Assembly: GCA_963969595.1 (NCBI GenBank)
Contig: OZ018418.1
Coordinates: 8,313,001 to 8,377,000 of the forward strand
Length of the DNA: 64,000 bases
Direction: 5' to 3'
Origin: Neckera pumila
Taxonomy: Eukaryota > Streptophyta > Bryopsida > Hypnales > Neckeraceae
Below, piece after piece: positions 1-64,000 of this stretch. Below the pieces are notes generated by a model, which did no database searches, was not told where the DNA came from, and saw only the letters and a list, made by a program, of their open reading frames with translations. The translations under genes and the position numbers were made by a program. How positions within the stretch are numbered: the first letter of the stretch is position 1; the number at the start of each line of letters is the position of its first letter.

Positions 1-3000
1 TCGTTTCATAAATATCACAGATCCCTCTCACAACAAGAACTTCCAGAAGTCTTGTATAAAGAATATCTAATCTACGGATGTGAAATCATGAATAAATATT
101 CTAAGAATAATTTTAATCAAAGCTTTCCAAATAGATAAAAATATAATCTATGAGAATTTTTTTTTTTTAAAAACAAACTCAAAGGATTAGAAATTCTGGT
201 ACAGTTTCTAAACCATGTCCTGCTGCGAATCTGCAGTCTTAAGTTCCGTGTGTACCATGAACTTTTTAACGCGCCATGAACTGTTTTCAGGACTGTTTGC
301 ACACAAGTGGCTATTATGTCTTGGTACTCGGTTGCCAAATGAATTTTTGGGCCTTGCGTCTTATGTGTGTCTTGGTGGTGCAGCACATGCCAATCTACCA
401 AGCTATACATCAATGGAGAGATTGCTGCAACACACCACTCTTGTAAGGCAGCGGCTTAATCAAGAACTTGGGAAGGTAGGACTCGAATCCTGAGTTTGAA
501 TTGACGTCAGCCTCACCCCAAGGAGTTTTGGACTTGTTTTGTCCTGGAATTTCTCAAATCTTTTGATGAATTTCACATGTCTTTTGGAGATTCAGCAATA
601 ATGTCCATCTGGGGGCTGATATAATCCGTTGTGCATGTTGTCCATACGGAGGATGTAATCAACACTGCTGGCTGGATGTGTGAAGCATGGGTGGGTACAA
701 TATAGCGTAGAAAACATGCATTATTAGCAGTGTTTTGATTCGTTAATTTCGACTTGCATCCATCATTCTGACCTTGTTTGTGCAATGCCTAAAGTGTATG
801 TTTAGTCTAGGTTTGAAATTTGACCTCTCCAGGCTTTTGGCAATTTAAACTGTCAACTCGTTTTGCAGGATGGACCTCCAACCTTCACACTGAAGGCGTT
901 CTTGAAAAATTAAATAGGTCAGGTTTCTGAATCAACCCTGCAGTTATGTTTCCAGTTTGCAACAGCTTTCACTGTTTATGTGCAAGCATGTAAACAGATT
1001 TCTGTCCTACCTTTTTGAATTCCACTGGAAAGTCGTGTCATACAACGTCCTTTCCCAGGATCTCACTAAACTGCACCAAGGTACTTTGCCAAAAAATGAT
1101 CCGATTCATTAACCAACAAGGGCATCCTTCCACGGTTAACCCTGAAAAGATGGACGGGTGGCCGTGTGAATTTCGTGGGGTCGGAGCCTATGACAGTGGA
1201 CTTGCAGTCAACGGTAGATTACATTGTTGGTATTCGAGGAATAGGATTGTGATTGGTTCTGGAGGATTGTGCTTTGATTCTATTGAGGAATCTCATCAAT
1301 GACAAGTCTTGGTGCTTTGGATTTCAATTATTCACATTTGAATCGAATTTCTAGTGAGTTCTTGTCTTTCCAGTTTTGATTCTATGAAGGAATCTCTAAC
1401 CACAAATAGTAGTGTAGGGCAGGCCGGGGCACCTGCCAGAAGTCTCTTTGAGATTTGTAGGGATGATACTGTGTCTAACCTAGCGACCGTTGAGTTGCCT
1501 TGAAAGGCTTGACAGCTACCTTTGTCCGACTGCCAATTTTTGCTTGCCTGATGGTTTGACGCCACGTTGGAAATCTCGCTATCCTCCTTCCACCACTGGG
1601 GACAAGAACTGTCGAGAGGATAGGGTTGCACCGTAGCATCTTCACAGAGACGTCTATGTCTTGGCATTCCAAGTTTCAGGTCTTCGCAGCCCCTTAACAC
1701 ACCCGACATGCATCATATCTTTACTTTACCTAAATTTGGAAACCCTTTTCAACTGTGTTTGAGACCAAATTTTCCAACTTTCTTATCCTATGTGCCGAAT
1801 GTGAGTCCCTGTCACATGGAAATTCACACACGTACTGTTCAGCTCATCTTGGATATACAAGTGAGCATTTTTTAACCCTTCAATGATGAGGAGGCCATTT
1901 TGTGGTTGATGGATGATAGAGAATCAAATTGTATAGGATAGAAATGCAATCATTCATCCTTGAGATTTTGTTGTGAAAAGGGGAGATCTTCTACAGTAGC
2001 TTGACTTCAAATAGATACCTTTGAATTTTTTAATGTAGATGATGTCACACAGTAATGGAAAAGGATGATTTCTAGGGTCACCCCTTTGTCGTTTAAGGGT
2101 TAAAGCATATGATGGAAAGTTTCCTAGTGTTGCCATTGGCTACAATCTATTATTCCCTCAGGTTGTTGTAGTTATCACCAAAAACCCTTGTGTTTGCGTT
2201 TGCAAGCTGCAAGTAAAATGCTAGGTGCATTTTCAAGTTAGTCAGTAAATGGAAACTTACATTAGAGCGTACAATCCAAGCATTGACAATTGGAATGTCT
2301 TGCAAAAAATGGAGTTTGGTGTGCCAATTGTGACTTTGGGTCAAAGTTGAATAAGTTCCACAAACCTGATTTACACCATCAACACTATACATGTTCCTTT
2401 GGTATTAAAAATGAATCCATTTGGTTTTCATTGGTATGAGTATTCTTCATTTTTTCACCTTCTATAACATTGTTGAGGGTTCACTAATAAGTGAGATTGC
2501 TTCTATTTGTGTTGATGATAGTAGATCAATTTTTATTTTCTTTCCAAACAACACATAAAATGGTGCTTGAAGAATGCATTCCCTAGTTCAGTCATCTTAA
2601 GTCTTAGTTTTGGTATTTTGAGGGCCCACATATTTCTAGAGACATGTCTTTGATCTCTTAGTGTTTCTGTTGCCATTAAACCCAATTCCCTCAGTTCCAT
2701 AGAAAATGGGACAAAAGTGAATAAATTATCAACTAAGACAACATGGCCCTAGGTTCAGTCATCTTGAGGCTAATTAGGACTTGAGATGATTGAACTAGGG
2801 CCCTAGGGCCAGTTTTTGCATTAGGTCCTTTACCTTCTCTACAACTTGAAGATTCAATCCTTTGTTGAAATACCCCTTCTTTTTATGTAGCATACCATTT
2901 TTAGAGAGAGCAATGTAGATATTTCTTCCAATGTTTTTAACTATATACAGAAAAATTTCAAAGATACTTTACTATGGTATCTATTAGAGACCACTTTAAT

Positions 3001-5427
3001 TTTGAAATCTCAAAGTGGAGGGATTGGCGTGGTATGCCTTATTGGTTAGAGCTAACCTTTATATTCCATCATACATTCATGAATTATAATCCGCTGGTAT
3101 AGATTCTATACACGTTCACAATAGATCATTATATACTCAACAAGTTATTTACTTTTTTTTCACTTTATCTTTAGGACCAATTTTGTCATTTGCTATAGAT
3201 GTATTTGTCAAATGCAAACACCTTGACGTGGTTCCGTATCATAATTCTTGAAATAATGAGGCAATAAAACAAAAGATCATCTTTCAGCTTTAGCATCTAA
3301 TGTTAAGGACTCTTTTTACACCCATATAAAGTGCGATGGTCAAAAGGCTCTAACCTCATGGTACTCCAAGAGTAATCCATTCATTATGCCCTATAGTATG
3401 CCACTGTCTACATCCAATATGATGGAAGCATATTTGTTTGTTTCGGCAATAATCTTGGAGTCTAGAATTCTTCAAATAATGCTATACAACATGGTAATCT
3501 TCCATATAGAATCCAAGTTTAGGGCCAATAAAAAAAGAAGCAAGCTAGTTGTATTGTATAGTATTATTCATCCAAAAGTCTAGTCCAAATTCCTTTGATT
3601 TTCTATCAAAGATTTTATCCATTGTCCTAATTCCTCTTCTAGAGCAACCAACCTCATCTACTAGTACATCCCTAGGCATTTCAAACTCTTCATTTTTTGG
3701 AACAAGTTTAGACTGCTCCCTCCAAATTAGACTATCTCTTACTAGTATCTACGATGTTTTCCTAGCCATGCCAGTGTTGGAAGCCTTTAATTTTTTTGTT
3801 TCATATAGTCAATGAAAAACAATGAGTCTGCCTAGTAGAGTCACTACAAACCTTTTCAGTGTTGGTAGTTTTCTAGAGTCATTTTTCAGAATGTTTAGCT
3901 CTCTTGCAAGAGGTTTCCTTGTCCAATGCCTTGTGGCACACTCATTGTTAAAGCAACTCAAAAAACCCTCTTCTTTCTTCCCTATCTCTCTCTTGTTGAA
4001 TACATCTAGCATCCTTCCCTCGCATAATTAAGGGTTCAGTATTGGTGTCAATTTAAAAAAATTAGAGGTGTAGAAGTTGTGTGCAGAGTAGCGCTGCTAT
4101 GCATTTGATTGCCTTCATCTTCTTCTTTGCTCCATTTTTGCAACACTGTATTTGAATATTTGTTTGTAGCCTTGAAGTTATCATTTCTATTTGAATCCAT
4201 AGAAAAGTTGTTTCTTTGCAGGCTTTGAAAAATGCCAAGTAGATGAGGACTCCTTTGTCTCAAGCTACACCTTTCACTACTAGTTCAAGTATGTCATTAT
4301 TTGTTTTGGTTTATTTTCCTCTTGTCTTTTACATTCCATATAGTCCACCCCTTGTGCATACTTCTCGGAGGGGTCACATATCCATACATTTGGATATGAT
4401 GTGTAATAATGGGGTATTTAATTGGGGGATATTTATGTGTTTTAGATTATTTTTTTCCTCCCTAATTTTAGAGAAAAAACTACCAGCATGTATTTTTTAG
4501 CACTCTATTTTTTTTTATACATAGTAGATTTTTGAAAATATTGAAAAAAATATTATAGCAATGGAAAATCAATTCTTGTGGGCAACAAGCAATGTGTACA
4601 TTTCAAACTAGCCTTTTATACCAATGGATGAAGAATCCATTCCTATTGCTTACTATCTAAACATCCATTGCAATCACCAAAGGTAAGATGGAAACTAGTG
4701 GAATAAAAAGCAACATGCACGGATCTGTGAAATGAGATATAAGGTTGTCTAGAACTTTGAAAGATGTACAAACTACAACAAGAAAGACACATTGGACCTC
4801 GAAGAACTTGCTGTGACATGGAGCTTGCACATCCATGAATTCTAGACAACAAGACTAAAAGCAAACACACATTTACAAATTCCAGACAACAAGATTGAAA
4901 GCAAACACAAGAAATTGAAAGCCAAAAACAATGAACATGGAAGATGTGTTTACAAACACATTAATGAGTAGTGCATGTAAATCAAACATTTATAGTCTCG
5001 AACGTCAGGGTTGAGATTATCTAGTAAATTGCTAAGGTAGAGGTTTAAAACTGTGAAACACTACAATTTTACATTACTTACAATAAAATCCATTGAAATG
5101 TGCACTTCTAATGACAATGCCCAAAACAAGAAGTATCCGCAGCTGTGCACATAATACTAAAATTGCAGTATAACAAAAAAAAAAAACTTTGGAGGGCAAC
5201 AGGGCCACAAACTATGGGGATCAATCACAAAATTGGGGATGACTCCAGCCAACCAGTAGAAGGCGTCTCCAAATAGTCTAGCTTCAAATCTTGCAGCATA
5301 CAACACATTTCATCTAGGTCATTTACAGTGAGGTCACCAATAGGAGCGATGCGCAATCAATTGTTGGACAGGTTATGCTGTAGGACTCAGTTTTTGGTGA
5401 AGAAGCTCCGGTGCTCTTCAAATTGGT
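1..5427. other. Left flank, no confident gene
   Basis: AT-rich non-coding sequence outside the mobile elements described below. Short open frames exist (about 1332-1709 minus, 3549-3830 either strand), but none has recognisable domains or splice-supported continuation. A 45-codon open stretch on the minus strand near 5205-5350 contains the residues DLTVNDLDEM and looks exon-like, but it cannot be extended. This is probably old decayed repeat DNA. Confidence 0.5.
2745..2802. repeat. Short imperfect hairpin
   Basis: Two arms of about 20 bases (GGCCCTAGGTTCAGTCATCT and its near reverse complement at 2785-2802) surround a 19-base loop. A related half-site, CCCTAGTTCAGTCATCTTAA, occurs near 2581. 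It is probably the remnant of a small foldback repeat. Confidence 0.45.
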
Positions 5428-5462
5428 GTCGTATACGTAGTCTAGGCGTCAATATCCTTAAA
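5428..5462 (-). mobile_element. 3' terminal remnant of the CCGGA-rich element split by element A
   Basis: Read on the minus strand, these 35 bases match the last bases of the intact CCGGA-rich element at 25800-25834 (TTAAGGATA.T.ACGCCTAGA...TACGACA). The rest of this copy lies beyond element A, from 28573 to 32083. The two parts are separated exactly by the 23-kb element A, and TTAA is present at both junctions (5459-5462 and 28573-28576). This piece is therefore the far side of the insertion site. Confidence 0.8.
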
Positions 5463-5489
5463 AGGCCTTATTTGTTAAATTGAGACAAT
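5463..5489 (+). repeat. Left terminal inverted repeat of element A
   Basis: 27 bp beginning AAGGCC, preceded by TTAA. It pairs with 28546-28572 with a single T/C mismatch. It shares the spaced pattern AA...C.TATT..TTA..TTG.GA with the element B terminus. Confidence 0.9.
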
Positions 5490-5994
5490 ATGGTTATTTT
5501 GAGACTTTGAAAATGAGGGTGTGAAGTTGTTTTGAAGTATTAGTTAATGAATCCAAAGATAAACAAAGCCTTTACTTACAACAATGATAGAAATTACTGA
5601 AGACAGCAAGGCAAATGACATAAAACAAGACAGTGGAGTTATAGGAAAATATTGAAACATCAAAAAACATTTTGCTGCTCAAGTACTTGGGAAATAGAAA
5701 AGCAAGTGCATTTACATTCAATAAGCTTCTTTAAGATGAATTTCATTTGAATTGAATAAATTATAAACCTTTGAGTTTGTAAAGTCTATGTGATTGTGTA
5801 GAAACAAAGAGGCCCACTATACATAAAGCTTTCTACTTTCCTGAATCATTTTCTTCGTATAATATTTACCATGCTATTAATAGTAAACAAAGGTCAGAAG
5901 CGTAGAGCTCCAAAAATTTTCTTCATTCACTAAGCATCACTATAGGCTGTACAATTGCCCTTTGTTGCCTCCAACGCTTTCTATTTATGGAGTG

Positions 5995-6309
5995 CTATGA
6001 AGATGTCCTTGCGTCAAGAAGGATAGTGCATCGCTCCTCCAACTTCCACACTTTGAAATCCAGTGTCTTTCCGCTTTGGTTTGCGGGTGCTTCGTTGAAC
6101 CTCGGAGGTAGAATGTGCTTTAGAACCCTAGGGAGGTAGCCTTGGCAGCAACATATTGATATTGTTTTTGTACGGACTCCCCAATCCAGTTGATTTAGAG
6201 TCCAAAGACCGTCGATGATCTCAAAGATACCTCTGCCTGTGGACACTGTCTGTGGATGGCAACCGTCGCGCCTCAACAGACAGTGAAGGACAAGGTCGAC
6301 TATCCTCAA
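5995..6309 (-). CDS. Last exon of element A ParB/HAD-like gene
   Basis: About 104 residues ending in DARTSS. It aligns weakly with the last exon of the element B gene (56306-56644) around [IM]LPPR[FL] and the following charged residues. No known domain is seen. It lies about 530 bp inside the left TIR of element A, which mirrors the element B gene's position near the right TIR. Confidence 0.45.
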   Translation of the reverse strand: MRIVDLVLHCLLRRDGCHPQTVSTGRGIFEIIDGLWTLNQLDWGVRTKTISICCCQGYLPRVLKHILPPRFNEAPANQSGKTLDFKVWKLEERCTILLDARTSS

Positions 6310-6554
6310 GTTGAGGCAAACGAGGTGCAGTCAAAGACAAGTACTACGCACTCCTGGAATCGACGTCATGCACAGCCACTGACTCCACACCGCGCACGTG
6401 GACAGAAGGTCGGACTGGCGGCGGAGGAGCATCAGCATCCTCAACGCAAGGATGTGCCTGACCTTTGCTAATGTGGAGTTCGAGTCTCCGATTCGTCACA
6501 GCTTCCGCACGAGGAGTGGGCAAGAAAAAGCACTCTCAAGTTGAGGATGCCCGT

Positions 6555-6790
6555 TTCAGAGGGGACAAGGAGCAGACGGGGGTCCGCACCTGTCCTCGAC
6601 TTGGGGGACTGTCCATGACGCCATCCTCCACTCCTCCCTTGGAGAAGTTAATGGTTGCTAATGCATCGTCCTCTACGGTATGCATCATGTAAAGTCCTGA
6701 CAAAAGAGATGGTCTAGTGCTCCCTCCTACAGATGCGGATCCAGATGATAGGGACAGCGACTTTTCCGATCCGGAAATGAGGCTACTAGA
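6555..6790 (-). CDS. Ser/Pro-rich exon of element A ParB/HAD-like gene
   Basis: The stretch LYMMHTVEDDALATINFSKG, followed by a VEDGVMDSPPS segment, matches IMYSATTAQSTMDFSMKDVDD and GIVDSPPS of the element B gene at about 55960-56060. The order and spacing match the HAD-to-tail part of the B gene. No catalytic motif is visible. It is probably a flexible tail. Confidence 0.55.
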
Positions 6791-7225
6791 CAGCTTTTGT
6801 CGTTTGGTTGACAGCAGTACAGAAAGAGCTCCCACCTGCATGAAGTATAGATATCTAGATGTTTCATACACTATCCTCGACACGAGGATCCACAAGAGAC
6901 GCATGCCCAAATGTGAATGGCACGAATTGACACAAAGTATACACAGATTTTAAATGGTTAACTTCCAATACAAAATATATATTTACAAATGTATGTACTA
7001 CAGTCACCATACAATGCAGAGAATGTCATCAAGTCCTAATGCGGGAGACTATAGCGAGACCTAGGTCCTATGTCCGCTCGGCTCTATTACTACATTTATT
7101 CCTGGAAGTTTGAAATGGGACCTGAGGTTCCGGGCGGACTCTCTCATCCCTCTCAAAATGTGTTGCACAACGTAGTCCAAAGTGCCCGCAAGATTTGATC
7201 CAATCTGACTTCTGTGCACGTAGTC

Positions 7226-7912
7226 TCATAGATGACTCTGCCCGCAATCCGATTGAAGACGTCGGAGCCATGGCAGAAGGGAACCGAAAAGGAAGTCGTC
7301 CTCCCGTTGTACGTGACTCCACATATGGGCGAAAATTGCATTCCACCTCTCATTGCAGAGACTCTTCTCTGGGGAGTCGTCGATGAGAATGGTGTTGTCC
7401 GCGGTGAAGGACGCGCCCTCACACGCGAGCATGAACACCCGCTCGGACAAGACTTTCAAAAAGACGGTTTTCTGTTTACGCAACAAGAGCTTCCCTTTAC
7501 GGGTCTCTATCTTCCTGTAGTGTTCTTGATCTAGGACTTTGAAGGAGGCTTTGTTTCCCTTGAAGAGGAAGTTCGTGATCAATTTCATTGTGGAATGCAT
7601 CATTGAGGACTACACTACAATTTTATCCGCAACGCGAGACACCTCACGCAGGAATTCCCGCAGATTCTGTTTGGCAAATATCGCCTTCGGTCCAACAATG
7701 GTGGGATTTGTGTGGCTTAATACATTGTCTTTGACCCGATTCTGCATTAGATTTTTAGCATACGATTTGGGCTTGCACTGGTAGAGAATGCCATTAAGGT
7801 CAAAGACAATGTTCAGCCACCTCCCTCGGTGTTTAGGCACTATTGGCAACACATTCTTTGGCACGATCTCTACATGGCCTTGCAATTCTACATGATCAAA
7901 GAAAAACGACAA
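7226..7912 (-). CDS. FCP1/NIF-like HAD domain exon, element A
   Basis: One reading frame interrupted by a single TAG. HAD motif I reads VFDLNGILY (7777-7806), where active FCP1/SCP phosphatases have DxDxT, so the second Asp is Asn. Motif II falls at VV*SSM (about 7600-7612), with TAG where the element B copy has Trp (IWSSM). The late acidic motif is intact as ILIDDSPEKS (7366-7398), followed by LLPWLRRL. Plant FCP1-like proteins with D[LIV]NGLL in place of DLDET are known to me, so the loss may be ancestral rather than decay. The exon starts after a likely acceptor (..ATGTAG, minus strand). Expected role: protein-binding or phosphatase-like domain; catalysis is doubtful. Confidence 0.7.
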
Positions 7913-8359
7913 AGAAATAGAGTTACTTGTTTGAATGCGGAATCAGGTGAGACAGACAACGGATAGGAGCATTGAATTCCACTAATTGAGTGCTTGCTCC
8001 CATGAGGAAGTGGTTTCATTGCCATTAGATGGAGCAAGCTTTTAGTGGTTTTGTGCTGAGCAAAAAAACATGGACAAGAGAATACAATTAGATTGCCATG
8101 TATGGGATTTAAATACGGTAGGTTTTATTTACAAAGATTATAGAATACATCCAAAAACTAAAGCCACCATATGGGGCTGCAAAAATAGGCCAATCCTATG
8201 CTACACTAGTTTACACGGACCACAATCACAGAAGTGTCCATAAGCACCAAACAATCAAGGAGAGCCCTCCTGTCAAGCAAAATAAATACAGTATAAGTGA
8301 TAATCTCTAGAAGAAGAGAGACGCAGACAAGCAAGAGAACACACTCATGGTCTCATACA

Positions 8360-9918
8360 AAGTCATACGGATTAGAAAAGTATACCTCAATTGACTCGTG
8401 AGGCTGGGAACCCACGACCCCTACCGTTGCCACCTCCTGCAGAATTTTGTCGCCCTCCTCAGAAACATTGTCTCGTAGGGACTCTTCGTCGTCTCCGTAA
8501 TCTACCTGCTTGTCATCCAGGGAAGCGACAAGAAACGCCTCTTCGACCTTGTGCCTGAAGGTCAAAGGCAGAGCAACCTCCGGAGTCGCTGCTGCTGTCT
8601 TTGCAGTAGATGCATGGGGCACCAGAGGCAGAACTGGTTGAGAACCAACAGCCTCAGCATTGTTCTTGACTTGAGGATAACTCCTGGACCCCTGCCTAGA
8701 TGCCACAGACAAAGCGACGGGCTGAGTCTCCGGCACAAATTCATTGGCCGCTGTAGAAGAGGGAATCTGGACATTTATCATCTGGGGTGCAGGGATCTGA
8801 AGGACTTCGGCCTTGTTGACAGGAGTTATTGGTGGACCTAAATCCTGAACTTGAGAATCTGCCAGACTGGTAACGAGATTGCAAACGTCTTACGTCACGC
8901 CAGTTGCAGAGGTCGAGGGAATTGCAGGATGCTCCAATTGAATCTGGCTAGGGAGAGGCGCAGACTGGGATAGGGACATGCGGGACTAGCTTTCAAAAAA
9001 ATCTTAGATCTGTCGCTCAAGCCTGCTGATCTTCTCCTATGCCTCTTGGCTCACGCGGAGAGCTTTTGCAATCCGCTGGGCTTTCTTGTCAAGAATATCT
9101 TGCTGTGCTTGCTTCCGGACCCATTTTCTATCCTTGCGCTCCATCTTTGCGAGCCAGTATGCGGTCTGTACTGTACCTGCAAATGGGGGTGGAGCAACCG
9201 GATCAACCGGCAATGTGGCAGGAGCAACGTCGCTGACCTAGGATACAAAGGGGGCACCAGTTTGGTCTCTAGGGGGTTGCTTGTCATCACTGCCAGTTTC
9301 ACTATTGTAATCCAACTCCACCAGGAGTGTCTCATTGTCGACATCACTGAGAATGCAAACGACGTGCTCCACAACTGACTTCATCTTTTGACGCTTTGGT
9401 CTTTCGTCCTTCTCATCGGCGGAGGTAGAGACTGTCGATTTGCAACAACATTTTCAACGGGTTTTCCGAGGTGTATCGTGTATTTTTTGCGATTTAGCCT
9501 GCCGCAACTGGCCTTGGCGTGAGAGCTCTTTGTACTCCGGATCTAACTTGATATCCTCTCCAGGTATGTTATCATTATGTGTAGTTTCACAACAAACAAC
9601 CCCTCGTCTGTCCATTTCACCAGACATTGTGCTGGACTCGTCAATGTTAGGGAGTCCTTCTCCCGAGTCCCTATGTTCACGAACTGGGGTAACTTCATTT
9701 TCGGAAGAAGGTAGAGAGCGTAGTTCATTCTCCTTAGGTGGTGACACAGATGTCATTACCGGCGCTTCTATATACAGAGGCCTCAAGTATTTCAATGAGC
9801 ATGGGGAGTTGGCGTGCAAGAAGTCATTCATATCTGGACGATCAGCCAAAAGCGCAAAGTCTTGATGCCTCCTAGTAAGATCCTTGTGGACCAGTCTGTA
9901 GAAGTACGCACCAAACAT
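8360..9918 (-). CDS. Charged coiled-coil and linker segment, element A ParB/HAD-like gene
   Basis: The start MFGAYFYRLVHKDLTRRHQD aligns with MLSLDHFFVGESKKKEDFLN at 52845 in element B. It is followed by an acidic low-complexity stretch, then a Pro-rich patch (VDPVAPPPFA) and a Lys/Arg/Gln-rich helix (WLAKMERKDRKWVRKQAQQD), and ends before a GTATGAG donor near 8353. Six in-frame stops are present (TGA, three TAG, two TAA), most at positions where a Gln codon is plausible. It is likely a nuclear, basic, coiled-coil linker between the helical domain and the HAD domain. Confidence 0.6.
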
Positions 9919-9949
9919 TTGGAGAACATATGAGACAGAAACAAATGTC

Positions 9950-10110
9950 AGGGAATGACATCCTCAAATCGAAGATGAAGGATCCAGAAGCTAGTCCAAT
10001 CACGCAAGAGAATTAATAATTAGATGACAATAACAAATGAACTAAAGAAAACTTCAACTGTACTCTAATCCAACACAAGTTATCTTCAAGCCAAAGGAAA
10101 TATACCTTGG
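9950..10110. repeat. Weak palindromes in an intron of the element A ParB/HAD-like gene
   Basis: Two degenerate copies (CATCCTCAAATCGAAGATGA near 9960; TTATCTTCAAGCCAAAGGAA near 10080) lie between the donor after AAAGTTCACAATCGCAGCCAAG (minus strand) and the next coding segment. They resemble the array unit at 13680-14335. Confidence 0.45.
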
Positions 10111-11430
10111 CTGCGATTGTGAACTTCATGCCCGCTTCAATGCCTAGGACGTTTTCTTCAATCACCGCGAAGCACTGGAAGATCTCAAAGTACAATTCCA
10201 TTCTTAGCTCAGTAGCATACAACCTCCATTTTGCCTCGTTGTTAAACTTTGAGTCAAGGTAGTATAGAACATCTGCAGCTGTGTAAACCGACTTCCATTT
10301 GTTGAGCACAAAATCGGCGTGGATGTTGCCTGTTTTGAAGAAGAACAGCATCCGCACATTGGTGTCCACTCTAAGACGGTTGAACACGTTGTCGAGCCGC
10401 TCCACCTGACACGGATAATACCAGGACTTGTATGTTTTGTACTCTGGCATATATTCCACGGCGAATTTCCTCGCCACATTGTAGTCCTCTTCGTCTCCAA
10501 GGATCCAAAGCCAAATACTAGCTTCAGTTGCAATTGGCTCAAGCTGGGTGACGAGAAAGTCCCAAAATGACTGAAGACTTGGCACACCTTCTACAATGGC
10601 GAGCCTATCCAACTTTTGGACGTCAAGGACAGCGAGGTTCAGAGGCCTACTCTGATACTTGTAGTGCACACTTGTTACAAGTGCCCTCTTCTTGGCATCC
10701 AACCCTTTGAACTCCACACCGCCGGTACTCTTTTTAGGTTGGCACTTCAACTTCATGAACCTTTGGAACAGAGGCACTTCGTCAGAAAACTTCTCTCCGA
10801 GGTCTTTGGCGCGCTTCAGCTTCGCGTCGTTTGTGAGCCACTTACTGAAAAACAAGGGCTTCGGATGGGAGATAAGAAAATCCCATGTCAAGGAAGTAAA
10901 ATGATGCCTTTTCTTCCAAGACCTCCACATATCAAGGTTGGTGTCATTGAGGGCATCTCTCAGCTTTAGACTGAGCTTGACGGCCATCAACTCCTTGTGT
11001 ACAATTCTTTTCTTCTTCTGACGCTCTATCCAATTGAGTGTAGTCTGGTTGTCCAACACTAGATATTTCATTTTTCCCACGGACACCTTCGGATAGCTCA
11101 GTGCCCACTCTGAAGTCTCATTCAAAAGGTGCTGTGCAAACACCTTCAAATCATTGTCCATGAAATGCCCTAAATGCTTAAGGAATTCTCTCTTCAAGCA
11201 AAGCGACATGTGACCAAAGTCCTTCAAGTCCCGGAAGAGTTTCTCAGAGTATGGTTCAATGTTCTTGCTGCAGGAATACTTGGTAAGGAAGTCCTTCCAC
11301 AAATTCCAAACATTGTCCTAGAGCATGATGATTTTGATCTCGCTCTTCAAATCACCTGACAATTTGATATTCTACCCCTCCTTCTCAGGATTAATGTTTT
11401 GGAATCGACTGACCACCGCATGAGAAAACC
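10105..11430 (-). CDS. Helical middle domain, element A ParB/HAD-like gene
   Basis: About 430 open residues from 11302, extendable upstream to about 11430 through two TAG codons (..EIKIIML*DNVWNLWKDF). It aligns along its length with 51330-52664 of element B: EIK..x.QDVYDLW, then [SE][IV]WLWI, LFF.K.G, and [TD][EM]ELRMELY near the end. No known domain is recognised. The conserved Trp and hydrophobic spacing suggest a folded all-helical module. This is the longest intact stretch of the gene in element A. It ends at a GT donor (CCAAG|GTATATTT, minus strand). Confidence 0.7.
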
Positions 11431-11479
11431 TCTGGAACAAGCAAAGCGGGGATTAGTCCTTGTCAATAGACATTATTAA

Positions 11480-11674
11480 CATAACTTCGACTCAAGGGTA
11501 ACCAATACACTAAACAGTACGAGCGGGATAACGTACTACTAAAACATGAAATAATGCCATTTAGAACAAGGACTACGAGCTTCAAGTCGAAGATAACGGA
11601 ACATTGGATAAGACTTAAATAAAAATGGAGGCCTTTGCAGAAGAAGGACCATTACCTTTGAATCGAAGGTAATG
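11480..11674. repeat. Intronic palindromes of element A
   Basis: A clean copy, ATTACCTTTG-AAT-CGAAGGTAAT, lies at 11651-11673. A second degenerate copy lies at 11480-11502 (ATAACTTCG-ACT-CAAGGGTAA) and a half-site near 11581. All are between the ParB-like exon and the helical exon, so they sit in an intron. Confidence 0.7.
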
Positions 11675-11679
11675 GAAAG

Positions 11680-13338
11680 GCCAAGATACTTATTGCATAT
11701 TGTCCCTTACTAAGAACAGAGGCATTCCTTCGCAAAACAGGATCTTCAGGAACAATCGTGGGTTGCAGGTAGTTAATCCATATATTCCTACAACTAACAA
11801 TCTGATTACCCCAAGTCGGTTGTGCATGATCAAAGTGATTGGTCGAGTTGTAAAATTGCGATATTGAAAACAGCTTCGCGGGATTGAGGGTCCATACAAT
11901 GTAGGCTTCCCAATTTTGCAACTCGACTCAATGTTCTGGACCGCACTTCTTTGTCTAGAGGTCCTTCAAGGCCTGGACGCTGTGTTGCCCATTTATAATC
12001 ATGAAGTTGTTGTCCTTGATCTCTTCCCACTTCTCGAGCTTCTATGACAGCAACCTACCCCGGGAGTCCGTTGGGGTCAAACAAAGTCTCTGGCGCTCTC
12101 TGATATGGCCAATTGCTTTCAGGAGGTTCTTTGCCCCATCTAATATATTTTGTTGGATGCCGCAAATGACATATTCATCTCTAGCCTGTATGCATTTGTT
12201 GATGGACACGAGGATTGGTTCCTGTCCAAACAAGTAGCAGGGCCCATTTTCAGCCCAGAAGGTCCTCTGCTTGAGAGCAAACGTGTCAGTTGCATCAAGA
12301 GGGGTTTTAGAAGCCGTTGTGGTTGCGACATTCATTAATGCAAAACCAAAACTTCCAATATGAGCTTTCTTTTGGCGCTTAGGTTTGGAAGCCACTACCT
12401 CTCTTGACTGGGTTGCTTGGCGCCTTTGAGTCTCAGACGAGACTTGACTTGGTCCGATTGCTCCACTTCCAAACACAAGAGCCGTGGATCCACTTAGTAC
12501 TTCCTGAGGAGGTCCCCTCTGCTTCCTTTTTTTCTGCTATCCTACTCTGGGTTGGGGTTTCACAACCTTTCAAGTATGGCGTTCCAGTGATTGCCAGATT
12601 TTCATCAACCTTTGGCAGTTAACTTGTGCGGTGCCATCAACCCATGCACTATAAGAAACCCGCGTTTTAGGTGACGTTAGCATAACCTAAGCAAACGCAT
12701 TTTTGTGGACGCAAAATAAAACAACTTGTGTTTTTATGTCAATAACAATGTTCAATGTAACATTTGGATGTTACATTAAACATTGTTATTGACATAAAAA
12801 CACAAGTTGTTTTATTTTGCGTCCACAAAAATGCGTCTGCTTAGGTTATGCTAACGTCACCTAAAACGCGGGTTTCTTATAGTGATGGAAGGTACTTGGT
12901 AGCTGTGAAGGTATTGATGAGGTGTTGAAACTGAGACACTTCAAGAGAAAATTGAAGTTTTTGCATGTCGAACCTTCCCCGTGGATCGTTGACGTCCATT
13001 ACAATTGAGTGAGAGTGATTACCGTCGCTACCATTCTCCAGAGCTTCTTATAGGACAATCACGACATAGTTATTGCGGACGGCTTCGATAACTGACACCT
13101 TCTCTTGAGGATGCAACGGCAGAAAGTTAGGTTGATCCTTAATGCGATAGCAAAGGTGCACATAGTCTTGAAATTGATCTAAGCCGAACGTCCATGCGGC
13201 AACATGCTGCTTGAACTGCCAGAGCTTTCTGTAGGAGTTTGGTATTTCTCTTATAAATGGGACGTCACCAAAGGGGTTCTTGAAAGGCTCAATACACGGT
13301 AGGGTAGTAGAGTAGTCATAATCGTCGTTGCCCTCCAT
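11680..13338 (-). CDS. ParB/sulfiredoxin-like domain exon, element A (split by a MITE)
   Basis: Starts MEGNDDYDYS at 13338. The core reads NNFMIINGQHSVQALKDL (about 11965-12022), matching GKFWMVNGQHCLEASKRM of element B, followed in both by WE[AC][YF][IF]VW and NHFD...PTW. ParB/Srx proteins have a G-x-H-R-x-x-A pattern at the same place, so the fold call rests on that motif plus the preceding alternation; the usual Arg is Ser here. The exon is interrupted by the MITE 12647-12884. Removing the MITE plus one 3-bp duplication (241 bp) restores a single frame from 13338 to 11680. Six in-frame stops remain (TAA, two TGA, three TAG). Likely role: DNA or nucleotide binding. Confidence 0.6.
12647..12884. 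mobile_element. CACTA-type hairpin MITE, 238 bp
   Basis: Ends are CACTATAAGAAACCCGCGTT and its reverse complement. Apart from a short loop around 12765 the two halves are near-perfect complements (GCAAACGC against GCGTCTGC is one visible difference). It is flanked by the 3-bp duplication ATG (12644-12646, 12885-12887). CACTATAAGAAA closely matches the CACTA-superfamily terminus CACTACAAGAAA, and 3-bp duplications are characteristic of that superfamily. It inserted into a coding exon, which makes it younger than the gene. The near-perfect hairpin implies recent insertion or small-RNA potential. Confidence 0.9.
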
Positions 13339-13679
13339 CTTGGTTTACCTTCCAGGGCTGCATTAGATGTTATGTTGGTCAAATTTGTCCTAGACACATA
13401 GCCGGAGCTCATGTATCCTCAACATGAGGATAAATCATTATCTCTACAAACTGTTAAGGTAGTAAACTATTTTGATAGGGTGGATTCTAATTCAGAGTGC
13501 AGGACGAAGATTCTCTGAGAATGAAGTCTACGGACTTCTAGATTAGATTCAAGTCGCAGATAAGTTCAAATATTTTGCAACCAACAATAAGGTACCAATA
13601 TTACTCTACAGTTCAACAAAAGGGTAATTACCATAGAGCAGAATGAAATGACCTAGCTAAGGCGATTATTTTCTAGAGC

Positions 13680-14335
13680 TTCAGATAACATCTTCGAGAC
13701 AAAGATAATTCATCTCTAATCCTAGCTAATGCGCTTAATTTTTGGAGCTTTAGAAATTACCGTCGAGTCGAAGGTAATCCGACTCTAGTCCTAGCAAACT
13801 CGCTCAATTGCTAAAGCTTCAGATATCATCTTTGAGACGAAGTTAATTTAACTCTAGTCCTAGCTGATGTGCTTAATTTTGGGAGCTTTAGAAATTACCT
13901 TTGAGTAAAAGGTAATCTATTTCTAGTCCTAGTTGATGTGATTAATTTCTGGAGCTTCAAAACTTACCTTCGAGACGAAGGTAATCTATCTCTAATTCTA
14001 GCTGATGTGCTCAATTCTGGAGCTTTAGAAATTACCTTCGAGTTGAAGCTAATCTATCTCTAGTCCTAGCTAACTCGCTGACTTGCTAAAGCTTCAAATA
14101 TCATCTTCAAGTCGAAGATAATTTAAGTCTAGACCAAGCTAATGCGTTGAATATCTGGAGCTGTAGAAATTACCTTTGAGTCGAAGCTAATCCGACTGTA
14201 GTCCTAGGTCATATTCTTTTTTTGTGGAGCTTCATAAATTTTGGGTAGATACCCTAATGATGCTTTGCTTATATTTCATGAAATTAAGGTGGAAACCCTA
14301 AGGACATTAGCTTCGAGTCAAAGCTTATCTAACTG
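13680..14335. repeat. Palindrome array upstream of the element A ParB/HAD-like gene
   Basis: About nine tandem units of roughly 66-75 bp. Each carries an imperfect palindrome of the form ATTACCTTCG-N3-CGAAGGTAAT, for example near 13757, 13832, 13900, 13963, 14031, 14097 and 14169, followed by a spacer of the type CTAGTCCTAGCTgATGtGCT. The array starts about 340 bp upstream of the ATG at 13338 and lies in the presumed 5' intron. The centre is always three bases between CG and CG. Confidence 0.85.
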
Positions 14336-14999
14336 TAGTAGCGGCTAATGCTCTTCCTTTCTATAGTTTAATAAATTTTGGGTAGAAATCCTAATCTAGC
14401 TTTCAGTAAATTTAATAAAACTGTGATGGAAATCCTAATGCAATTAAATAGTTTGGTTAATTTTCTTACCTCAGACAGTATCTTTGAGCAGGTTCCGCTG
14501 TGTCCAAGTGTAAACCCTAAACTGCAGATTACACATGAAAATAAGGGACAACATTGTAAGCTATATGTAAATCAAAACAACTTGATTTCAACCCTAAATC
14601 TTGCAAACCATTCACTACAAACCAAATATGCATAGTCATAGTAGATTTGAATTCAAGCTTTGAACCCTAAACCCTAATCCCAGCTTCTATCTATACTTTC
14701 AGTCCCGGCTTCCAATCCCAGCTTGAAATTGCAATTCCACGCAGCAAAGAAAGAAAGGAAAATTCCAATTTCCAATCTTAGCTTCCAATACCAGCTTTAA
14801 ATTGCAAAATCAAATAGCAGAGCAAGCAAATTGGCAAAAATAAGAAAACTACAAGCAAAGCAAAGCAAGGAAGGAAGCAAAACAAACTAGAATTCAATGT
14901 AGTGTACACTTGCTAAACTCAAAATTCTTGCAAAACACATGTCCACAATATTACAATCTCGCAGGATCTCAACTTCTGCCCATAGCTTCAACACCTCTT
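14336..14999. other. Intergenic/5' intron sequence with telomere-type motifs
   Basis: AT-rich, no gene seen. It contains AACCCTAAACCCTAATCCC near 14665 and several copies of CCAATCCCAGCTTCCA-like short repeats (14690-14800). It is probably the remaining first intron of the minus-strand gene. Confidence 0.4.
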
Positions 15000-15560
15000 G
15001 TACACACCACTTCAACGATGAAGCCTAAACCTGAAATGCACTCACCGCTCTAGCTCCACAGGAACCCTAAACCTCAAATGCTCTAAAAAATCCGCAATTC
15101 GCATTTGTGAGCGGTGGCTTTTGAGAGACCTAAAACCCCAACAACATTGGTTTCGGTCGTCCTCCCGTTGTGCAACAATGTCAACTTCAAATGTGCTCAA
15201 AGAATGCGGACACTAAACCCTCAAATGCGCTCACAAGTACACTCTCAAATGCACTCACCAATCCGCTCCTAAAATTGCTCACTGCTTTGCTTCCACAAGA
15301 AGAAGCACCACGGCGAGGAGAGTGCTCCGCTCCCACAAGAAGAAGCACTGCAACAAGGAGAGAGAGACGACACGACGGAACCACGGAGCGATAAGAGTGT
15401 AAGGATTTAGGTGGCGCAGCAAGGGGAAAGAGACGACCAGCCATATCCAATCCAAGCCGCAAAAGCCAGGTTCGGCAACTCGAACCTGTTACCGAACCTA
15501 TGGCCCAAACCTCCGGATCCGAATTAGAGGGTGCCAAACCCCAGATTCGGCAACAAAGTC
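15000..15560 (-). promoter_or_regulatory. Probable promoter/first exon of element A ParB/HAD-like gene
   Basis: A comparatively GC-rich 500-bp island in AT-rich surroundings, with AACCCTAAACC telo-box-like motifs (about 15063) and ATGGCCCAAA (about 15499), the complement of a plant site II TGGGCC motif. It sits about 1.7-2.2 kb upstream of the ATG, with the palindrome array between, matching the layout upstream of the element B gene (48180-48690). The assignment is by position and composition only. Confidence 0.4.
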
Positions 15561-15583
15561 CTTTTTCAAGTGCTCCCGCCCAC

Positions 15584-15605
15584 ATTTTTTTTTTTTTTTT
15601 TTTTT
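15584..15605. repeat. Poly-T run
   Basis: About 22 consecutive T bases. Read on the minus strand this is a poly-A tract and could mark the 3' end of a small retroposed sequence, but no body is recognisable. Confidence 0.7.
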
Positions 15606-16634
15606 GAACAAATGGGGAGATGCCCATTGACTAGCAGTTGGAGCTTGCTATGCTATGCATTCTTCATTAGAATTTTATTAGAATTTGTATGTATTAGACA
15701 AAATACAAAATAAAAGTTTCAAATTACTACAATCTTTGTATAATTTTGTTTATAAATAAGCATATATTGAAATGTACAACAGAAATTGTAGTAAATTTTG
15801 TTTGAAGATTTGCAACAATTTTGGATTTCAATCACTTCATGAACAATTTGGAAATTAAAAAGAGGAATTTGTAAATTTCAAACACTTCATGAACAACTTT
15901 ATTTTTGTGAAATCCAAAATCGCTGCAAGCAGAATAAATTTCTCAAATCATTTAGTAGTAGCAATAGAATTTGAAATCATAAAAGTTGTAACAATGATAT
16001 TACAGAGGTGATTGGAAACTACTACTCTATTTTTGTAATATGACATTGTGTGATAATACTATTTTTATGTATGTAGGATTGACAATATTTATACAAAATA
16101 TTAAATTATTTATTTCAATGACTCATTGAAATCATTATCATGCATTCTATTCAAATATATCAAAAATTTACTATTACAAAACAATGAAATTAAATATTTC
16201 AAAGACTCATTGAAATTACTATCATTGAAAGTGGACCAAAAGAGGTGAATTACATATTTTCAAAGTATTGTTGTTAATACCAAACCTACACATATTATTT
16301 AAGACAAATATGCACACACTTAGTAATCATTTACAATTTTGGTGTTCTTTGAATATAAATATCAAGACTTCATGTAGGCAAAGTAACCCAAATTTCAAAT
16401 TCTTTCAAGCCATTGCAATGTTCCAGACTTGATCTACAGCTTCATACACTCAAACATTTGCCTATATACTAAAAAACACCAAATTGAACCACATGATTAA
16501 AAAAACACAAAACAATAACTATCTCTGCAAAACTATTCATACCACTTTCAACAAAATCTTATTTGCATACAAAGCTAAAGAAATTAAGCTAAGAATTTGG
16601 AGTGTCCATATATCTAAAATAATTAGATGTATTT
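15606..16634. other. AT-rich centre of element A
   Basis: No gene seen. It is very AT-rich, with diffuse internal similarity (AATTTGTAAATTTCAAACACTTCATGAACAA-type phrases recur near 15830 and 15880; AATGACTCATTGAAAT recurs near 16118 and 16200). Confidence 0.5.
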
Positions 16635-17200
16635 CCAACTTCTACGTATTTCTTTTTGCGTTTGCATCCATCCAAATCCATGAGTTTGGAGATGCGAGGT
16701 GCATAAAGTACAGGTCATGGGGGATCCAATTTTCTTTTCATTCACGTAACACACGAAGGTAATGAAGCTACAAATTTAAGGCACTCGTAAATCACAAATG
16801 TTTAGTTGTTTTCTAACTTCTACGTATTTATTTTGACGTTTGCATCCATCCAATTCCATGAGTTTGGGGATGCGAGGTGCATAAAGTACAGGTCATGGTG
16901 GATTCAATTTTTTTTTCATTCACGTAGCACACAAAGGTAATTAAGCCACAGATTTAAGGCACTTGTAAATCACAAATGTTTAGTTGTTTTCCAACTTCTA
17001 CGTATTTTTTTTGATGTTTGCATCCTGATGCGAGTTCCATAACATACAAGTCATGGTTGATTTAGTTTACTTTTGTTCAAGTAGCACACGACCAAAATTG
17101 GGCCACAAATTTAAAGCACTGGCATTCGATAAGTATTTAGGTGTCTTCCAACTTCAATGTATTTTCTGGAATATTTGCCACAGCATAGCCATACCATTTG
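16635..17200. repeat. 178-bp tandem repeat, about 3.3 copies
   Basis: Units begin at 16635, 16813, 16991 and a truncated one near 17148. Shared phrases are AACTTCTACGTATTT, TTTGCATCCATCCAA, GATGCGAGGTGCATAAAGTA and CAGGTCATGG. The first two periods are exactly 178 bp, close to the 177-bp satellite period elsewhere in the window, but the sequences are unrelated. Confidence 0.85.
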
Positions 17201-19049
17201 ATTGGGGGCGTTGTTTTTTTCTACCGATTTGGTGCCAAAGTGCACCAAAACTCTTTTGCCTGGTACCAAGGCTCTAGAAAATAATCAAAGAAAGAAGACC
17301 ATATATAGCCAAAGTGGATCCATTTTTTGAAATAATTTGGATGAAGCTACCAACTTTAAATGAAATTTGTCTAAATTTGTATATAAAGAGAAAGTTCTAT
17401 CCATTCTACAAATGAATACTAATTATTTTTCGCAACATCATTTTTTTGTTTGCCGCCACTTCACCACTTTCCAAAAACCAAAAAAAACCCGAACCTCCCA
17501 TCCCCCAAACTTATACAATCCCTTCGCTGACCCTAAACTCTAAACCCTAAACCCTAAACCCTCCTTTTTTTTATGGACATGTAACAAAATATGGGAGAAA
17601 TTTTTTTAGCATAAGTTTAGATAAGATCGCTAACTTATGCAAAAAGGAAAAAGAGTAGGAAAAAGGAAAGAAAATGCAAGTCACTGTCATCAATAAAAGG
17701 ATAATTAATTTTCTTTATAGATAATGCAAAAATGAGTTATGGTACCACGGTTATGCGTACTATACTATATTATGACAAAGGAAGGGTTATGCATGTGTTT
17801 TTCTAGTCCCTTTTAATTTTTGTCCCATCCACCCACCCACTAAGCTCTTATTATGTATGTTAGTTAGAGAGTTTGAGGGTGCTTAATTACGACAGTTATG
17901 ATTAAATTAAGCAAAGTACCAATCTAATTCAAACGGGAATTATTAACCCACTAAGTAGTTAACATTAGTAACTGACTTGGTTAAAACTTCAGTATATGGC
18001 TTTGTACTGCCGATTGAGTTATTGGGAGCTGTGCCCAGTCGAGTCATCAGACTTGAGATTAGATCATGCATGCTCAGTCTTCCGATTGATTGAATGTATA
18101 AAGCTCGAACCTTGCAGAGCATGAACGCACTGGAGGCGATCAAGTTTTTTGATACTCGTGCTTGGGCTTTTGAATCCAACTTCGTTGCGGGAACATGGCT
18201 GCATTACAGGTCCAAGATTTCTTGTTTGTCATAAATCAATTTTTTGCAATTACTTGTGTGATACTAAAGCTCTGCTGTTTGGATTTATAGTATTTGTAAT
18301 TGCAATAACAAGCTGCAAGTAGACTTAAGACACCTTGTCTACGAACTAACTTCACATTGTTATGTTGTGTTTCTTCATGGGGATAGGTGAGGTCCACTGC
18401 TTCAAAGACTATTTAGCCATTCAGAAGCTTCCAACGATTGCAACAACTGCCTGGGGGAAATGCAATTCTTGTTTATATGAGATCTTATGATTAGACAGGA
18501 ATTGACTTAGACATGAGATAGAGCATTATGTTAAACAAACAAATACTTTGATGAGCTTAGAACTTGCCATGAACTAGTTAGGCAAGATGTTCTAAATGAC
18601 AATATTGCTTTGATAAAGATAAGTGGGAGGTTTTGAAACTGCCTACATGATGGAAGTGATTTGTATCTTGTATGCTACATTAAGCTAGATATTTGCATAT
18701 TCTGGATTGTAAGAAAATGATAGGAATAGCCCTGGGAAGGGATGTCCCACCCACCCTCCCAGGGGTCCCCTAAATCTAGAGTTATTGACGTTTTTATATT
18801 TTTTAATTTTCTACATTGTGAGCGTAGTTAATATTCCAGACCGGCGGAAGCTTGATATTGGGACTAGTTAGTGGAGACAGCACATTTGGTCCCCACTTGA
18901 CAAAAAGTCCCCCTAAATCTGAGGGAATACTACAGTTTTGGCAGGAAAAGTTTTTGGGAATGGTGCGCATGGACTAGCAATTCAAATGATTCTGAGTTTT
19001 TGACTTTGGGCGCCAGTTTTCTTCCCACCCCTGCTTTGACGGAAGATTT
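17201..19049. other. Central region of element A, no gene seen
   Basis: Contains a CCCTAAACTCTAAACCCTAA telomere-type run near 17530-17562 and otherwise unremarkable AT-rich DNA. The minus-strand open frame 17943-18179 has no supporting features. Confidence 0.4.
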
Positions 19050-19330
19050 CTTGTTTGTCAACCGGAACCTCAGGTTCAGCCATCGGCTTCGAAGGTTAGA
19101 ATCGCCACTTCATTCTCCCGCTCGCCCATTCACCCGCCCACCTTCCGCGAGATTGTCTTCTTGAATGTTTGCTTTTTTCTGGAGTTGCTCGAGCTTTGCA
19201 CGCTTCCGCCATCCTTCACTATAATCCTCCGCTTTGTTTTTTTTTGTTGAGGACTTTATTTGTGTCCTTGCAATCCCTGGCGTGCGTGGAAACTTGCATG
19301 GAGTGAAGGCTGTTCATTTAGGTATGTTTC
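19050..19330 (+). promoter_or_regulatory. Probable promoter/5' exon of element A transposase-like gene
   Basis: A C-rich stretch (CATTCTCCCGCTCGCCCATT near 19110) ends at a plausible splice donor (TTTAG|GTATGTTT near 19320). About 2 kb of intron-like DNA holding the 49-bp palindrome array follows before the coding exon at 21296. The layout mirrors the other three genes. Positional inference only. Confidence 0.35.
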
Positions 19331-19569
19331 CTCTAAGCATTCTTCCGCTTCATTGTTTTCCGTAGCATGTGTTCTTTGCCTCACTTCCCCTACTCATTAC
19401 TGTGTTTATCAATGCGTCCACAAGTAAGCAGAACAGTGAAAAGTGGACGGTCTTTGAATGAACAAACTGTTTTGCTGGTCTTGTTTTGCATAGTTGCTTA
19501 CGGAGTTGTGATGGCGTCGCAATTTCTGGAACATCCCCCGATAAAGGTGCCATAAATTCCGGAACTTAT

Positions 19570-20375
19570 CTTTGTGTCAAAGTTATTTCCTAATTTGGAA
19601 GGAGTGCTTCAGAATTTGTCTTTGAGTCGAAGGTAGTTCGGCAATCGTGTTAATGCTTCAGAAATTGTATTTAGTGTATAAGACAATTATGCATTCCAAT
19701 TGACAAATTTAGGATTTATCTTTGTGCCAAAGATAAATACGTGTTAGCTATACAGGTTCTTTATTAATCTGCGTGTCAAAGATAACTACGCATTAGGAAG
19801 GTTGTTTCAGGGTTTGTCCAAGTGTTGAAGATAATTACATATTGTCGAGACTACTTCTGTATTTATCTTTGTGTCAAAGGTAATTGCACAATAGGAAGAC
19901 TACTTCTGGGATTATCTTCGTGTCAAAGGTAATTACGCATTAGGATGTCTACTTTAGGGATTATCTTTGTGCTGAAGGTAATTACATCTTATCTAGAATT
20001 CTTCTTGATTTATCTTTGTGTCGAAGGTAAATACGCGTTAGCCAGACTGTTTCTGGGTTTATCATAGTGTGTAAGGTAATCACATATTATCATAACTGCT
20101 TCTTGATTTATCTTTGTGTTGAAGGTAAATACGCGTTAACCAGACTGTTCCAGTGTTTATCTTGGTGTCGATGTTAATCTAGCATTAGCAGGACTATTTC
20201 TGGATTTATCTTTGTGTCAAAAAAAATTGCACATTACCAGGACTTTTTCTAGATTTTGTACTTGTCGATGATAATTCCACGTGAGTAAGACTGTTTTTGG
20301 GTTTATCTTCTTGTCGAGGATAATTACGCATGAGCAAGAGTGCTTAGGATTTACCTTTGTGTCGAAGCTAAAATT
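19570..20375. repeat. 49-bp tandem palindrome array upstream of element A transposase-like gene
   Basis: About 16 units spaced 47-51 bp for most of the array. Each contains a variant of TTTATCTTTG-TGT-CGAAGGTAAA (starts near 19573, 19617, 19729, 19770, 19812, 19862, 19912, 19959, 20009, 20060, 20107, 20157, 20204, 20255, 20300, 20351). Spacer phrases such as TACGCGTTAGCCAGACTGTT recur. Further single degenerate copies lie near 20825 and 21104. It is the same palindrome class as at 13680-14335 in this element. Confidence 0.88.
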
Positions 20376-21899
20376 GTAATACTGTCCAGATTCTTTTTGA
20401 CATTTTCTTAGACAATGTGATTGGAGGAAGAATAGTGTAAAGAATGTATTCAAAGATATTTGTAGATTATTTTGGAATCGGATTTTTATAAATGTTTCGG
20501 AAAATATCAATTGTACTCTTCAATATTTGACATGGATAATGGATTTGGTTGTTGTTGGTTGTTGTTTTTCCTCGGCTTGATTTTAATTATATTGAGAACA
20601 GTTTGATATTTTCCAAGAACTTGCCATTGTTTTTTTACGTTATTCTCCTAATAGCATTTACTTTATCTTATGCAAAATTGATATAATCGGTCTTTACCTT
20701 TGGCTCGGGAGTAATATTTTGCCTTCTTCTGGACTGAGTGATTGTCGCAATTTTGTGGCATATATTCTAAATTCTGGACCTCTTGGCTTGATGATTCTTT
20801 GCTGCATGTATTTGGCGTTGGATTAGCTTTGCGTCTAAGGTAATTTTGTCATCATGTTTTGGGTATCTGGTAGGTATTGGCTTTTTTGGATTGTTTAATA
20901 GGCTTGTGGAATGTCTTATTGTTTTAAAGTTTGTTATAATGTTTATTAAGGAATTGAGAGTGTTGGATGTTGTGTTTTGTGTTGTTAAACATATATATTT
21001 TTCAGGTAGGATAGTACTATGTTATCACTGAAATTTGTGTCCTAGTAATCTCATATTCTTTTAATAAAATGTATGGTGTCATTTTTTGTGTTTGCCTTTG
21101 TATCAAACTTAATTTATAGGATTTCTTATTTTTGTACTAGTAGTTCACATATCAAACTGTGAGGTGATATTTGTACACCTGTATGGGTTGTTTAGAGTAA
21201 TTGTTGTCGTCTGCCGTAATGTCTATGGTAATTTGCTTAAGCAGGCAGAATATTTCTGCCGGAACTTGCCATTAATTGTCTCTTGTATCTGTAGGATGGA
21301 TATCCATGAGTCGGGCAAGTTTGCGATTCTGATACCAATTTTACCAGAAGGTGTTGCACCTTGCGACGGTATCGCTTGTTCCTCTTGGGTAAGAAGTTTT
21401 GTTCCCTTGAGGAATGAAGTTGGGGATGACGTTGCAAAAGGAATTTGCCAAAGTGTTGATGCTGACCTTGTCATCAACATGGATGGGAAGCCGCTTGGTG
21501 ATGATCAAATTGCCGTTCAAATTGCAGAGTCTTTATGCAAGGCAGAAGTCCCATCAGCTTGGATGTGGTCGGCTCACTCATGGCACATTAAACAAGTGTT
21601 TTTGGAGAATCTAAGTTTATATGACCACGAGTAGATTCACATATACAACGTGGGCATGAGTGCATTGAACTGCCGCATTTGTACTGGGGTGCGTTCTTAC
21701 GAAAGTTCTCGTGAGAGGTTTGGATTGGCCGTTCCTCCCAAAAAAGAATCCCTTTTTACTACTGAAGCTATCCTTCAAGTGTCTACAATGACATGTTGCA
21801 AAAGGAATTGTGTCCAGCCTTTTCTGCGTGGAGAAATTTGTTCCATACGTATCCAACTCCATGTGATTGATGTGGGAGCACGCAATGTCATTATTTAGA

Positions 21900-22406
21900 A
21901 ATCCGGATTAGTTTAGGATCAATTCCGTAAATATTTTTGAAATTTTGGAGTAGTGGGACCGTGAACCGGAACTTTTAGTAGAAACTAGGTAGCCGGAAAG
22001 TTCCGGCTCACAAAAACTTATAGAAGGAGTAAGGGACGAACTTTTACCGGATCTGGAAACCGGAAGGTAATCCGGATTAGTTTAGGATCAATTCCGTAAA
22101 TATTTTTGAAATTTTGGAGTAGTGGGACCGTGAACCGGAACTTTTAGTAGAAACTAGGTAGCCGGAAAGTTCCGGCTCACAAAAACTTATAGAAGGAGTA
22201 AGGGACGAACTTTTACCGGATCCGGAAACCGGAAGGTAATCCGGATTAGTTTAGGATCAATTCCGTAAATATTTTCGAAATTTTGGAGTATTGGGACCGT
22301 AAACCGGAACTTTTAGTAGAAACTAGGTAGCCGGAAAGTTCCGGCTCACAAAAACTTGTAGAAGGAGTAAGGGACGGACTTTTACCGGATCCGGAAACCG
22401 GAAGGA
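21900..22406 (+). repeat. Three tandem 169-bp repeats in CCGGA-rich element 1
   Basis: Units start at 21900, 22069 and 22238 with AATCCGGATTAGTTTAGGAT and are almost identical (for example TAGTGGGACCGTGA against TATTGGGACCGTAA in the third). They sit directly inside the 5' end, the place where transposase-binding or promoter repeats are often found. The near-identity suggests recent amplification. Confidence 0.95.
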
Positions 22407-22690
22407 AATCTGGATTTCGGCAAACCTACGAACTAGGGGTCCGGCCTACGGAAAGTAGGGACCCGTTTGAAAAAGGCGGCGCATTAAATGACCGGACCAA
22501 CGGGTGTCGGTCACTGGCCGGGTACTTAAGCGGATTATCTTCTCATTCTTCTCCCTCTTTCTTCCGCTCGAGGAGGTGTGTGCTTGCAGGTTTGGAGCGC
22601 GTTTTCTCTTAGAAGAGTGAAAGAGTGGTGAGTTAGGCCGGATAGGGAGAGAAGGAAAGGAGGGTGCCGATTGCACCGGATTAGAGTTCA

Positions 22691-24735
22691 ATGGCGGAAA
22701 CGTCAGCGCAGGGACAGAAGACAGTTCCGTCTGTCAAATTCTTATATCCGATCATTCCATTTGATCCCGGTGAACGTTTAGAGTTAGAGGGAGATCTGTC
22801 CACACTAGGGTGTATAGGGTTCATCCGGAAACCCTGGACGGTGAGGAGCGAGGACTTTCTTCGGGAGTTAGTTTTTGGGGCGCCGAACTAGTTCGAGCCG
22901 ACGCCAAGGGGGCGGTTATCGTCCTGGACGGAAGGGATGTGGGCGGAAACTTACGGGTTGACGTAGTCCGGATCCAGAAGTGCAACCCGGACGGATAAGT
23001 TTCATGAAGGAAAGTTCAAGAAGCCACCGCACCATAAGGAGGGCTTCTCCGTTAGTGACTGTAGCAATGAGCGTCATAGGAGGTTACTGAATTTCCTGAT
23101 TCCCATAGTATATCCGGAAAAACCAACAAGAGTTACGGTCACAGTCGCGAATACGATTTTCAGAGTACTAGAAGGCCGGGTTGTGAATTGGGCAGGCCTA
23201 ATTCACCAGAAGGTCAAGAAGATGGTGATGGCGGTCGAGAAGGCCAAGTAGAGTCCAGTTAGTACGTACTTGTTCCATCTGTATCATTATTATGATTACA
23301 TGACCCCGCCGGAACAAGTTGCGTATGAGACCGGAATGCAAATCCTGAAATACGAATTCACGGAGGAGTTGAAGCCGACGGGAGAAGCGACCGAAGAAGA
23401 AGAAGAAGAGGAGGAGCAGCCGGAACCGAAGCCGCTGGAGAAGAAGAAGCGGCATAAGTTGACCAATCCGGACTCACGAAGAGCGAGTATGGACATGCCG
23501 GAATCGAATCCGGCCCTGACCCAGCCGTCGTTGGAGTATACCGATGTCTCCGACTTCTATGATGCCGGAGCCCGATGGATGGCACAGTGCCGGAAGATGC
23601 ACGCTGAGATGGCAGGGGTGATCACGGGCGTTGCCAACGAATTGAACGTGGAGACGGATCAGGTCTTCAACGAAATCCGGGAGAGGCCTGATCCGGCACT
23701 ACTCCAAGAAAAGGACAAGGAGATCGCACTGCTGAAGGCAGAACGGGATAACTACAAGAACAAGTTTTATTGGATGGAGGGATAGTCGATCTCAGTCCAG
23801 AAGAAGGAGACGGATGCCCTGAAGCTTGTCCGGGATTTGAAGGGGTTGGTAGAACAACCGGAACATTTGATCATCCGGTCCGCGCTCTTCACAAAGAAAC
23901 TAGATACCGACGACATCGTCACCGGATCTCGAGTGTTGCAAGTCCTGGTCGATTACGAGGCTAAGATGAAGACCGTTTTGGACGAGATGCGGCAGCTGCT
24001 GAGACCTCTGGATGTGACCAAGGACAAGTTCGGGCCACTTCCGGATATCTTCATGGAGTCGCCGGTCAAGTACGGAGCCGGAACTTTCGGAACAAAAGAA
24101 GACCCGGGCTTGAAGTCTCTCTTCAAGCTGCCTCAGGTACCTTCCTCGGGTCAATTCCAGAAGTGGGGAACAGTGAGTACTTTTAGTCCTTCCTCACAGT
24201 CTCCAGCGGGATCCGGAAAGACAAGGGCAGAGATTGCCAATCCGGAGGGACCTCTTAGAAGGTATGGGAACAATAAATCCGGCAAGGGAGCATCCGGAGA
24301 AATTCCCCCACATGGCGGAACCATCACCAGCACGGGGGACACAGTTGATCGATTTGGGAGATCCGGCTCTAGAGGCAAGACCAAAACTCAAGCCGGAAAC
24401 TCGGAAGAACACGAAGACGGAAATAGTGGAGGTCGAATTCTCGGATCCGGAAGAAGAATTGGAGATGGTAGAACCTGGGAAGCAACTCAAACTCCGGAAG
24501 TCGGAGAAGCGGAAGCCGGATGGTAAGAAGCCAGCGAAGCAAGAGATCGAAGACTCTGAATCCGGTGAGTTTGAATCCGCTACTGAGTTTGAGGAGGATA
24601 CGGATGAGAGGAGACGTCTCCTGCGACCCGGCAGAATCCGCCTCGAGCTGCCAAAATGACGCCAGCCAAGGGTTCCAGTAAATTGACAACCAAGCAGGGA
24701 GCCGGGAGTTCAAAGAAGTCTCGGATGACCAAGTA
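22691..24735 (+). pseudogene. Gag-like/structural protein of CCGGA-rich element 1, frame broken only by TAG codons
   Basis: One frame from ATG 22691 to 24526 is interrupted by just four stops, all TAG (22889-22891, about 22966, about 23248, 23783-23785). Sequence order: FLYPIIPFDPGERLELEGDL; a GAPN..WTEGMWAE region; FLIPIVYPEKPTRVTVTVAN; SPVSTYLFHLYHYYDYMTPP; an acidic Glu run; a coiled coil (PALLQEKDKEIALLKAERDN); and SRVLQVLVDYEAKMKTVLDE. A charged tail seems to continue in other frames to a Lys-rich end at about 24735. It matches 29636-31528 throughout. No protease, reverse transcriptase or transposase motif is seen. It resembles the N-terminal structural proteins of plant retroelements; function unknown. 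Confidence 0.65.
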
Positions 24736-24739
24736 GTTC

Positions 24740-25799
24740 AAAGGGGATTACTTGTGGAGATGGATTAGAATTTAGTTAGTTAGATCCGGAACCGGAATCC
24801 TAGCGTGGGCTCGGGTTCTGGAAGTTTAGGGATAAGGACTTTCCGGTTAAATCGAGATTTCCTTGGTGTGTGTGTGAGGTTGCCCTAGTTTTTGGGCTGC
24901 CCTTTGTTGTTTTTAGGGTGTTGACTTTGGTTTTGATTTGGGTTTTTAAGGGCGGGCAAGTTAGTTGCCCCTCATTCCATCCTAGTTGATATTCATTTGT
25001 ATTTCATTCCCTTTTCAAAATCTAAGCCCTCGGGTATGCAGTTTGGCTTTATCAGTGTATCCGGATTGTGTTGCCTTGTGGTCTGGGTGTTGGAAGGAAA
25101 GGACGGGTGAGGAGGAATCCGGATTTAGGAGAATATGGTCTAAGTCGAGAGTGTGCTATTGTAATGTTGTTGGATTGTTGACTTAGGAGCTGCGCACTGT
25201 GTCTTTAAATTACTACTAGAGTAGTCCGGATCTGAGTAGCGGGGAAGCGAGTTCGGTTGTCAAGCCGTGCGGAGGTAAGCGCCCGCCCAAGGAAGTTCCC
25301 ACATGTCTGGAAGATCTGCCAACCTTAGAATTCATCCAACCTCTAGAAAGATCACACCCCCTTATACTTAACTCTGAGATCTGTCGTTGTAGTTAGGGAG
25401 AGTGAAGTACTCCTGAGTGACCTGCTTTCCGGATTTACCATCCGGTTTAGCTGTGAGGATCCGGATCTTCTCGTCTTGCTACAACCTTTTGAGTACTTGG
25501 GTGTTTTTATTTGTGTTTGTTAGAATTGTAGGAGAACAACGAGTGGTGAGTCCCTACCCCTCTACAAGACCAATAGTGGACCCTCTGATGGTAAAATAGA
25601 GGTATAGAAAACCGGATTGGGAACAAAGACGTAAACCAGATTCCGGATAGTTTATGATCCAGATTGTGAAGGAAGCCGGAAAGAGAGAAAGTAAGTGAGA
25701 AGAAAAGAAAGATAGAAAAGCCGGATAGGTAGAACATACTACATAGAATCCGGAAATTCCCTGGGACGATATTTCGTGTTATCTTGGCACATTTTTGTG
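24740..25799 (+). other. 3' non-coding part of CCGGA-rich element 1
   Basis: No gene seen. It is conserved with the second element: phrases near 25257-25330 (GTGCGGAGgTAAGC.., TCTGGAAGATCTGCCAAC) and 25545 (CCCTACCCCTCTACAAGA) match minus-strand sequence at 28830-29120. CCGGA motifs remain frequent. Confidence 0.6.
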
Positions 25800-28545
25800 T
25801 TAAGGATACTTACGCCTAGATTGCGCGTACGACAATTGATGTTGTATATGCTTGCAAGAAATGTCTTCTTGAAGTGCATAGACAAATGCACAAAGACAAT
25901 GCGGGCAAAGAGTGGGTGACTTTGAAGAAGATTGAAGTGTGTCCTGCTGCTTAGTGGATTATACACGGGATTTTGAAAGCTACCTTTTACAAGTACAAGC
26001 ATATGGCCAAATTTGGGAAGCAAGAAAATACACATGGGACCTTGGGCTCCAAAGAACCCTGTACACATACTCTACAAGCTACCACCACACTTTGATGTGA
26101 GCTTGGAAGTGAAGCCAACCAAATGCCAGACAAATTGAGGACAGTTCTACCCGAGGAGAAGGTCCCTGCAGAAGTATTGCCATCCGCATTTCTTTGGAGT
26201 GACCAATTACCAAAAATCAATGAGGCCAATGCGATGTTGAATTTACCATCTATTTCATCAAGCGGCTTGAGCAATATCCGGCGTGCTTCGTTTCCTGAAT
26301 ATGCTACTCAGGCTTGTGGAGATTTGTTTGCAAGGTGTGGTCTTTGTGACAGGTATAGGCAGCTAAGAAGCGCATGTACGCCTCTTTTTAGTGCGCAGGG
26401 CAAATGGGGCAAGGTTTTCACTACTCATCTTGCGGGGCAAAAAGCCCATAAGGAATTCTATTATTCAAAAAAGTATGTTTCCGAGAAGTACACTAAGAAG
26501 ATGCTTACCATCATTCATGATAAAATGGATCTCTCTAAGACTGCTTCTCTGCACATCTCTCACAAGACCAAGGCGACAAACTCTTTCATGAAGATGCCTG
26601 TTGTTGTTACTAGCATAATTGCTCATGGTCATGGTGATGTTTGGTATGCGCATTACAACTTAGACATTCTCCCGACAGACTCTAACCACACTATAGAATC
26701 TATTGTGAGGTTATTGTATGATCTTGAAGGAGAGCCTAAGAATTTGTTGTGTAAATTGCCTGCTATTAAGGAGGGGCAATTTACATTAACGAAGGCGGTA
26801 CTGCAGGGCTCGGAAATGTGCTTGGACTCCCTCCTTCCTCCTCCACCAGAACCGATCCCCGCCCAACCTTTGCCACCTATATTGACTCTGCAGCTTGACA
26901 ATGCATCAGGGGACAACAAAAACCGATGGGTTTTTGCTTGATGCTCTCTCCTTGTTTTCAAAGGAATTTTTCGGGAGATATATATCAACTTCCTCATTGT
27001 TGGACACACTCATGAAGATATTGATGCCCTTTTTGGTCAATGGAGCACTATGTTGAAGACGAATAGCTACCAAACTATTCCAAGGCTTATGAAATCCTTC
27101 ATGGACTGTAAACCCACCCTATCATTCCTCACTTCATTGAGGAAGTTCCTGATTTCAAGCGTTTTGTGCAAGGGTATTTGGGCGCAGGTGGGGACTTCCT
27201 AGAAGGTCATTTAAAGGCCCAGCAGTTCAAATTTCACATGGATTCCAATGGATGGCCGTTGATGGAGTATAAGCATCTTTGTACAAACAAGAAATGGCTG
27301 CTAGAGGATGGCAAAGAGATTTGGTTGTAGTTTGAGACTGTAGATGACTGTCTCAAAGTGCCTATCAGTAGTCCACGACCTTTGATTCCACAGCAAATGA
27401 AATCCTTTGATGATATCAAGAAAGGTTTGTCTGGTTTCATTGCACATTGGAGCAGTATGGCGGACGATGACCAATTGGGAGAGTTTAGGAGGAAGAATGA
27501 GCCTATACTAAGTTATTGGAAAGGTGTGAGAGCTGCTCTAGATGTACTTTTGCAGGCCAGCAAGACATTGAAGGGTGGATTTTGGCCGGCTTCAGAGATC
27601 ATTATTGAACCGGAAGACAATGGACAAAAACAGCAGAGTAGGTGAAGAGTTTGTAGAGGATCCGCCCTTCATTGGATGAAGAAAAAATTGTCCCCAAGAT
27701 TTGTTTCATGTTAACTGTGATGTATTTGTCGGTTATTTTGTCGTCGTGCGTCTCGCTAATAAAGACCCAAAGCTGTTTTGGCTTGCCAAGGCGCTTACGA
27801 ATCCAAATCCAGATCCGGGGCATGTTAACTTGATCCAAATTCAATATTGAATGCCTGCTTCAGATTGTCACATCAATTTGGATACGTACGCTGGATGGGA
27901 TACAAATGTAGAGATAGTATGGCGCAAGGATACTCCAATTCACCCGTGCTAGGCAAAAATAGGGTGTATTATGACGGCTTTCAAGCCGCGTGGAAAAATG
28001 GGAGTTAATGGTGAACCTGATGTTACGAAGGTTAAAATTCCCAAGGCCTAGCATCAAATTATTGGTGGCAGCCCTTTTGTCTCATTTGAGCAATGATGAA
28101 TCTTCTGAAGATGCGGAGGAGTAGTTCATAGTTTTGTTTGATAATTTTTGTTTTTGAAATTTAGGTAGAATGCGCTTCTGCATTTACATGTTTTGAGATG
28201 CTTGCAAGTTTATTTTATGTTGTTTCTATAATAGTATTGTTGTCTTGTAATAATGTGGATTTCTATTAATAGTAAAAAATTCTTTGTCATTGCGCTTTCT
28301 GTATTGCAATTTCTTTTTCCTTCAATTTTTCTATTTAAGCTCTTGTATTGTTGTACCTCGATGTTTTTAAGAAATTAAAAAAAAATTCCAAATGTTCCTT
28401 ATAGATTTTTGCACCTTATTTTAGCATTGGCAAAGTGTATAATATTGTATCTTGGCTTTGTTGAGTCTCATTTTATTGAAGACTCTCAAATTAATGAACA
28501 CTTGTTTTATTCTAAATATACAATGTATTAAAATGAGACTACAAC

Positions 28546-28572
28546 TTGTCTCAATTTAACGAATAAGGCCTT
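28546..28572 (-). repeat. Right terminal inverted repeat of element A
   Basis: Reverse complement of the left terminus with one mismatch. It is followed immediately by TTAA (28573-28576) and then by the CCGGA-rich element, read on the minus strand. Confidence 0.9.
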
Positions 28573-31500
28573 TTAATACAAAAATGTAGTAAGATAACAC
28601 AAAATATCGTCCCAGGTAATTCCAGATGTTATTGCAAACTAAGGATATCCGGATCTCTTCCAAAACACCCAAGCAAATCCATCTCAACAATTCACTCTCT
28701 TCCGGTTAGTACTACTTTCTGGAATCCAATCTGGAATTCGTCCTCAGTCGTATTCTGGGTTTGTCTTTTCCAACTTACTAGTTTTATATACCCTTGTTTC
28801 ATCTTCACTCCGCTATTGATCTTTTAGAGGGGTAGGGACTTCACCACTCGTAATCCTCACACTCAATCACACACATACACACACACGTACTTCCGATTTT
28901 GTAATAGGGAAGACAAAGGCAGCAATCCTCACAGCTCCTCGAAAGGCCTTTCTGGAAAGCAACTCACTCAGAATTTACATCCTCACACCTTCACTACAAC
29001 GACAGATCAAAGCACCCAGAATCGGTAGGGACACGTGTGTCCTAGAATCTAGATTGATCCGGTAGTTGGCAGGCCTTCCAGAGGTGGGGATATACCATTG
29101 GTGGTTGCTTATCTCCGCACAAAACCCTCCCTGGATTCCAGACTCGCATCCACTCCAATCCTTCCGGATCACTATCCCAGCAGTTTAAAAGCACAATGCG
29201 CTAATCTTCTTTCACAAATCTAGAACTTTCCCACAAACGCACTCTCTCGATCAAACCTAATTGCCTCAAATTTGGACTCCTCCTCACCCGTCTTCCTTAC
29301 ACCTTAACACTCTTCATGAACAATCCAACACATTTGTACATATAGCCAAAATCAGAAAAGTCCACCAAATGGTCTCAGATTAAAGAAAGCAAAAAGAACA
29401 TAAATAAATGCACTCTAATGGGCTAGGATGGAATGAGATCCCTTCAAAATTCAAACAAAAAGCAAAAAAGCAAAAAGGGCACACCCCAAAATCAAGGTGA
29501 CCAATCACACTAACTTCCGAGATAACCGGAAAATTCTAGGCCGGTGGCCTCCTAGAAATCCGGAACCGGATTCCACCTCCAAAAAATCTGAGGTGGAACG
29601 AATTAAAAAATCACACACAAAAACTAACAAACTAACTATTTCCTTGCTGATTTCTTCAGGCTGCTCCTTGCCTTGGTCGGTGGTGACTTCACCGGCGTGT
29701 TTCTGGCCAATGCCCGAGTCAAAATCTGGCACCCTTGAGGTGGCGTGGCATCGTCTTCCAACTCCGGTCCAGTCTCGCATTCCTCTTTGTCGTCCGAGAT
29801 CTCCACCCGGGATGTCTTAGCCTTGGTCGGTGGAGAAGCTTGCTCCATGTGCTCAAAGCTGGCCAGATTCGCAATGACACCCAAATGCTCACCCATGTGA
29901 TGGCGGACGACCAACTTCGGTGTCATGAAGAGTGTGGTTCCACTCGGCCGGGCTGGCATGGTGGAAGCGTAGAAGGTGATCTTTGTTCCCGGATTGGAAA
30001 CTCCTGCTTTTTCCAGAGTCGGTGCCTTCGCTTGTACTAGAATCGGTGTTCCATCCTCATCAGAACAGATGTTCCGACTCCCTCCTTTCTCATCATCGGG
30101 GGTATGATGGATTCGTCCATCATCATCTCCTGAACCCTAATAGGAGTTTGATCCGACCTTACCGTCCTGGCCAGAGTCTCCATGAAGTTGGCAACTTCCG
30201 GCTCATTCAGAAAACCCGGAAGGTCTAAGGCCTTATCCGGATCAAGATACCCTAGCAGTTGACGCATCTCCACTAGTGCCTTCTCCATGCGCGCTTGGTA
30301 GTCAATGACTACCTTCAATACATTTGATCTGGAAGGGTTACCTTCACCAAACAATTTGCTGTTGAAGAGGTTAGCACTCCCCACTTGTTCCACCAACTGT
30401 TCTACTAGAGTGGTCATATTTGCATCAAGCTAGTAGGCTTCAGACTCCCTTGTTCTTGTTGTGTCCAGCTCTCCTACCAATTTGGCCACTTGTTCCCAAA
30501 AACCAGTCCAATCCTTTTCCAAGTTCTGAATTTCCTCTTCCTGCTCTCGCAGTGCCTTTGGATCTGCCCTTTTCCAGATCGCGTCTGCCATTTGCTCCGG
30601 TACATCCACTCTCAATAGTGACATGGTGTTGGTGATATGATCCAACATTTCATTGTAAACTTGCCGACATTGGTTGATCCAATGAAGCCCGCGTCCCTAG
30701 AATTCCTTCACTTGCTCGGTTTCCGGAGGAACGTATGTCCCTTCTTCTTCCAGAATCACCTGCTTGCCTCATGTAGCCAGATCCATCAACTTCCATCTCT
30801 TGGTCCACTTCTACAGGATCGGTTGCTCCAATTCTTCTTCTTCGGATTTGATTTGGGTCTGCTATTCCAGATGGACTTCCACCTCAAAACCATACTTCAA
30901 ACACTCCTCCCTGCATGTGGAAATACTCTTGCATTTCTGGAGCGCTCAAAACTTCCTTCTGGTGGTACAAATGGAACAGGTACGGATTGAGCGGACTAGA
31001 CTTACCCACTCTGGCACGCGTAACTAGTTTAGAAATTGCATTCAAGATGAGTTTCCCCTAGTTCACGGCTCTACCTTCCATCGCCCCCAAAATAGTGGTA
31101 GCCATTGTAACCGTAACCTAGGTTGGCTTTTCTGGATACATGATCGGGATCAAGAACTCCAGCATTTGTCTATGATTATCATCTATACAATCATAAATGC
31201 TATGCCTTTCTTTGGCGTGGGCCGGACCCCGGAACCTAATTTGAGCAAGCCTATTTGTATAGAAGGCTAACCCTAATCCGACATTCCGGAATGAGTACAC
31301 CTCTGCCCACATATCCTCCGTCCAGGAACCAGGTCGGCCCTTGATGGTCAATTGATATTGATTTGGAGCTCCAGCTACGAGCTCCGCAATCATCTTGTCA
31401 TTCTTTAAGCTCCAAGGGAGCTTCAACAAATCGGTGCACCCTATTGTCTCCAAATCTACCGCTAGTTGCTTCCATAAATCCGGGTCGACAGGGATGACCG

Positions 31501-32083
31501 GACAGAGCATCCGGGCTAGTCCCGCCATGGCTCACCGACCAACTACTCCGGTGCAAGCGGCACCAACCTCACTATTCTCTCCTTAACACGGTCCTAACTC
31601 ACCACACTTTCACACACTAAGCACGCACAAGAAGATGGCAGAAACAGAGAGATAAGAATGAAGGCTGAGACTCCTTAAGTACCCACCGCTCAGCCAACAG
31701 TTCCCGAGGGGAACGGCCATAAGACCGTTCTCATAACGGTGCCCTAGATTACCTATGCTGGAAGTCTAGCTCGTAGGCCTCCTGGATCCGGACTTTCGTC
31801 TTCCGGATTCCGTCCTTCACTGAATATCTTTAACCATTTTTATCAGTCTTATCAATTCGGGTACCAACTAATTCCAAAGTATTTGTAGTTGACCCGGATT
31901 CCTATATATCAATAACAAAATTCAAAAATTTTGGATTATTCTGTCCTTGTTCTATTTCATTTCCTAGCTATTTGGAGATCCCGTATTCTTACAATCAGAG
32001 TGCACAAATTCTTATTCTAGTGTCTATACGGGAGGCAAAATCTGGTCGAAATCATACCGCGCCAAGTTGATTGCTCTCCTACA
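28573..32083 (-). mobile_element. CCGGA-rich element 2 (split by element A)
   Basis: Homologous throughout to 21871-25834 but inverted. Its 3' end is cut by element A at TTAA, and the last 35 bases are stranded at 5428-5462. The 5' end is placed at 32083 because the minus strand there reads TGTAGGAGAGCAATC, similar to TGTGGGAGCACGCAATG of element 1. The 5-bp flanks (ATTGG at 5423-5427; TTCCA at 32084-32088) do not match, so either this end is misplaced or the duplication has decayed. It lacks the 169-bp triplicate. Confidence 0.75.
29636..31528 (-). pseudogene. Gag-like/structural protein of CCGGA-rich element 2
   Basis: Starts MAGLARMLCPVIPVDPDLWK at 31528. Shared with element 1: GAPN, GSWTEDMWAE, FLIPIMYPEKPT, SPLNPYLFHLYHQ, a coiled coil near 30550, SNVLKVVIDYQARMEKALVE (about 30250-30310), and a Lys-rich end (SLKKSARK). 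Main-frame reading from 31528 to about 30037 shows eight stops: seven TAG and one TGA. The tail 29959-29636 is in another frame, so at least one frameshift exists. It is intact up to residue 136. Role as for element 1, unknown. Confidence 0.6.
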
Positions 32084-33500
32084 TTCCAAGCACGCAATCC
32101 ACTGCTGCAATTAAAAATAACACTTTGAACAAAACGTCAGCCAAAGAATGAAACCCTACTATCTACGGTAAAATTCACAATTCAAGCGCTCATAGAACAC
32201 CGCTGCTCCCCATGAATAAAACCCTAAGAATTGGTAGGCAAAAACATCAACAATACACTTGCAGTTCAAAGGCGGAGGGGGAAACCAAAACACTTGCAAA
32301 TAGCTCTTTACGTTGCAATGGAAACTGTTAGCATCCTAAGTTAAATCACATTTAAGAACTCCAACGGCCATTGAATGTGCTAGAGTAAAACTAGCTATAA
32401 AAGAACCAAAGCATCTCCCTGCATCCAAGGCTCTTCATTCAAAGAATAGATAGAAAATTTGCTATTTTTCATCTAAGTACTACAACTTGTAAATGCATTT
32501 ATTCATCCTACTATATACTTTTGGGGAAATCCTAGGTTTGGCACTCTATTTTTTTTCTACTATTTTTAAGAATGAAGGAAATATTCACCACCCTATTTTA
32601 TTTATAATCTTTTACCCTACAAGATATATTTCCAATGGTATGGTAGATCTACCAAAAGTATAAAATTTATCTTCAACAAATAAAATTGACCCTATTTTTT
32701 ATCTCACCTAGTTTTCTAAAATTTCGATGGTCTCCCCTTCCAACATATACTTCTATTTCATGCCCATTGTAGAAATGGATAATAGCTTGCCATTTGCAAC
32801 TAGGGTTGCTAATGTGCGAATAAGTGAGCGGGGATTTTTTTCAAGAAATAATCAATGATGGACCTATGACCATGGATGTAGGTCATTTTTATTTTTCAGA
32901 AATGTAAGTTCATTTTTCTAAAATGTAAGTTCATTTTTCTAAAATGTAAGTTCATTTTTCTAAAATTTAAGTCACTTACAATCTTTAAAAAAAAATCTTC
33001 ATTGCATCAACCAATTGTACTCAATTTTGATAGAAATTGTGCAATGCAAAAGTGTAAAGGAAAATAAATCACGCCCAAGAATTTGACTTCTCACGTCTGT
33101 CATATAAAAAAATATACAAATTAAACATTTGAAAATCAAGATAAAAAAAACTTACCTATTTGGGCAAATAAATTTTTTTGGGTTCAAGATCTTTGTCAAT
33201 AGTTCATTTGTCCATTTACAACTCCAAAACATAAAATTTCAAAGCTGGAAACATCCATTTACAACCTACAAATATGAAATTCCAAAGCTAAAAATGTCCA
33301 TTTTATCACTTAATTGATTATGTGAGGCATATTCAAGTATGATATACCCACTACAAATTTGCAATAAAATTTTGTGTCAAATATAAGATAAAAAAAAGCT
33401 AGGTGTAAACAATAATATATTATACTCAAGATATAGCCATAAAACACACAAATCCACTCATAATGAAAATCAACACAATACAGTAACTCACAAGATATGT
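32084..33500. other. Spacer between CCGGA-rich element 2 and the small gene
   Basis: AT-rich with no gene seen. It contains a short tandem run (see 32900-32975). It may include decayed repeat DNA; nothing matches the elements described here. Confidence 0.4.
32900..32975. repeat. 21-bp tandem repeat, about 3.5 copies
   Basis: Repeats of AAATGTAAGTTCATTTTTCT spaced 21 bp, the last one altered to AAATTTAAGTCAC. Confidence 0.85.
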
Positions 33501-33513
33501 CAATTTTGTGAGT

Positions 33514-33753
33514 CTAAGTCGCAATTGACTTGGTTGCGGAATCCTTATTGGAAGAGGAATCTAAAGTCTCTCTACCTTCAGATGCACTAATATCTAAAAA
33601 CTCTAACACATTCAAAGCATAATTATTTCTAAGCTTTTTTGGTTTAGAGCAACCAAATTCTACATACGCCGATGTAGCTTGCTTTGCATAAACTAGCAGA
33701 TCAAAAGACTTCTTTGGACTAAAGAAAAGCCTTCGTTTTTTGCAAAAGCGCAT
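33514..33753 (-). CDS. Possible downstream exon or separate short frame
   Basis: About 79 residues, Lys/Ser-rich, with KKRRLFFSPKKSFDLL and ending DSSSNKDSATKSIAT. It lies about 100 bp beyond the apparent stop of the small gene, on the same strand. It could be an alternative terminal exon. No domain recognised. Confidence 0.25.
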   Translation of the reverse strand: MRFCKKRRLFFSPKKSFDLLVYAKQATSAYVEFGCSKPKKLRNNYALNVLEFLDISASEGRETLDSSSNKDSATKSIAT

Positions 33754-33852
33754 TTGTCAACATCAACCCTTAGCTTCTCCAAAAACAAATGAAAACATAT
33801 TAGTGAGACAAAACACCAATAATTGTATGCTTACTTAAAATTGAGACGTCTA

Positions 33853-34746
33853 GAAACTTATTTACAAGGTTTAGTCCTTCTAGCAAACTTGAAAACCTCT
33901 ATAATTATGGCATCTGGATCTTGAGATGTCTGAACTTCTACTTCAGCTTCAGTTGTCACAATTTTCTTCCATTGGCAAGTTTTTTTACCAAAAGGGTCAT
34001 CCCAAACTTCATGGTCTGCAAGCATTGAAGCAAAATATACATTAGAAGCATTAACAAATCGATAAGAGTCTCACAATGCAACTCAAATCAAGATTAAATT
34101 ATAGTAGTTTATAGTGTCTAAAGGATCCACACCCAAAGTCAAAATCATGCGGTTGAATCCCAAACGCTCTTTCTTCTTCACAAACGGAAATACTTTGCAA
34201 AGTTTAGCAACAACACCCTTTGCTTGGCAGCTCCACAAGCGAAACACCACAATGCACCATGATCCTGTAAGTGCTTATCTGCAAATTCAAAAGCCATCGG
34301 AATTTCTTGGTATTCCTTGTCAGTGTTCCACATTGGCACATCAGTTGCTGAAACGGACACCCCAAGAACAGGCAAGTACTCTTGACAATCAAAGAAAATA
34401 AGATCCACTTCAAGCTTTCTGGACATTTCACCAGCAAACATGCAAACCTTTGTAGTGGACAACTGCAAACGACCAAAGATTAATATATTGCTACAAATAT
34501 GCATTTCATTGCACAAATTATAATTTTAAATTCAAAAAATTCAAAAATTACCATTTCTAAGAAGGTCATGACTTCCTTGTAGCATGTATTACCCTCAACC
34601 TTCATGTTGTCAACCACGTCAATGATGGAGTCATTGACGATTAACTCTTCCAAATTCAGTTCATCATCATCACCACTAACAATAACTTTTGTGCCTTGGG
34701 TGACCATTTCTTTAGTTAGATCCTTCAAAACCGCCTTCCTCTTCAT
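33853..34746 (-). CDS. Unrecognised small three-exon gene
   Basis: Exon 1 (34746 to about 34552) begins MKRKAVLKDLTKEMVTQGTK and ends at a GT donor (GAAATG|GTAATT). Exon 2 starts after TTTGCAG at 34462 in the same phase and contains VCMFAGEMSRKLEVDLIFFD and HGALWCFACGAAK. Near 34200 a second frame carries a plausible continuation (FVKKKERLGFNRMILTLGVD), so a 1-base indel is possible. Exon 3 starts after CTTGCAG near 34018 and reads DHEVWDDPFGKKTCQWKKIV to a stop at about 33853. I do not recognise the family. Splice signals and composition make real coding likely, but it may belong to another decayed element. Confidence 0.4.
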
Positions 34747-34794
34747 TTTGCTTTAAAATGTAGACTCTATCTGCGAGCCTTGATCCTTTGTCAA

Positions 34795-35634
34795 AGAAAA
34801 TGGAATCAAGTTTCTTTGGACCACAGGACAAGGGTTCCAATTTTTAGTTACATGGTCTATTTTGGGAAAAGTTGAATGGATTGTTTCTGCTCATGAATCT
34901 TAACTTCATGAGCGGAGTATTTACAATTTCTACATTTTCTTCTTCATCTCAACGTGTACTATTCTAAACAGGACTTATGGAATGAGTTTTATTTGAACCA
35001 CAGAACGGGGATCCCATTTCTTAGTTACGTGGTCCAATTTAGGAAAAGTTGCATGGATTGTTTTCAATCATGAATTTTAACATCATGAGCGGACTATTTA
35101 CAACTTCTACATTTTCTTCTTCATCCCAATGTGAATTATTTAGAATAGGACTTATGGAATGAGGTTTCTTTGGACCACAAGACGAAGAACCCATTTCTTA
35201 GTTACGTGGTCCATTTTGGGAAAAGCTACATGGATTGTTTCCGCTCATGAATCTTAACTTCATGAGCGGAGTATTTACAACTTCTACATTTTCTTCTTCA
35301 TCCCAATGTGTACTATTCTAAACAGGACTTATGGAATGTGTTTTCTTTGAACCACAGAACGGGGGTCCCATTTCTTAGTTACGTGGTCCAGTTTAGGAAA
35401 AGTTGCATGGATTGTTTCCAATCATGAATTTTAACATCATGAGCGGACTATTTACAACTTCTACATTTTCTTCTTCATCCCAACGTGTACTATTTTGAAT
35501 AGGACTTATAGAATGAGGTTTCTTTCAATCGCAAAACAGAGGTTGCACTTTTTAGATTCGTGGTCCATTTTGGGAAAAGTTGTATGGACTGTTTCCATTC
35601 ATTAATCTTAACTTCATGAGCATACTATTTACAA
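34795..35634. repeat. 177-bp satellite, left block (about 4.7 monomers)
   Basis: Anchor TTTACAA.TTCTACATTTT recurs at 34923, 35100, 35277, 35454 and 35631, exactly 177 bp apart. Shared phrases are TTAGTTACGTGGTCCA, AAAGTTGCATGGATTGTTTC and GCTCATGAATCTTAACTTCA. The block ends abruptly inside a monomer at ..TTTACAA, where element B begins. The continuation of that same monomer position (ACAACTTCTAC) is found at 57770. Confidence 0.95.
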
Positions 35635-35659
35635 AACATCATATTCATTACTTTGGGAG
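35635..35659 (+). repeat. Left terminal inverted repeat of element B
   Basis: About 25 bp beginning AACATCATATTCAT, matching 57745-57769 with two mismatches. It is preceded by the duplicated ACAA. Confidence 0.85.
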
Positions 35660-36399
35660 ATAGGGGACCTCTCGAAATAACAATGTCCTATTTTGTGCCT
35701 CAAAAATTGAACTCGAGTGGAAATAAATATAAGTTTAGAGGAACTGAATTCTTTAGTTTATACCTGCAATTTCCATTAAAATGGGAGTCTTAGGCAATTT
35801 GCGTGTGCCAGGCTAATTACTTATCAGAGTGGCAATAGTCATTTCCATATAAATACATTGTATGGTCGACTTTGGACACTAAGTCATGAGCTGAACAGTT
35901 GGTTGTAAGAGGCTATTTATCTCATCCAGGTGGTCCAAGTTTGATTCCCATTGAAATTGTATGAGCAGCTATGAGATACACATGACTTGGTGTTGCTGAG
36001 TGAATTTTACAGGCAGGAAAGTTAAAACAAGCAATCAACCGCTATCCGAAATCGTAACAAGTGGTCTTAGCCACTAACAAATCTATATAACTTGTAGTGT
36101 ATTTTTAAAAGACAGAATTTAGTTACATAATCTGATAATGAAATGATGCCAACATACACAATAATACATGTATCATTGAATGAAAAATTTATTAAATAAT
36201 ATAAAAAAAGTGCACTTGCTATGCAAATGACTACACACAAAATATAGAAATACTTCCAAAACAACTCTATAAAATCCAATCACCTTACTCCAATCCACAC
36301 CACCTACTCTACAATATACAATATAAAATCACATAAAACCGCCTCTATTTATGCCAAAACATACGGACCATAGAATACTAACTACCAAACTTAGCTTGA

Positions 36400-38809
36400 A
36401 ATACTACAAAGTATCTCTAAAAAATGCGGTGCATGCTCAATCGGAATCATACAAACACAAACTCCTGTTGATGACATCAACCTGAGCTGCAGGGATTCAA
36501 AGGACACATTCCACTGTGTCTTTCTTAACTTTAGACCTCCATGCGGTGATGAGAGCATTTGTGTCCTGCCAAACAGGTTCTTGGGCCTCGTCCACTTTCC
36601 AATGCAATCCCTTAACAGAGTCCCAACCACTGTAAAATTCTTAAACATTTATCCCTCGTGCCGTTGGCTTAAAGTACTGAATCAAGATACAATTCGGATG
36701 CTCCGGGTTCGTGAAAGGGGCAGATAAAGCTCTAGCAATCCATACGGGTTTTGTATCACCATCAGCAGGTCGAAGGGCGACGAAAAAATCTTTCTCAACA
36801 TCACGACCCACTCAGAAAGATGGCAAGGGACGATCACGACATTGCCCCACAAAGACATCATCCTCAGCAAATTCCTCACGAGCTTCGCCATTGTCATGAA
36901 ATTCGTCCTCCTCGATTGCTTCCAATCAAGTAGAAGGCCAAAAGCCCTCTTTCAGCAGTTCAAATGGTACAATAGGCTCCAACAAACATGCTTTTACTGC
37001 TCGCCAATAGAACACCAAATGCTCGAAGCATCTCCTATACTCTCCACTCCCGTCTTCATTGCATAATGCCTCCCAATACTTGATGAACCCAAAAATCCCC
37101 TTGGAAATGTCATCCATACCCCTCACTGGAAGGTAGGCAATAGGCACTGGCTCTCCACAAGGCCATAGACTCCACCCTTCTCAGTCTTCTTTCCACAATT
37201 TGATCCCCCCTTCTTCTGGGAGCCAATCACTATCCGTGCAGTATCTCTTGTACTTCATGATCAAAACATCCGCCGAGTTCAAATAGAACTTGTACTGTTG
37301 TGCTTTGGTGTGGCCAACAAGTGCTTCATCCCCTTCCAAAAGGGAGCCTTCTATAAAGGCTTTGAAATCCGGTACCTCCTCGATCAAGTGAGGAATGGTA
37401 GGCATAGAATCCACATCCATGAAGGATTTCATGAGGGCTGGGATGGTGGGGAAGCTTTCTTTCTTCAACTGCATGCTCCATCTGCCAAACAAAGCATCGA
37501 TGTTGTCGTGTGTATGACCAACCAACATGAAACTCACATACACTTCTCAAAATATCTTCTTTGCAATGAGGAGAGACCAAAATGTGAACACATATCCATT
37601 TTTGTTGTCTCCTATAGCGTTGTCCATTTGAACATTGAGAACTGGAGGAAGGGGAGTCGCTCCAATCAAGACTTCTGGCGGTGGCCGAAGTGATGAATTG
37701 CACATTTTAGCTCCTTTCAGCACCGCTTCAAATAGAGGAGCAGAGCCCAAACCAACAAACAACTCCCTGGAGGAGTACTTTGGAGGGAGTTCAAGGTCTC
37801 GTAAGAGCTTAGCTAGTAAACCCACTGTGTAGTTGGAGTCGTGCATGAAGATATCTAGACCATAATGTGCATAATGCACGTCGCCATGCCCGTGAGCAAT
37901 CATTCCAGTGACCGAGACCGGCAACTTTGTGAGTCTGTCAAGTTGCTTGCTCTTGTGGGAGAACACAGGAGACGCCATTTTGGCATGATCCATTTTGTCA
38001 TGCATGATTGTCAAGCATTCATGAGGGTATGTAGTTGACCTGTACCGATTTGCATAATAATTATCTCGATGAGCTCGAGCACATGTATTATGCTTGTCCA
38101 GCAGATGGTCCCACTTCCGTTGCAATCCAATGGGGGCGGTCCTTCTCTGAGCTTGAAATCTATCACAGTCCGTGCAACGAGTGAAATTATCTCCGGGCTT
38201 CTTCATGGAGTACTTAGGAAAATTCAATTTCCTAATTTTGTTGATGCTTGAGGTGGAGATGTCCTTCAGCCCAAACACAGCATTTGCTGCGTTGACGTCA
38301 GGGAGTACATTCTTCCATGTGAAGGTCGCCGGCAGAACCTTGGACATGATCTTCTCTCCAGAAGGAAGAGTGTGCGTATGATGCGGCATGTGGTTAGCCG
38401 ACTTCTCAAGCAAATACTTCAATATCGCAACGGCCTGCAACAAATGCTGCCGAGATTTTTGCGTGCCTAAATTTCCATGTGATTGAGCTTGATCACCTCT
38501 AGCAGCATATCCCTGAAAACGATGGAAGGTTGTTTTTGAGACACCTGCAATATGCCGCCATGCCGCCATACAAACCTCGATCCCTTCAAGAGTGACCACT
38601 CTCTTACCCTGACTGTCACAGTGGACTTAATGATGCACATCCAACTTCATGTGGTAACGGAATTCGAAGGTCGTCTTGTGGTACATACACTCACGGAAGG
38701 CACGAATCTTCTCTCTAGGAAAAGATTGGACAATGTCTTCAACCTGCATATTCTCCACCTCACCTTCATCCGAAGAATACTCCACGACAGGCCGCCGAAA
38801 AGCATCCAT
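36400..38809 (-). pseudogene. Element B transposase-like gene (DUF7869/Sola-like)
   Basis: The coding exon begins MDAFRRPVVEYSSDEGEVEN after an acceptor (TGTGCGTAG, 38814). Motifs: FTRCTDCDRFQAQRR Cys pair; MHDKMDHAKMASP (37972-38005); AHGHGDVHYAHY; QMDNAIGDNKN (37597-37632); VGHTHDNIDALFGRWS (37478-37528); a C-terminal domain with VWIARALSAPF, ILIQYFKPT and FYSGWDS (36560-36760). It aligns throughout with the element A copy. Stops seen are TAA after DVHH, TGA replacing Arg in KIF*EVYVSFM, and about six more, mostly TGA, in the C-terminal third. An uninterrupted 350-residue stretch (38599-37547) holds the first two catalytic-type motifs. It lacks the N-terminal domain of the A copy, or has it in an unseen upstream exon. 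Confidence 0.75.
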
Positions 38810-38886
38810 AATCCCTACGCACAAAAAACGTGATGTTCAGTGAAGGAATATGATTCACAATGCAGGCTCCAGGAGCTGTCAACACA

Positions 38887-39520
38887 ATCAACTCGAGGCG
38901 AGTTAAGCTACTACCTAAATCTAAGCTATTGCAGCATTTTGTCATCACCGAGTACAAGAGTATGAGTCCTCGATATACTGGACACAGTAAAGAAAAATAT
39001 CCGTAGGCAGATCACATCCGACAGCGCTCATTTAACTCGAATCGAGTTGAAGACAGCAGCGACAGAACATAGGATAGATTATAAAATATCCTCAGTCCCG
39101 AATCACCCGCAGACATCAGGCCAATTGGACAAGAGACAGAATTGGTAACAAGTAGACTAAATGTGGTTTCTCAGACGTGACATCCATCACCAATGAACTT
39201 GTTGACATGATCCAATATGTCAACCAATCCCGGCACACAAGCTAGCACAAGTCCTGTAAATTCTGGAGGTATTTAATTCAGCCCGAGTTAACCCCAACGA
39301 CAACTAATATGTTTCCAAGAAACTGTCACACCATGACTATTTAACTCGTGTCGAGTTAACTCTGGTGAGACATGGACCGTATCTAGATAGTTGTTATTCC
39401 ATGACAATTTAACTCGGGTTGTGTTGAATTAGTATATTCCATTTAACTAGGTTCGAGTTGAAGCTTGTGTTACAATGTGGATATTGCTAGGCTCATCAGT
39501 TAACTCAAATCAAGTTAAAT
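38887..39520. repeat. Palindrome cluster upstream of element B transposase-like gene
   Basis: Seven imperfect copies of TTAACTCG-N3-CGAGTTAA, at about 38887, 39031, 39271, 39340, 39408, 39441 and 39499. They are dispersed rather than tandem. The cluster lies just upstream of the acceptor of the coding exon and so probably in the 5' intron. It is the same motif class as at 49073-49732 and in the introns of the other gene of this element. Confidence 0.88.
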
Positions 39521-40330
39521 GTCCATTCCGCATTTCACAGGGCGTCATATTTTATAATTGATCAGGTTCAATCCCGGGAATTCCGGTGACAATGTCGAAC
39601 TGTCTCACTTGCTCAGGATACCATAAACAACCCAATTGCCTATGGACATTGGTGCAAGGTTGATCACAGGGAACAACAAAAAATCCGAACCAATCTGAAA
39701 CGTTGCAAACATCAAACGCAATGTAGAAAAAAACATAAATTTCCTACAACCCAGTGACATGATAACTTCATGATTTGTGACATCAAAAACTGCAAATGCA
39801 CAGAAGGGATTGGAAGAAGGACCCATTTCAACACGGGCACGAGGAATGCACTATGCAGAATTAGATGTGTAATGCAAGACAGGGACACCTCCGGTTGAGA
39901 ATACAAAAAGAACTACTGCATATCCAGAATCTTGTGAATCGAAGCAGCGAACAAAACAGACCCTAAATTTGTGAAGTGACACTACAGCAATAGCTCCTAC
40001 AAAATCAAAATGCAAATGAGCTAGAGCCCAAGAAATCAAATGGAAAGAGCTCTGAAAGCACGGAAACGAGACATATTGCGAGGAGTAAAGGAGGCCTGTG
40101 AATGTGGGCGGCGACAACAAGAAAGAAATGATGGAACCCTGTCGCTGGTAGAGAAGCAGATTGATGGACAACTGCAGGACGGTGAGAGTGAGAACGGTAC
40201 GCAGGAAGGTAAGCAAGGGAATGTACGTGGGATTTTCAAACAGTCGTCTTCAAGGCCAAATAAAAATAGATAGGCACTTTTCACTGCCGCTGGCAGCTGT
40301 AAGCATTCAATGCTGACGACGTAGAATCTT
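39521..40330 (-). promoter_or_regulatory. Probable 5' exon/promoter region of element B transposase-like gene
   Basis: No confident coding exon, but composition is less AT-rich around 40030-40230, and the position matches the presumed first exon of the A copy. Upstream, 40520-40590 carries TTAGGG-like and AGGGTTC repeats, the complement of telo-box motifs. Positional inference only. Confidence 0.3.
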
Positions 40331-40611
40331 CCAATTCTAATTTCGGCTGAACAATTAAGTCATTCTTTACAGCTTTTCCACCACACTAAGAAGATCCCAT
40401 TTCCCAAAAACTATTGTCAGTAAAAGTTAAATCCATTGGCGGCTACAGAAAAAGTAACAGAAGGAATCTGAGTGTTGTACGACTGTACATGGTCAGGTCA
40501 GGTTTTTGAGGTACAGCAAAAAGGTTCAGGGTTTGGTTAGGATATAGGGTTCAAGATTAGGGTAGGGTTCAGGGTTGGGGTCTCTAGGGTAAGGCATGAA
40601 AGCTCTTTTGA

Positions 40612-41440
40612 AACAAAAATTGCTGACCAGTCATTGAACCCCCTCAAGTTCAATGAATATGCTTTCACTGAAATACTGAACACATGGCATTCTGAGTACA
40701 AGTATCCAATTCTTGGGGATTTTTTTTTTTCCTCACATATACCAGAAAGTTTTCTACTATGGTGAATTGAAAACACATAGTAGAATTTTTAGAATTTTCC
40801 ACCGCCTGGAGCCGTGGACTGTAACTTCCAACATTGAAATTCAATGAAAGCATTTTTATGGCCCTCTGGAAAACAAGGGTGCTACACTTCAGATGTCCAC
40901 ATTCCTATGAATGAATGTCCAAAATCATGGTGCTTCTCTGGAAATTTTTTTCCTCGACAAGTTTAGTACATGCTTAAAATTTTTTGGATTCATCTGGAAT
41001 TGAGCAGCGGAAAGGAAAATATAGCAACTCGACTGTGCCACTAGATTGCTACTCATTTTTGCAAAAAAGGTTCATGTAACCCCTAAAGTTCCATGACTAT
41101 GTTCTCACCGAAAAGGCTCAAAAACTATCATTTTGAATACAAGTATCCAATTTTGAAAAAATAAAATTTTGGCACATGTATCCGTAGGATCTTGTAGTAT
41201 GGTGACTTGAGAACATATGTTAAAAATTTTAGGAATTTCCACCGCCTGGATTGCAAGATATAAGCATTCAAAGTTACTAAAACCATGTTTTTGGAACTAC
41301 AAAAAACAGGGCAGCAGCACTCCACAAGCTCACTTTTTTATTAAAAACATTCCAAAATGATGGTGCTTTTTTGAATTCTTTTTCCTAGACAAGTTGGCTA
41401 CATGCTTGAAAATTTTCACTTCATTTGGAACTGTACAACA
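40612..41440 (+). repeat. Two diverged 440-bp direct repeats in the centre of element B
   Basis: Unit 1 (40612-41050) and unit 2 (41051-41440) share, 440 bp apart, phrases such as AAGTTC.ATGA.TATG.T.TCAC, ACAAGTATCCAATT, TTTCCACCGCCTGGA and GACAAGTT..TACATGCTT. A further copy is inverted at 47750-48175 and a more diverged one lies near 44850-45110. Confidence 0.75.
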
Positions 41441-43491
41441 TATAGGAAAAAAATAGTAAGTAGATAGTAGTAGATAATGATTCAAAATACAAAATTGTCA
41501 AGAATTTAATTATGTAATTGAAAAATGCTGATCCCAATGGTGGCAATGTTGTAATAAATAATCTACATCCTTGGATTTTTTTTTTTTAATTATTGAAAAT
41601 TGAGTAAGATAAAGGACTTCAAAGTTTATTTTAGTGTACAAAATCCATAACTGCCCGCAAACTTGTAGACCCTTTTCTTGGCCCTTTCCTGGATGCAAGG
41701 ACTAAAACATTATACCACATTTACATTTTATTTGTTCAAAGAGTAGGTTAAGTAATACACCACATTTTGAAGTTTAGGGTGATGGTGTAAGGCGAAACAC
41801 ATTAAATGAGGGGTATAACTCCTGCGTTTTCCCCCTATGGGTTCCAATTAGAGCTCGGGGTTTGTAGTCAAAAACTTAGAAATTGCTGTTTCGATAACTC
41901 TGAGTCTCACAAGCCATGGCGTTTAGGATTTTCCACTTGATGATTGACTTCAAAGAATGACCCATTCTTCAACCTTGTCGCAATTTTCTAATACAAATTG
42001 TGCTGGCAAAGCCTATAGGAAACAAAATGAGCCCCCCGCAAGTACTTTATAAGACCACTTAATTAGGTTATAAGAAAACAAGATTAAGATTATTGAAATT
42101 TGATAGGAATAGTGCAGTAGGTCAATAGAGTACCGATTCAATATATTTTTTTCCAGTCTCTCCTTTTTGTCTTCTTGTCTTTAGGAATGACTTCACAGAA
42201 TAGATGCTTCCTGAATGCTGGATTTGTACAAGAGTATCATTCATGTTGGTGACCTTTGGTTTCATGGAAGGCCACATAATTGGCTTCATTTTTTGCCTCA
42301 CAATGGAGATGCTTGTGTCTGTGGGTGATTGACCAAACTTACTACAGCTTACAAGCTGGGATATACTTGCCCGACACAACTTAGCCATTTCTAATGTTGC
42401 AAGAATCCCAAGAGCCGTACTAGACAATCGTTGTTTCCCTTTCTTATTAATCTTTTCTCTGTTGCAAGTTAGAATGTCAAAGTAGGATTGAACAACTTTT
42501 AGAAATGTTTACTGACATTCATGTGCCAAAGCAAGAATGATCAATTAGATATTGATGCTTGCATCTTGGAGCACTCTAGGTTAGAGCTATACAAAGAAGT
42601 AGGAAAAAAACGCACAATACATATGCATTGACCTTGTCCAAACAACATTCTATTAAGGATTTGATCGTAGTTCATAAATGCAATACTCATGGTTCAAGGG
42701 TTGTGTAAGTTCATACATGGATCCCTACTTCTGGAAACTAAAGCTCACCCGAAACATTCTTAGTTCTTCAATTGTTCTATCGTCCTCACTATTAATCTCT
42801 TTGTGATTCATATGAATCCACATTAAGCTTAATCAGTTACTCTCCAAAATTAACTGTCTTTTAACTAAGTAAACCATGTTCAAGGATTGTTGTGTAGGTT
42901 GAAATTAATCGGACATTGTGAAGATGGTGGGTGCTGAACAATGGCTTATGTAAAAATAAAAACAAACAAAAATCGAATTAGGCGCAAGTAACTGAGTTCG
43001 GGTTGCGTCTCCACTGATGAGCATGCTGCTGCTACACCTTGGAAGACTGATAGTATAGGCTTCCCAATTTTAGTCACCGTCCAGGCACTTCACGCCTCGG
43101 AAGGTACCAATTTCCTTTTTAGTTCCGCTGAACAAAAGTATCATTTGTACATATTCTTGGCTAAAAATCCTTGCTTGCAATCACTTGAATGATTTAAAAA
43201 AGTTAGGGGAAACAACAATTGTTTTCTATACATGGCTCTTGGAATTTTGAACAAGGGTGAAGAATGGATCATTGAATGTCGCATTGTCACACCTGAAATC
43301 AATCAACGTATGTGTGGACAACTACACTCACAAATAAGAAAGCCACAAGCTAAGCCTTGCAACAGAGCTAATTTTTCTCCACAAAGGAGCACGATGCTAC
43401 ATAAGATTTTGCACATTTACAAGTGGAATAATTTGAATGTCCACGGTGGAATTGACGTCAAGCTTGAGAGCGAAAGCATTAGATGATATTT
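41441..43491. other. Central region of element B, part 1
   Basis: AT-rich. The 41441-41580 stretch continues the inverted match to 47750-47900. Apart from the weak frame at 42122-42460, no gene is seen. Confidence 0.45.
42122..42460 (-). CDS. Weak open frame in the centre of element B
   Basis: About 100 residues including MAKLCRASISQLVSCSKFGQ and KGETGKKYIESVLY. Composition looks protein-like, but there is no homologue in element A and no domain I recognise. It could be captured host sequence or chance. Confidence 0.25.
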   Translation of the reverse strand, partial: REKINKKGKQRLSSTALGILATLEMAKLCRASISQLVSCSKFGQSPTDTSISIVRQKMKPIMWPSMKPKVTNMNDTLVQIQHSGSIYSVKSFLKTRRQKGETGKKYIESVLY

Positions 43492-43803
43492 GGGGGTCGC
43501 GGAGGGCCGTTTTAGGCCTGTTCCCTGATCTGCCCAGATCCAGTGAACGCTGGTACGGGTGTGTCAAAAAAAAAAATTTCAAAAAAAATTTCAAAAAAAA
43601 TTTCAAAAAAAATTTCAAAAAAAAAAAAATTTTTTTTTACCAAAAGATCATTTTAAGCAAAAAAAAAATTCTTTTTTTTTTTTTTTTTTTTTGAAAAAGT
43701 GACGTGGCAGTCGCTCGACCACGTCAGCAGCTGCTGCTGCTGCGTTCCCAGACTGCGGGAACGCAGCAAACAGCAGGGGAACTCATAGCCTTCTAAGACC
43801 CCC
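43492..43803. mobile_element. Probable 312-bp MITE with GGGGGTC ends
   Basis: Begins GGGGGTCGCGGAGGGCC and ends GGCTATGAGTTCCCC-type sequence in reverse, closing with TTCTAAGACCCCC, an imperfect inverted terminus. Inside are five AAATTTC/poly-A units (43566-43690), a TGACGTGG..CCACGTCA inverted repeat (43698-43726), a CTG run, and a CGTTCCC..GGGAACG stem-loop (43743-43764). No clear target duplication is seen, so the family is unassigned. Confidence 0.5.
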
Positions 43804-44556
43804 GAATCTCATGTAATGCTTCTTTGTACTGCAAAATACTATTGTGCAGTGCCAAGGTTGAAATCATTCATAGGTATTGCCATATAAGTTGCTGAATATA
43901 CATTTGTTCCCAAAAATTGGCTCATTGGAAATCAACTAACACGCATACAGCAGTGCTTACAAGTGGGAAGTTCTCAATTAAAGGTCCGCTGAGTCAATTC
44001 CTAAACCTATTGACAAATTCACTGAATTCAGACAGACATGAGAATTATCCTCAACACTCCAATTACGTATTTAACATAATTATCCGATCTATAGCGAATG
44101 AATATTCCACAATCTAAATTTAAATGACACTTGAAGTCAATGTCATAAATTTTATGTACAAGTCATGGAGACTCTTCAAAAATCATGAAAAGCCATGGGT
44201 GTTAAAAAACAAAATGCTCTATATCTTGACTTGTAGAGGACCTAATTTTATAAAAGAAGACCTGAAATTTGAATTTAAAAATTAGAAATCTCACATATCT
44301 ATAGTCCTTTCTTACCTATTTTTATTGGGTTTGGAAGACAGAAGTAATTAAAATTATTCATATGTGATAAGTTTGTGAAGATGATGAGGCACAAGACAAT
44401 CAACAAAATTTTGTTTTTCATGCATAGCAAAGACCCCTCACTGTAGAAGTAACTGTAATACATCCCATGTAATAAGAAAAATTCAATCATCAGATACTAT
44501 GCATTCTTTAACTTTTGAAAGTAATACAGAACAAAATGATCTTAAAAAATCAAATG

Positions 44557-44636
44557 CTCCCTCTGTTTAAAAAAAACCCAATGTTTCCTTTGTAAAATAC
44601 AAACAAAACACCAATTTTATTTTGAGACATAGGGAG
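44557..44636. mobile_element. 80-bp Stowaway/mariner-like MITE remnant
   Basis: Ends CTCCCTCTGTTT and, reversed, CTCCCTATGTCTCAAAATA, close to the CTCCCTCCGT terminus of plant Stowaway MITEs. The expected TA duplication is not evident, so it is probably decayed. Confidence 0.5.
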
Positions 44637-46900
44637 TGATTGCTATCTATTTTTTGTTAAATACACTTACTTATACTACATGTGAATGATTTCAAAAATG
44701 CACATAAGTGTATAGTAAGAACACTACGGTCCAACAAGTTCTAAATGATTGATATTTTTGAAATCTATGATCATAATACAAAACTCATTCCATTCTCACA
44801 AGTTCTGACTTCAATTATGCTCAAATTTCTTTTTCACCCTTCTACTTTAACCCCTGAAGGACCCAGGTCCTTTTTCTACCTGCCCTTTTCTTGTCAAAAC
44901 TGCCATTTCTATAGGAAATTTTTTTTTTTTGAAAAAACATGAAAAACATTTGAAATTTTCACATGTAGCCATAGAATGTTATACCTAACAAGTATGAGAA
45001 TGTGTACAAAAACTTCCAAAATTTCCGACCACACAGATTGCAAGATATCTGCGTTCAAAGTGAAAAAAACAAGTGTTTTAGCACATTGCGGGACTACATT
45101 TTTTGACTTTGATAATTTTTAACTTTAAATTTTTGCACTACAAAGTTTTGAGCTTCAAAATCTTTTTAGTAGAGAATTGAGTTTAGAGTCTAGCAAAAAT
45201 AAATTTTTTAAAAAGCTTCATTATTTATGAGTGTTACTTTGACATTTCCACATATAAAGGACCATTCATATATTAATATATTAGATATGTTCTACAAATT
45301 AAATTTTTTTGTAGTTTATTATATGGAATACTACCTGGTCACTTTAGAATTTAGAAAATATTATCTAATTAAGCAAACAGATTCAATAAAAATAATCATG
45401 TACCTTATTCAATTTGTATTTCTGTGTATAATAATATTAGAATTGAGGACTGTAATCTTTAAACAAGTTTTAGGATTTAAGGTTTTGTTTCATTAAGCCC
45501 TTTAAATTCAAACTCTATGGCTTTTGATATTGGTTGTCATTAAAGTGCAGGGTCCAACTTTATAATAGGATCCCTTTTGTAATTGCTAGAGCGATAAATA
45601 GTCTTTTAAAGAATCTTTAGTGGATCACTGTATGTATATTCTATACCCTTTGTCACACAGGCTGGGGTATAGAGTATATATATAGTGATCCACTCCAAAC
45701 TTTGGAGTCCATTTGTATGGTACTTGATAAGCATTTGTGTAGACTGTGTTTAAAGAAAAAATCCAACTGGTTCATGCTCTTCAATGCATGGCATTTCAAA
45801 AAAGGAATGAAAGTGCCCAAAATCAAATGCAGTTGTGATTTTCATAAACATTTTCCATGGAATGAATTTTTTACATGTGTTTCTTGGTCTACCACTGTTT
45901 GTCATTACAATCAATGTCTTTAATGATGCCAGCTTCGTAGCAAGCTGGTTTATCAATGCTATCATTTCAGCACATCTAAATCTTTTTAGGAAATTCAAAT
46001 TTTGTCCAAAAATTCTAATTTTAATCCAACCATTATTAGTACTTAGAAACATTTGTAGCATATTCGAATTGTGTCCACAAATTATAAAGTGAAGTCCAAC
46101 CTGCTAGAAGTTTCAGTCACTGCTTTTTATAAATTATTGAAACTCAAATTGATATATTGTTGGAAGCACAAAATAAGTCTCTTCAATTATATGATACATG
46201 GTATTTCAATTTAATTATTTAAAAAATAAGTTTATAGCTTTTCTTTCCATATGATTAATTGTAGATTTACACAATTATATTTCTCTTTGCTTTATAGTTG
46301 TGGTCAATAGTCTTCATAATTGCTGACCTCAAACTCAAACACTTCAAAGATGGCACGAAGTTCCTATTCAACTTACCGTACAATTATTGCAGCTGTCTTT
46401 TAGTTGTTAGAAAGAGCGTAAGTCCTAAAACCTTTTTTCCAGTTTCATTTTATACTTTCATTTCCTTACATTGACTTTCAAATTTTAGAAATTTGTATAT
46501 ATATGAAGTGTAAGAAAAGAAATTGTAATATTGTCTTCAAGAATGGCACAATTTTAATTTTAGCATATAATTAAATTACAGGTTTCTTTGAAGGAAAATT
46601 GGCAGAACTGTTTTAAACGATATACAAAAATCCCTATATGAACTCTTCAAATTTGTTCCACAAAACGAGATGCTCTATAATTATTGGACTTCTCTCATAT
46701 AAAAGATTGAATAACTTAAGCTTATAATTAAGGATGGGCTACTCTCCATGAAAATCATCCAGTGTGCATACACTACTTAAAGATAACTAAAAGTACTCGA
46801 TTGAGGTCAAACTACTGTTCGAGACCTACATTTTGTGCAGTATTTTTCAAAAATGAGCAATTGCACAAATGTTTTAGAATGCTGCAAAGATTATTTGTCT
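44637..46900. other. Central region of element B, part 2
   Basis: Very AT-rich with no gene seen. 44850-45110 is a diverged copy of the 440-bp family (AACCCCTGAAGGACCCAGG; CAGATTGCAAGATATCTGCG). An ACTATATATA-type stretch sits near 45670-45690. Confidence 0.45.
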
Positions 46901-46904
46901 AAAT

Positions 46905-47665
46905 TGGCAAGTTCTAAGCGTCAATTTCCAAACGTCTTTGGTAAAACCATTCCTAAACCTTCATAACTTTTGACTCATTGATCAGAATGGAATTGTTCAA
47001 AGTTTTTTATGTATATATAACTCTGGAAAACAAATTTCAAAGTTTTATTTCTGAAAAAAGGTATGTTTTTTGATTTCCTCTATCTGCCCAGTTATCAAAA
47101 AACCCCACATATTAGGCCATAACTTTTGACTCACATTTCCAAATGTCATTAAATAAGTGCATCTGAAAAATAATCCTTGCGTGGACATTGTATTAAAATT
47201 TCAGCATAAAATGTAAGTGATCTATTGTCACATGTACACATACGTGCCCAAAATTTCTATGTAACCACAAAATGCATGCCGCTCCGGTGCTTTTGGGGTT
47301 AAAATGGCATGGTCATAAGGATACGTTTAACCCCTAGAGGACCAACATGCGTTTTTGGGTTGTATAGAAATTTTGGGCATGTACGTGTGACTAGAGATAT
47401 CAATATTATAGGCTGGAATTTTATAGAAGGTGGGCGCGAGGAGTATCTTTTGTACGCATTAAATTTCATCACATTTGGAAATGTGAGTCAAAAGTTATGG
47501 CCTAGTATGTTACTTTTTTTTGAAACTAAGTAGTCCGGGCAAATAAAAAAAACTCACTTTTTTTGAAAACAAAAATTTGAAATTGCTTTTCTAGAGTTAT
47601 ATGTATATAAAAAGCTTTGAATCCTCCCATTTTGATCTATGAGTCAAAAGTTATGAAGATTTTTA
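46905..47665. repeat. Foldback repeat, arms about 340 bp
   Basis: Left arm 46950-47290 and right arm 47335-47665 are inverted copies: CATAACTTTTGACTCA near 46970 and 47120 mirrors TGAGTCAAAAGTTATG near 47640 and 47485; ACGTGCCCAAAATTTCTAT mirrors ATAGAAATTTTGGGCATGT. The central spacer is about 45 bp, including GGGGTTAAAATGGCATGGTC. It may be a foldback transposon or an inversion of the adjoining repeat family. Confidence 0.8.
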
Positions 47666-47749
47666 GTTTGTGGGTAGTTCTAGATTCTCTACTCTAAATT
47701 GAATTTTGAAGTCCTTTTTCTTACTCATTTTTCAATATTTGTTGAAAAA

Positions 47750-48175
47750 ATCAAATCAAAGGATGTAGATTATTTATTACACCATTGCAACCGTAGGATT
47801 AGAATTTTTCAATGCCATAATTAAATTCTTTACAATTTAGTATTTTAAATCATTATTTACTACTATGTACTTTCAATTTTTTTCCTATGTGTTTTACAAT
47901 TCCAAATGAAGTGAAAATTTTTGGGCATGTAGCCAACTTATCAAGGAAAAAAAATCCAAACAAGCACCATCATTTGGGACATTTTTTCATCGATAAGTGA
48001 GTTTGTGAAGTGCTATTGTCCTTTTTTTTGCAGGGTCAGAAAAATGGTCTTAATGAATTTTGCTGACACATGTAATTGTAAGTTTTTTTTCAGAAATTCG
48101 GTGTTTGTACTAAAAATGACACTTTTTGAGCGTTCTTGGTGAAAACATAGTCATGGAACTTTAGGTGTTAAAGTG
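47750..48175 (-). repeat. Inverted copy of the 440-bp central repeat
   Basis: Reverse complement of 41050-41580: GGATGTAGATTATTTATTACA (47762) against TGTAATAAATAATCTACATCC (41551); TTCCAAATGAAGTGAAAATTTT against AAAATTTTCACTTCATTTGGAA; CATAGTCATGGAACTTTAGG against CCTAAAGTTCCATGACTATG. The 40.6-41.6 and 47.75-48.18 kb blocks are thus inverted arms around the element centre. Confidence 0.85.
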
Positions 48176-48179
48176 ACAT

Positions 48180-48260
48180 AAGGCCATGGTGAATGGGCCA
48201 TGGTCAAAGGGTCACAATCAAAGGGCCATGGTCAAAGGGCCACGGTTTAGGGTTTGCAAT
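48180..48260 (+). promoter_or_regulatory. GGGCCATGG repeats with telo-box, promoter of element B ParB/HAD-like gene
   Basis: Five short tandem copies of a 16-20-bp unit containing GGGCCATGGTCAAA or a variant, then GTTTAGGGTTTG. TGGGCC (site II) plus AAACCCTA (telo-box) is a known pairing in plant promoters of growth-related genes. A GC-rich stretch (48245-48690), likely the first exon, follows. Transcriptional use is inferred. Confidence 0.45.
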
Positions 48261-49072
48261 GGGCGGCGCAGTGTAGGGTTCGGAGCTCTTGTCTGGAAAC
48301 CCTGGCCGTGATCCGCCATTCCTGGCAACTCTTGTGCGACTTCATTCCTTCCGTGATTTTGTGCTTTTGTGAGATTTTGCGTGCTTTTGCATCAGAGGTT
48401 CCTTCATTTTTGGTGCAACCTGCGCTGATCTTGATTTCGGGGGTTCCGGATTTGTGCGGTGTCCTTGTCAACCTCCTGTTGGGCGACCTAGGCGCGCTTC
48501 GTGGTGCGTCGTCGAGGCGTGGAGGTGGAGCTGGGCAACTTGGGTGGCTGTTTGTGTTGCCTCCTCGTGTAGGCGGGAGCTCTTGCTAGGCGACCTGGGC
48601 GTGCGTCATTGTGTATGCAACTGGGGGTTTTGGTGGAGCTTGGCTGGTACGTGCTGGATGAGAGTTCTTGTTTGCTTTCATTCTGTAGAGGCGACTTTGT
48701 GCACTGAATGTAATTGCTTGTGCTTGTGGACGTGCTGCTTCTGTAAGGTTCCCACATACTTGCATTGTGGTGCATTGGTTTCTGTTGCAGCTTAGAATTG
48801 TGATTTAGCTGGGCGACCTAGTTGTGGAAATGGTTTTCTCAAAATTGGATTTTTGAGGTCTGGGCGCTCAATTGGATTCAACTGTCTTTTGGTTTTGGTT
48901 CAGGTTTTGTAGTTGAATTCTTGCATTTTGTTTTTGGTTTCTTGAGTTTTTGCTGACTGCATTAGCCTTGTCACTAGGATTTGCATTTGTTGCTTGCATT
49001 AGGTATATGTTGAATTGATTTCCAGCTCTCGTATTTAGTTTTTGCAGTTTTCTATGTCCATTGCTACGTAGA
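48261..49072 (+). other. Probable 5' untranslated exon and intron start
   Basis: The GC-rich 48261-48690 part has open frames on both strands (for example 48254-48589), typical of high GC rather than a conserved protein. A T-rich, intron-like stretch runs from 48830 to 49072. Confidence 0.35.
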
Positions 49073-49732
49073 AGTTAAACTTCCGTCGAGTTAAATGAAG
49101 GAACATCTGTAATAATCCCAAAAATATAGGTTTCAGTCGACGCATATTTAACTTGACGGAAGTTTAACTCGATAGATGACATAATTAAGGTAGCAAGTTA
49201 CAGAAATTTAACTCGAGACGAGATAAGAGGCTTCAAAGAATGGAAGTTTCATCTCGAACGGGAGTAGCACACCAACACCGAAGATGTACAAACATAGAAA
49301 AAACATTGAAGTTGCGGAGAGAACCAACAGCTTTAACTTGGCTCAAGTTGAAAAACACATCCCAGACCCTACAATCAAGAAGGTACAGCAGCTAAAGCTA
49401 ATTTGACAAGAGACAAGAATGCTAAATATTAACCAAAGACATAGAAGGCATAGGAATACACAAACATCAACAACCGATTAAGAAGGTTTAACTCGTGTCA
49501 AGTTAAAAGGCCCTCTGGTATGAATCGTGAAAAGAGAACCAAAGACGTCAGCCCCGTGACGAGTTCACCAAGTTAGAGAACTCCCGATGGTTTGGAATAG
49601 ACGATCTTTACTCGGATAATAGAGGGCGTCATAAATAAGCGCTCAGTATAATAGGATTCACCAAGAATGATAAGTAGGACAATAAAGTGATGTCAGCGGT
49701 AATCTCCTGGTTTTAACTCGGTTCGAGTTAAC
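49073..49732. repeat. Palindrome cluster upstream of element B ParB/HAD-like gene
   Basis: Six copies of TTAACTCG-N3-CGAGTTAA variants at about 49073, 49146, 49206, 49331, 49487 and 49711. The last, TTAACTCG-GTT-CGAGTTAA, is perfect. The cluster ends 28 bp before the start codon, just before the splice acceptor GACTTGCAG, so it is intronic. Confidence 0.9.
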
Positions 49733-49759
49733 ATGTGCTCTTGTCCTGGACTTGCAGAA

Positions 49760-51195
49760 ATGGAAGCGCAGACCAAGGGACTAGAGGTTTTTTTGAAGCG
49801 CTTTGAGATTCCAGACAATAACAGAGACGAGTACGGCAAGACCGACATGCTTGGGGAATGTTGTAAGTGGAAGGACCCTGAAGAATTCGACCACTAGACA
49901 CTTGCTTTTGTTCCTATGAACTCGAACCTGTCCTTCAGGATGAAGTACAAAAAGGTCAAGGACAACCTCCCGGTCACACTTACGGAGGTTGTAAGAGAGG
50001 TCACCACAAGGCCAAACGGTTTAATATTCATCTGCTGCAGGACGCAAGACCCAGATCAGACTGAGGAGTACATCTTCTCGTACGTGCTAAACAGCAGGCA
50101 GATCACATTCAGTGTCTCCAACTACTATAGGACACTAGAGGGACGAGCTACCAGGGGCTGCAGAAGAAGATTGAGCAGCATATGAAGGAGAAGAGGTGGA
50201 AAGCAAAGGATGGGAGCCCTTTGACATCCGTCACTCTAGCTTCAAGAGTTAATGCCCTGATCAAGGGGTTTGACCTCATGAAGATGGAGTTGAAGAACAA
50301 GTCCCAGAGGATGCAACCCATATCTTTGACTAGAGATTATAGCAGTCAAGGAGGAAGCCAAGGATCCTTCATCGTGGTGACCTTAGAGACTGGTAGGAGC
50401 CACACTCGCATGAAGCAGACGGATTGCTTCGGCAGAGAAGAACCATCAAAGACCCCACCACCTGCACCGAAAGGGAAAGGAAAGAAGACCACTTCAAAGA
50501 ACCTCCTGGTGCCTAAGAGTAGCATGGCCTCAGAGCTTGTAGACATCCCGCAAGACCTCGGCGGAATTGTGAAGGAGATCGACTACGAAGAAGCATGCAA
50601 ACACTTTGAGGAGTACTGGTCGGCATGCACAAAGCGGTACAGACCAAAGATTGGGTACAAGTACGAGATTTCAATTGATGAGCTGGAGACGCCACCACAA
50701 ACACTCAACATCCAAGTGTTGGAAGAACAAGGTGTTCAGAAGACACTGAATTACCTCATCAGTATGCCTGACCCTGACAAGAAGATGACGCTCTGTGCAT
50801 ATCCGCAGCTTGTCACGGTGAAGCCTGAAAAGTTTGAGGAAGTTGAGGCCGGGAAGTTCTGGATGGTAAACGGACAGCACTGCTTAGAGGCGTCGAAGAG
50901 AATGCAGAAGATGATTAAAGTGCCCAACGAGAAGAAGGCTAAGTTTCTGAAATGGGAGTGCTTTTTTGTGTGGCACAAAGACGACAGCCTAATCAGGAAA
51001 GTGTCGGCCTACTACAATCGTGTGAACCACTTCGACAACTTCATGCCAACCTGATCCACGAACATCCTGGCATCCAGATTTGTCTGCACAAGTATGGGGT
51101 CCCCACCACCTCCAAGAGAGCCCACAGCTTTGGGGAAGGCCGTAACACTGGCAAAGAAGTCGAAGGCTGACGGCAACAACCAGAGGCTCTTTGCA
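49760..51195 (+). CDS. ParB/sulfiredoxin-like domain exon, element B
   Basis: Begins MEAQTKGLEVFLKRFEIPDN. The ParB-like part runs IGYKYEISIDELETPPQTLN, then EQGVQKTLNYLISMPDPDKK, then GKFWMVNGQHCLEASKRMQK (about 50850-50905), and is followed by WECFFVWHKDD and YYNRVNHFDNFMPT*. The order 'helix, short strand, G-Q-H..A-K' fits the ParB/Srx fold; Cys replaces the usual Arg. Stops: TAG at 49895-49897 and TGA where element A has Trp (PTW). A frame change occurs near 50140. The exon ends TTTGCA|GTAAAT. Confidence 0.6.
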
Positions 51196-51329
51196 GTAAA
51201 TCCGCTAGCTTTAACTCGTCTCGAGTTAATTTGTAATTCCATTGAGGTCAGTTCTTTCCATATAATTTAACTCGTCTTGAGTTAAGACCCGTCGCTGACA
51301 GGATGTGTATGCTGGACCTGGATGTGCAG
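51196..51329 (+). repeat. Intron with two palindromes
   Basis: A 134-bp intron (GTAAAT..GTGCAG) containing TTAACTCG-TCT-CGAGTTAA at 51211 (perfect) and a second copy, TTAACTCG-TCT-TGAGTTAA, at 51268. The palindromes make up nearly a third of the intron. Confidence 0.8.
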
Positions 51330-52664
51330 GAATTCAAGAACACAATCAAGCTGAGGTTTGCCATGATTGACATTAAGAAGAATCAGGGGTATCTAAGCAA
51401 GAAGAATCAAAGGGAGCTAGACAATGAGATCAAGCTAATTACAGCTTAGCAGGACGTCTACGACCTATGGATGGAGGTCATCTTGAGCCAGGCTCAGGGA
51501 GAGCTTATCGATCCAGATTCGCTCATGAAGTTCAAGTATTGCAAAGGCTGGGACTCGGCAAAGGATGGTGTGATGACTCGTGAATTCAAGTGGATTGGGA
51601 ACTGCACACAAGACAATTTGAGGAGGCTTGCGCTGCATATCCTTCACAGGTCTTCTCGGCGGACTGCAGGACACCCAAAAGTTGTCATAAGGGCACCAAA
51701 GTCTGTCCTCCCTGACTGCTACTCCGCAAAGGATTGGCTTGAGAGGGGAAAGAAGAAGGCTGCTATAAAGATACAGTTACATCACCTGGATCCGAAGCTA
51801 AAGCTCTTTGACAACAAGGGAAATCCAAGGAAGAAGCCATGGAAGGCCTTCAAGCGAGATTACAGTGTGAACAAGGCCACAAAGAACACATTGCTCATTG
51901 GTCCAGGGGAACACTTCTTCTCTTAGGTGAAGATGCCGTCGAATAAGAAGAAGACACTGGAGGAATTGTCAGTTATAGCCAAGGAGTTCTTCACGGTCTT
52001 CTTGGCGAGCAAGGGCAAATTCGTGAAGCCTGAAGCTAAGGCGTTCTTCAAGCCCTATGACATGGATGATGACGAGCTCGGAGAGTGGGACGTAGCTGTA
52101 TGGGATGAGTCCGCGCAATCAAGAATAAAGCTGGCGGTCATCGACTTTAGGAATATCCTTAGAGTTATAAATAAGGGCGCCAATGCTTCATACTACAACA
52201 ATTTTATGACCCTCTTGGAGGAGGATGTCTTGGTGGAGCTCATGGACCCGGAGGTCTGGCTGTGGATTGCTCGTGAGAAGGATGTTGAGGCCGACCTGCA
52301 GAGTTTCATCAGGACATCTGATTTTGGTAAGTCGTACTCAGTTGGCTACACGGATTATCTGCCACCCACATTCAAGCACATTGGGGACGTCCCCGAGAGG
52401 AGCTCCACAGTGAAAGATCCGGTCCAACTGTTGTTTCTGGTGAAGAATGGGGCAGCCGTGAAGACCCGCTAGATTCCCAAAACATTTGCTGTAGCACCAA
52501 AATGGCATTACAATATGAAGCGGCAGAATGTGGAGGTGGAGTATCGGATACATGATATGGAGCTCCGCATGGAGCTTTATTTGAGCGTCCTTCAACTGTT
52601 CGTGTTGCCGAGAGACGTGGTGGTCTCCTATTTTGCAAGAGGAAAGATGATATCTACTGCTTGG
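51330..52664 (+). CDS. Helical middle domain, element B
   Basis: Reads EFKNTIKLRFAMIDIKKNQG, then QDVYDLWMEV, PEVWLWIAREKDVEADLQSF, LLFLVKNGAAV and IHDMELRMELYLSVLQLFVL before the donor TTGG|GTGAGT. It aligns with 11430-10105 of element A. Three TAG codons (ITA*QDV; FFS*VKM at 51924-51926; KTR*IPK near 52470) are the only stops. No known domain. Conserved aromatic positions indicate a folded module. Confidence 0.65.
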
Positions 52665-52844
52665 GTGAGTTCAACTTTACTTTGGAATGCTGATAGTTTA
52701 GATGTCTGAATCCCTGTTCTTTAACTCAGGTCAAGTTGACTCCCTATTCGCACGTCCTCTGGATCTCTAGCGGCCATGTATTCTTCTTTAACTTGGTTTG
52801 AGTTGATCATGCTTTCCTAACTGCTCTTTGGGCTTGTCATGCAG
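52665..52844 (+). repeat. Intron with two palindromes
   Basis: A 180-bp intron (GTGAGT..CATGCAG) with TTAACTCA-GGT-CAAGTTGA at 52721 and TTAACTTG-GTT-TGAGTTGA at 52788, both decayed but symmetrical. Confidence 0.75.
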
Positions 52845-54056
52845 ATGCTGTCGCTAGATCACTTCTTTGTTGGTGAGAGCAAGAAGAAGGAAGACTTCCT
52901 AAACTTGTGCTTGGAGTCGGAGAGTATGGACAAGGCTAATTTCCTTGAGTCGGCGTACTTTGTGGAAGAGCACGAAGATGATGGAAGTAAGAGGAAAGGT
53001 GTGTCCACCTCAGAAGCTAAGGGGCCGTCTGTATCCGGGAGGGGGAAGGAACCAGCTGATGACGACTGCATCGAGATTCCTGGGGGTCTAAGAGTTTTGT
53101 TCCTCTGAACATTGGTGCGAACACTGATGATGTGTTGGAGTTCACACAGAGAGCAGTTGGCGAGTCGACGCATGTGCCTGAGGGTAGTGACATGCAGGGA
53201 TCATCTGGCTCGTCTACTAGACAAAATATCACTCCGAAATCCCGTCCGCGTGTGCCACCGAAGAGGAAGCCTGACTTACCAGCGCCGGCTGCTCCATTCT
53301 CACTGGAGTGGACAATGGACTTCATACAGAAGAACAATGAGAATGAGGCTAGGGCTCGTAAGGAGGACCGTGAGGCGCAAAGGAAGGAAAACAAGCAGGC
53401 GCGTCAGGAGAACAAGAACATGATCAAGGAGATCATGCAGAGTATTCCCGAAATTGTATCAAAGGTGGCAGCGACGACCGTGAATACAATGTTCAGTGGG
53501 AGACCATTGATGTCCCTGGATCCGGCTGTAGGAACTCTTCAACTGGCGATTGCCAATCATCCCCAGGGGTCAGTTGATAGTGCCAAGCAATCTTGCACAG
53601 GGTCGGAGATCCTCACTGGGGTGCCGTCGACATCCCAGAACTTGCTGACCCAGACGTCCTTGAGTTCTAATCCAAACCAAATCGAATCCGACCGATGTCC
53701 CGACAATATGGAGGTGGATACAGTTTGGCAGGATGCGGCAACTGATGATGTTGCCCCGGCGTCTGGCAATGCTCCACAAGTTGCGACCGAGGGATCCCAG
53801 GACAAGGATCCAGTTCTGCAGGTCGAGGAGCAAGATTGCGCTACCCCGGAGACTGGCAGAGATCAGCTCCCTGAAGTTGTTGTTGAGCAAGGTGTGGAGG
53901 AAGTGGAGAATGTTGCATCGTAGGATGAGGAGGATGTGGAGGATGTTGCCGCAGACACCAGCACCGACCCCGTCCCGCCAGATGTCGCCGAATGTGGATT
54001 AGAGGCCGAGCAGCCACAGGGGTCTATGACTGAGATTCCTCCAGGTTCTTCCCTGT
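52845..54056 (+). CDS. Basic coiled-coil linker exon, element B
   Basis: Starts MLSLDHFFVGESKKKEDFLN. A frame change follows near 53110. It then has a Pro/Lys-rich patch (PRVPPKRKPDLPAPAAPF), SLEWTMDFIQKNNENEARAR and a long Arg/Lys/Glu/Gln helix, and an acidic tail ending near PPG at a likely donor. One TAG lies at 53921-53923. Composition suggests a nuclear protein with a coiled coil. The same order is seen in element A (9918-8360). Confidence 0.6.
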
Positions 54057-54254
54057 GACTCTCTTAGCCTCCTCTTCAACTCGATTTGAGTTGAATTCCC
54101 TTTCCACGTTCGTAGGCATTTCAGATTGCATAAGTAGGCAAATAGGCTAAACTTTCCTAGTGCGTTGTATATAATGTATTATTCCATCTCCCAACAAGAA
54201 ACTGTAATATATAATTTTTTCTCACACATCATTTCTGTGCTTGATATTTCGCAG
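54057..54254 (+). repeat. Intron with one palindrome
   Basis: Contains TCAACTCG-ATT-TGAGTTGA at 54077, then AT-rich sequence and the acceptor ATTTCGCAG at 54254. Confidence 0.65.
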
Positions 54255-54565
54255 CCACAGGCTCATTGATTTCTGAAATTGTTGCTCTCCCTATGGCATC
54301 CAATTCCCAGAATACTGCTGTGGATCCGAAGATTCCCCTTGCATGTATTCTGGACGTGTCTGTTGCTATTAGTGGTGATCCGGTGCTGGAGATACCTCCG
54401 TTATTTCTTGAGGAAAAGAATGTCGAGGAGCATGCTATTGATGGTGGAGATGTCAAGTTATTGGAGGACATTCCAGATGATCCTCCTTTTCAGTCAGAAA
54501 TGCCCCGGTCGCATACTTGAGTCGAGACAACTACAGCATCTCTAGTTGCCATGGTCCAGGACGCG
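54255..54565 (+). CDS. Acidic linker exon, element B
   Basis: Reads SLISEIVALPMASNSQNTAV through an acidic segment (EEKNVEEHAIDGGDVKLLED) to a GT donor at 54566, with a TGA at 54518-54520. No domain. It bridges linker and HAD exons. Confidence 0.45.
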
Positions 54566-54751
54566 GTATGTATATAGTGATGTGTATGTTTGAGTGTCCT
54601 TGCTGTGGTCTTCTACCTGGCACTCTTGTTTTTACTTTCTCCCCTTCGTGGATGTGGTCCACTGTCTTGAAAGCACGGGTGGAGTACCCATTTTGTAGTC
54701 GGAAGTGCATCCTTTTAATTTGCCCTTTTTTTCTCTTTTCGTCATGAGTAG

Positions 54752-55742
54752 GGTAGCAGTGAGAGATCCCATGAGGCGGAATGCCACAATCTTCCTCCAT
54801 TCACTTCCAGGATGACAGAGAAATGACTCAACGTCATCCTGGATCTGAATGGACTTCTATGCATGTGTGACGTTGTGAGGTACCACCTGAAGGAAGGGAG
54901 GTTATGCAATCTTGGTGAGGTAGTCCCTGATATAGAGCACAAGACCTTGGAAATTAAGAGGGTCACTTGTCGGCCAAATGTTAGGAGCTGTTTGCGAGAA
55001 TTATCCTCCATTACATATGTCCACATCTGGAGCTCCATGAAGAGATCCTATGCCGAACTCGTTTGCAAGTTTCTATTTCACGACATAGAATCCCCGTGTT
55101 ATATTCTTGGCCAAGAGCAATGCAATGTTTTGAAATGCAGAGGGAGGAACGGAAGGCTAGAGGACTACAAGATAAAAAGGGTTGGACAAAGTCCTCTACA
55201 TGAAGCCATTAGAGAAACTGCACAATTTGATTGATTCCATGTTCACCAAAGAGACCACAATTGTTGTGGACGTCAAGCCGGAGATGCACTTTGTGAACGA
55301 CCCTATAAGTGTGGTGCTCTTGGATCTGTGGTCATTTGAGGGTTTGGAAGCGACAGGTGGATTCCTCATAAATGAGCTTCTCCCATGGTTTAAGAATCTG
55401 CACGTAGAGAGGCCATGGGAGTTGAATTCTTTTCATAGAGACAATGCTCTTGGAGGCGTCCACCTTATGAATGAACTCGACATGGTCAAGTACAATGACT
55501 TTGCCAGGGCATTGGAGGTCTCCAATTTTCTTTACGATGAATGGAGTGTGAGCAACATTGGGCCTTATGTTTCTCCCCAAATGTCCAATCCTTCTTCTGG
55601 CAAGGAACTTAAGCTACGAGACGTTTATTTCCGTCTTTGTCCGCCTCCTTGCACCATGTCCAATCCGTTGCTGCGCAAGGAGCGTAATATACAAGACATT
55701 TGGGTCTATCATAGAGCGCCTCCCCGCAAGAGGAGTTTGTAG
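54752..55742 (+). CDS. FCP1/NIF-like HAD domain exon, element B
   Basis: TGA replaces Trp just before motif I (EK*LNVILDLNGLLCMC; element A has RWLNIVFDLNGILYQC). Motif I is DLNGLL (54841-54858), so the second Asp is Asn as in copy A. Motif II is IWSSM (55025-55039). The late acidic motif is altered to IVVDVKPE (about 55262-55285), losing the second Asp kept in copy A. A frameshift separates the two halves near 55200. FLINELLPWFKNL matches the A copy. Likely not catalytic. Confidence 0.7.
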
Positions 55743-55844
55743 GCCCTATAGGATTTTGACCCTAAATTATTGCAATGCGAGTGCATCTTGTGTCAACATG
55801 AATCCATTATAGCAGTTCATTACAGTGGAGACCTCTGTTTTGTG

Positions 55845-56644
55845 CTCAGGATTTGGATGTTGCTGAGGCACCCACAAATGGTTGTGGAGACAAGTGCCTG
55901 GCCTCAACTGATTCACTTGCTGACTGTGGAGAGTTGAATATATTGCAATATGGGGTTCGTCATATCATGTATTCAGCGACCACTGCACAGTCAACCATGG
56001 ATTTTTCAATGAAGGACGTAGATGATGGTATAGTTGATAGTCCTCCCAGTGGAAGAATGCCTCTTGTACTAGTTCACTCTCCATCTCCTCTCAAGTCACG
56101 TCTTCAATCAAAGTCTCCACAGGATCGCTCTCAAATGAATTTTGAAACGCAAAGAAAGCTCTACAATGATGAAGTGGATGGTGTGGCTGTTGTAGAGGTA
56201 CATCATCAACAATTTTTGTCTTTGCAAACATATTTGTTTTTAAGTAATGCTTTGCAGACGTAAGTTGTAGATTTTGAATCTGTTTTAGAATTTCTATACT
56301 TGCAGGTGGAGGACATGGTGCCTATATCTTTTACCATCTTTGGTAATAATTTTAAGGATGTAGAGCCTGTAGTCCATAAAGACGGGACTACCATATCTAA
56401 TGGCATGTTGCCTCCTAGACTTCATCCGTCTTCATTGGGCGTTGCCAAACGACAATACAAAACACATGATGGATTGCTTTCGCTTCGTTGTCGTCGTCGT
56501 CCTTGGGACGCTTGGGAAGAGAGGTCCTTGAAGAAACAACGACGGGGAAATGCTCTCCAGAGGTCCAGTGGTAGTACTGGATATAGTCGAGGACCAGAGA
56601 TAATGAAGGCAATGGAGATGTTGAAGAATAGGTCACACTCCTAG
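55845..56644 (+). CDS. Tail exons of element B ParB/HAD-like gene
   Basis: The first exon follows the acceptor TGTGCTCAG and carries DVDDGIVDSPPSG and SPSPLKSRLQSKSP, ending at a GT donor near 56198. The last exon starts after CTTGCAG at 56306 and contains FTIFGNNFKDVEPVVHKDGT and a basic segment, stopping at 56642-56644. The tail is Ser/Pro-rich and basic. A degenerate copy of the last exon follows at 56758-56945. Confidence 0.55.
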
Positions 56645-56757
56645 TGTGTAGATTACGACTTTCCCTACAAATATAGTGAGCCTGTATTATTGTGCTCTCT
56701 TAGGAATGGTATTATTTGTAGTATCCTTGCTTATGTCTAGGCCAAAGTCCAAGTGTC

Positions 56758-56945
56758 CATTGCATTTTCCAATTACTCTGGCTTCCACGTCCATGGGTCG
56801 CTTGGGATTTGAGGTCCTTAAGAGAACAACGACGAGAGATTGCACAAATAAGATCTGGTAGTAGTAGTGGTTATAGTCAAGGGCCGGAGATATTGAAAGC
56901 AATGGAGTTGGTGAAGAGTAGGTCGTCCTCGTAGTACATAGATGA
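56758..56945 (+). pseudogene. Degenerate duplicate of the last exon
   Basis: Repeats 56500-56660: CGCTTGGG...GAGGTCCTTAAGAGAACAACGACGaGAGA, GGTAGTAGTAGTGG, TATAGTCaAGGgCCgGAGATA, AAGCAATGGAG. The frame is not maintained. It is a short tandem duplication just downstream of the stop codon. Confidence 0.75.
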
Positions 56946-57038
56946 AGACTATAGAGGACATTTTATTCTCTTCATTAGAGTGGTATAAAATTTTGGTTAG
57001 TCACTCCAATATTAATGAGTGATTTAAAGACTATGTTT

Positions 57039-57410
57039 GAGACATCACCACTATTACAAAGTTTATGGCTTGTATTTGAAGAATGAAGTAAATAGTAATC
57101 TTTCAGCGACAACTAATTCCACAGCAAATAGAGATCGAGAAATTGCAGCAAGAGAGACTTGTAGAAATAAGGTATTCCAAACTCCTTGGCAAGTACCTTT
57201 ATAGATTGCAGTTTATACACTGCGGTATATAAGAGTACTTTTCAAGGAGAGTGGATTACCTTGTTTCTACAAGTCTCTCTCTTGCTGCGATTTCTCGCTC
57301 CTTATTCATTGTGGAATTAGTTGTCGCTGAAAGATTACTATTTACTTCATTCTTCAAACATTGAAGTTGACTCTTCATTAGCAATCGGCTTGTAATGGTG
57401 GTGATGTCTC
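57039..57410. repeat. Foldback repeat near the right end of element B
   Basis: GAGACATCACCACTATTACA at 57039 mirrors TGTAATGGTGGTGATGTCTC at 57391-57410. TGAAGAATGAAGTAAATAGTAATCTTTCAGCGACAACTAATTCCACA-type sequence mirrors 57310-57360, and GCAAGAGAGACTTGTAGAAA mirrors 57265-57290. The loop is around 57190-57240. It may be a nested foldback element. Confidence 0.85.
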
Positions 57411-57744
57411 CAACACATTCTCACTCCAAAGACAATGTACTTTACTATTAGGATTGGAACAGCTTTAACATTCATTTACTTGTGGGAAGTCACATTTCAT
57501 AGTGATTGTACAATTATATTTGAAATGCATGTACATTCTTCAATTCATTTCGATAAATTGTAATGTCATTTGTAAATACTACATGGTGTTGGAAAATTGT
57601 GCTTTGTGTGTCATTGCATTGCTTATTTTGCATTTAAATATGTAGCTTCTTTCTGATTGCAACGCTTTCAGGCAACTATAAATAGAGAATTCTTTGAATT
57701 TCAAACTTTAGAGTAGATTCCAAGACTCCCATTTCCTTGGAAAA

Positions 57745-57769
57745 CTCCCAAACTTATGAATATGATGTT
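57745..57769 (-). repeat. Right terminal inverted repeat of element B
   Basis: Ends ..CTTATGAATATGATGTT, followed by the duplicated ACAA and resumed satellite. Confidence 0.85.
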
Positions 57770-60700
57770 ACAACTTCTACATTTTTATGTTCATCCCAAC
57801 AAATACTGTTTTGAATAGCACTTATGGAGTGAGGTTTCTTTGAACCGCAAGACAGGGGTTCCATTTCATAGTCATGTGGTCCATTTTGGAAAAAGTTGCA
57901 TGGATGATTTCCGCTCATGAATCGTAACTTCATTAGCAGAGTATTTACAACTTCTACATTTTACTTTTTCATCCCAATGTGTACTATATTGAATCGTTAC
58001 GGAATGAAGAGTCTTTGGACTCCAAGACAAAGGTTCCATTTCTTAGTTACGTGGTCCAGTTTGGGAGAAGTTGCATGGATTGTTTTCGCTCATGAATCTA
58101 AACTTTATAAGCGGACTATTTACAACTTCAACATTTTTATTTTCATTCCAACATGTACTATTTTGAATAGGACTTATGGAATGAGATTCCTTTGGACAAA
58201 AGGACGAGGATTCCATTTCTTAGTTACGTGGTCCATTTTGGGAGAAGTTGCATGGGTTGTTTCCGCTCATGAATCTAAACTTTATAAGCGGACTATTTAC
58301 AACTTCAACATTTTTATTTTCATTCCAACATGTACTATTTTAAATAGGACTCATGGAATGAGATTCCTTTGGACAAAAGGACGAGGATTCCATTTCTTAG
58401 TTACGTGGTCCATTTTGGGAGAAGTTGCATGGATTGTTTCCGCTCATGAATCTTAACTTCATGAGCAGACTATTTACAACTTCTACATTTTATTTTCATC
58501 ACAACATATAATATTTTGATAAGGACTTATGGATGGAGGTTTCCTTGAACCACAAGACGAGGGTTCCATTTCTTAGTTACGTGGTCCATTTTAGAAAAAG
58601 GTGCATGGATTGTTTCCGCTTATGAATCTTAACTTCATGAATAGACTATTTACAACTTCTACATTTTTTTCTTCATCCCAACATGTACTATTTTGAATCG
58701 GATTTATGGAATAAGGTTTCTCTAGACCACAAGACAAGGGTCCCATTTCTTAGTTACGTGGTCCATTTTGTGAAAAGTTGAATGGATTGTTTCTGCTCAT
58801 GAATCTTAACTTCATGAGCAGAGTATTTACAACTTCTACATTTTTTTCTTCTTCCTAACATGTACTATTTTGAATCGGACTTATAAAATGAGGTTTCTTT
58901 GGACCACAAGACGGAGGTCCCATTTCTTAGTTACGTGGTCCATTTTGTGAAAACTTGCACGGATTGTTTCCGCTTATGAATCTTAATTTTATAAGCGGAC
59001 TATTTACAACTTCTACATTTATTTTTTTAATCCCAACTTGTACCATTTTGAATAGGACGTATGGAATGAGGTTTCATTGGACCAAAAGACGAGGATTCCA
59101 TTTCCTAGTAATGTAATCTGTTTTGGGAAAAGTTGCATGGATTGTTTCCGCTCATGAATCTTAACTTTATGAGTGGACTGTTTAAGACTTCCACATATTT
59201 TTATTCATCTCAACCTGTACTATTTTGAATAGGACTCATGGAATGAGGTTTCTTTGGACCACAAGATAGAGGTTCCATTTTCTAGTTATGTGGTCCATTT
59301 CGGAAAAACTTGCATGGATTGTTTCCGCTCATGAATCTTAACTTCATCAGCGAACTTTTTACAACTTCCACATTTTTATTTTCATTCCAACATGTACTAT
59401 TTTGAATAGGACTTACGGAATGAGGTTTCCTTGAACCATAGGGCGGTAATTCCATTTTTTAGTTACGTGGTCCATTTTAGAAAAAGTTGCATGGATTGTT
59501 TCCGCTCGTGAATCTTAACTTCATGAGTAGAGTATTTATAACTTCTACATTTATTTTTTCATCCCAATAGGTACTAATTGGAATCGGACTTATGGAATGA
59601 GGTTTCTCTGAACAACAGGACGGGGGTTCCATTTCTTCATTATGTGGTTCATTTTGGGAAAAGTTGCATGGATTATATCCGCTCATAAATTTTAACTTCA
59701 TTAGCGGAGTCTTTACAACTTCTACATCTTTTTTATCATCCCAACAAGTACTATTTTGAATAGAACTTATAGAATGATGTTTCTTTGGACCAAAGGACAA
59801 GGATTCCTTTTCTTAGTTACGAGGTCCATTTTGGGTGAAGTTGCATGGTTGTTTCTGCTCATGAATCTTAACTTCATGAGAAGACTATTTATAACTTCAA
59901 CATTTTTTTTTCATTCCAACGTGTACTATTTTGAATAGGACGTGTGGAATGAGGTTTCAGTGGACTACAGGACAGGGGTTCCATTTCTTAGTTACGTGGT
60001 CCATTTTGGGAAAAGTTGAATGGATTGTTTCCGCTCATGAATCTTAACTTTATGAGTAGACTATTTAAAACTTCCACATATTTTTATTCATCTCAACCTG
60101 TACTATTTTGAATAAAACTCATGGAATGAGGTTTCTTTGAATGAAAAGACGGAGGTTCCATTTTTTAGTTATGTGGTCCATTTCGGGAAAAGTTGCATGG
60201 ATTGTTTCCGCTCATGAATCTTAACTTCATGAGCAGTGTATTTACAACTTCTACATTTTTTTCCTCATCCCAACGTATACTAGTTTGAATAGGACTTATG
60301 GAATGAGGTTTCATTGAACCACAAGACGGGGGTCTCGTTTCTTAGTTACGTGGTCCATTTTAGGAGAAGTTGCATGGATTATTTCCGCTCATGAATCTTA
60401 ACTTCATAAGCAGAGTATTTACAACTTCTACATTTTTTTTTCATCACAACAGGTACTATTTGGAATAGGACTTATAGAATGAGGTTTCTTTGGACCAAAG
60501 GACGAGGATTCCTTTTCTTACTAATGTGGTCCATTTTGAGTGAAGTTGCATGGATTGTTTCCGCTTATGAATCTTAACTTCATGAGAAGACTATTTACAA
60601 CTTCAACATTTTTTTTTTCATTTCAGTGTGTACTATTTTCAATAGGACTTATAGAATGAGGTTTCTGTGAACCGCATGATGGGGGTCCCATTTCTTACTG

Positions 60701-63700
60701 ACATGGTCCATTTTGGAAAAAGTTGCATGGATTGTTCCCACTCATGACTCTTAACTTCATGAGCGGAGTATTTACAACTTCAACATACTTATCTTTATGC
60801 CAACGAGTACTATTTGGATTTGGATTTATGGAATGAGGTTTCTTTGAACTGCAGGAAGGAGGTTCCATTTCTTAGTTACCTGGTCCATTTTGGGAAAAAT
60901 TGCATGGATTATTTTTGCTCATGAATCCTAACTTCATGAGCGATCTATTTACAACTTCTACATATTTATGTTCATTCCAACGTGTACTATTTTGAATCCG
61001 ATTTATAGAATGAGGTTTCTTTGAACCACCAAACGGGGGTCCTATTTCTTAGTTACGTGGTCCATTTTGGAAAAAGTTATATGGATTGTTTCCGCTCATG
61101 AATCTTAACTTCATGAGCGGACTATCTACAACTTCTACATTTTCTTCTTGATTCCAACATGTACTATTTTGAATAGGACTTATGGAATAAGGTTTCCTTG
61201 AAACGCAAGACGCAGTTGCATTTTTTAGATATGTGGTCCGTTTTGGAAAAAGTTGCATGGATTGATTCCGGTCATGAATCTTAACTTCATGAGCGGAGTA
61301 TTTACAACTTCTACATTTTCTTCCTCATCCCAAGGTGAACTATTTTGAATAGGACTTATAGAATGAGGTTTGTTTGAAACGTAGGATGGGGGTTCCATTT
61401 CTTAGTCATGTGGTCCATTTTGGAAAAAGTTGCATGGATATTTCCACTCATGAATCTTACCTTTATGCACGGAGTATTTACAAGTTCTACATTTTTCTTT
61501 TCATCCCAACGTGTACTACTTTGAATAGGACTTACGGAATGATGTTTCTTTGAACCGCAAGAAAGGGGTTCCATTTCTTAGTTACGTGGTTCATTTTGGA
61601 AAAAGTCGCATGGATTATTTCCGCTCATGAATCTTACCTTCATCACCGGAGTATTTACAACTTCTACATTTTTTTCATCATCCCAATATGTACTATTTTG
61701 AGTCGGACTTATGGAATGAGGTTTCTTTGAACTGCAAGACGGGGGTCCCATTTCTTAGTTACGTGGTCCATTTTGGGAAAAGTTGAATAGATTTTTTCCG
61801 CTCATGAATCTTAACTTTATAAGCGGAGTATTTACAACTTCTACATTTATTTTTTTCATTCCAATATGTACTATTTTGAATAGGACATATGGAATAAGGT
61901 TTCCTTGGACCTTTAGGACGGAGGTTTCACTGAACCGCAGTTTTGGGGAAAAGTTGCATGGATGATTTTTCTTCATTCCAACATGTACTATTTTCAAACG
62001 GACTTATGGAATGAGGTTTCTTTGAACCGCTGGATGGGGGTCCCATTTCTTAGTTACGTGGTCTATTTTGGAAAAAGTTGCATGGATGATTTCCGCTCAT
62101 GAATCTTAACTTCATTAGCAGAGTATTTACAACTTCTACATTTTACTTTTTCATCCCAACGTGTACTATTTTGAATCGTTACGGAATGAAGAGTCTTTGG
62201 ACTCCAAGACAAAGGTTCCATTTCTTAGTTACGTGGTCCAGTTTGGGAGAAGTTGCATGGATTGTTTTCGCTCATGAATCTAAACTTTATAAGCGGACTA
62301 TTTACAACTTCAACATTTTTATTTTCATTCCAACATGTACTATTTTGAATAGGACGTATGGAATGAGGTTTCCTTGAAATACAGGACGGGGGTTCCATTT
62401 TTTAGTTACGTGGTGCATTTTAGGAAAAGTTGCATGGATTGTTTCCATTCTTTAATCTTAACTTCATTAGCAGAGTATTTACAACTTCTACATTTTTTTT
62501 TCATCCCAATGTGTACTATTTTAAATAGGACTCATGGAATGAGGTTTCTTTGGACCAAAGGATGAGGATTCCTTTTCTTAGTAACGTGGTCCATTTGGGG
62601 TGAAGTTGCATGGATTATTTCCGCTCATGAATCTTAACTTCATCAGCGAAGTATTGACAACTTCTACATTTTTTTCTTCATCCCAACCTGTACTATTTTG
62701 AATGGGACTTATAGAATGAGGTTTTTTTGAACCGCTAGACGGGGTTCCCATTTCTTACTAACGTGGTCCCTTTTGTGGAAAGTTGCATGGATTATTTCCG
62801 CTCATGAATCTTAACTTCATGTGCGAAGTCTTTACAACTTCTACATTTTTTTCCACATCCCAATGTGTACTATTTTGAATAGTACTTATAAAATGAGGTT
62901 TGTTTGAACCGTAGGATGGGGGTTCCATTTCTTAGTCTTGTGGTCCATTTTGAAAAAAGTTGCATGGATTATTTTGGCTCATGAATCTGAACATCATGAG
63001 CAGAGTATTTACAACTTCTACATTTCTTTTTCAATCCCAATGTGTACTATTTTGAACAGCACTTGTGGAATGAGGTTTCTTTGACACACAGAACGATGGT
63101 TGCATTTCCTAGTAATGTAATCTGTTTTGGGAAAAGTTGCATGGATTGCTTCCGCTCATGAATCTTAACTTCATGAGCGGACTATTTACTACTTCTACAT
63201 TTTTTTTCCAATCCTAACTTGTACTATTTTGAATCGGACTTATGGAATGAGGTTCCGTTGAACAGCAAGACGAAGGTCCCATTTTTTAGTTATGTGGTTC
63301 ATTTTGGGAAAAGTAGCATGGATTATATCTGCTCGTAAATCTGAACTTCATTAGCGGAATATTTACAACTTCTACATCTTTTTTATCATCCCACTGTGTA
63401 CTATTTTGAATAGAACTTATGGAATAAGGTTTGTTTGAACCGCAAGATGGGGATTGCATTTCTTAGTTTTGCTATCCATTTTGGCACAAGTTGCATGGGT
63501 TGTTTCCGCTCATGAATCTTAACAGCATGATTAGAGTATTTACAACTTCTACATTTTTTTTTTAATTCCAACGTGTACCCTTTTGAATAGGACTTATGGA
63601 ATGAGGTTTCTTTGAACTTCAAGACAAGGGTCCCATTTCTTACTAACATGGTCTATTTTGTGAAAAGTTGCATGGATTGTTTCCACTCATGAATCTTAAC

Positions 63701-64000
63701 TTCATAAGCAGAGTACTTACAACTTCTACATTTTTATTTTCATCCCAACGTATACTATTTTGAATAAGACTTGTGGAATGAGATTTCTTTGGACCACGGG
63801 ATGGGAGTCCCATTTCTTAGTTATGTGGTTCATTTTGGGAATAGTTGCATGGACTGATTCCGCTCATGAATCTTAACTTCATGAGCGGACTATTTAAAAT
63901 TTCTACAATTTCATTTTTCATTCCAACGTGTACTATTTTGAGTAGGACTTATGGAATGAGGTTTCTTTGAACTCAGGACAACGGATTTCATTTCTTAATT
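57770..64000. repeat. 177-bp satellite, right block (about 35 monomers, runs off the window)
   Basis: Anchors TTTACAACTTC recur every 175-177 bp (57770, 57947, 58122, 58299, 58476 and on). Monomers are strongly diverged from each other overall, except a block at 57917-58200 that is nearly repeated at 62099-62380. Because 177 is three times 59, a frame can stay open across monomers (57917-58456), which is not evidence of a gene. The monomer size is in the range of plant centromeric or heterochromatic satellites. Confidence 0.96.

Follow-up and report, generated by a model that had tools for sequence, protein, structure and literature searches.

Two large transposable elements lie in the window, the whole 64,000-nucleotide stretch of Neckera pumila DNA that was analysed. 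Element A (5462–28572) measures 23,111 bp from one terminal inverted repeat (TIR) to the other, and carries a partner gene on the minus strand and a transposase gene on the plus strand. The original prediction had its right end correct, but its left end lies at 5462 (AAGGCC...), one base before the predicted 5463. The TIRs (5462–5488, plus strand; 28546–28572, minus strand) and the TTAA target-site duplication were confirmed, the latter at 5458–5461 and 28573–28576 from flank comparison and an empty site. This target has an independent check: the sequence that was interrupted has a related copy, at about 25755–25803, which continues through the site without a break. The partner gene region of A (5960–13338, minus strand), delimited by tblastn of exons from a third family, C, contains stops and comprises an N-domain (13338–12943), a ParB-like part (12455–11685), a methyltransferase-like part (11428–10103), a HAD/NIF-like part (7879–7067) and a C-terminal tail (6802–5960). 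One palindrome array stands upstream of this gene (13688–14327; nine scored sites, 69-bp period, consensus TTAnCTTCGAGTCGAAGnTAA) and another upstream of the transposase gene (19566–20371; 14 scored sites, 49-bp period, consensus TTATCTTTGnGnCAAAGATAA). The N-terminal part of the transposase (21293–21865, plus strand) is 57% identical to family C, and the remainder, including the DUF7869 region (25856–28045, plus strand), has stops and frame changes; between them lies a retroelement-like stretch (21866–25855, ends approximate) that begins with tandem repeats of 169-bp period.

Element B (35635–57769; 22,135 bp from TIR to TIR) has the location, TIRs and ACAA target duplication (35631–35634 and 57770–57773) originally assigned to it, with the transposase on the minus strand and the partner gene on the plus strand. 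Its transposase (36458–38800) matches family C over 38740–36458, with the ATG read at about 38800, and the frame is broken by seven stops in the matched stretch. Palindrome arrays precede the transposase (38887–39519, consensus TTTAACTCGANTCGAGTTAAA) and the partner gene (49075–49732). The partner gene region (50131–56173) comprises ParB-like (50344–51105), methyltransferase-like (51333–52667) and HAD-like (54818–55135) parts and a tail (55886–56173); tblastn of family-C exons detected no N-domain in this region. Extra palindromes at 51213, 51269, 52723, 52790 and 54078 all fall between matched coding stretches of the partner gene. The outward transcription of the two genes and the palindrome arrays behind both gene starts were thus found in A and B alike, as predicted. 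Both elements are broken, with stops in 13 of the 14 coding stretches examined. Placing them in one family was rejected: the longest transposase match (278 residues) shows 46% identity, and the palindromes differ. A viral nature was also dropped, no viral genes having been noticed in passing.

The elements are real, mobile transposons of about 20 kb. The TIR pattern of A and C matched the genome 476 times and the reversed pattern not once, and exact 4-bp duplications flanked 26 of 34 large copies (14–38 kb) compared with 7 of 1122 mismatched flank pairs, so that the elements are not products of chance. The 34 copies are a sample rather than a census (pairable ends came from 40–41 matches per DNA search and the first 100 of the 476 pattern matches), and exclude the short copy C2:4753125. 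The prediction had named copies with consistently one gene as speaking against it; using only gene loci near the 34 copies, 28 carry both genes, and six show only one in these searches. Element A itself was scored as having only the partner because its transposase is absent from the matches of the transposase search, although tblastn finds it. Wider pairing was assessed on the best 114 of 840 candidate transposase loci, 129 of 251 ParB loci and 103 of 263 methyltransferase-like loci, samples biased towards their queries, after excluding additional fragments of loci already counted (1 of 115, 19 of 131 and 7 of 105 matches, respectively). No divergent partner was found within 45 kb at 35 of the 114 scored transposase loci, 22 of them on contig C11, an observation that counts against the explanation we favour below.

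Contig C11 makes up 3.6% of the genome, yet 58 transposase loci of the 114 that were scored lie on it, a share that depends on the best-scoring sample because only these of the 840 candidates were scored. This excess, together with a ParB fold and multi-copy palindromes that recall the design of bacterial parS, would fit a partition or replication device serving an extrachromosomal phase, or aiding segregation to one chromosome. We consider such a device highly improbable: the excess on C11 is more simply explained by slow removal from a low-recombination chromosome, and the 4-bp duplications indicate ordinary integration.

The transposase was originally identified as a DUF7869 protein with Sola-like features, and both points hold. 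A full-length relative matches the Pfam domain (E 6.1e-45); residues D422, D545 and D587 are invariant across 55 proteins; and the predicted fold contains an RNase-H-like core, with DDE matches of intermediate Z. That it is a DDD transposase, with predicted catalysis, which would use TIRs of 25–27 bp and generate 4-bp duplications, is supported by the anatomy of the elements, by conservation and by the predicted fold. Sola elements are described as having a DDD transposase, 4-bp duplications and TIRs, and as occurring in Physcomitrella (PMC10741241). The moss elements share the three structural features, on which their assignment rests, and their TIRs lie inside the Sola range of 11–1124 bp; relatives of their transposase occur in Physcomitrium patens. 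Most Sola elements are given as 2–9 kb, some exceeding 15 kb (PMC10741241), whereas the 34 moss copies span 14–38 kb and carry a large accessory gene; VANDAL/Mutator-like duplications are given as 7–12 bp, compared with 4 bp here (PMC10741241). Among the 34 copies, a single duplication matched at 3 bp and none at 5 or 6 bp. KDZ elements produce 8-bp duplications, and piggyBac and Kolobok target TTAA. Assignment to KDZ was rejected on the absence of 5- or 6-bp matches, and to the TTAA-specific groups because just one of the 26 exact duplications is TTAA.

The prediction that no described superfamily pairs these two genes was not borne out as stated. Sola1-1_Ec32 is described as a giant Sola1 DNA transposon of Ectocarpus, about 20 kb long, that pairs its transposase with a long opposite-strand gene encoding ParB-like and methyltransferase(-like) parts (PMC12477816). 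The moss elements, likened to it here by description, share the size and the opposite-strand gene with a ParB-like domain. They differ from that account in their host, in a HAD/NIF domain, in documented family-specific palindrome arrays, and in a methyltransferase-like part that seems to be without catalytic motifs. The literature searched yielded no land-plant report of such a two-gene element.

The predicted partner, ParB-like and HAD-like, was upheld by a ParB fold (PDB 7bnk, 7bm8) and a NIF match in family C (E 1.9e-13). Under our best explanation it is a multi-domain protein with an N-terminal beta-rich domain, a ParB/sulfiredoxin fold, a methyltransferase-like region, a low-complexity stretch and a HAD/NIF domain. 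The methyltransferase-like region is, judging from its sequence, probably non-catalytic: in a 34-row alignment the position expected to be DPPY nearly always reads D-x-R, and that expected to be GSGT reads like TGSKF. An alternative, already proposed for the algal proteins, would make the moss partner an active N6/N4 DNA methyltransferase that is guided by ParB and marks its own element. ParB-like and methyltransferase-like parts, the latter in the moss by likeness at the motif level, and the opposite-strand layout are common to the moss elements and the description of Sola1-1_Ec32 (PMC12477816). In a profile comparison with nine annotated N6/N4 DNA methyltransferases, the best local match covers the region of the SAM-binding motif. 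The altered motifs argue against this reading, as does the weakness of that match (P 0.023, with controls at 0.28 and 0.61; probability 2%), and none of the 15 genome-wide PF01555 matches passed the cut-off. We regard an active enzyme as improbable. As a separate observation, the ParB-domain motif reads NGQHS where bacterial ParB has GERR, a difference that counts against ParB-style palindrome binding by the partner.

The palindromes are 21 bp long, with a CpG in each consensus half-site. At up to four mismatches, A holds 24 sites of its own motif or 26 of the C motif, and B holds 19 of its own, while the roughly 18.7 kb of the window outside the elements holds one, none and none (A, C and B motifs); first-order Markov sequences gave 0.05–0.3 sites on average. 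The sites stand out against their flanks in bits of conservation. In-site values are inflated because sites were chosen by the motif itself, which makes the flank values the informative part, and both A arrays sit on tandem repeats, so that passive homogenisation can mimic conservation. A role as functionless passengers, for the second gene as well as for the palindromes, would suit the broken state of the window copies and the six copies showing one gene. It is nevertheless extremely improbable, given that three diverged families (A, B and C) share one gene order, that the two main regions of the partner have 27 and 62 database relatives, and that the sites stand out. Among the exact sites listed (33 of 400 B-type, 50 of 774 C-type), five B-type and one C-type lie in no nameable element, which also counts against the favoured explanation.

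Alternatively, the transposase itself could bind the palindromes, which would then act as operators or accessory ends in self-repression and synapsis, with the partner doing other work, such as DNA or chromatin modification. We think this unlikely. Five to nine sites upstream of the partner and six to nine past its ATG (counted to the end of sequence that is incomplete in seven of nine family-C copies) exceed the needs of simple self-repression, and palindromes are a natural target for a protein with a ParB fold. The sites also lie far from the TIRs, near which none is listed in A and one weak site, at 22100, in C47.

The explanation that we favour as a whole, to which we give an even chance of being right, is that both window elements are old copies of giant, autonomous DNA transposons of Sola type that move by cut and paste, with a partner that loads at the palindromes and shields the element from silencing. 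These giant elements may thus keep themselves switched on through the partner and its matching sites. The partner would bind its element's own palindromes, load at the arrays before both genes and inside its own gene, spread or clamp in the manner of ParB, and keep both promoters and the element ends free of host silencing. In this explanation site and partner are both particular to a family, and the non-coding motif arrays, with putative binding, are indeed family-specific. A ParB fold and multiple palindromic, putatively bound sites on the same DNA are also features of bacterial ParB-parS, although here the gene additionally encodes methyltransferase-like and HAD parts, and the setting is a eukaryotic transposon. 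VANDAL21 encodes the anti-silencing protein VANC21, whose short family-specific motifs differ between families and are dense in non-coding parts, often tandem and also intronic (PMC5735166), a likeness to the moss arrays. The VANC motifs are 8–9 bp and in a single orientation (PMC5735166), compared with CpG-bearing 21-bp palindromes here, and the element type differs, with 4-bp duplications in the moss.

More tentatively, it is possible that a ParB-type clamp and its loading palindromes were co-opted by a eukaryotic transposon for sequence-specific anti-silencing and mobilisation. A CTP-gated clamp would load at the CpG-bearing palindromes and spread over both promoters, the dead methyltransferase domain would block host methylation, the HAD/NIF phosphatase would act on chromatin, protein and site would co-evolve by family, and 255-bp derivatives would use the same sites. 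As to how giant DNA transposons persist under silencing by their host, we know of one published molecular answer in plants, VANC. If our proposal is true, it describes an independent counterpart of VANC and, as far as we know, a ParB-parS-like system without precedent in a plant nucleus. The moss genome combines another protein fold with clearly defined, family-specific palindromes of its own, and mosses include laboratory models, making the protein-site prediction directly testable. The algal ParB-methyltransferase transposons also gain a wider frame, in which the moss lineage keeps the ParB part and its methyltransferase seems to be without catalytic residues.

Unpaired TIR matches were at first candidates for stray ends, an idea that was dropped, as at least 40 are short copies of 255 bp. 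Reading four short copies showed no clear excess of conservation at the sites over the remaining sequence (0.92 and 0.98, against 0.94), a result that counts against the favoured explanation. Such small non-autonomous copies retain two palindrome sites plus the TIRs, which fits a cis-acting role of the sites in protection or mobilisation; the sites could equally serve transposition instead of anti-silencing.

Both elements marked out by the original prediction, with their TIRs and 4-bp target duplications, were recovered in the window: element A at 5462-28572 (one base to the left of the predicted start, 5463) is flanked by the TSD TTAA, and element B at 35635-57769 by ACAA, each with TIRs of 25-27 bp. 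The window also holds a relative of the sequence that A interrupts, and in it the pre-insertion target of A can be read, with no break at TTAA. The two copies carry stops and are therefore fossils.

Elements of this kind are a mobile family in the searched genome (339.5 Mb in 18 contigs). DNA searches from either terminus of A and of B gave at least 40-41 matches per terminus, and the TIR pattern of the A/C type matched 476 times, compared to 0 for the reversed pattern. Among 34 large TIR-bounded copies with both ends read, the TSD was exact in 26 and differed by one base in four of the remaining eight, while mismatched flank pairs, which served as the control for this count, agreed in 7 of 1122; the TSD sequences were AT-rich and varied. 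A third related family, C, is younger. It comprises nine copies with long blocks 95.5-98.7% alike to one reference copy, measures 19.6-20.0 kb in the seven copies with both ends known, and in some copies retains a stop-free transposase frame of 953 codons. Two mosses, Ceratodon purpureus and Physcomitrium patens, supplied the named relatives of the transposase, which makes a moss host very likely.

The same two genes, transcribed outward from the centre as predicted, were found in order in A and B by family-C protein queries. For the best 114 of 840 candidate transposase loci, which were scored, a divergent partner lay within 45 kb of 79, compared to a mean of 10.0 and a maximum of 17 under random placement; 10 had a partner within that distance in the other orientation only, and 25 had none. 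Copies were also checked for the possibility that they carry one gene only: both lay between the TIRs in 28 of the 34 TIR-bounded copies, divergent in every case, and a single gene was found in six (partner only in four, transposase only in two), at least one of which, A itself, really holds two genes according to the family-C protein search.

The palindrome arrays of A and B were likewise confirmed, as part of a putative site-protein system that the original prediction had barely caught. A has two arrays, with periods of 69 bp and 49 bp. The consensus is TTATCTTCGANTCGAAGATAA in A and C, with TG/CA replacing C's CG in A's transposase-side array, and TTTAACTCGANTCGAGTTAAA in B. At up to four mismatches, the B motif had no match in A or in C47, a family-C copy, and the A and C motifs had none in B; the arrays are family-specific. 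Sites in B and C share the 21-bp palindrome and nothing around it: information inside was 1.25 bits per base in B (19 sites) and 1.22 in C (33 sites), values inflated by choosing sites by the motif itself, while the 25-bp flanks gave 0.07 (B) and 0.09 (C). The low flank values show that these sites did not arise by copying of some longer repeat. In all nine C copies, nine sites precede the transposase, 5-9 precede the partner and 6-9 lie past the partner's ATG, some of them intronic as judged by exon junctions. Genome-wide, at up to two mismatches, there were 774 C-type sites (0 for the reversed pattern) and 400 B-type sites (19 reversed). Among the exact sites listed, 34 of 50 C-type and 27 of 33 B-type lay within 5 kb of a gene locus, such loci covering 0.84% of the genome. 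The other 16 C-type sites comprised 10 in 255-bp short copies, five with a gene locus 8-10 kb away and one unplaced, and the other six B-type sites one at 10 kb and five unplaced.

In VANDAL21, VANA21 is the transposase gene. According to the available part of PMC5735166, VANC21 binds a 9-bp motif that is dense in non-coding parts and forms tandem repeats upstream of VANA21 and within VANB21 and VANC21 introns; the targets of VANC6 carry different motifs. The likeness, as far as that text goes, lies in an accessory protein with a dense non-coding motif there and a partner with palindrome arrays here. Modelling predicts a DDE fold for the transposase and a ParB fold for the partner. Most likely the partner binds the element's palindromes, and, from the match to VANDAL21, such binding may in turn counter silencing.

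Members of Sola encode DDD transposases, make 4-bp TSDs and are present in Physcomitrella (PMC10741241, in part). Sola membership of the present elements is supported at the level of defining features. The predicted two-gene mobile TIR element stands; that no superfamily with this pairing has been described is not supported in that form, since a transposase with a ParB-like partner is known in algae from the available part of PMC12477816, in which no mention of palindrome arrays or a HAD domain was found. A term search of PMC6431247, on giant transposons, found neither Sola nor ParB.

A 255-bp non-autonomous family, represented by positions 41-295 of L102, has TIRs as in the large copies, two palindromes and a repeated ATGAGAC motif. 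The best 40 of 211 candidate places, which were scored, showed 90-100% identity with TIRs retained; in four copies that were read, the TSD was exact in three and two palindromes were present in all.

Several further features were observed. Of the 114 transposase loci scored (the best of 840 candidates), 58 fall on the contig holding the window, C11 (12.3 Mb, 3.6% of the genome), which is perhaps a sex chromosome or other non-recombining chromosome. A was inserted in a retroelement-like fragment (28573-29301), and the same sequence also invaded A's transposase gene in opposite orientation (25091-25803). In the partner gene of A, the gap separating the N-domain and ParB stretches holds a near-perfect 238-bp hairpin (12647-12884; 117-bp arms, 98%), which may be a short palindromic insertion. 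About 7 kb in B's centre (41077-48170), framed by long inverted repeats (56-265 bp pieces, 80-86%), is perhaps a nested element, and close to B's right end some 390 bp (57028-57421) form a large nested hairpin. B was inserted inside a satellite array (34759-35634 and 57950-64000) whose 177-bp unit contains a 31-bp inner palindrome-like stretch (TCCGCTCATGAATCTTAACTTCATGAGCGGA).
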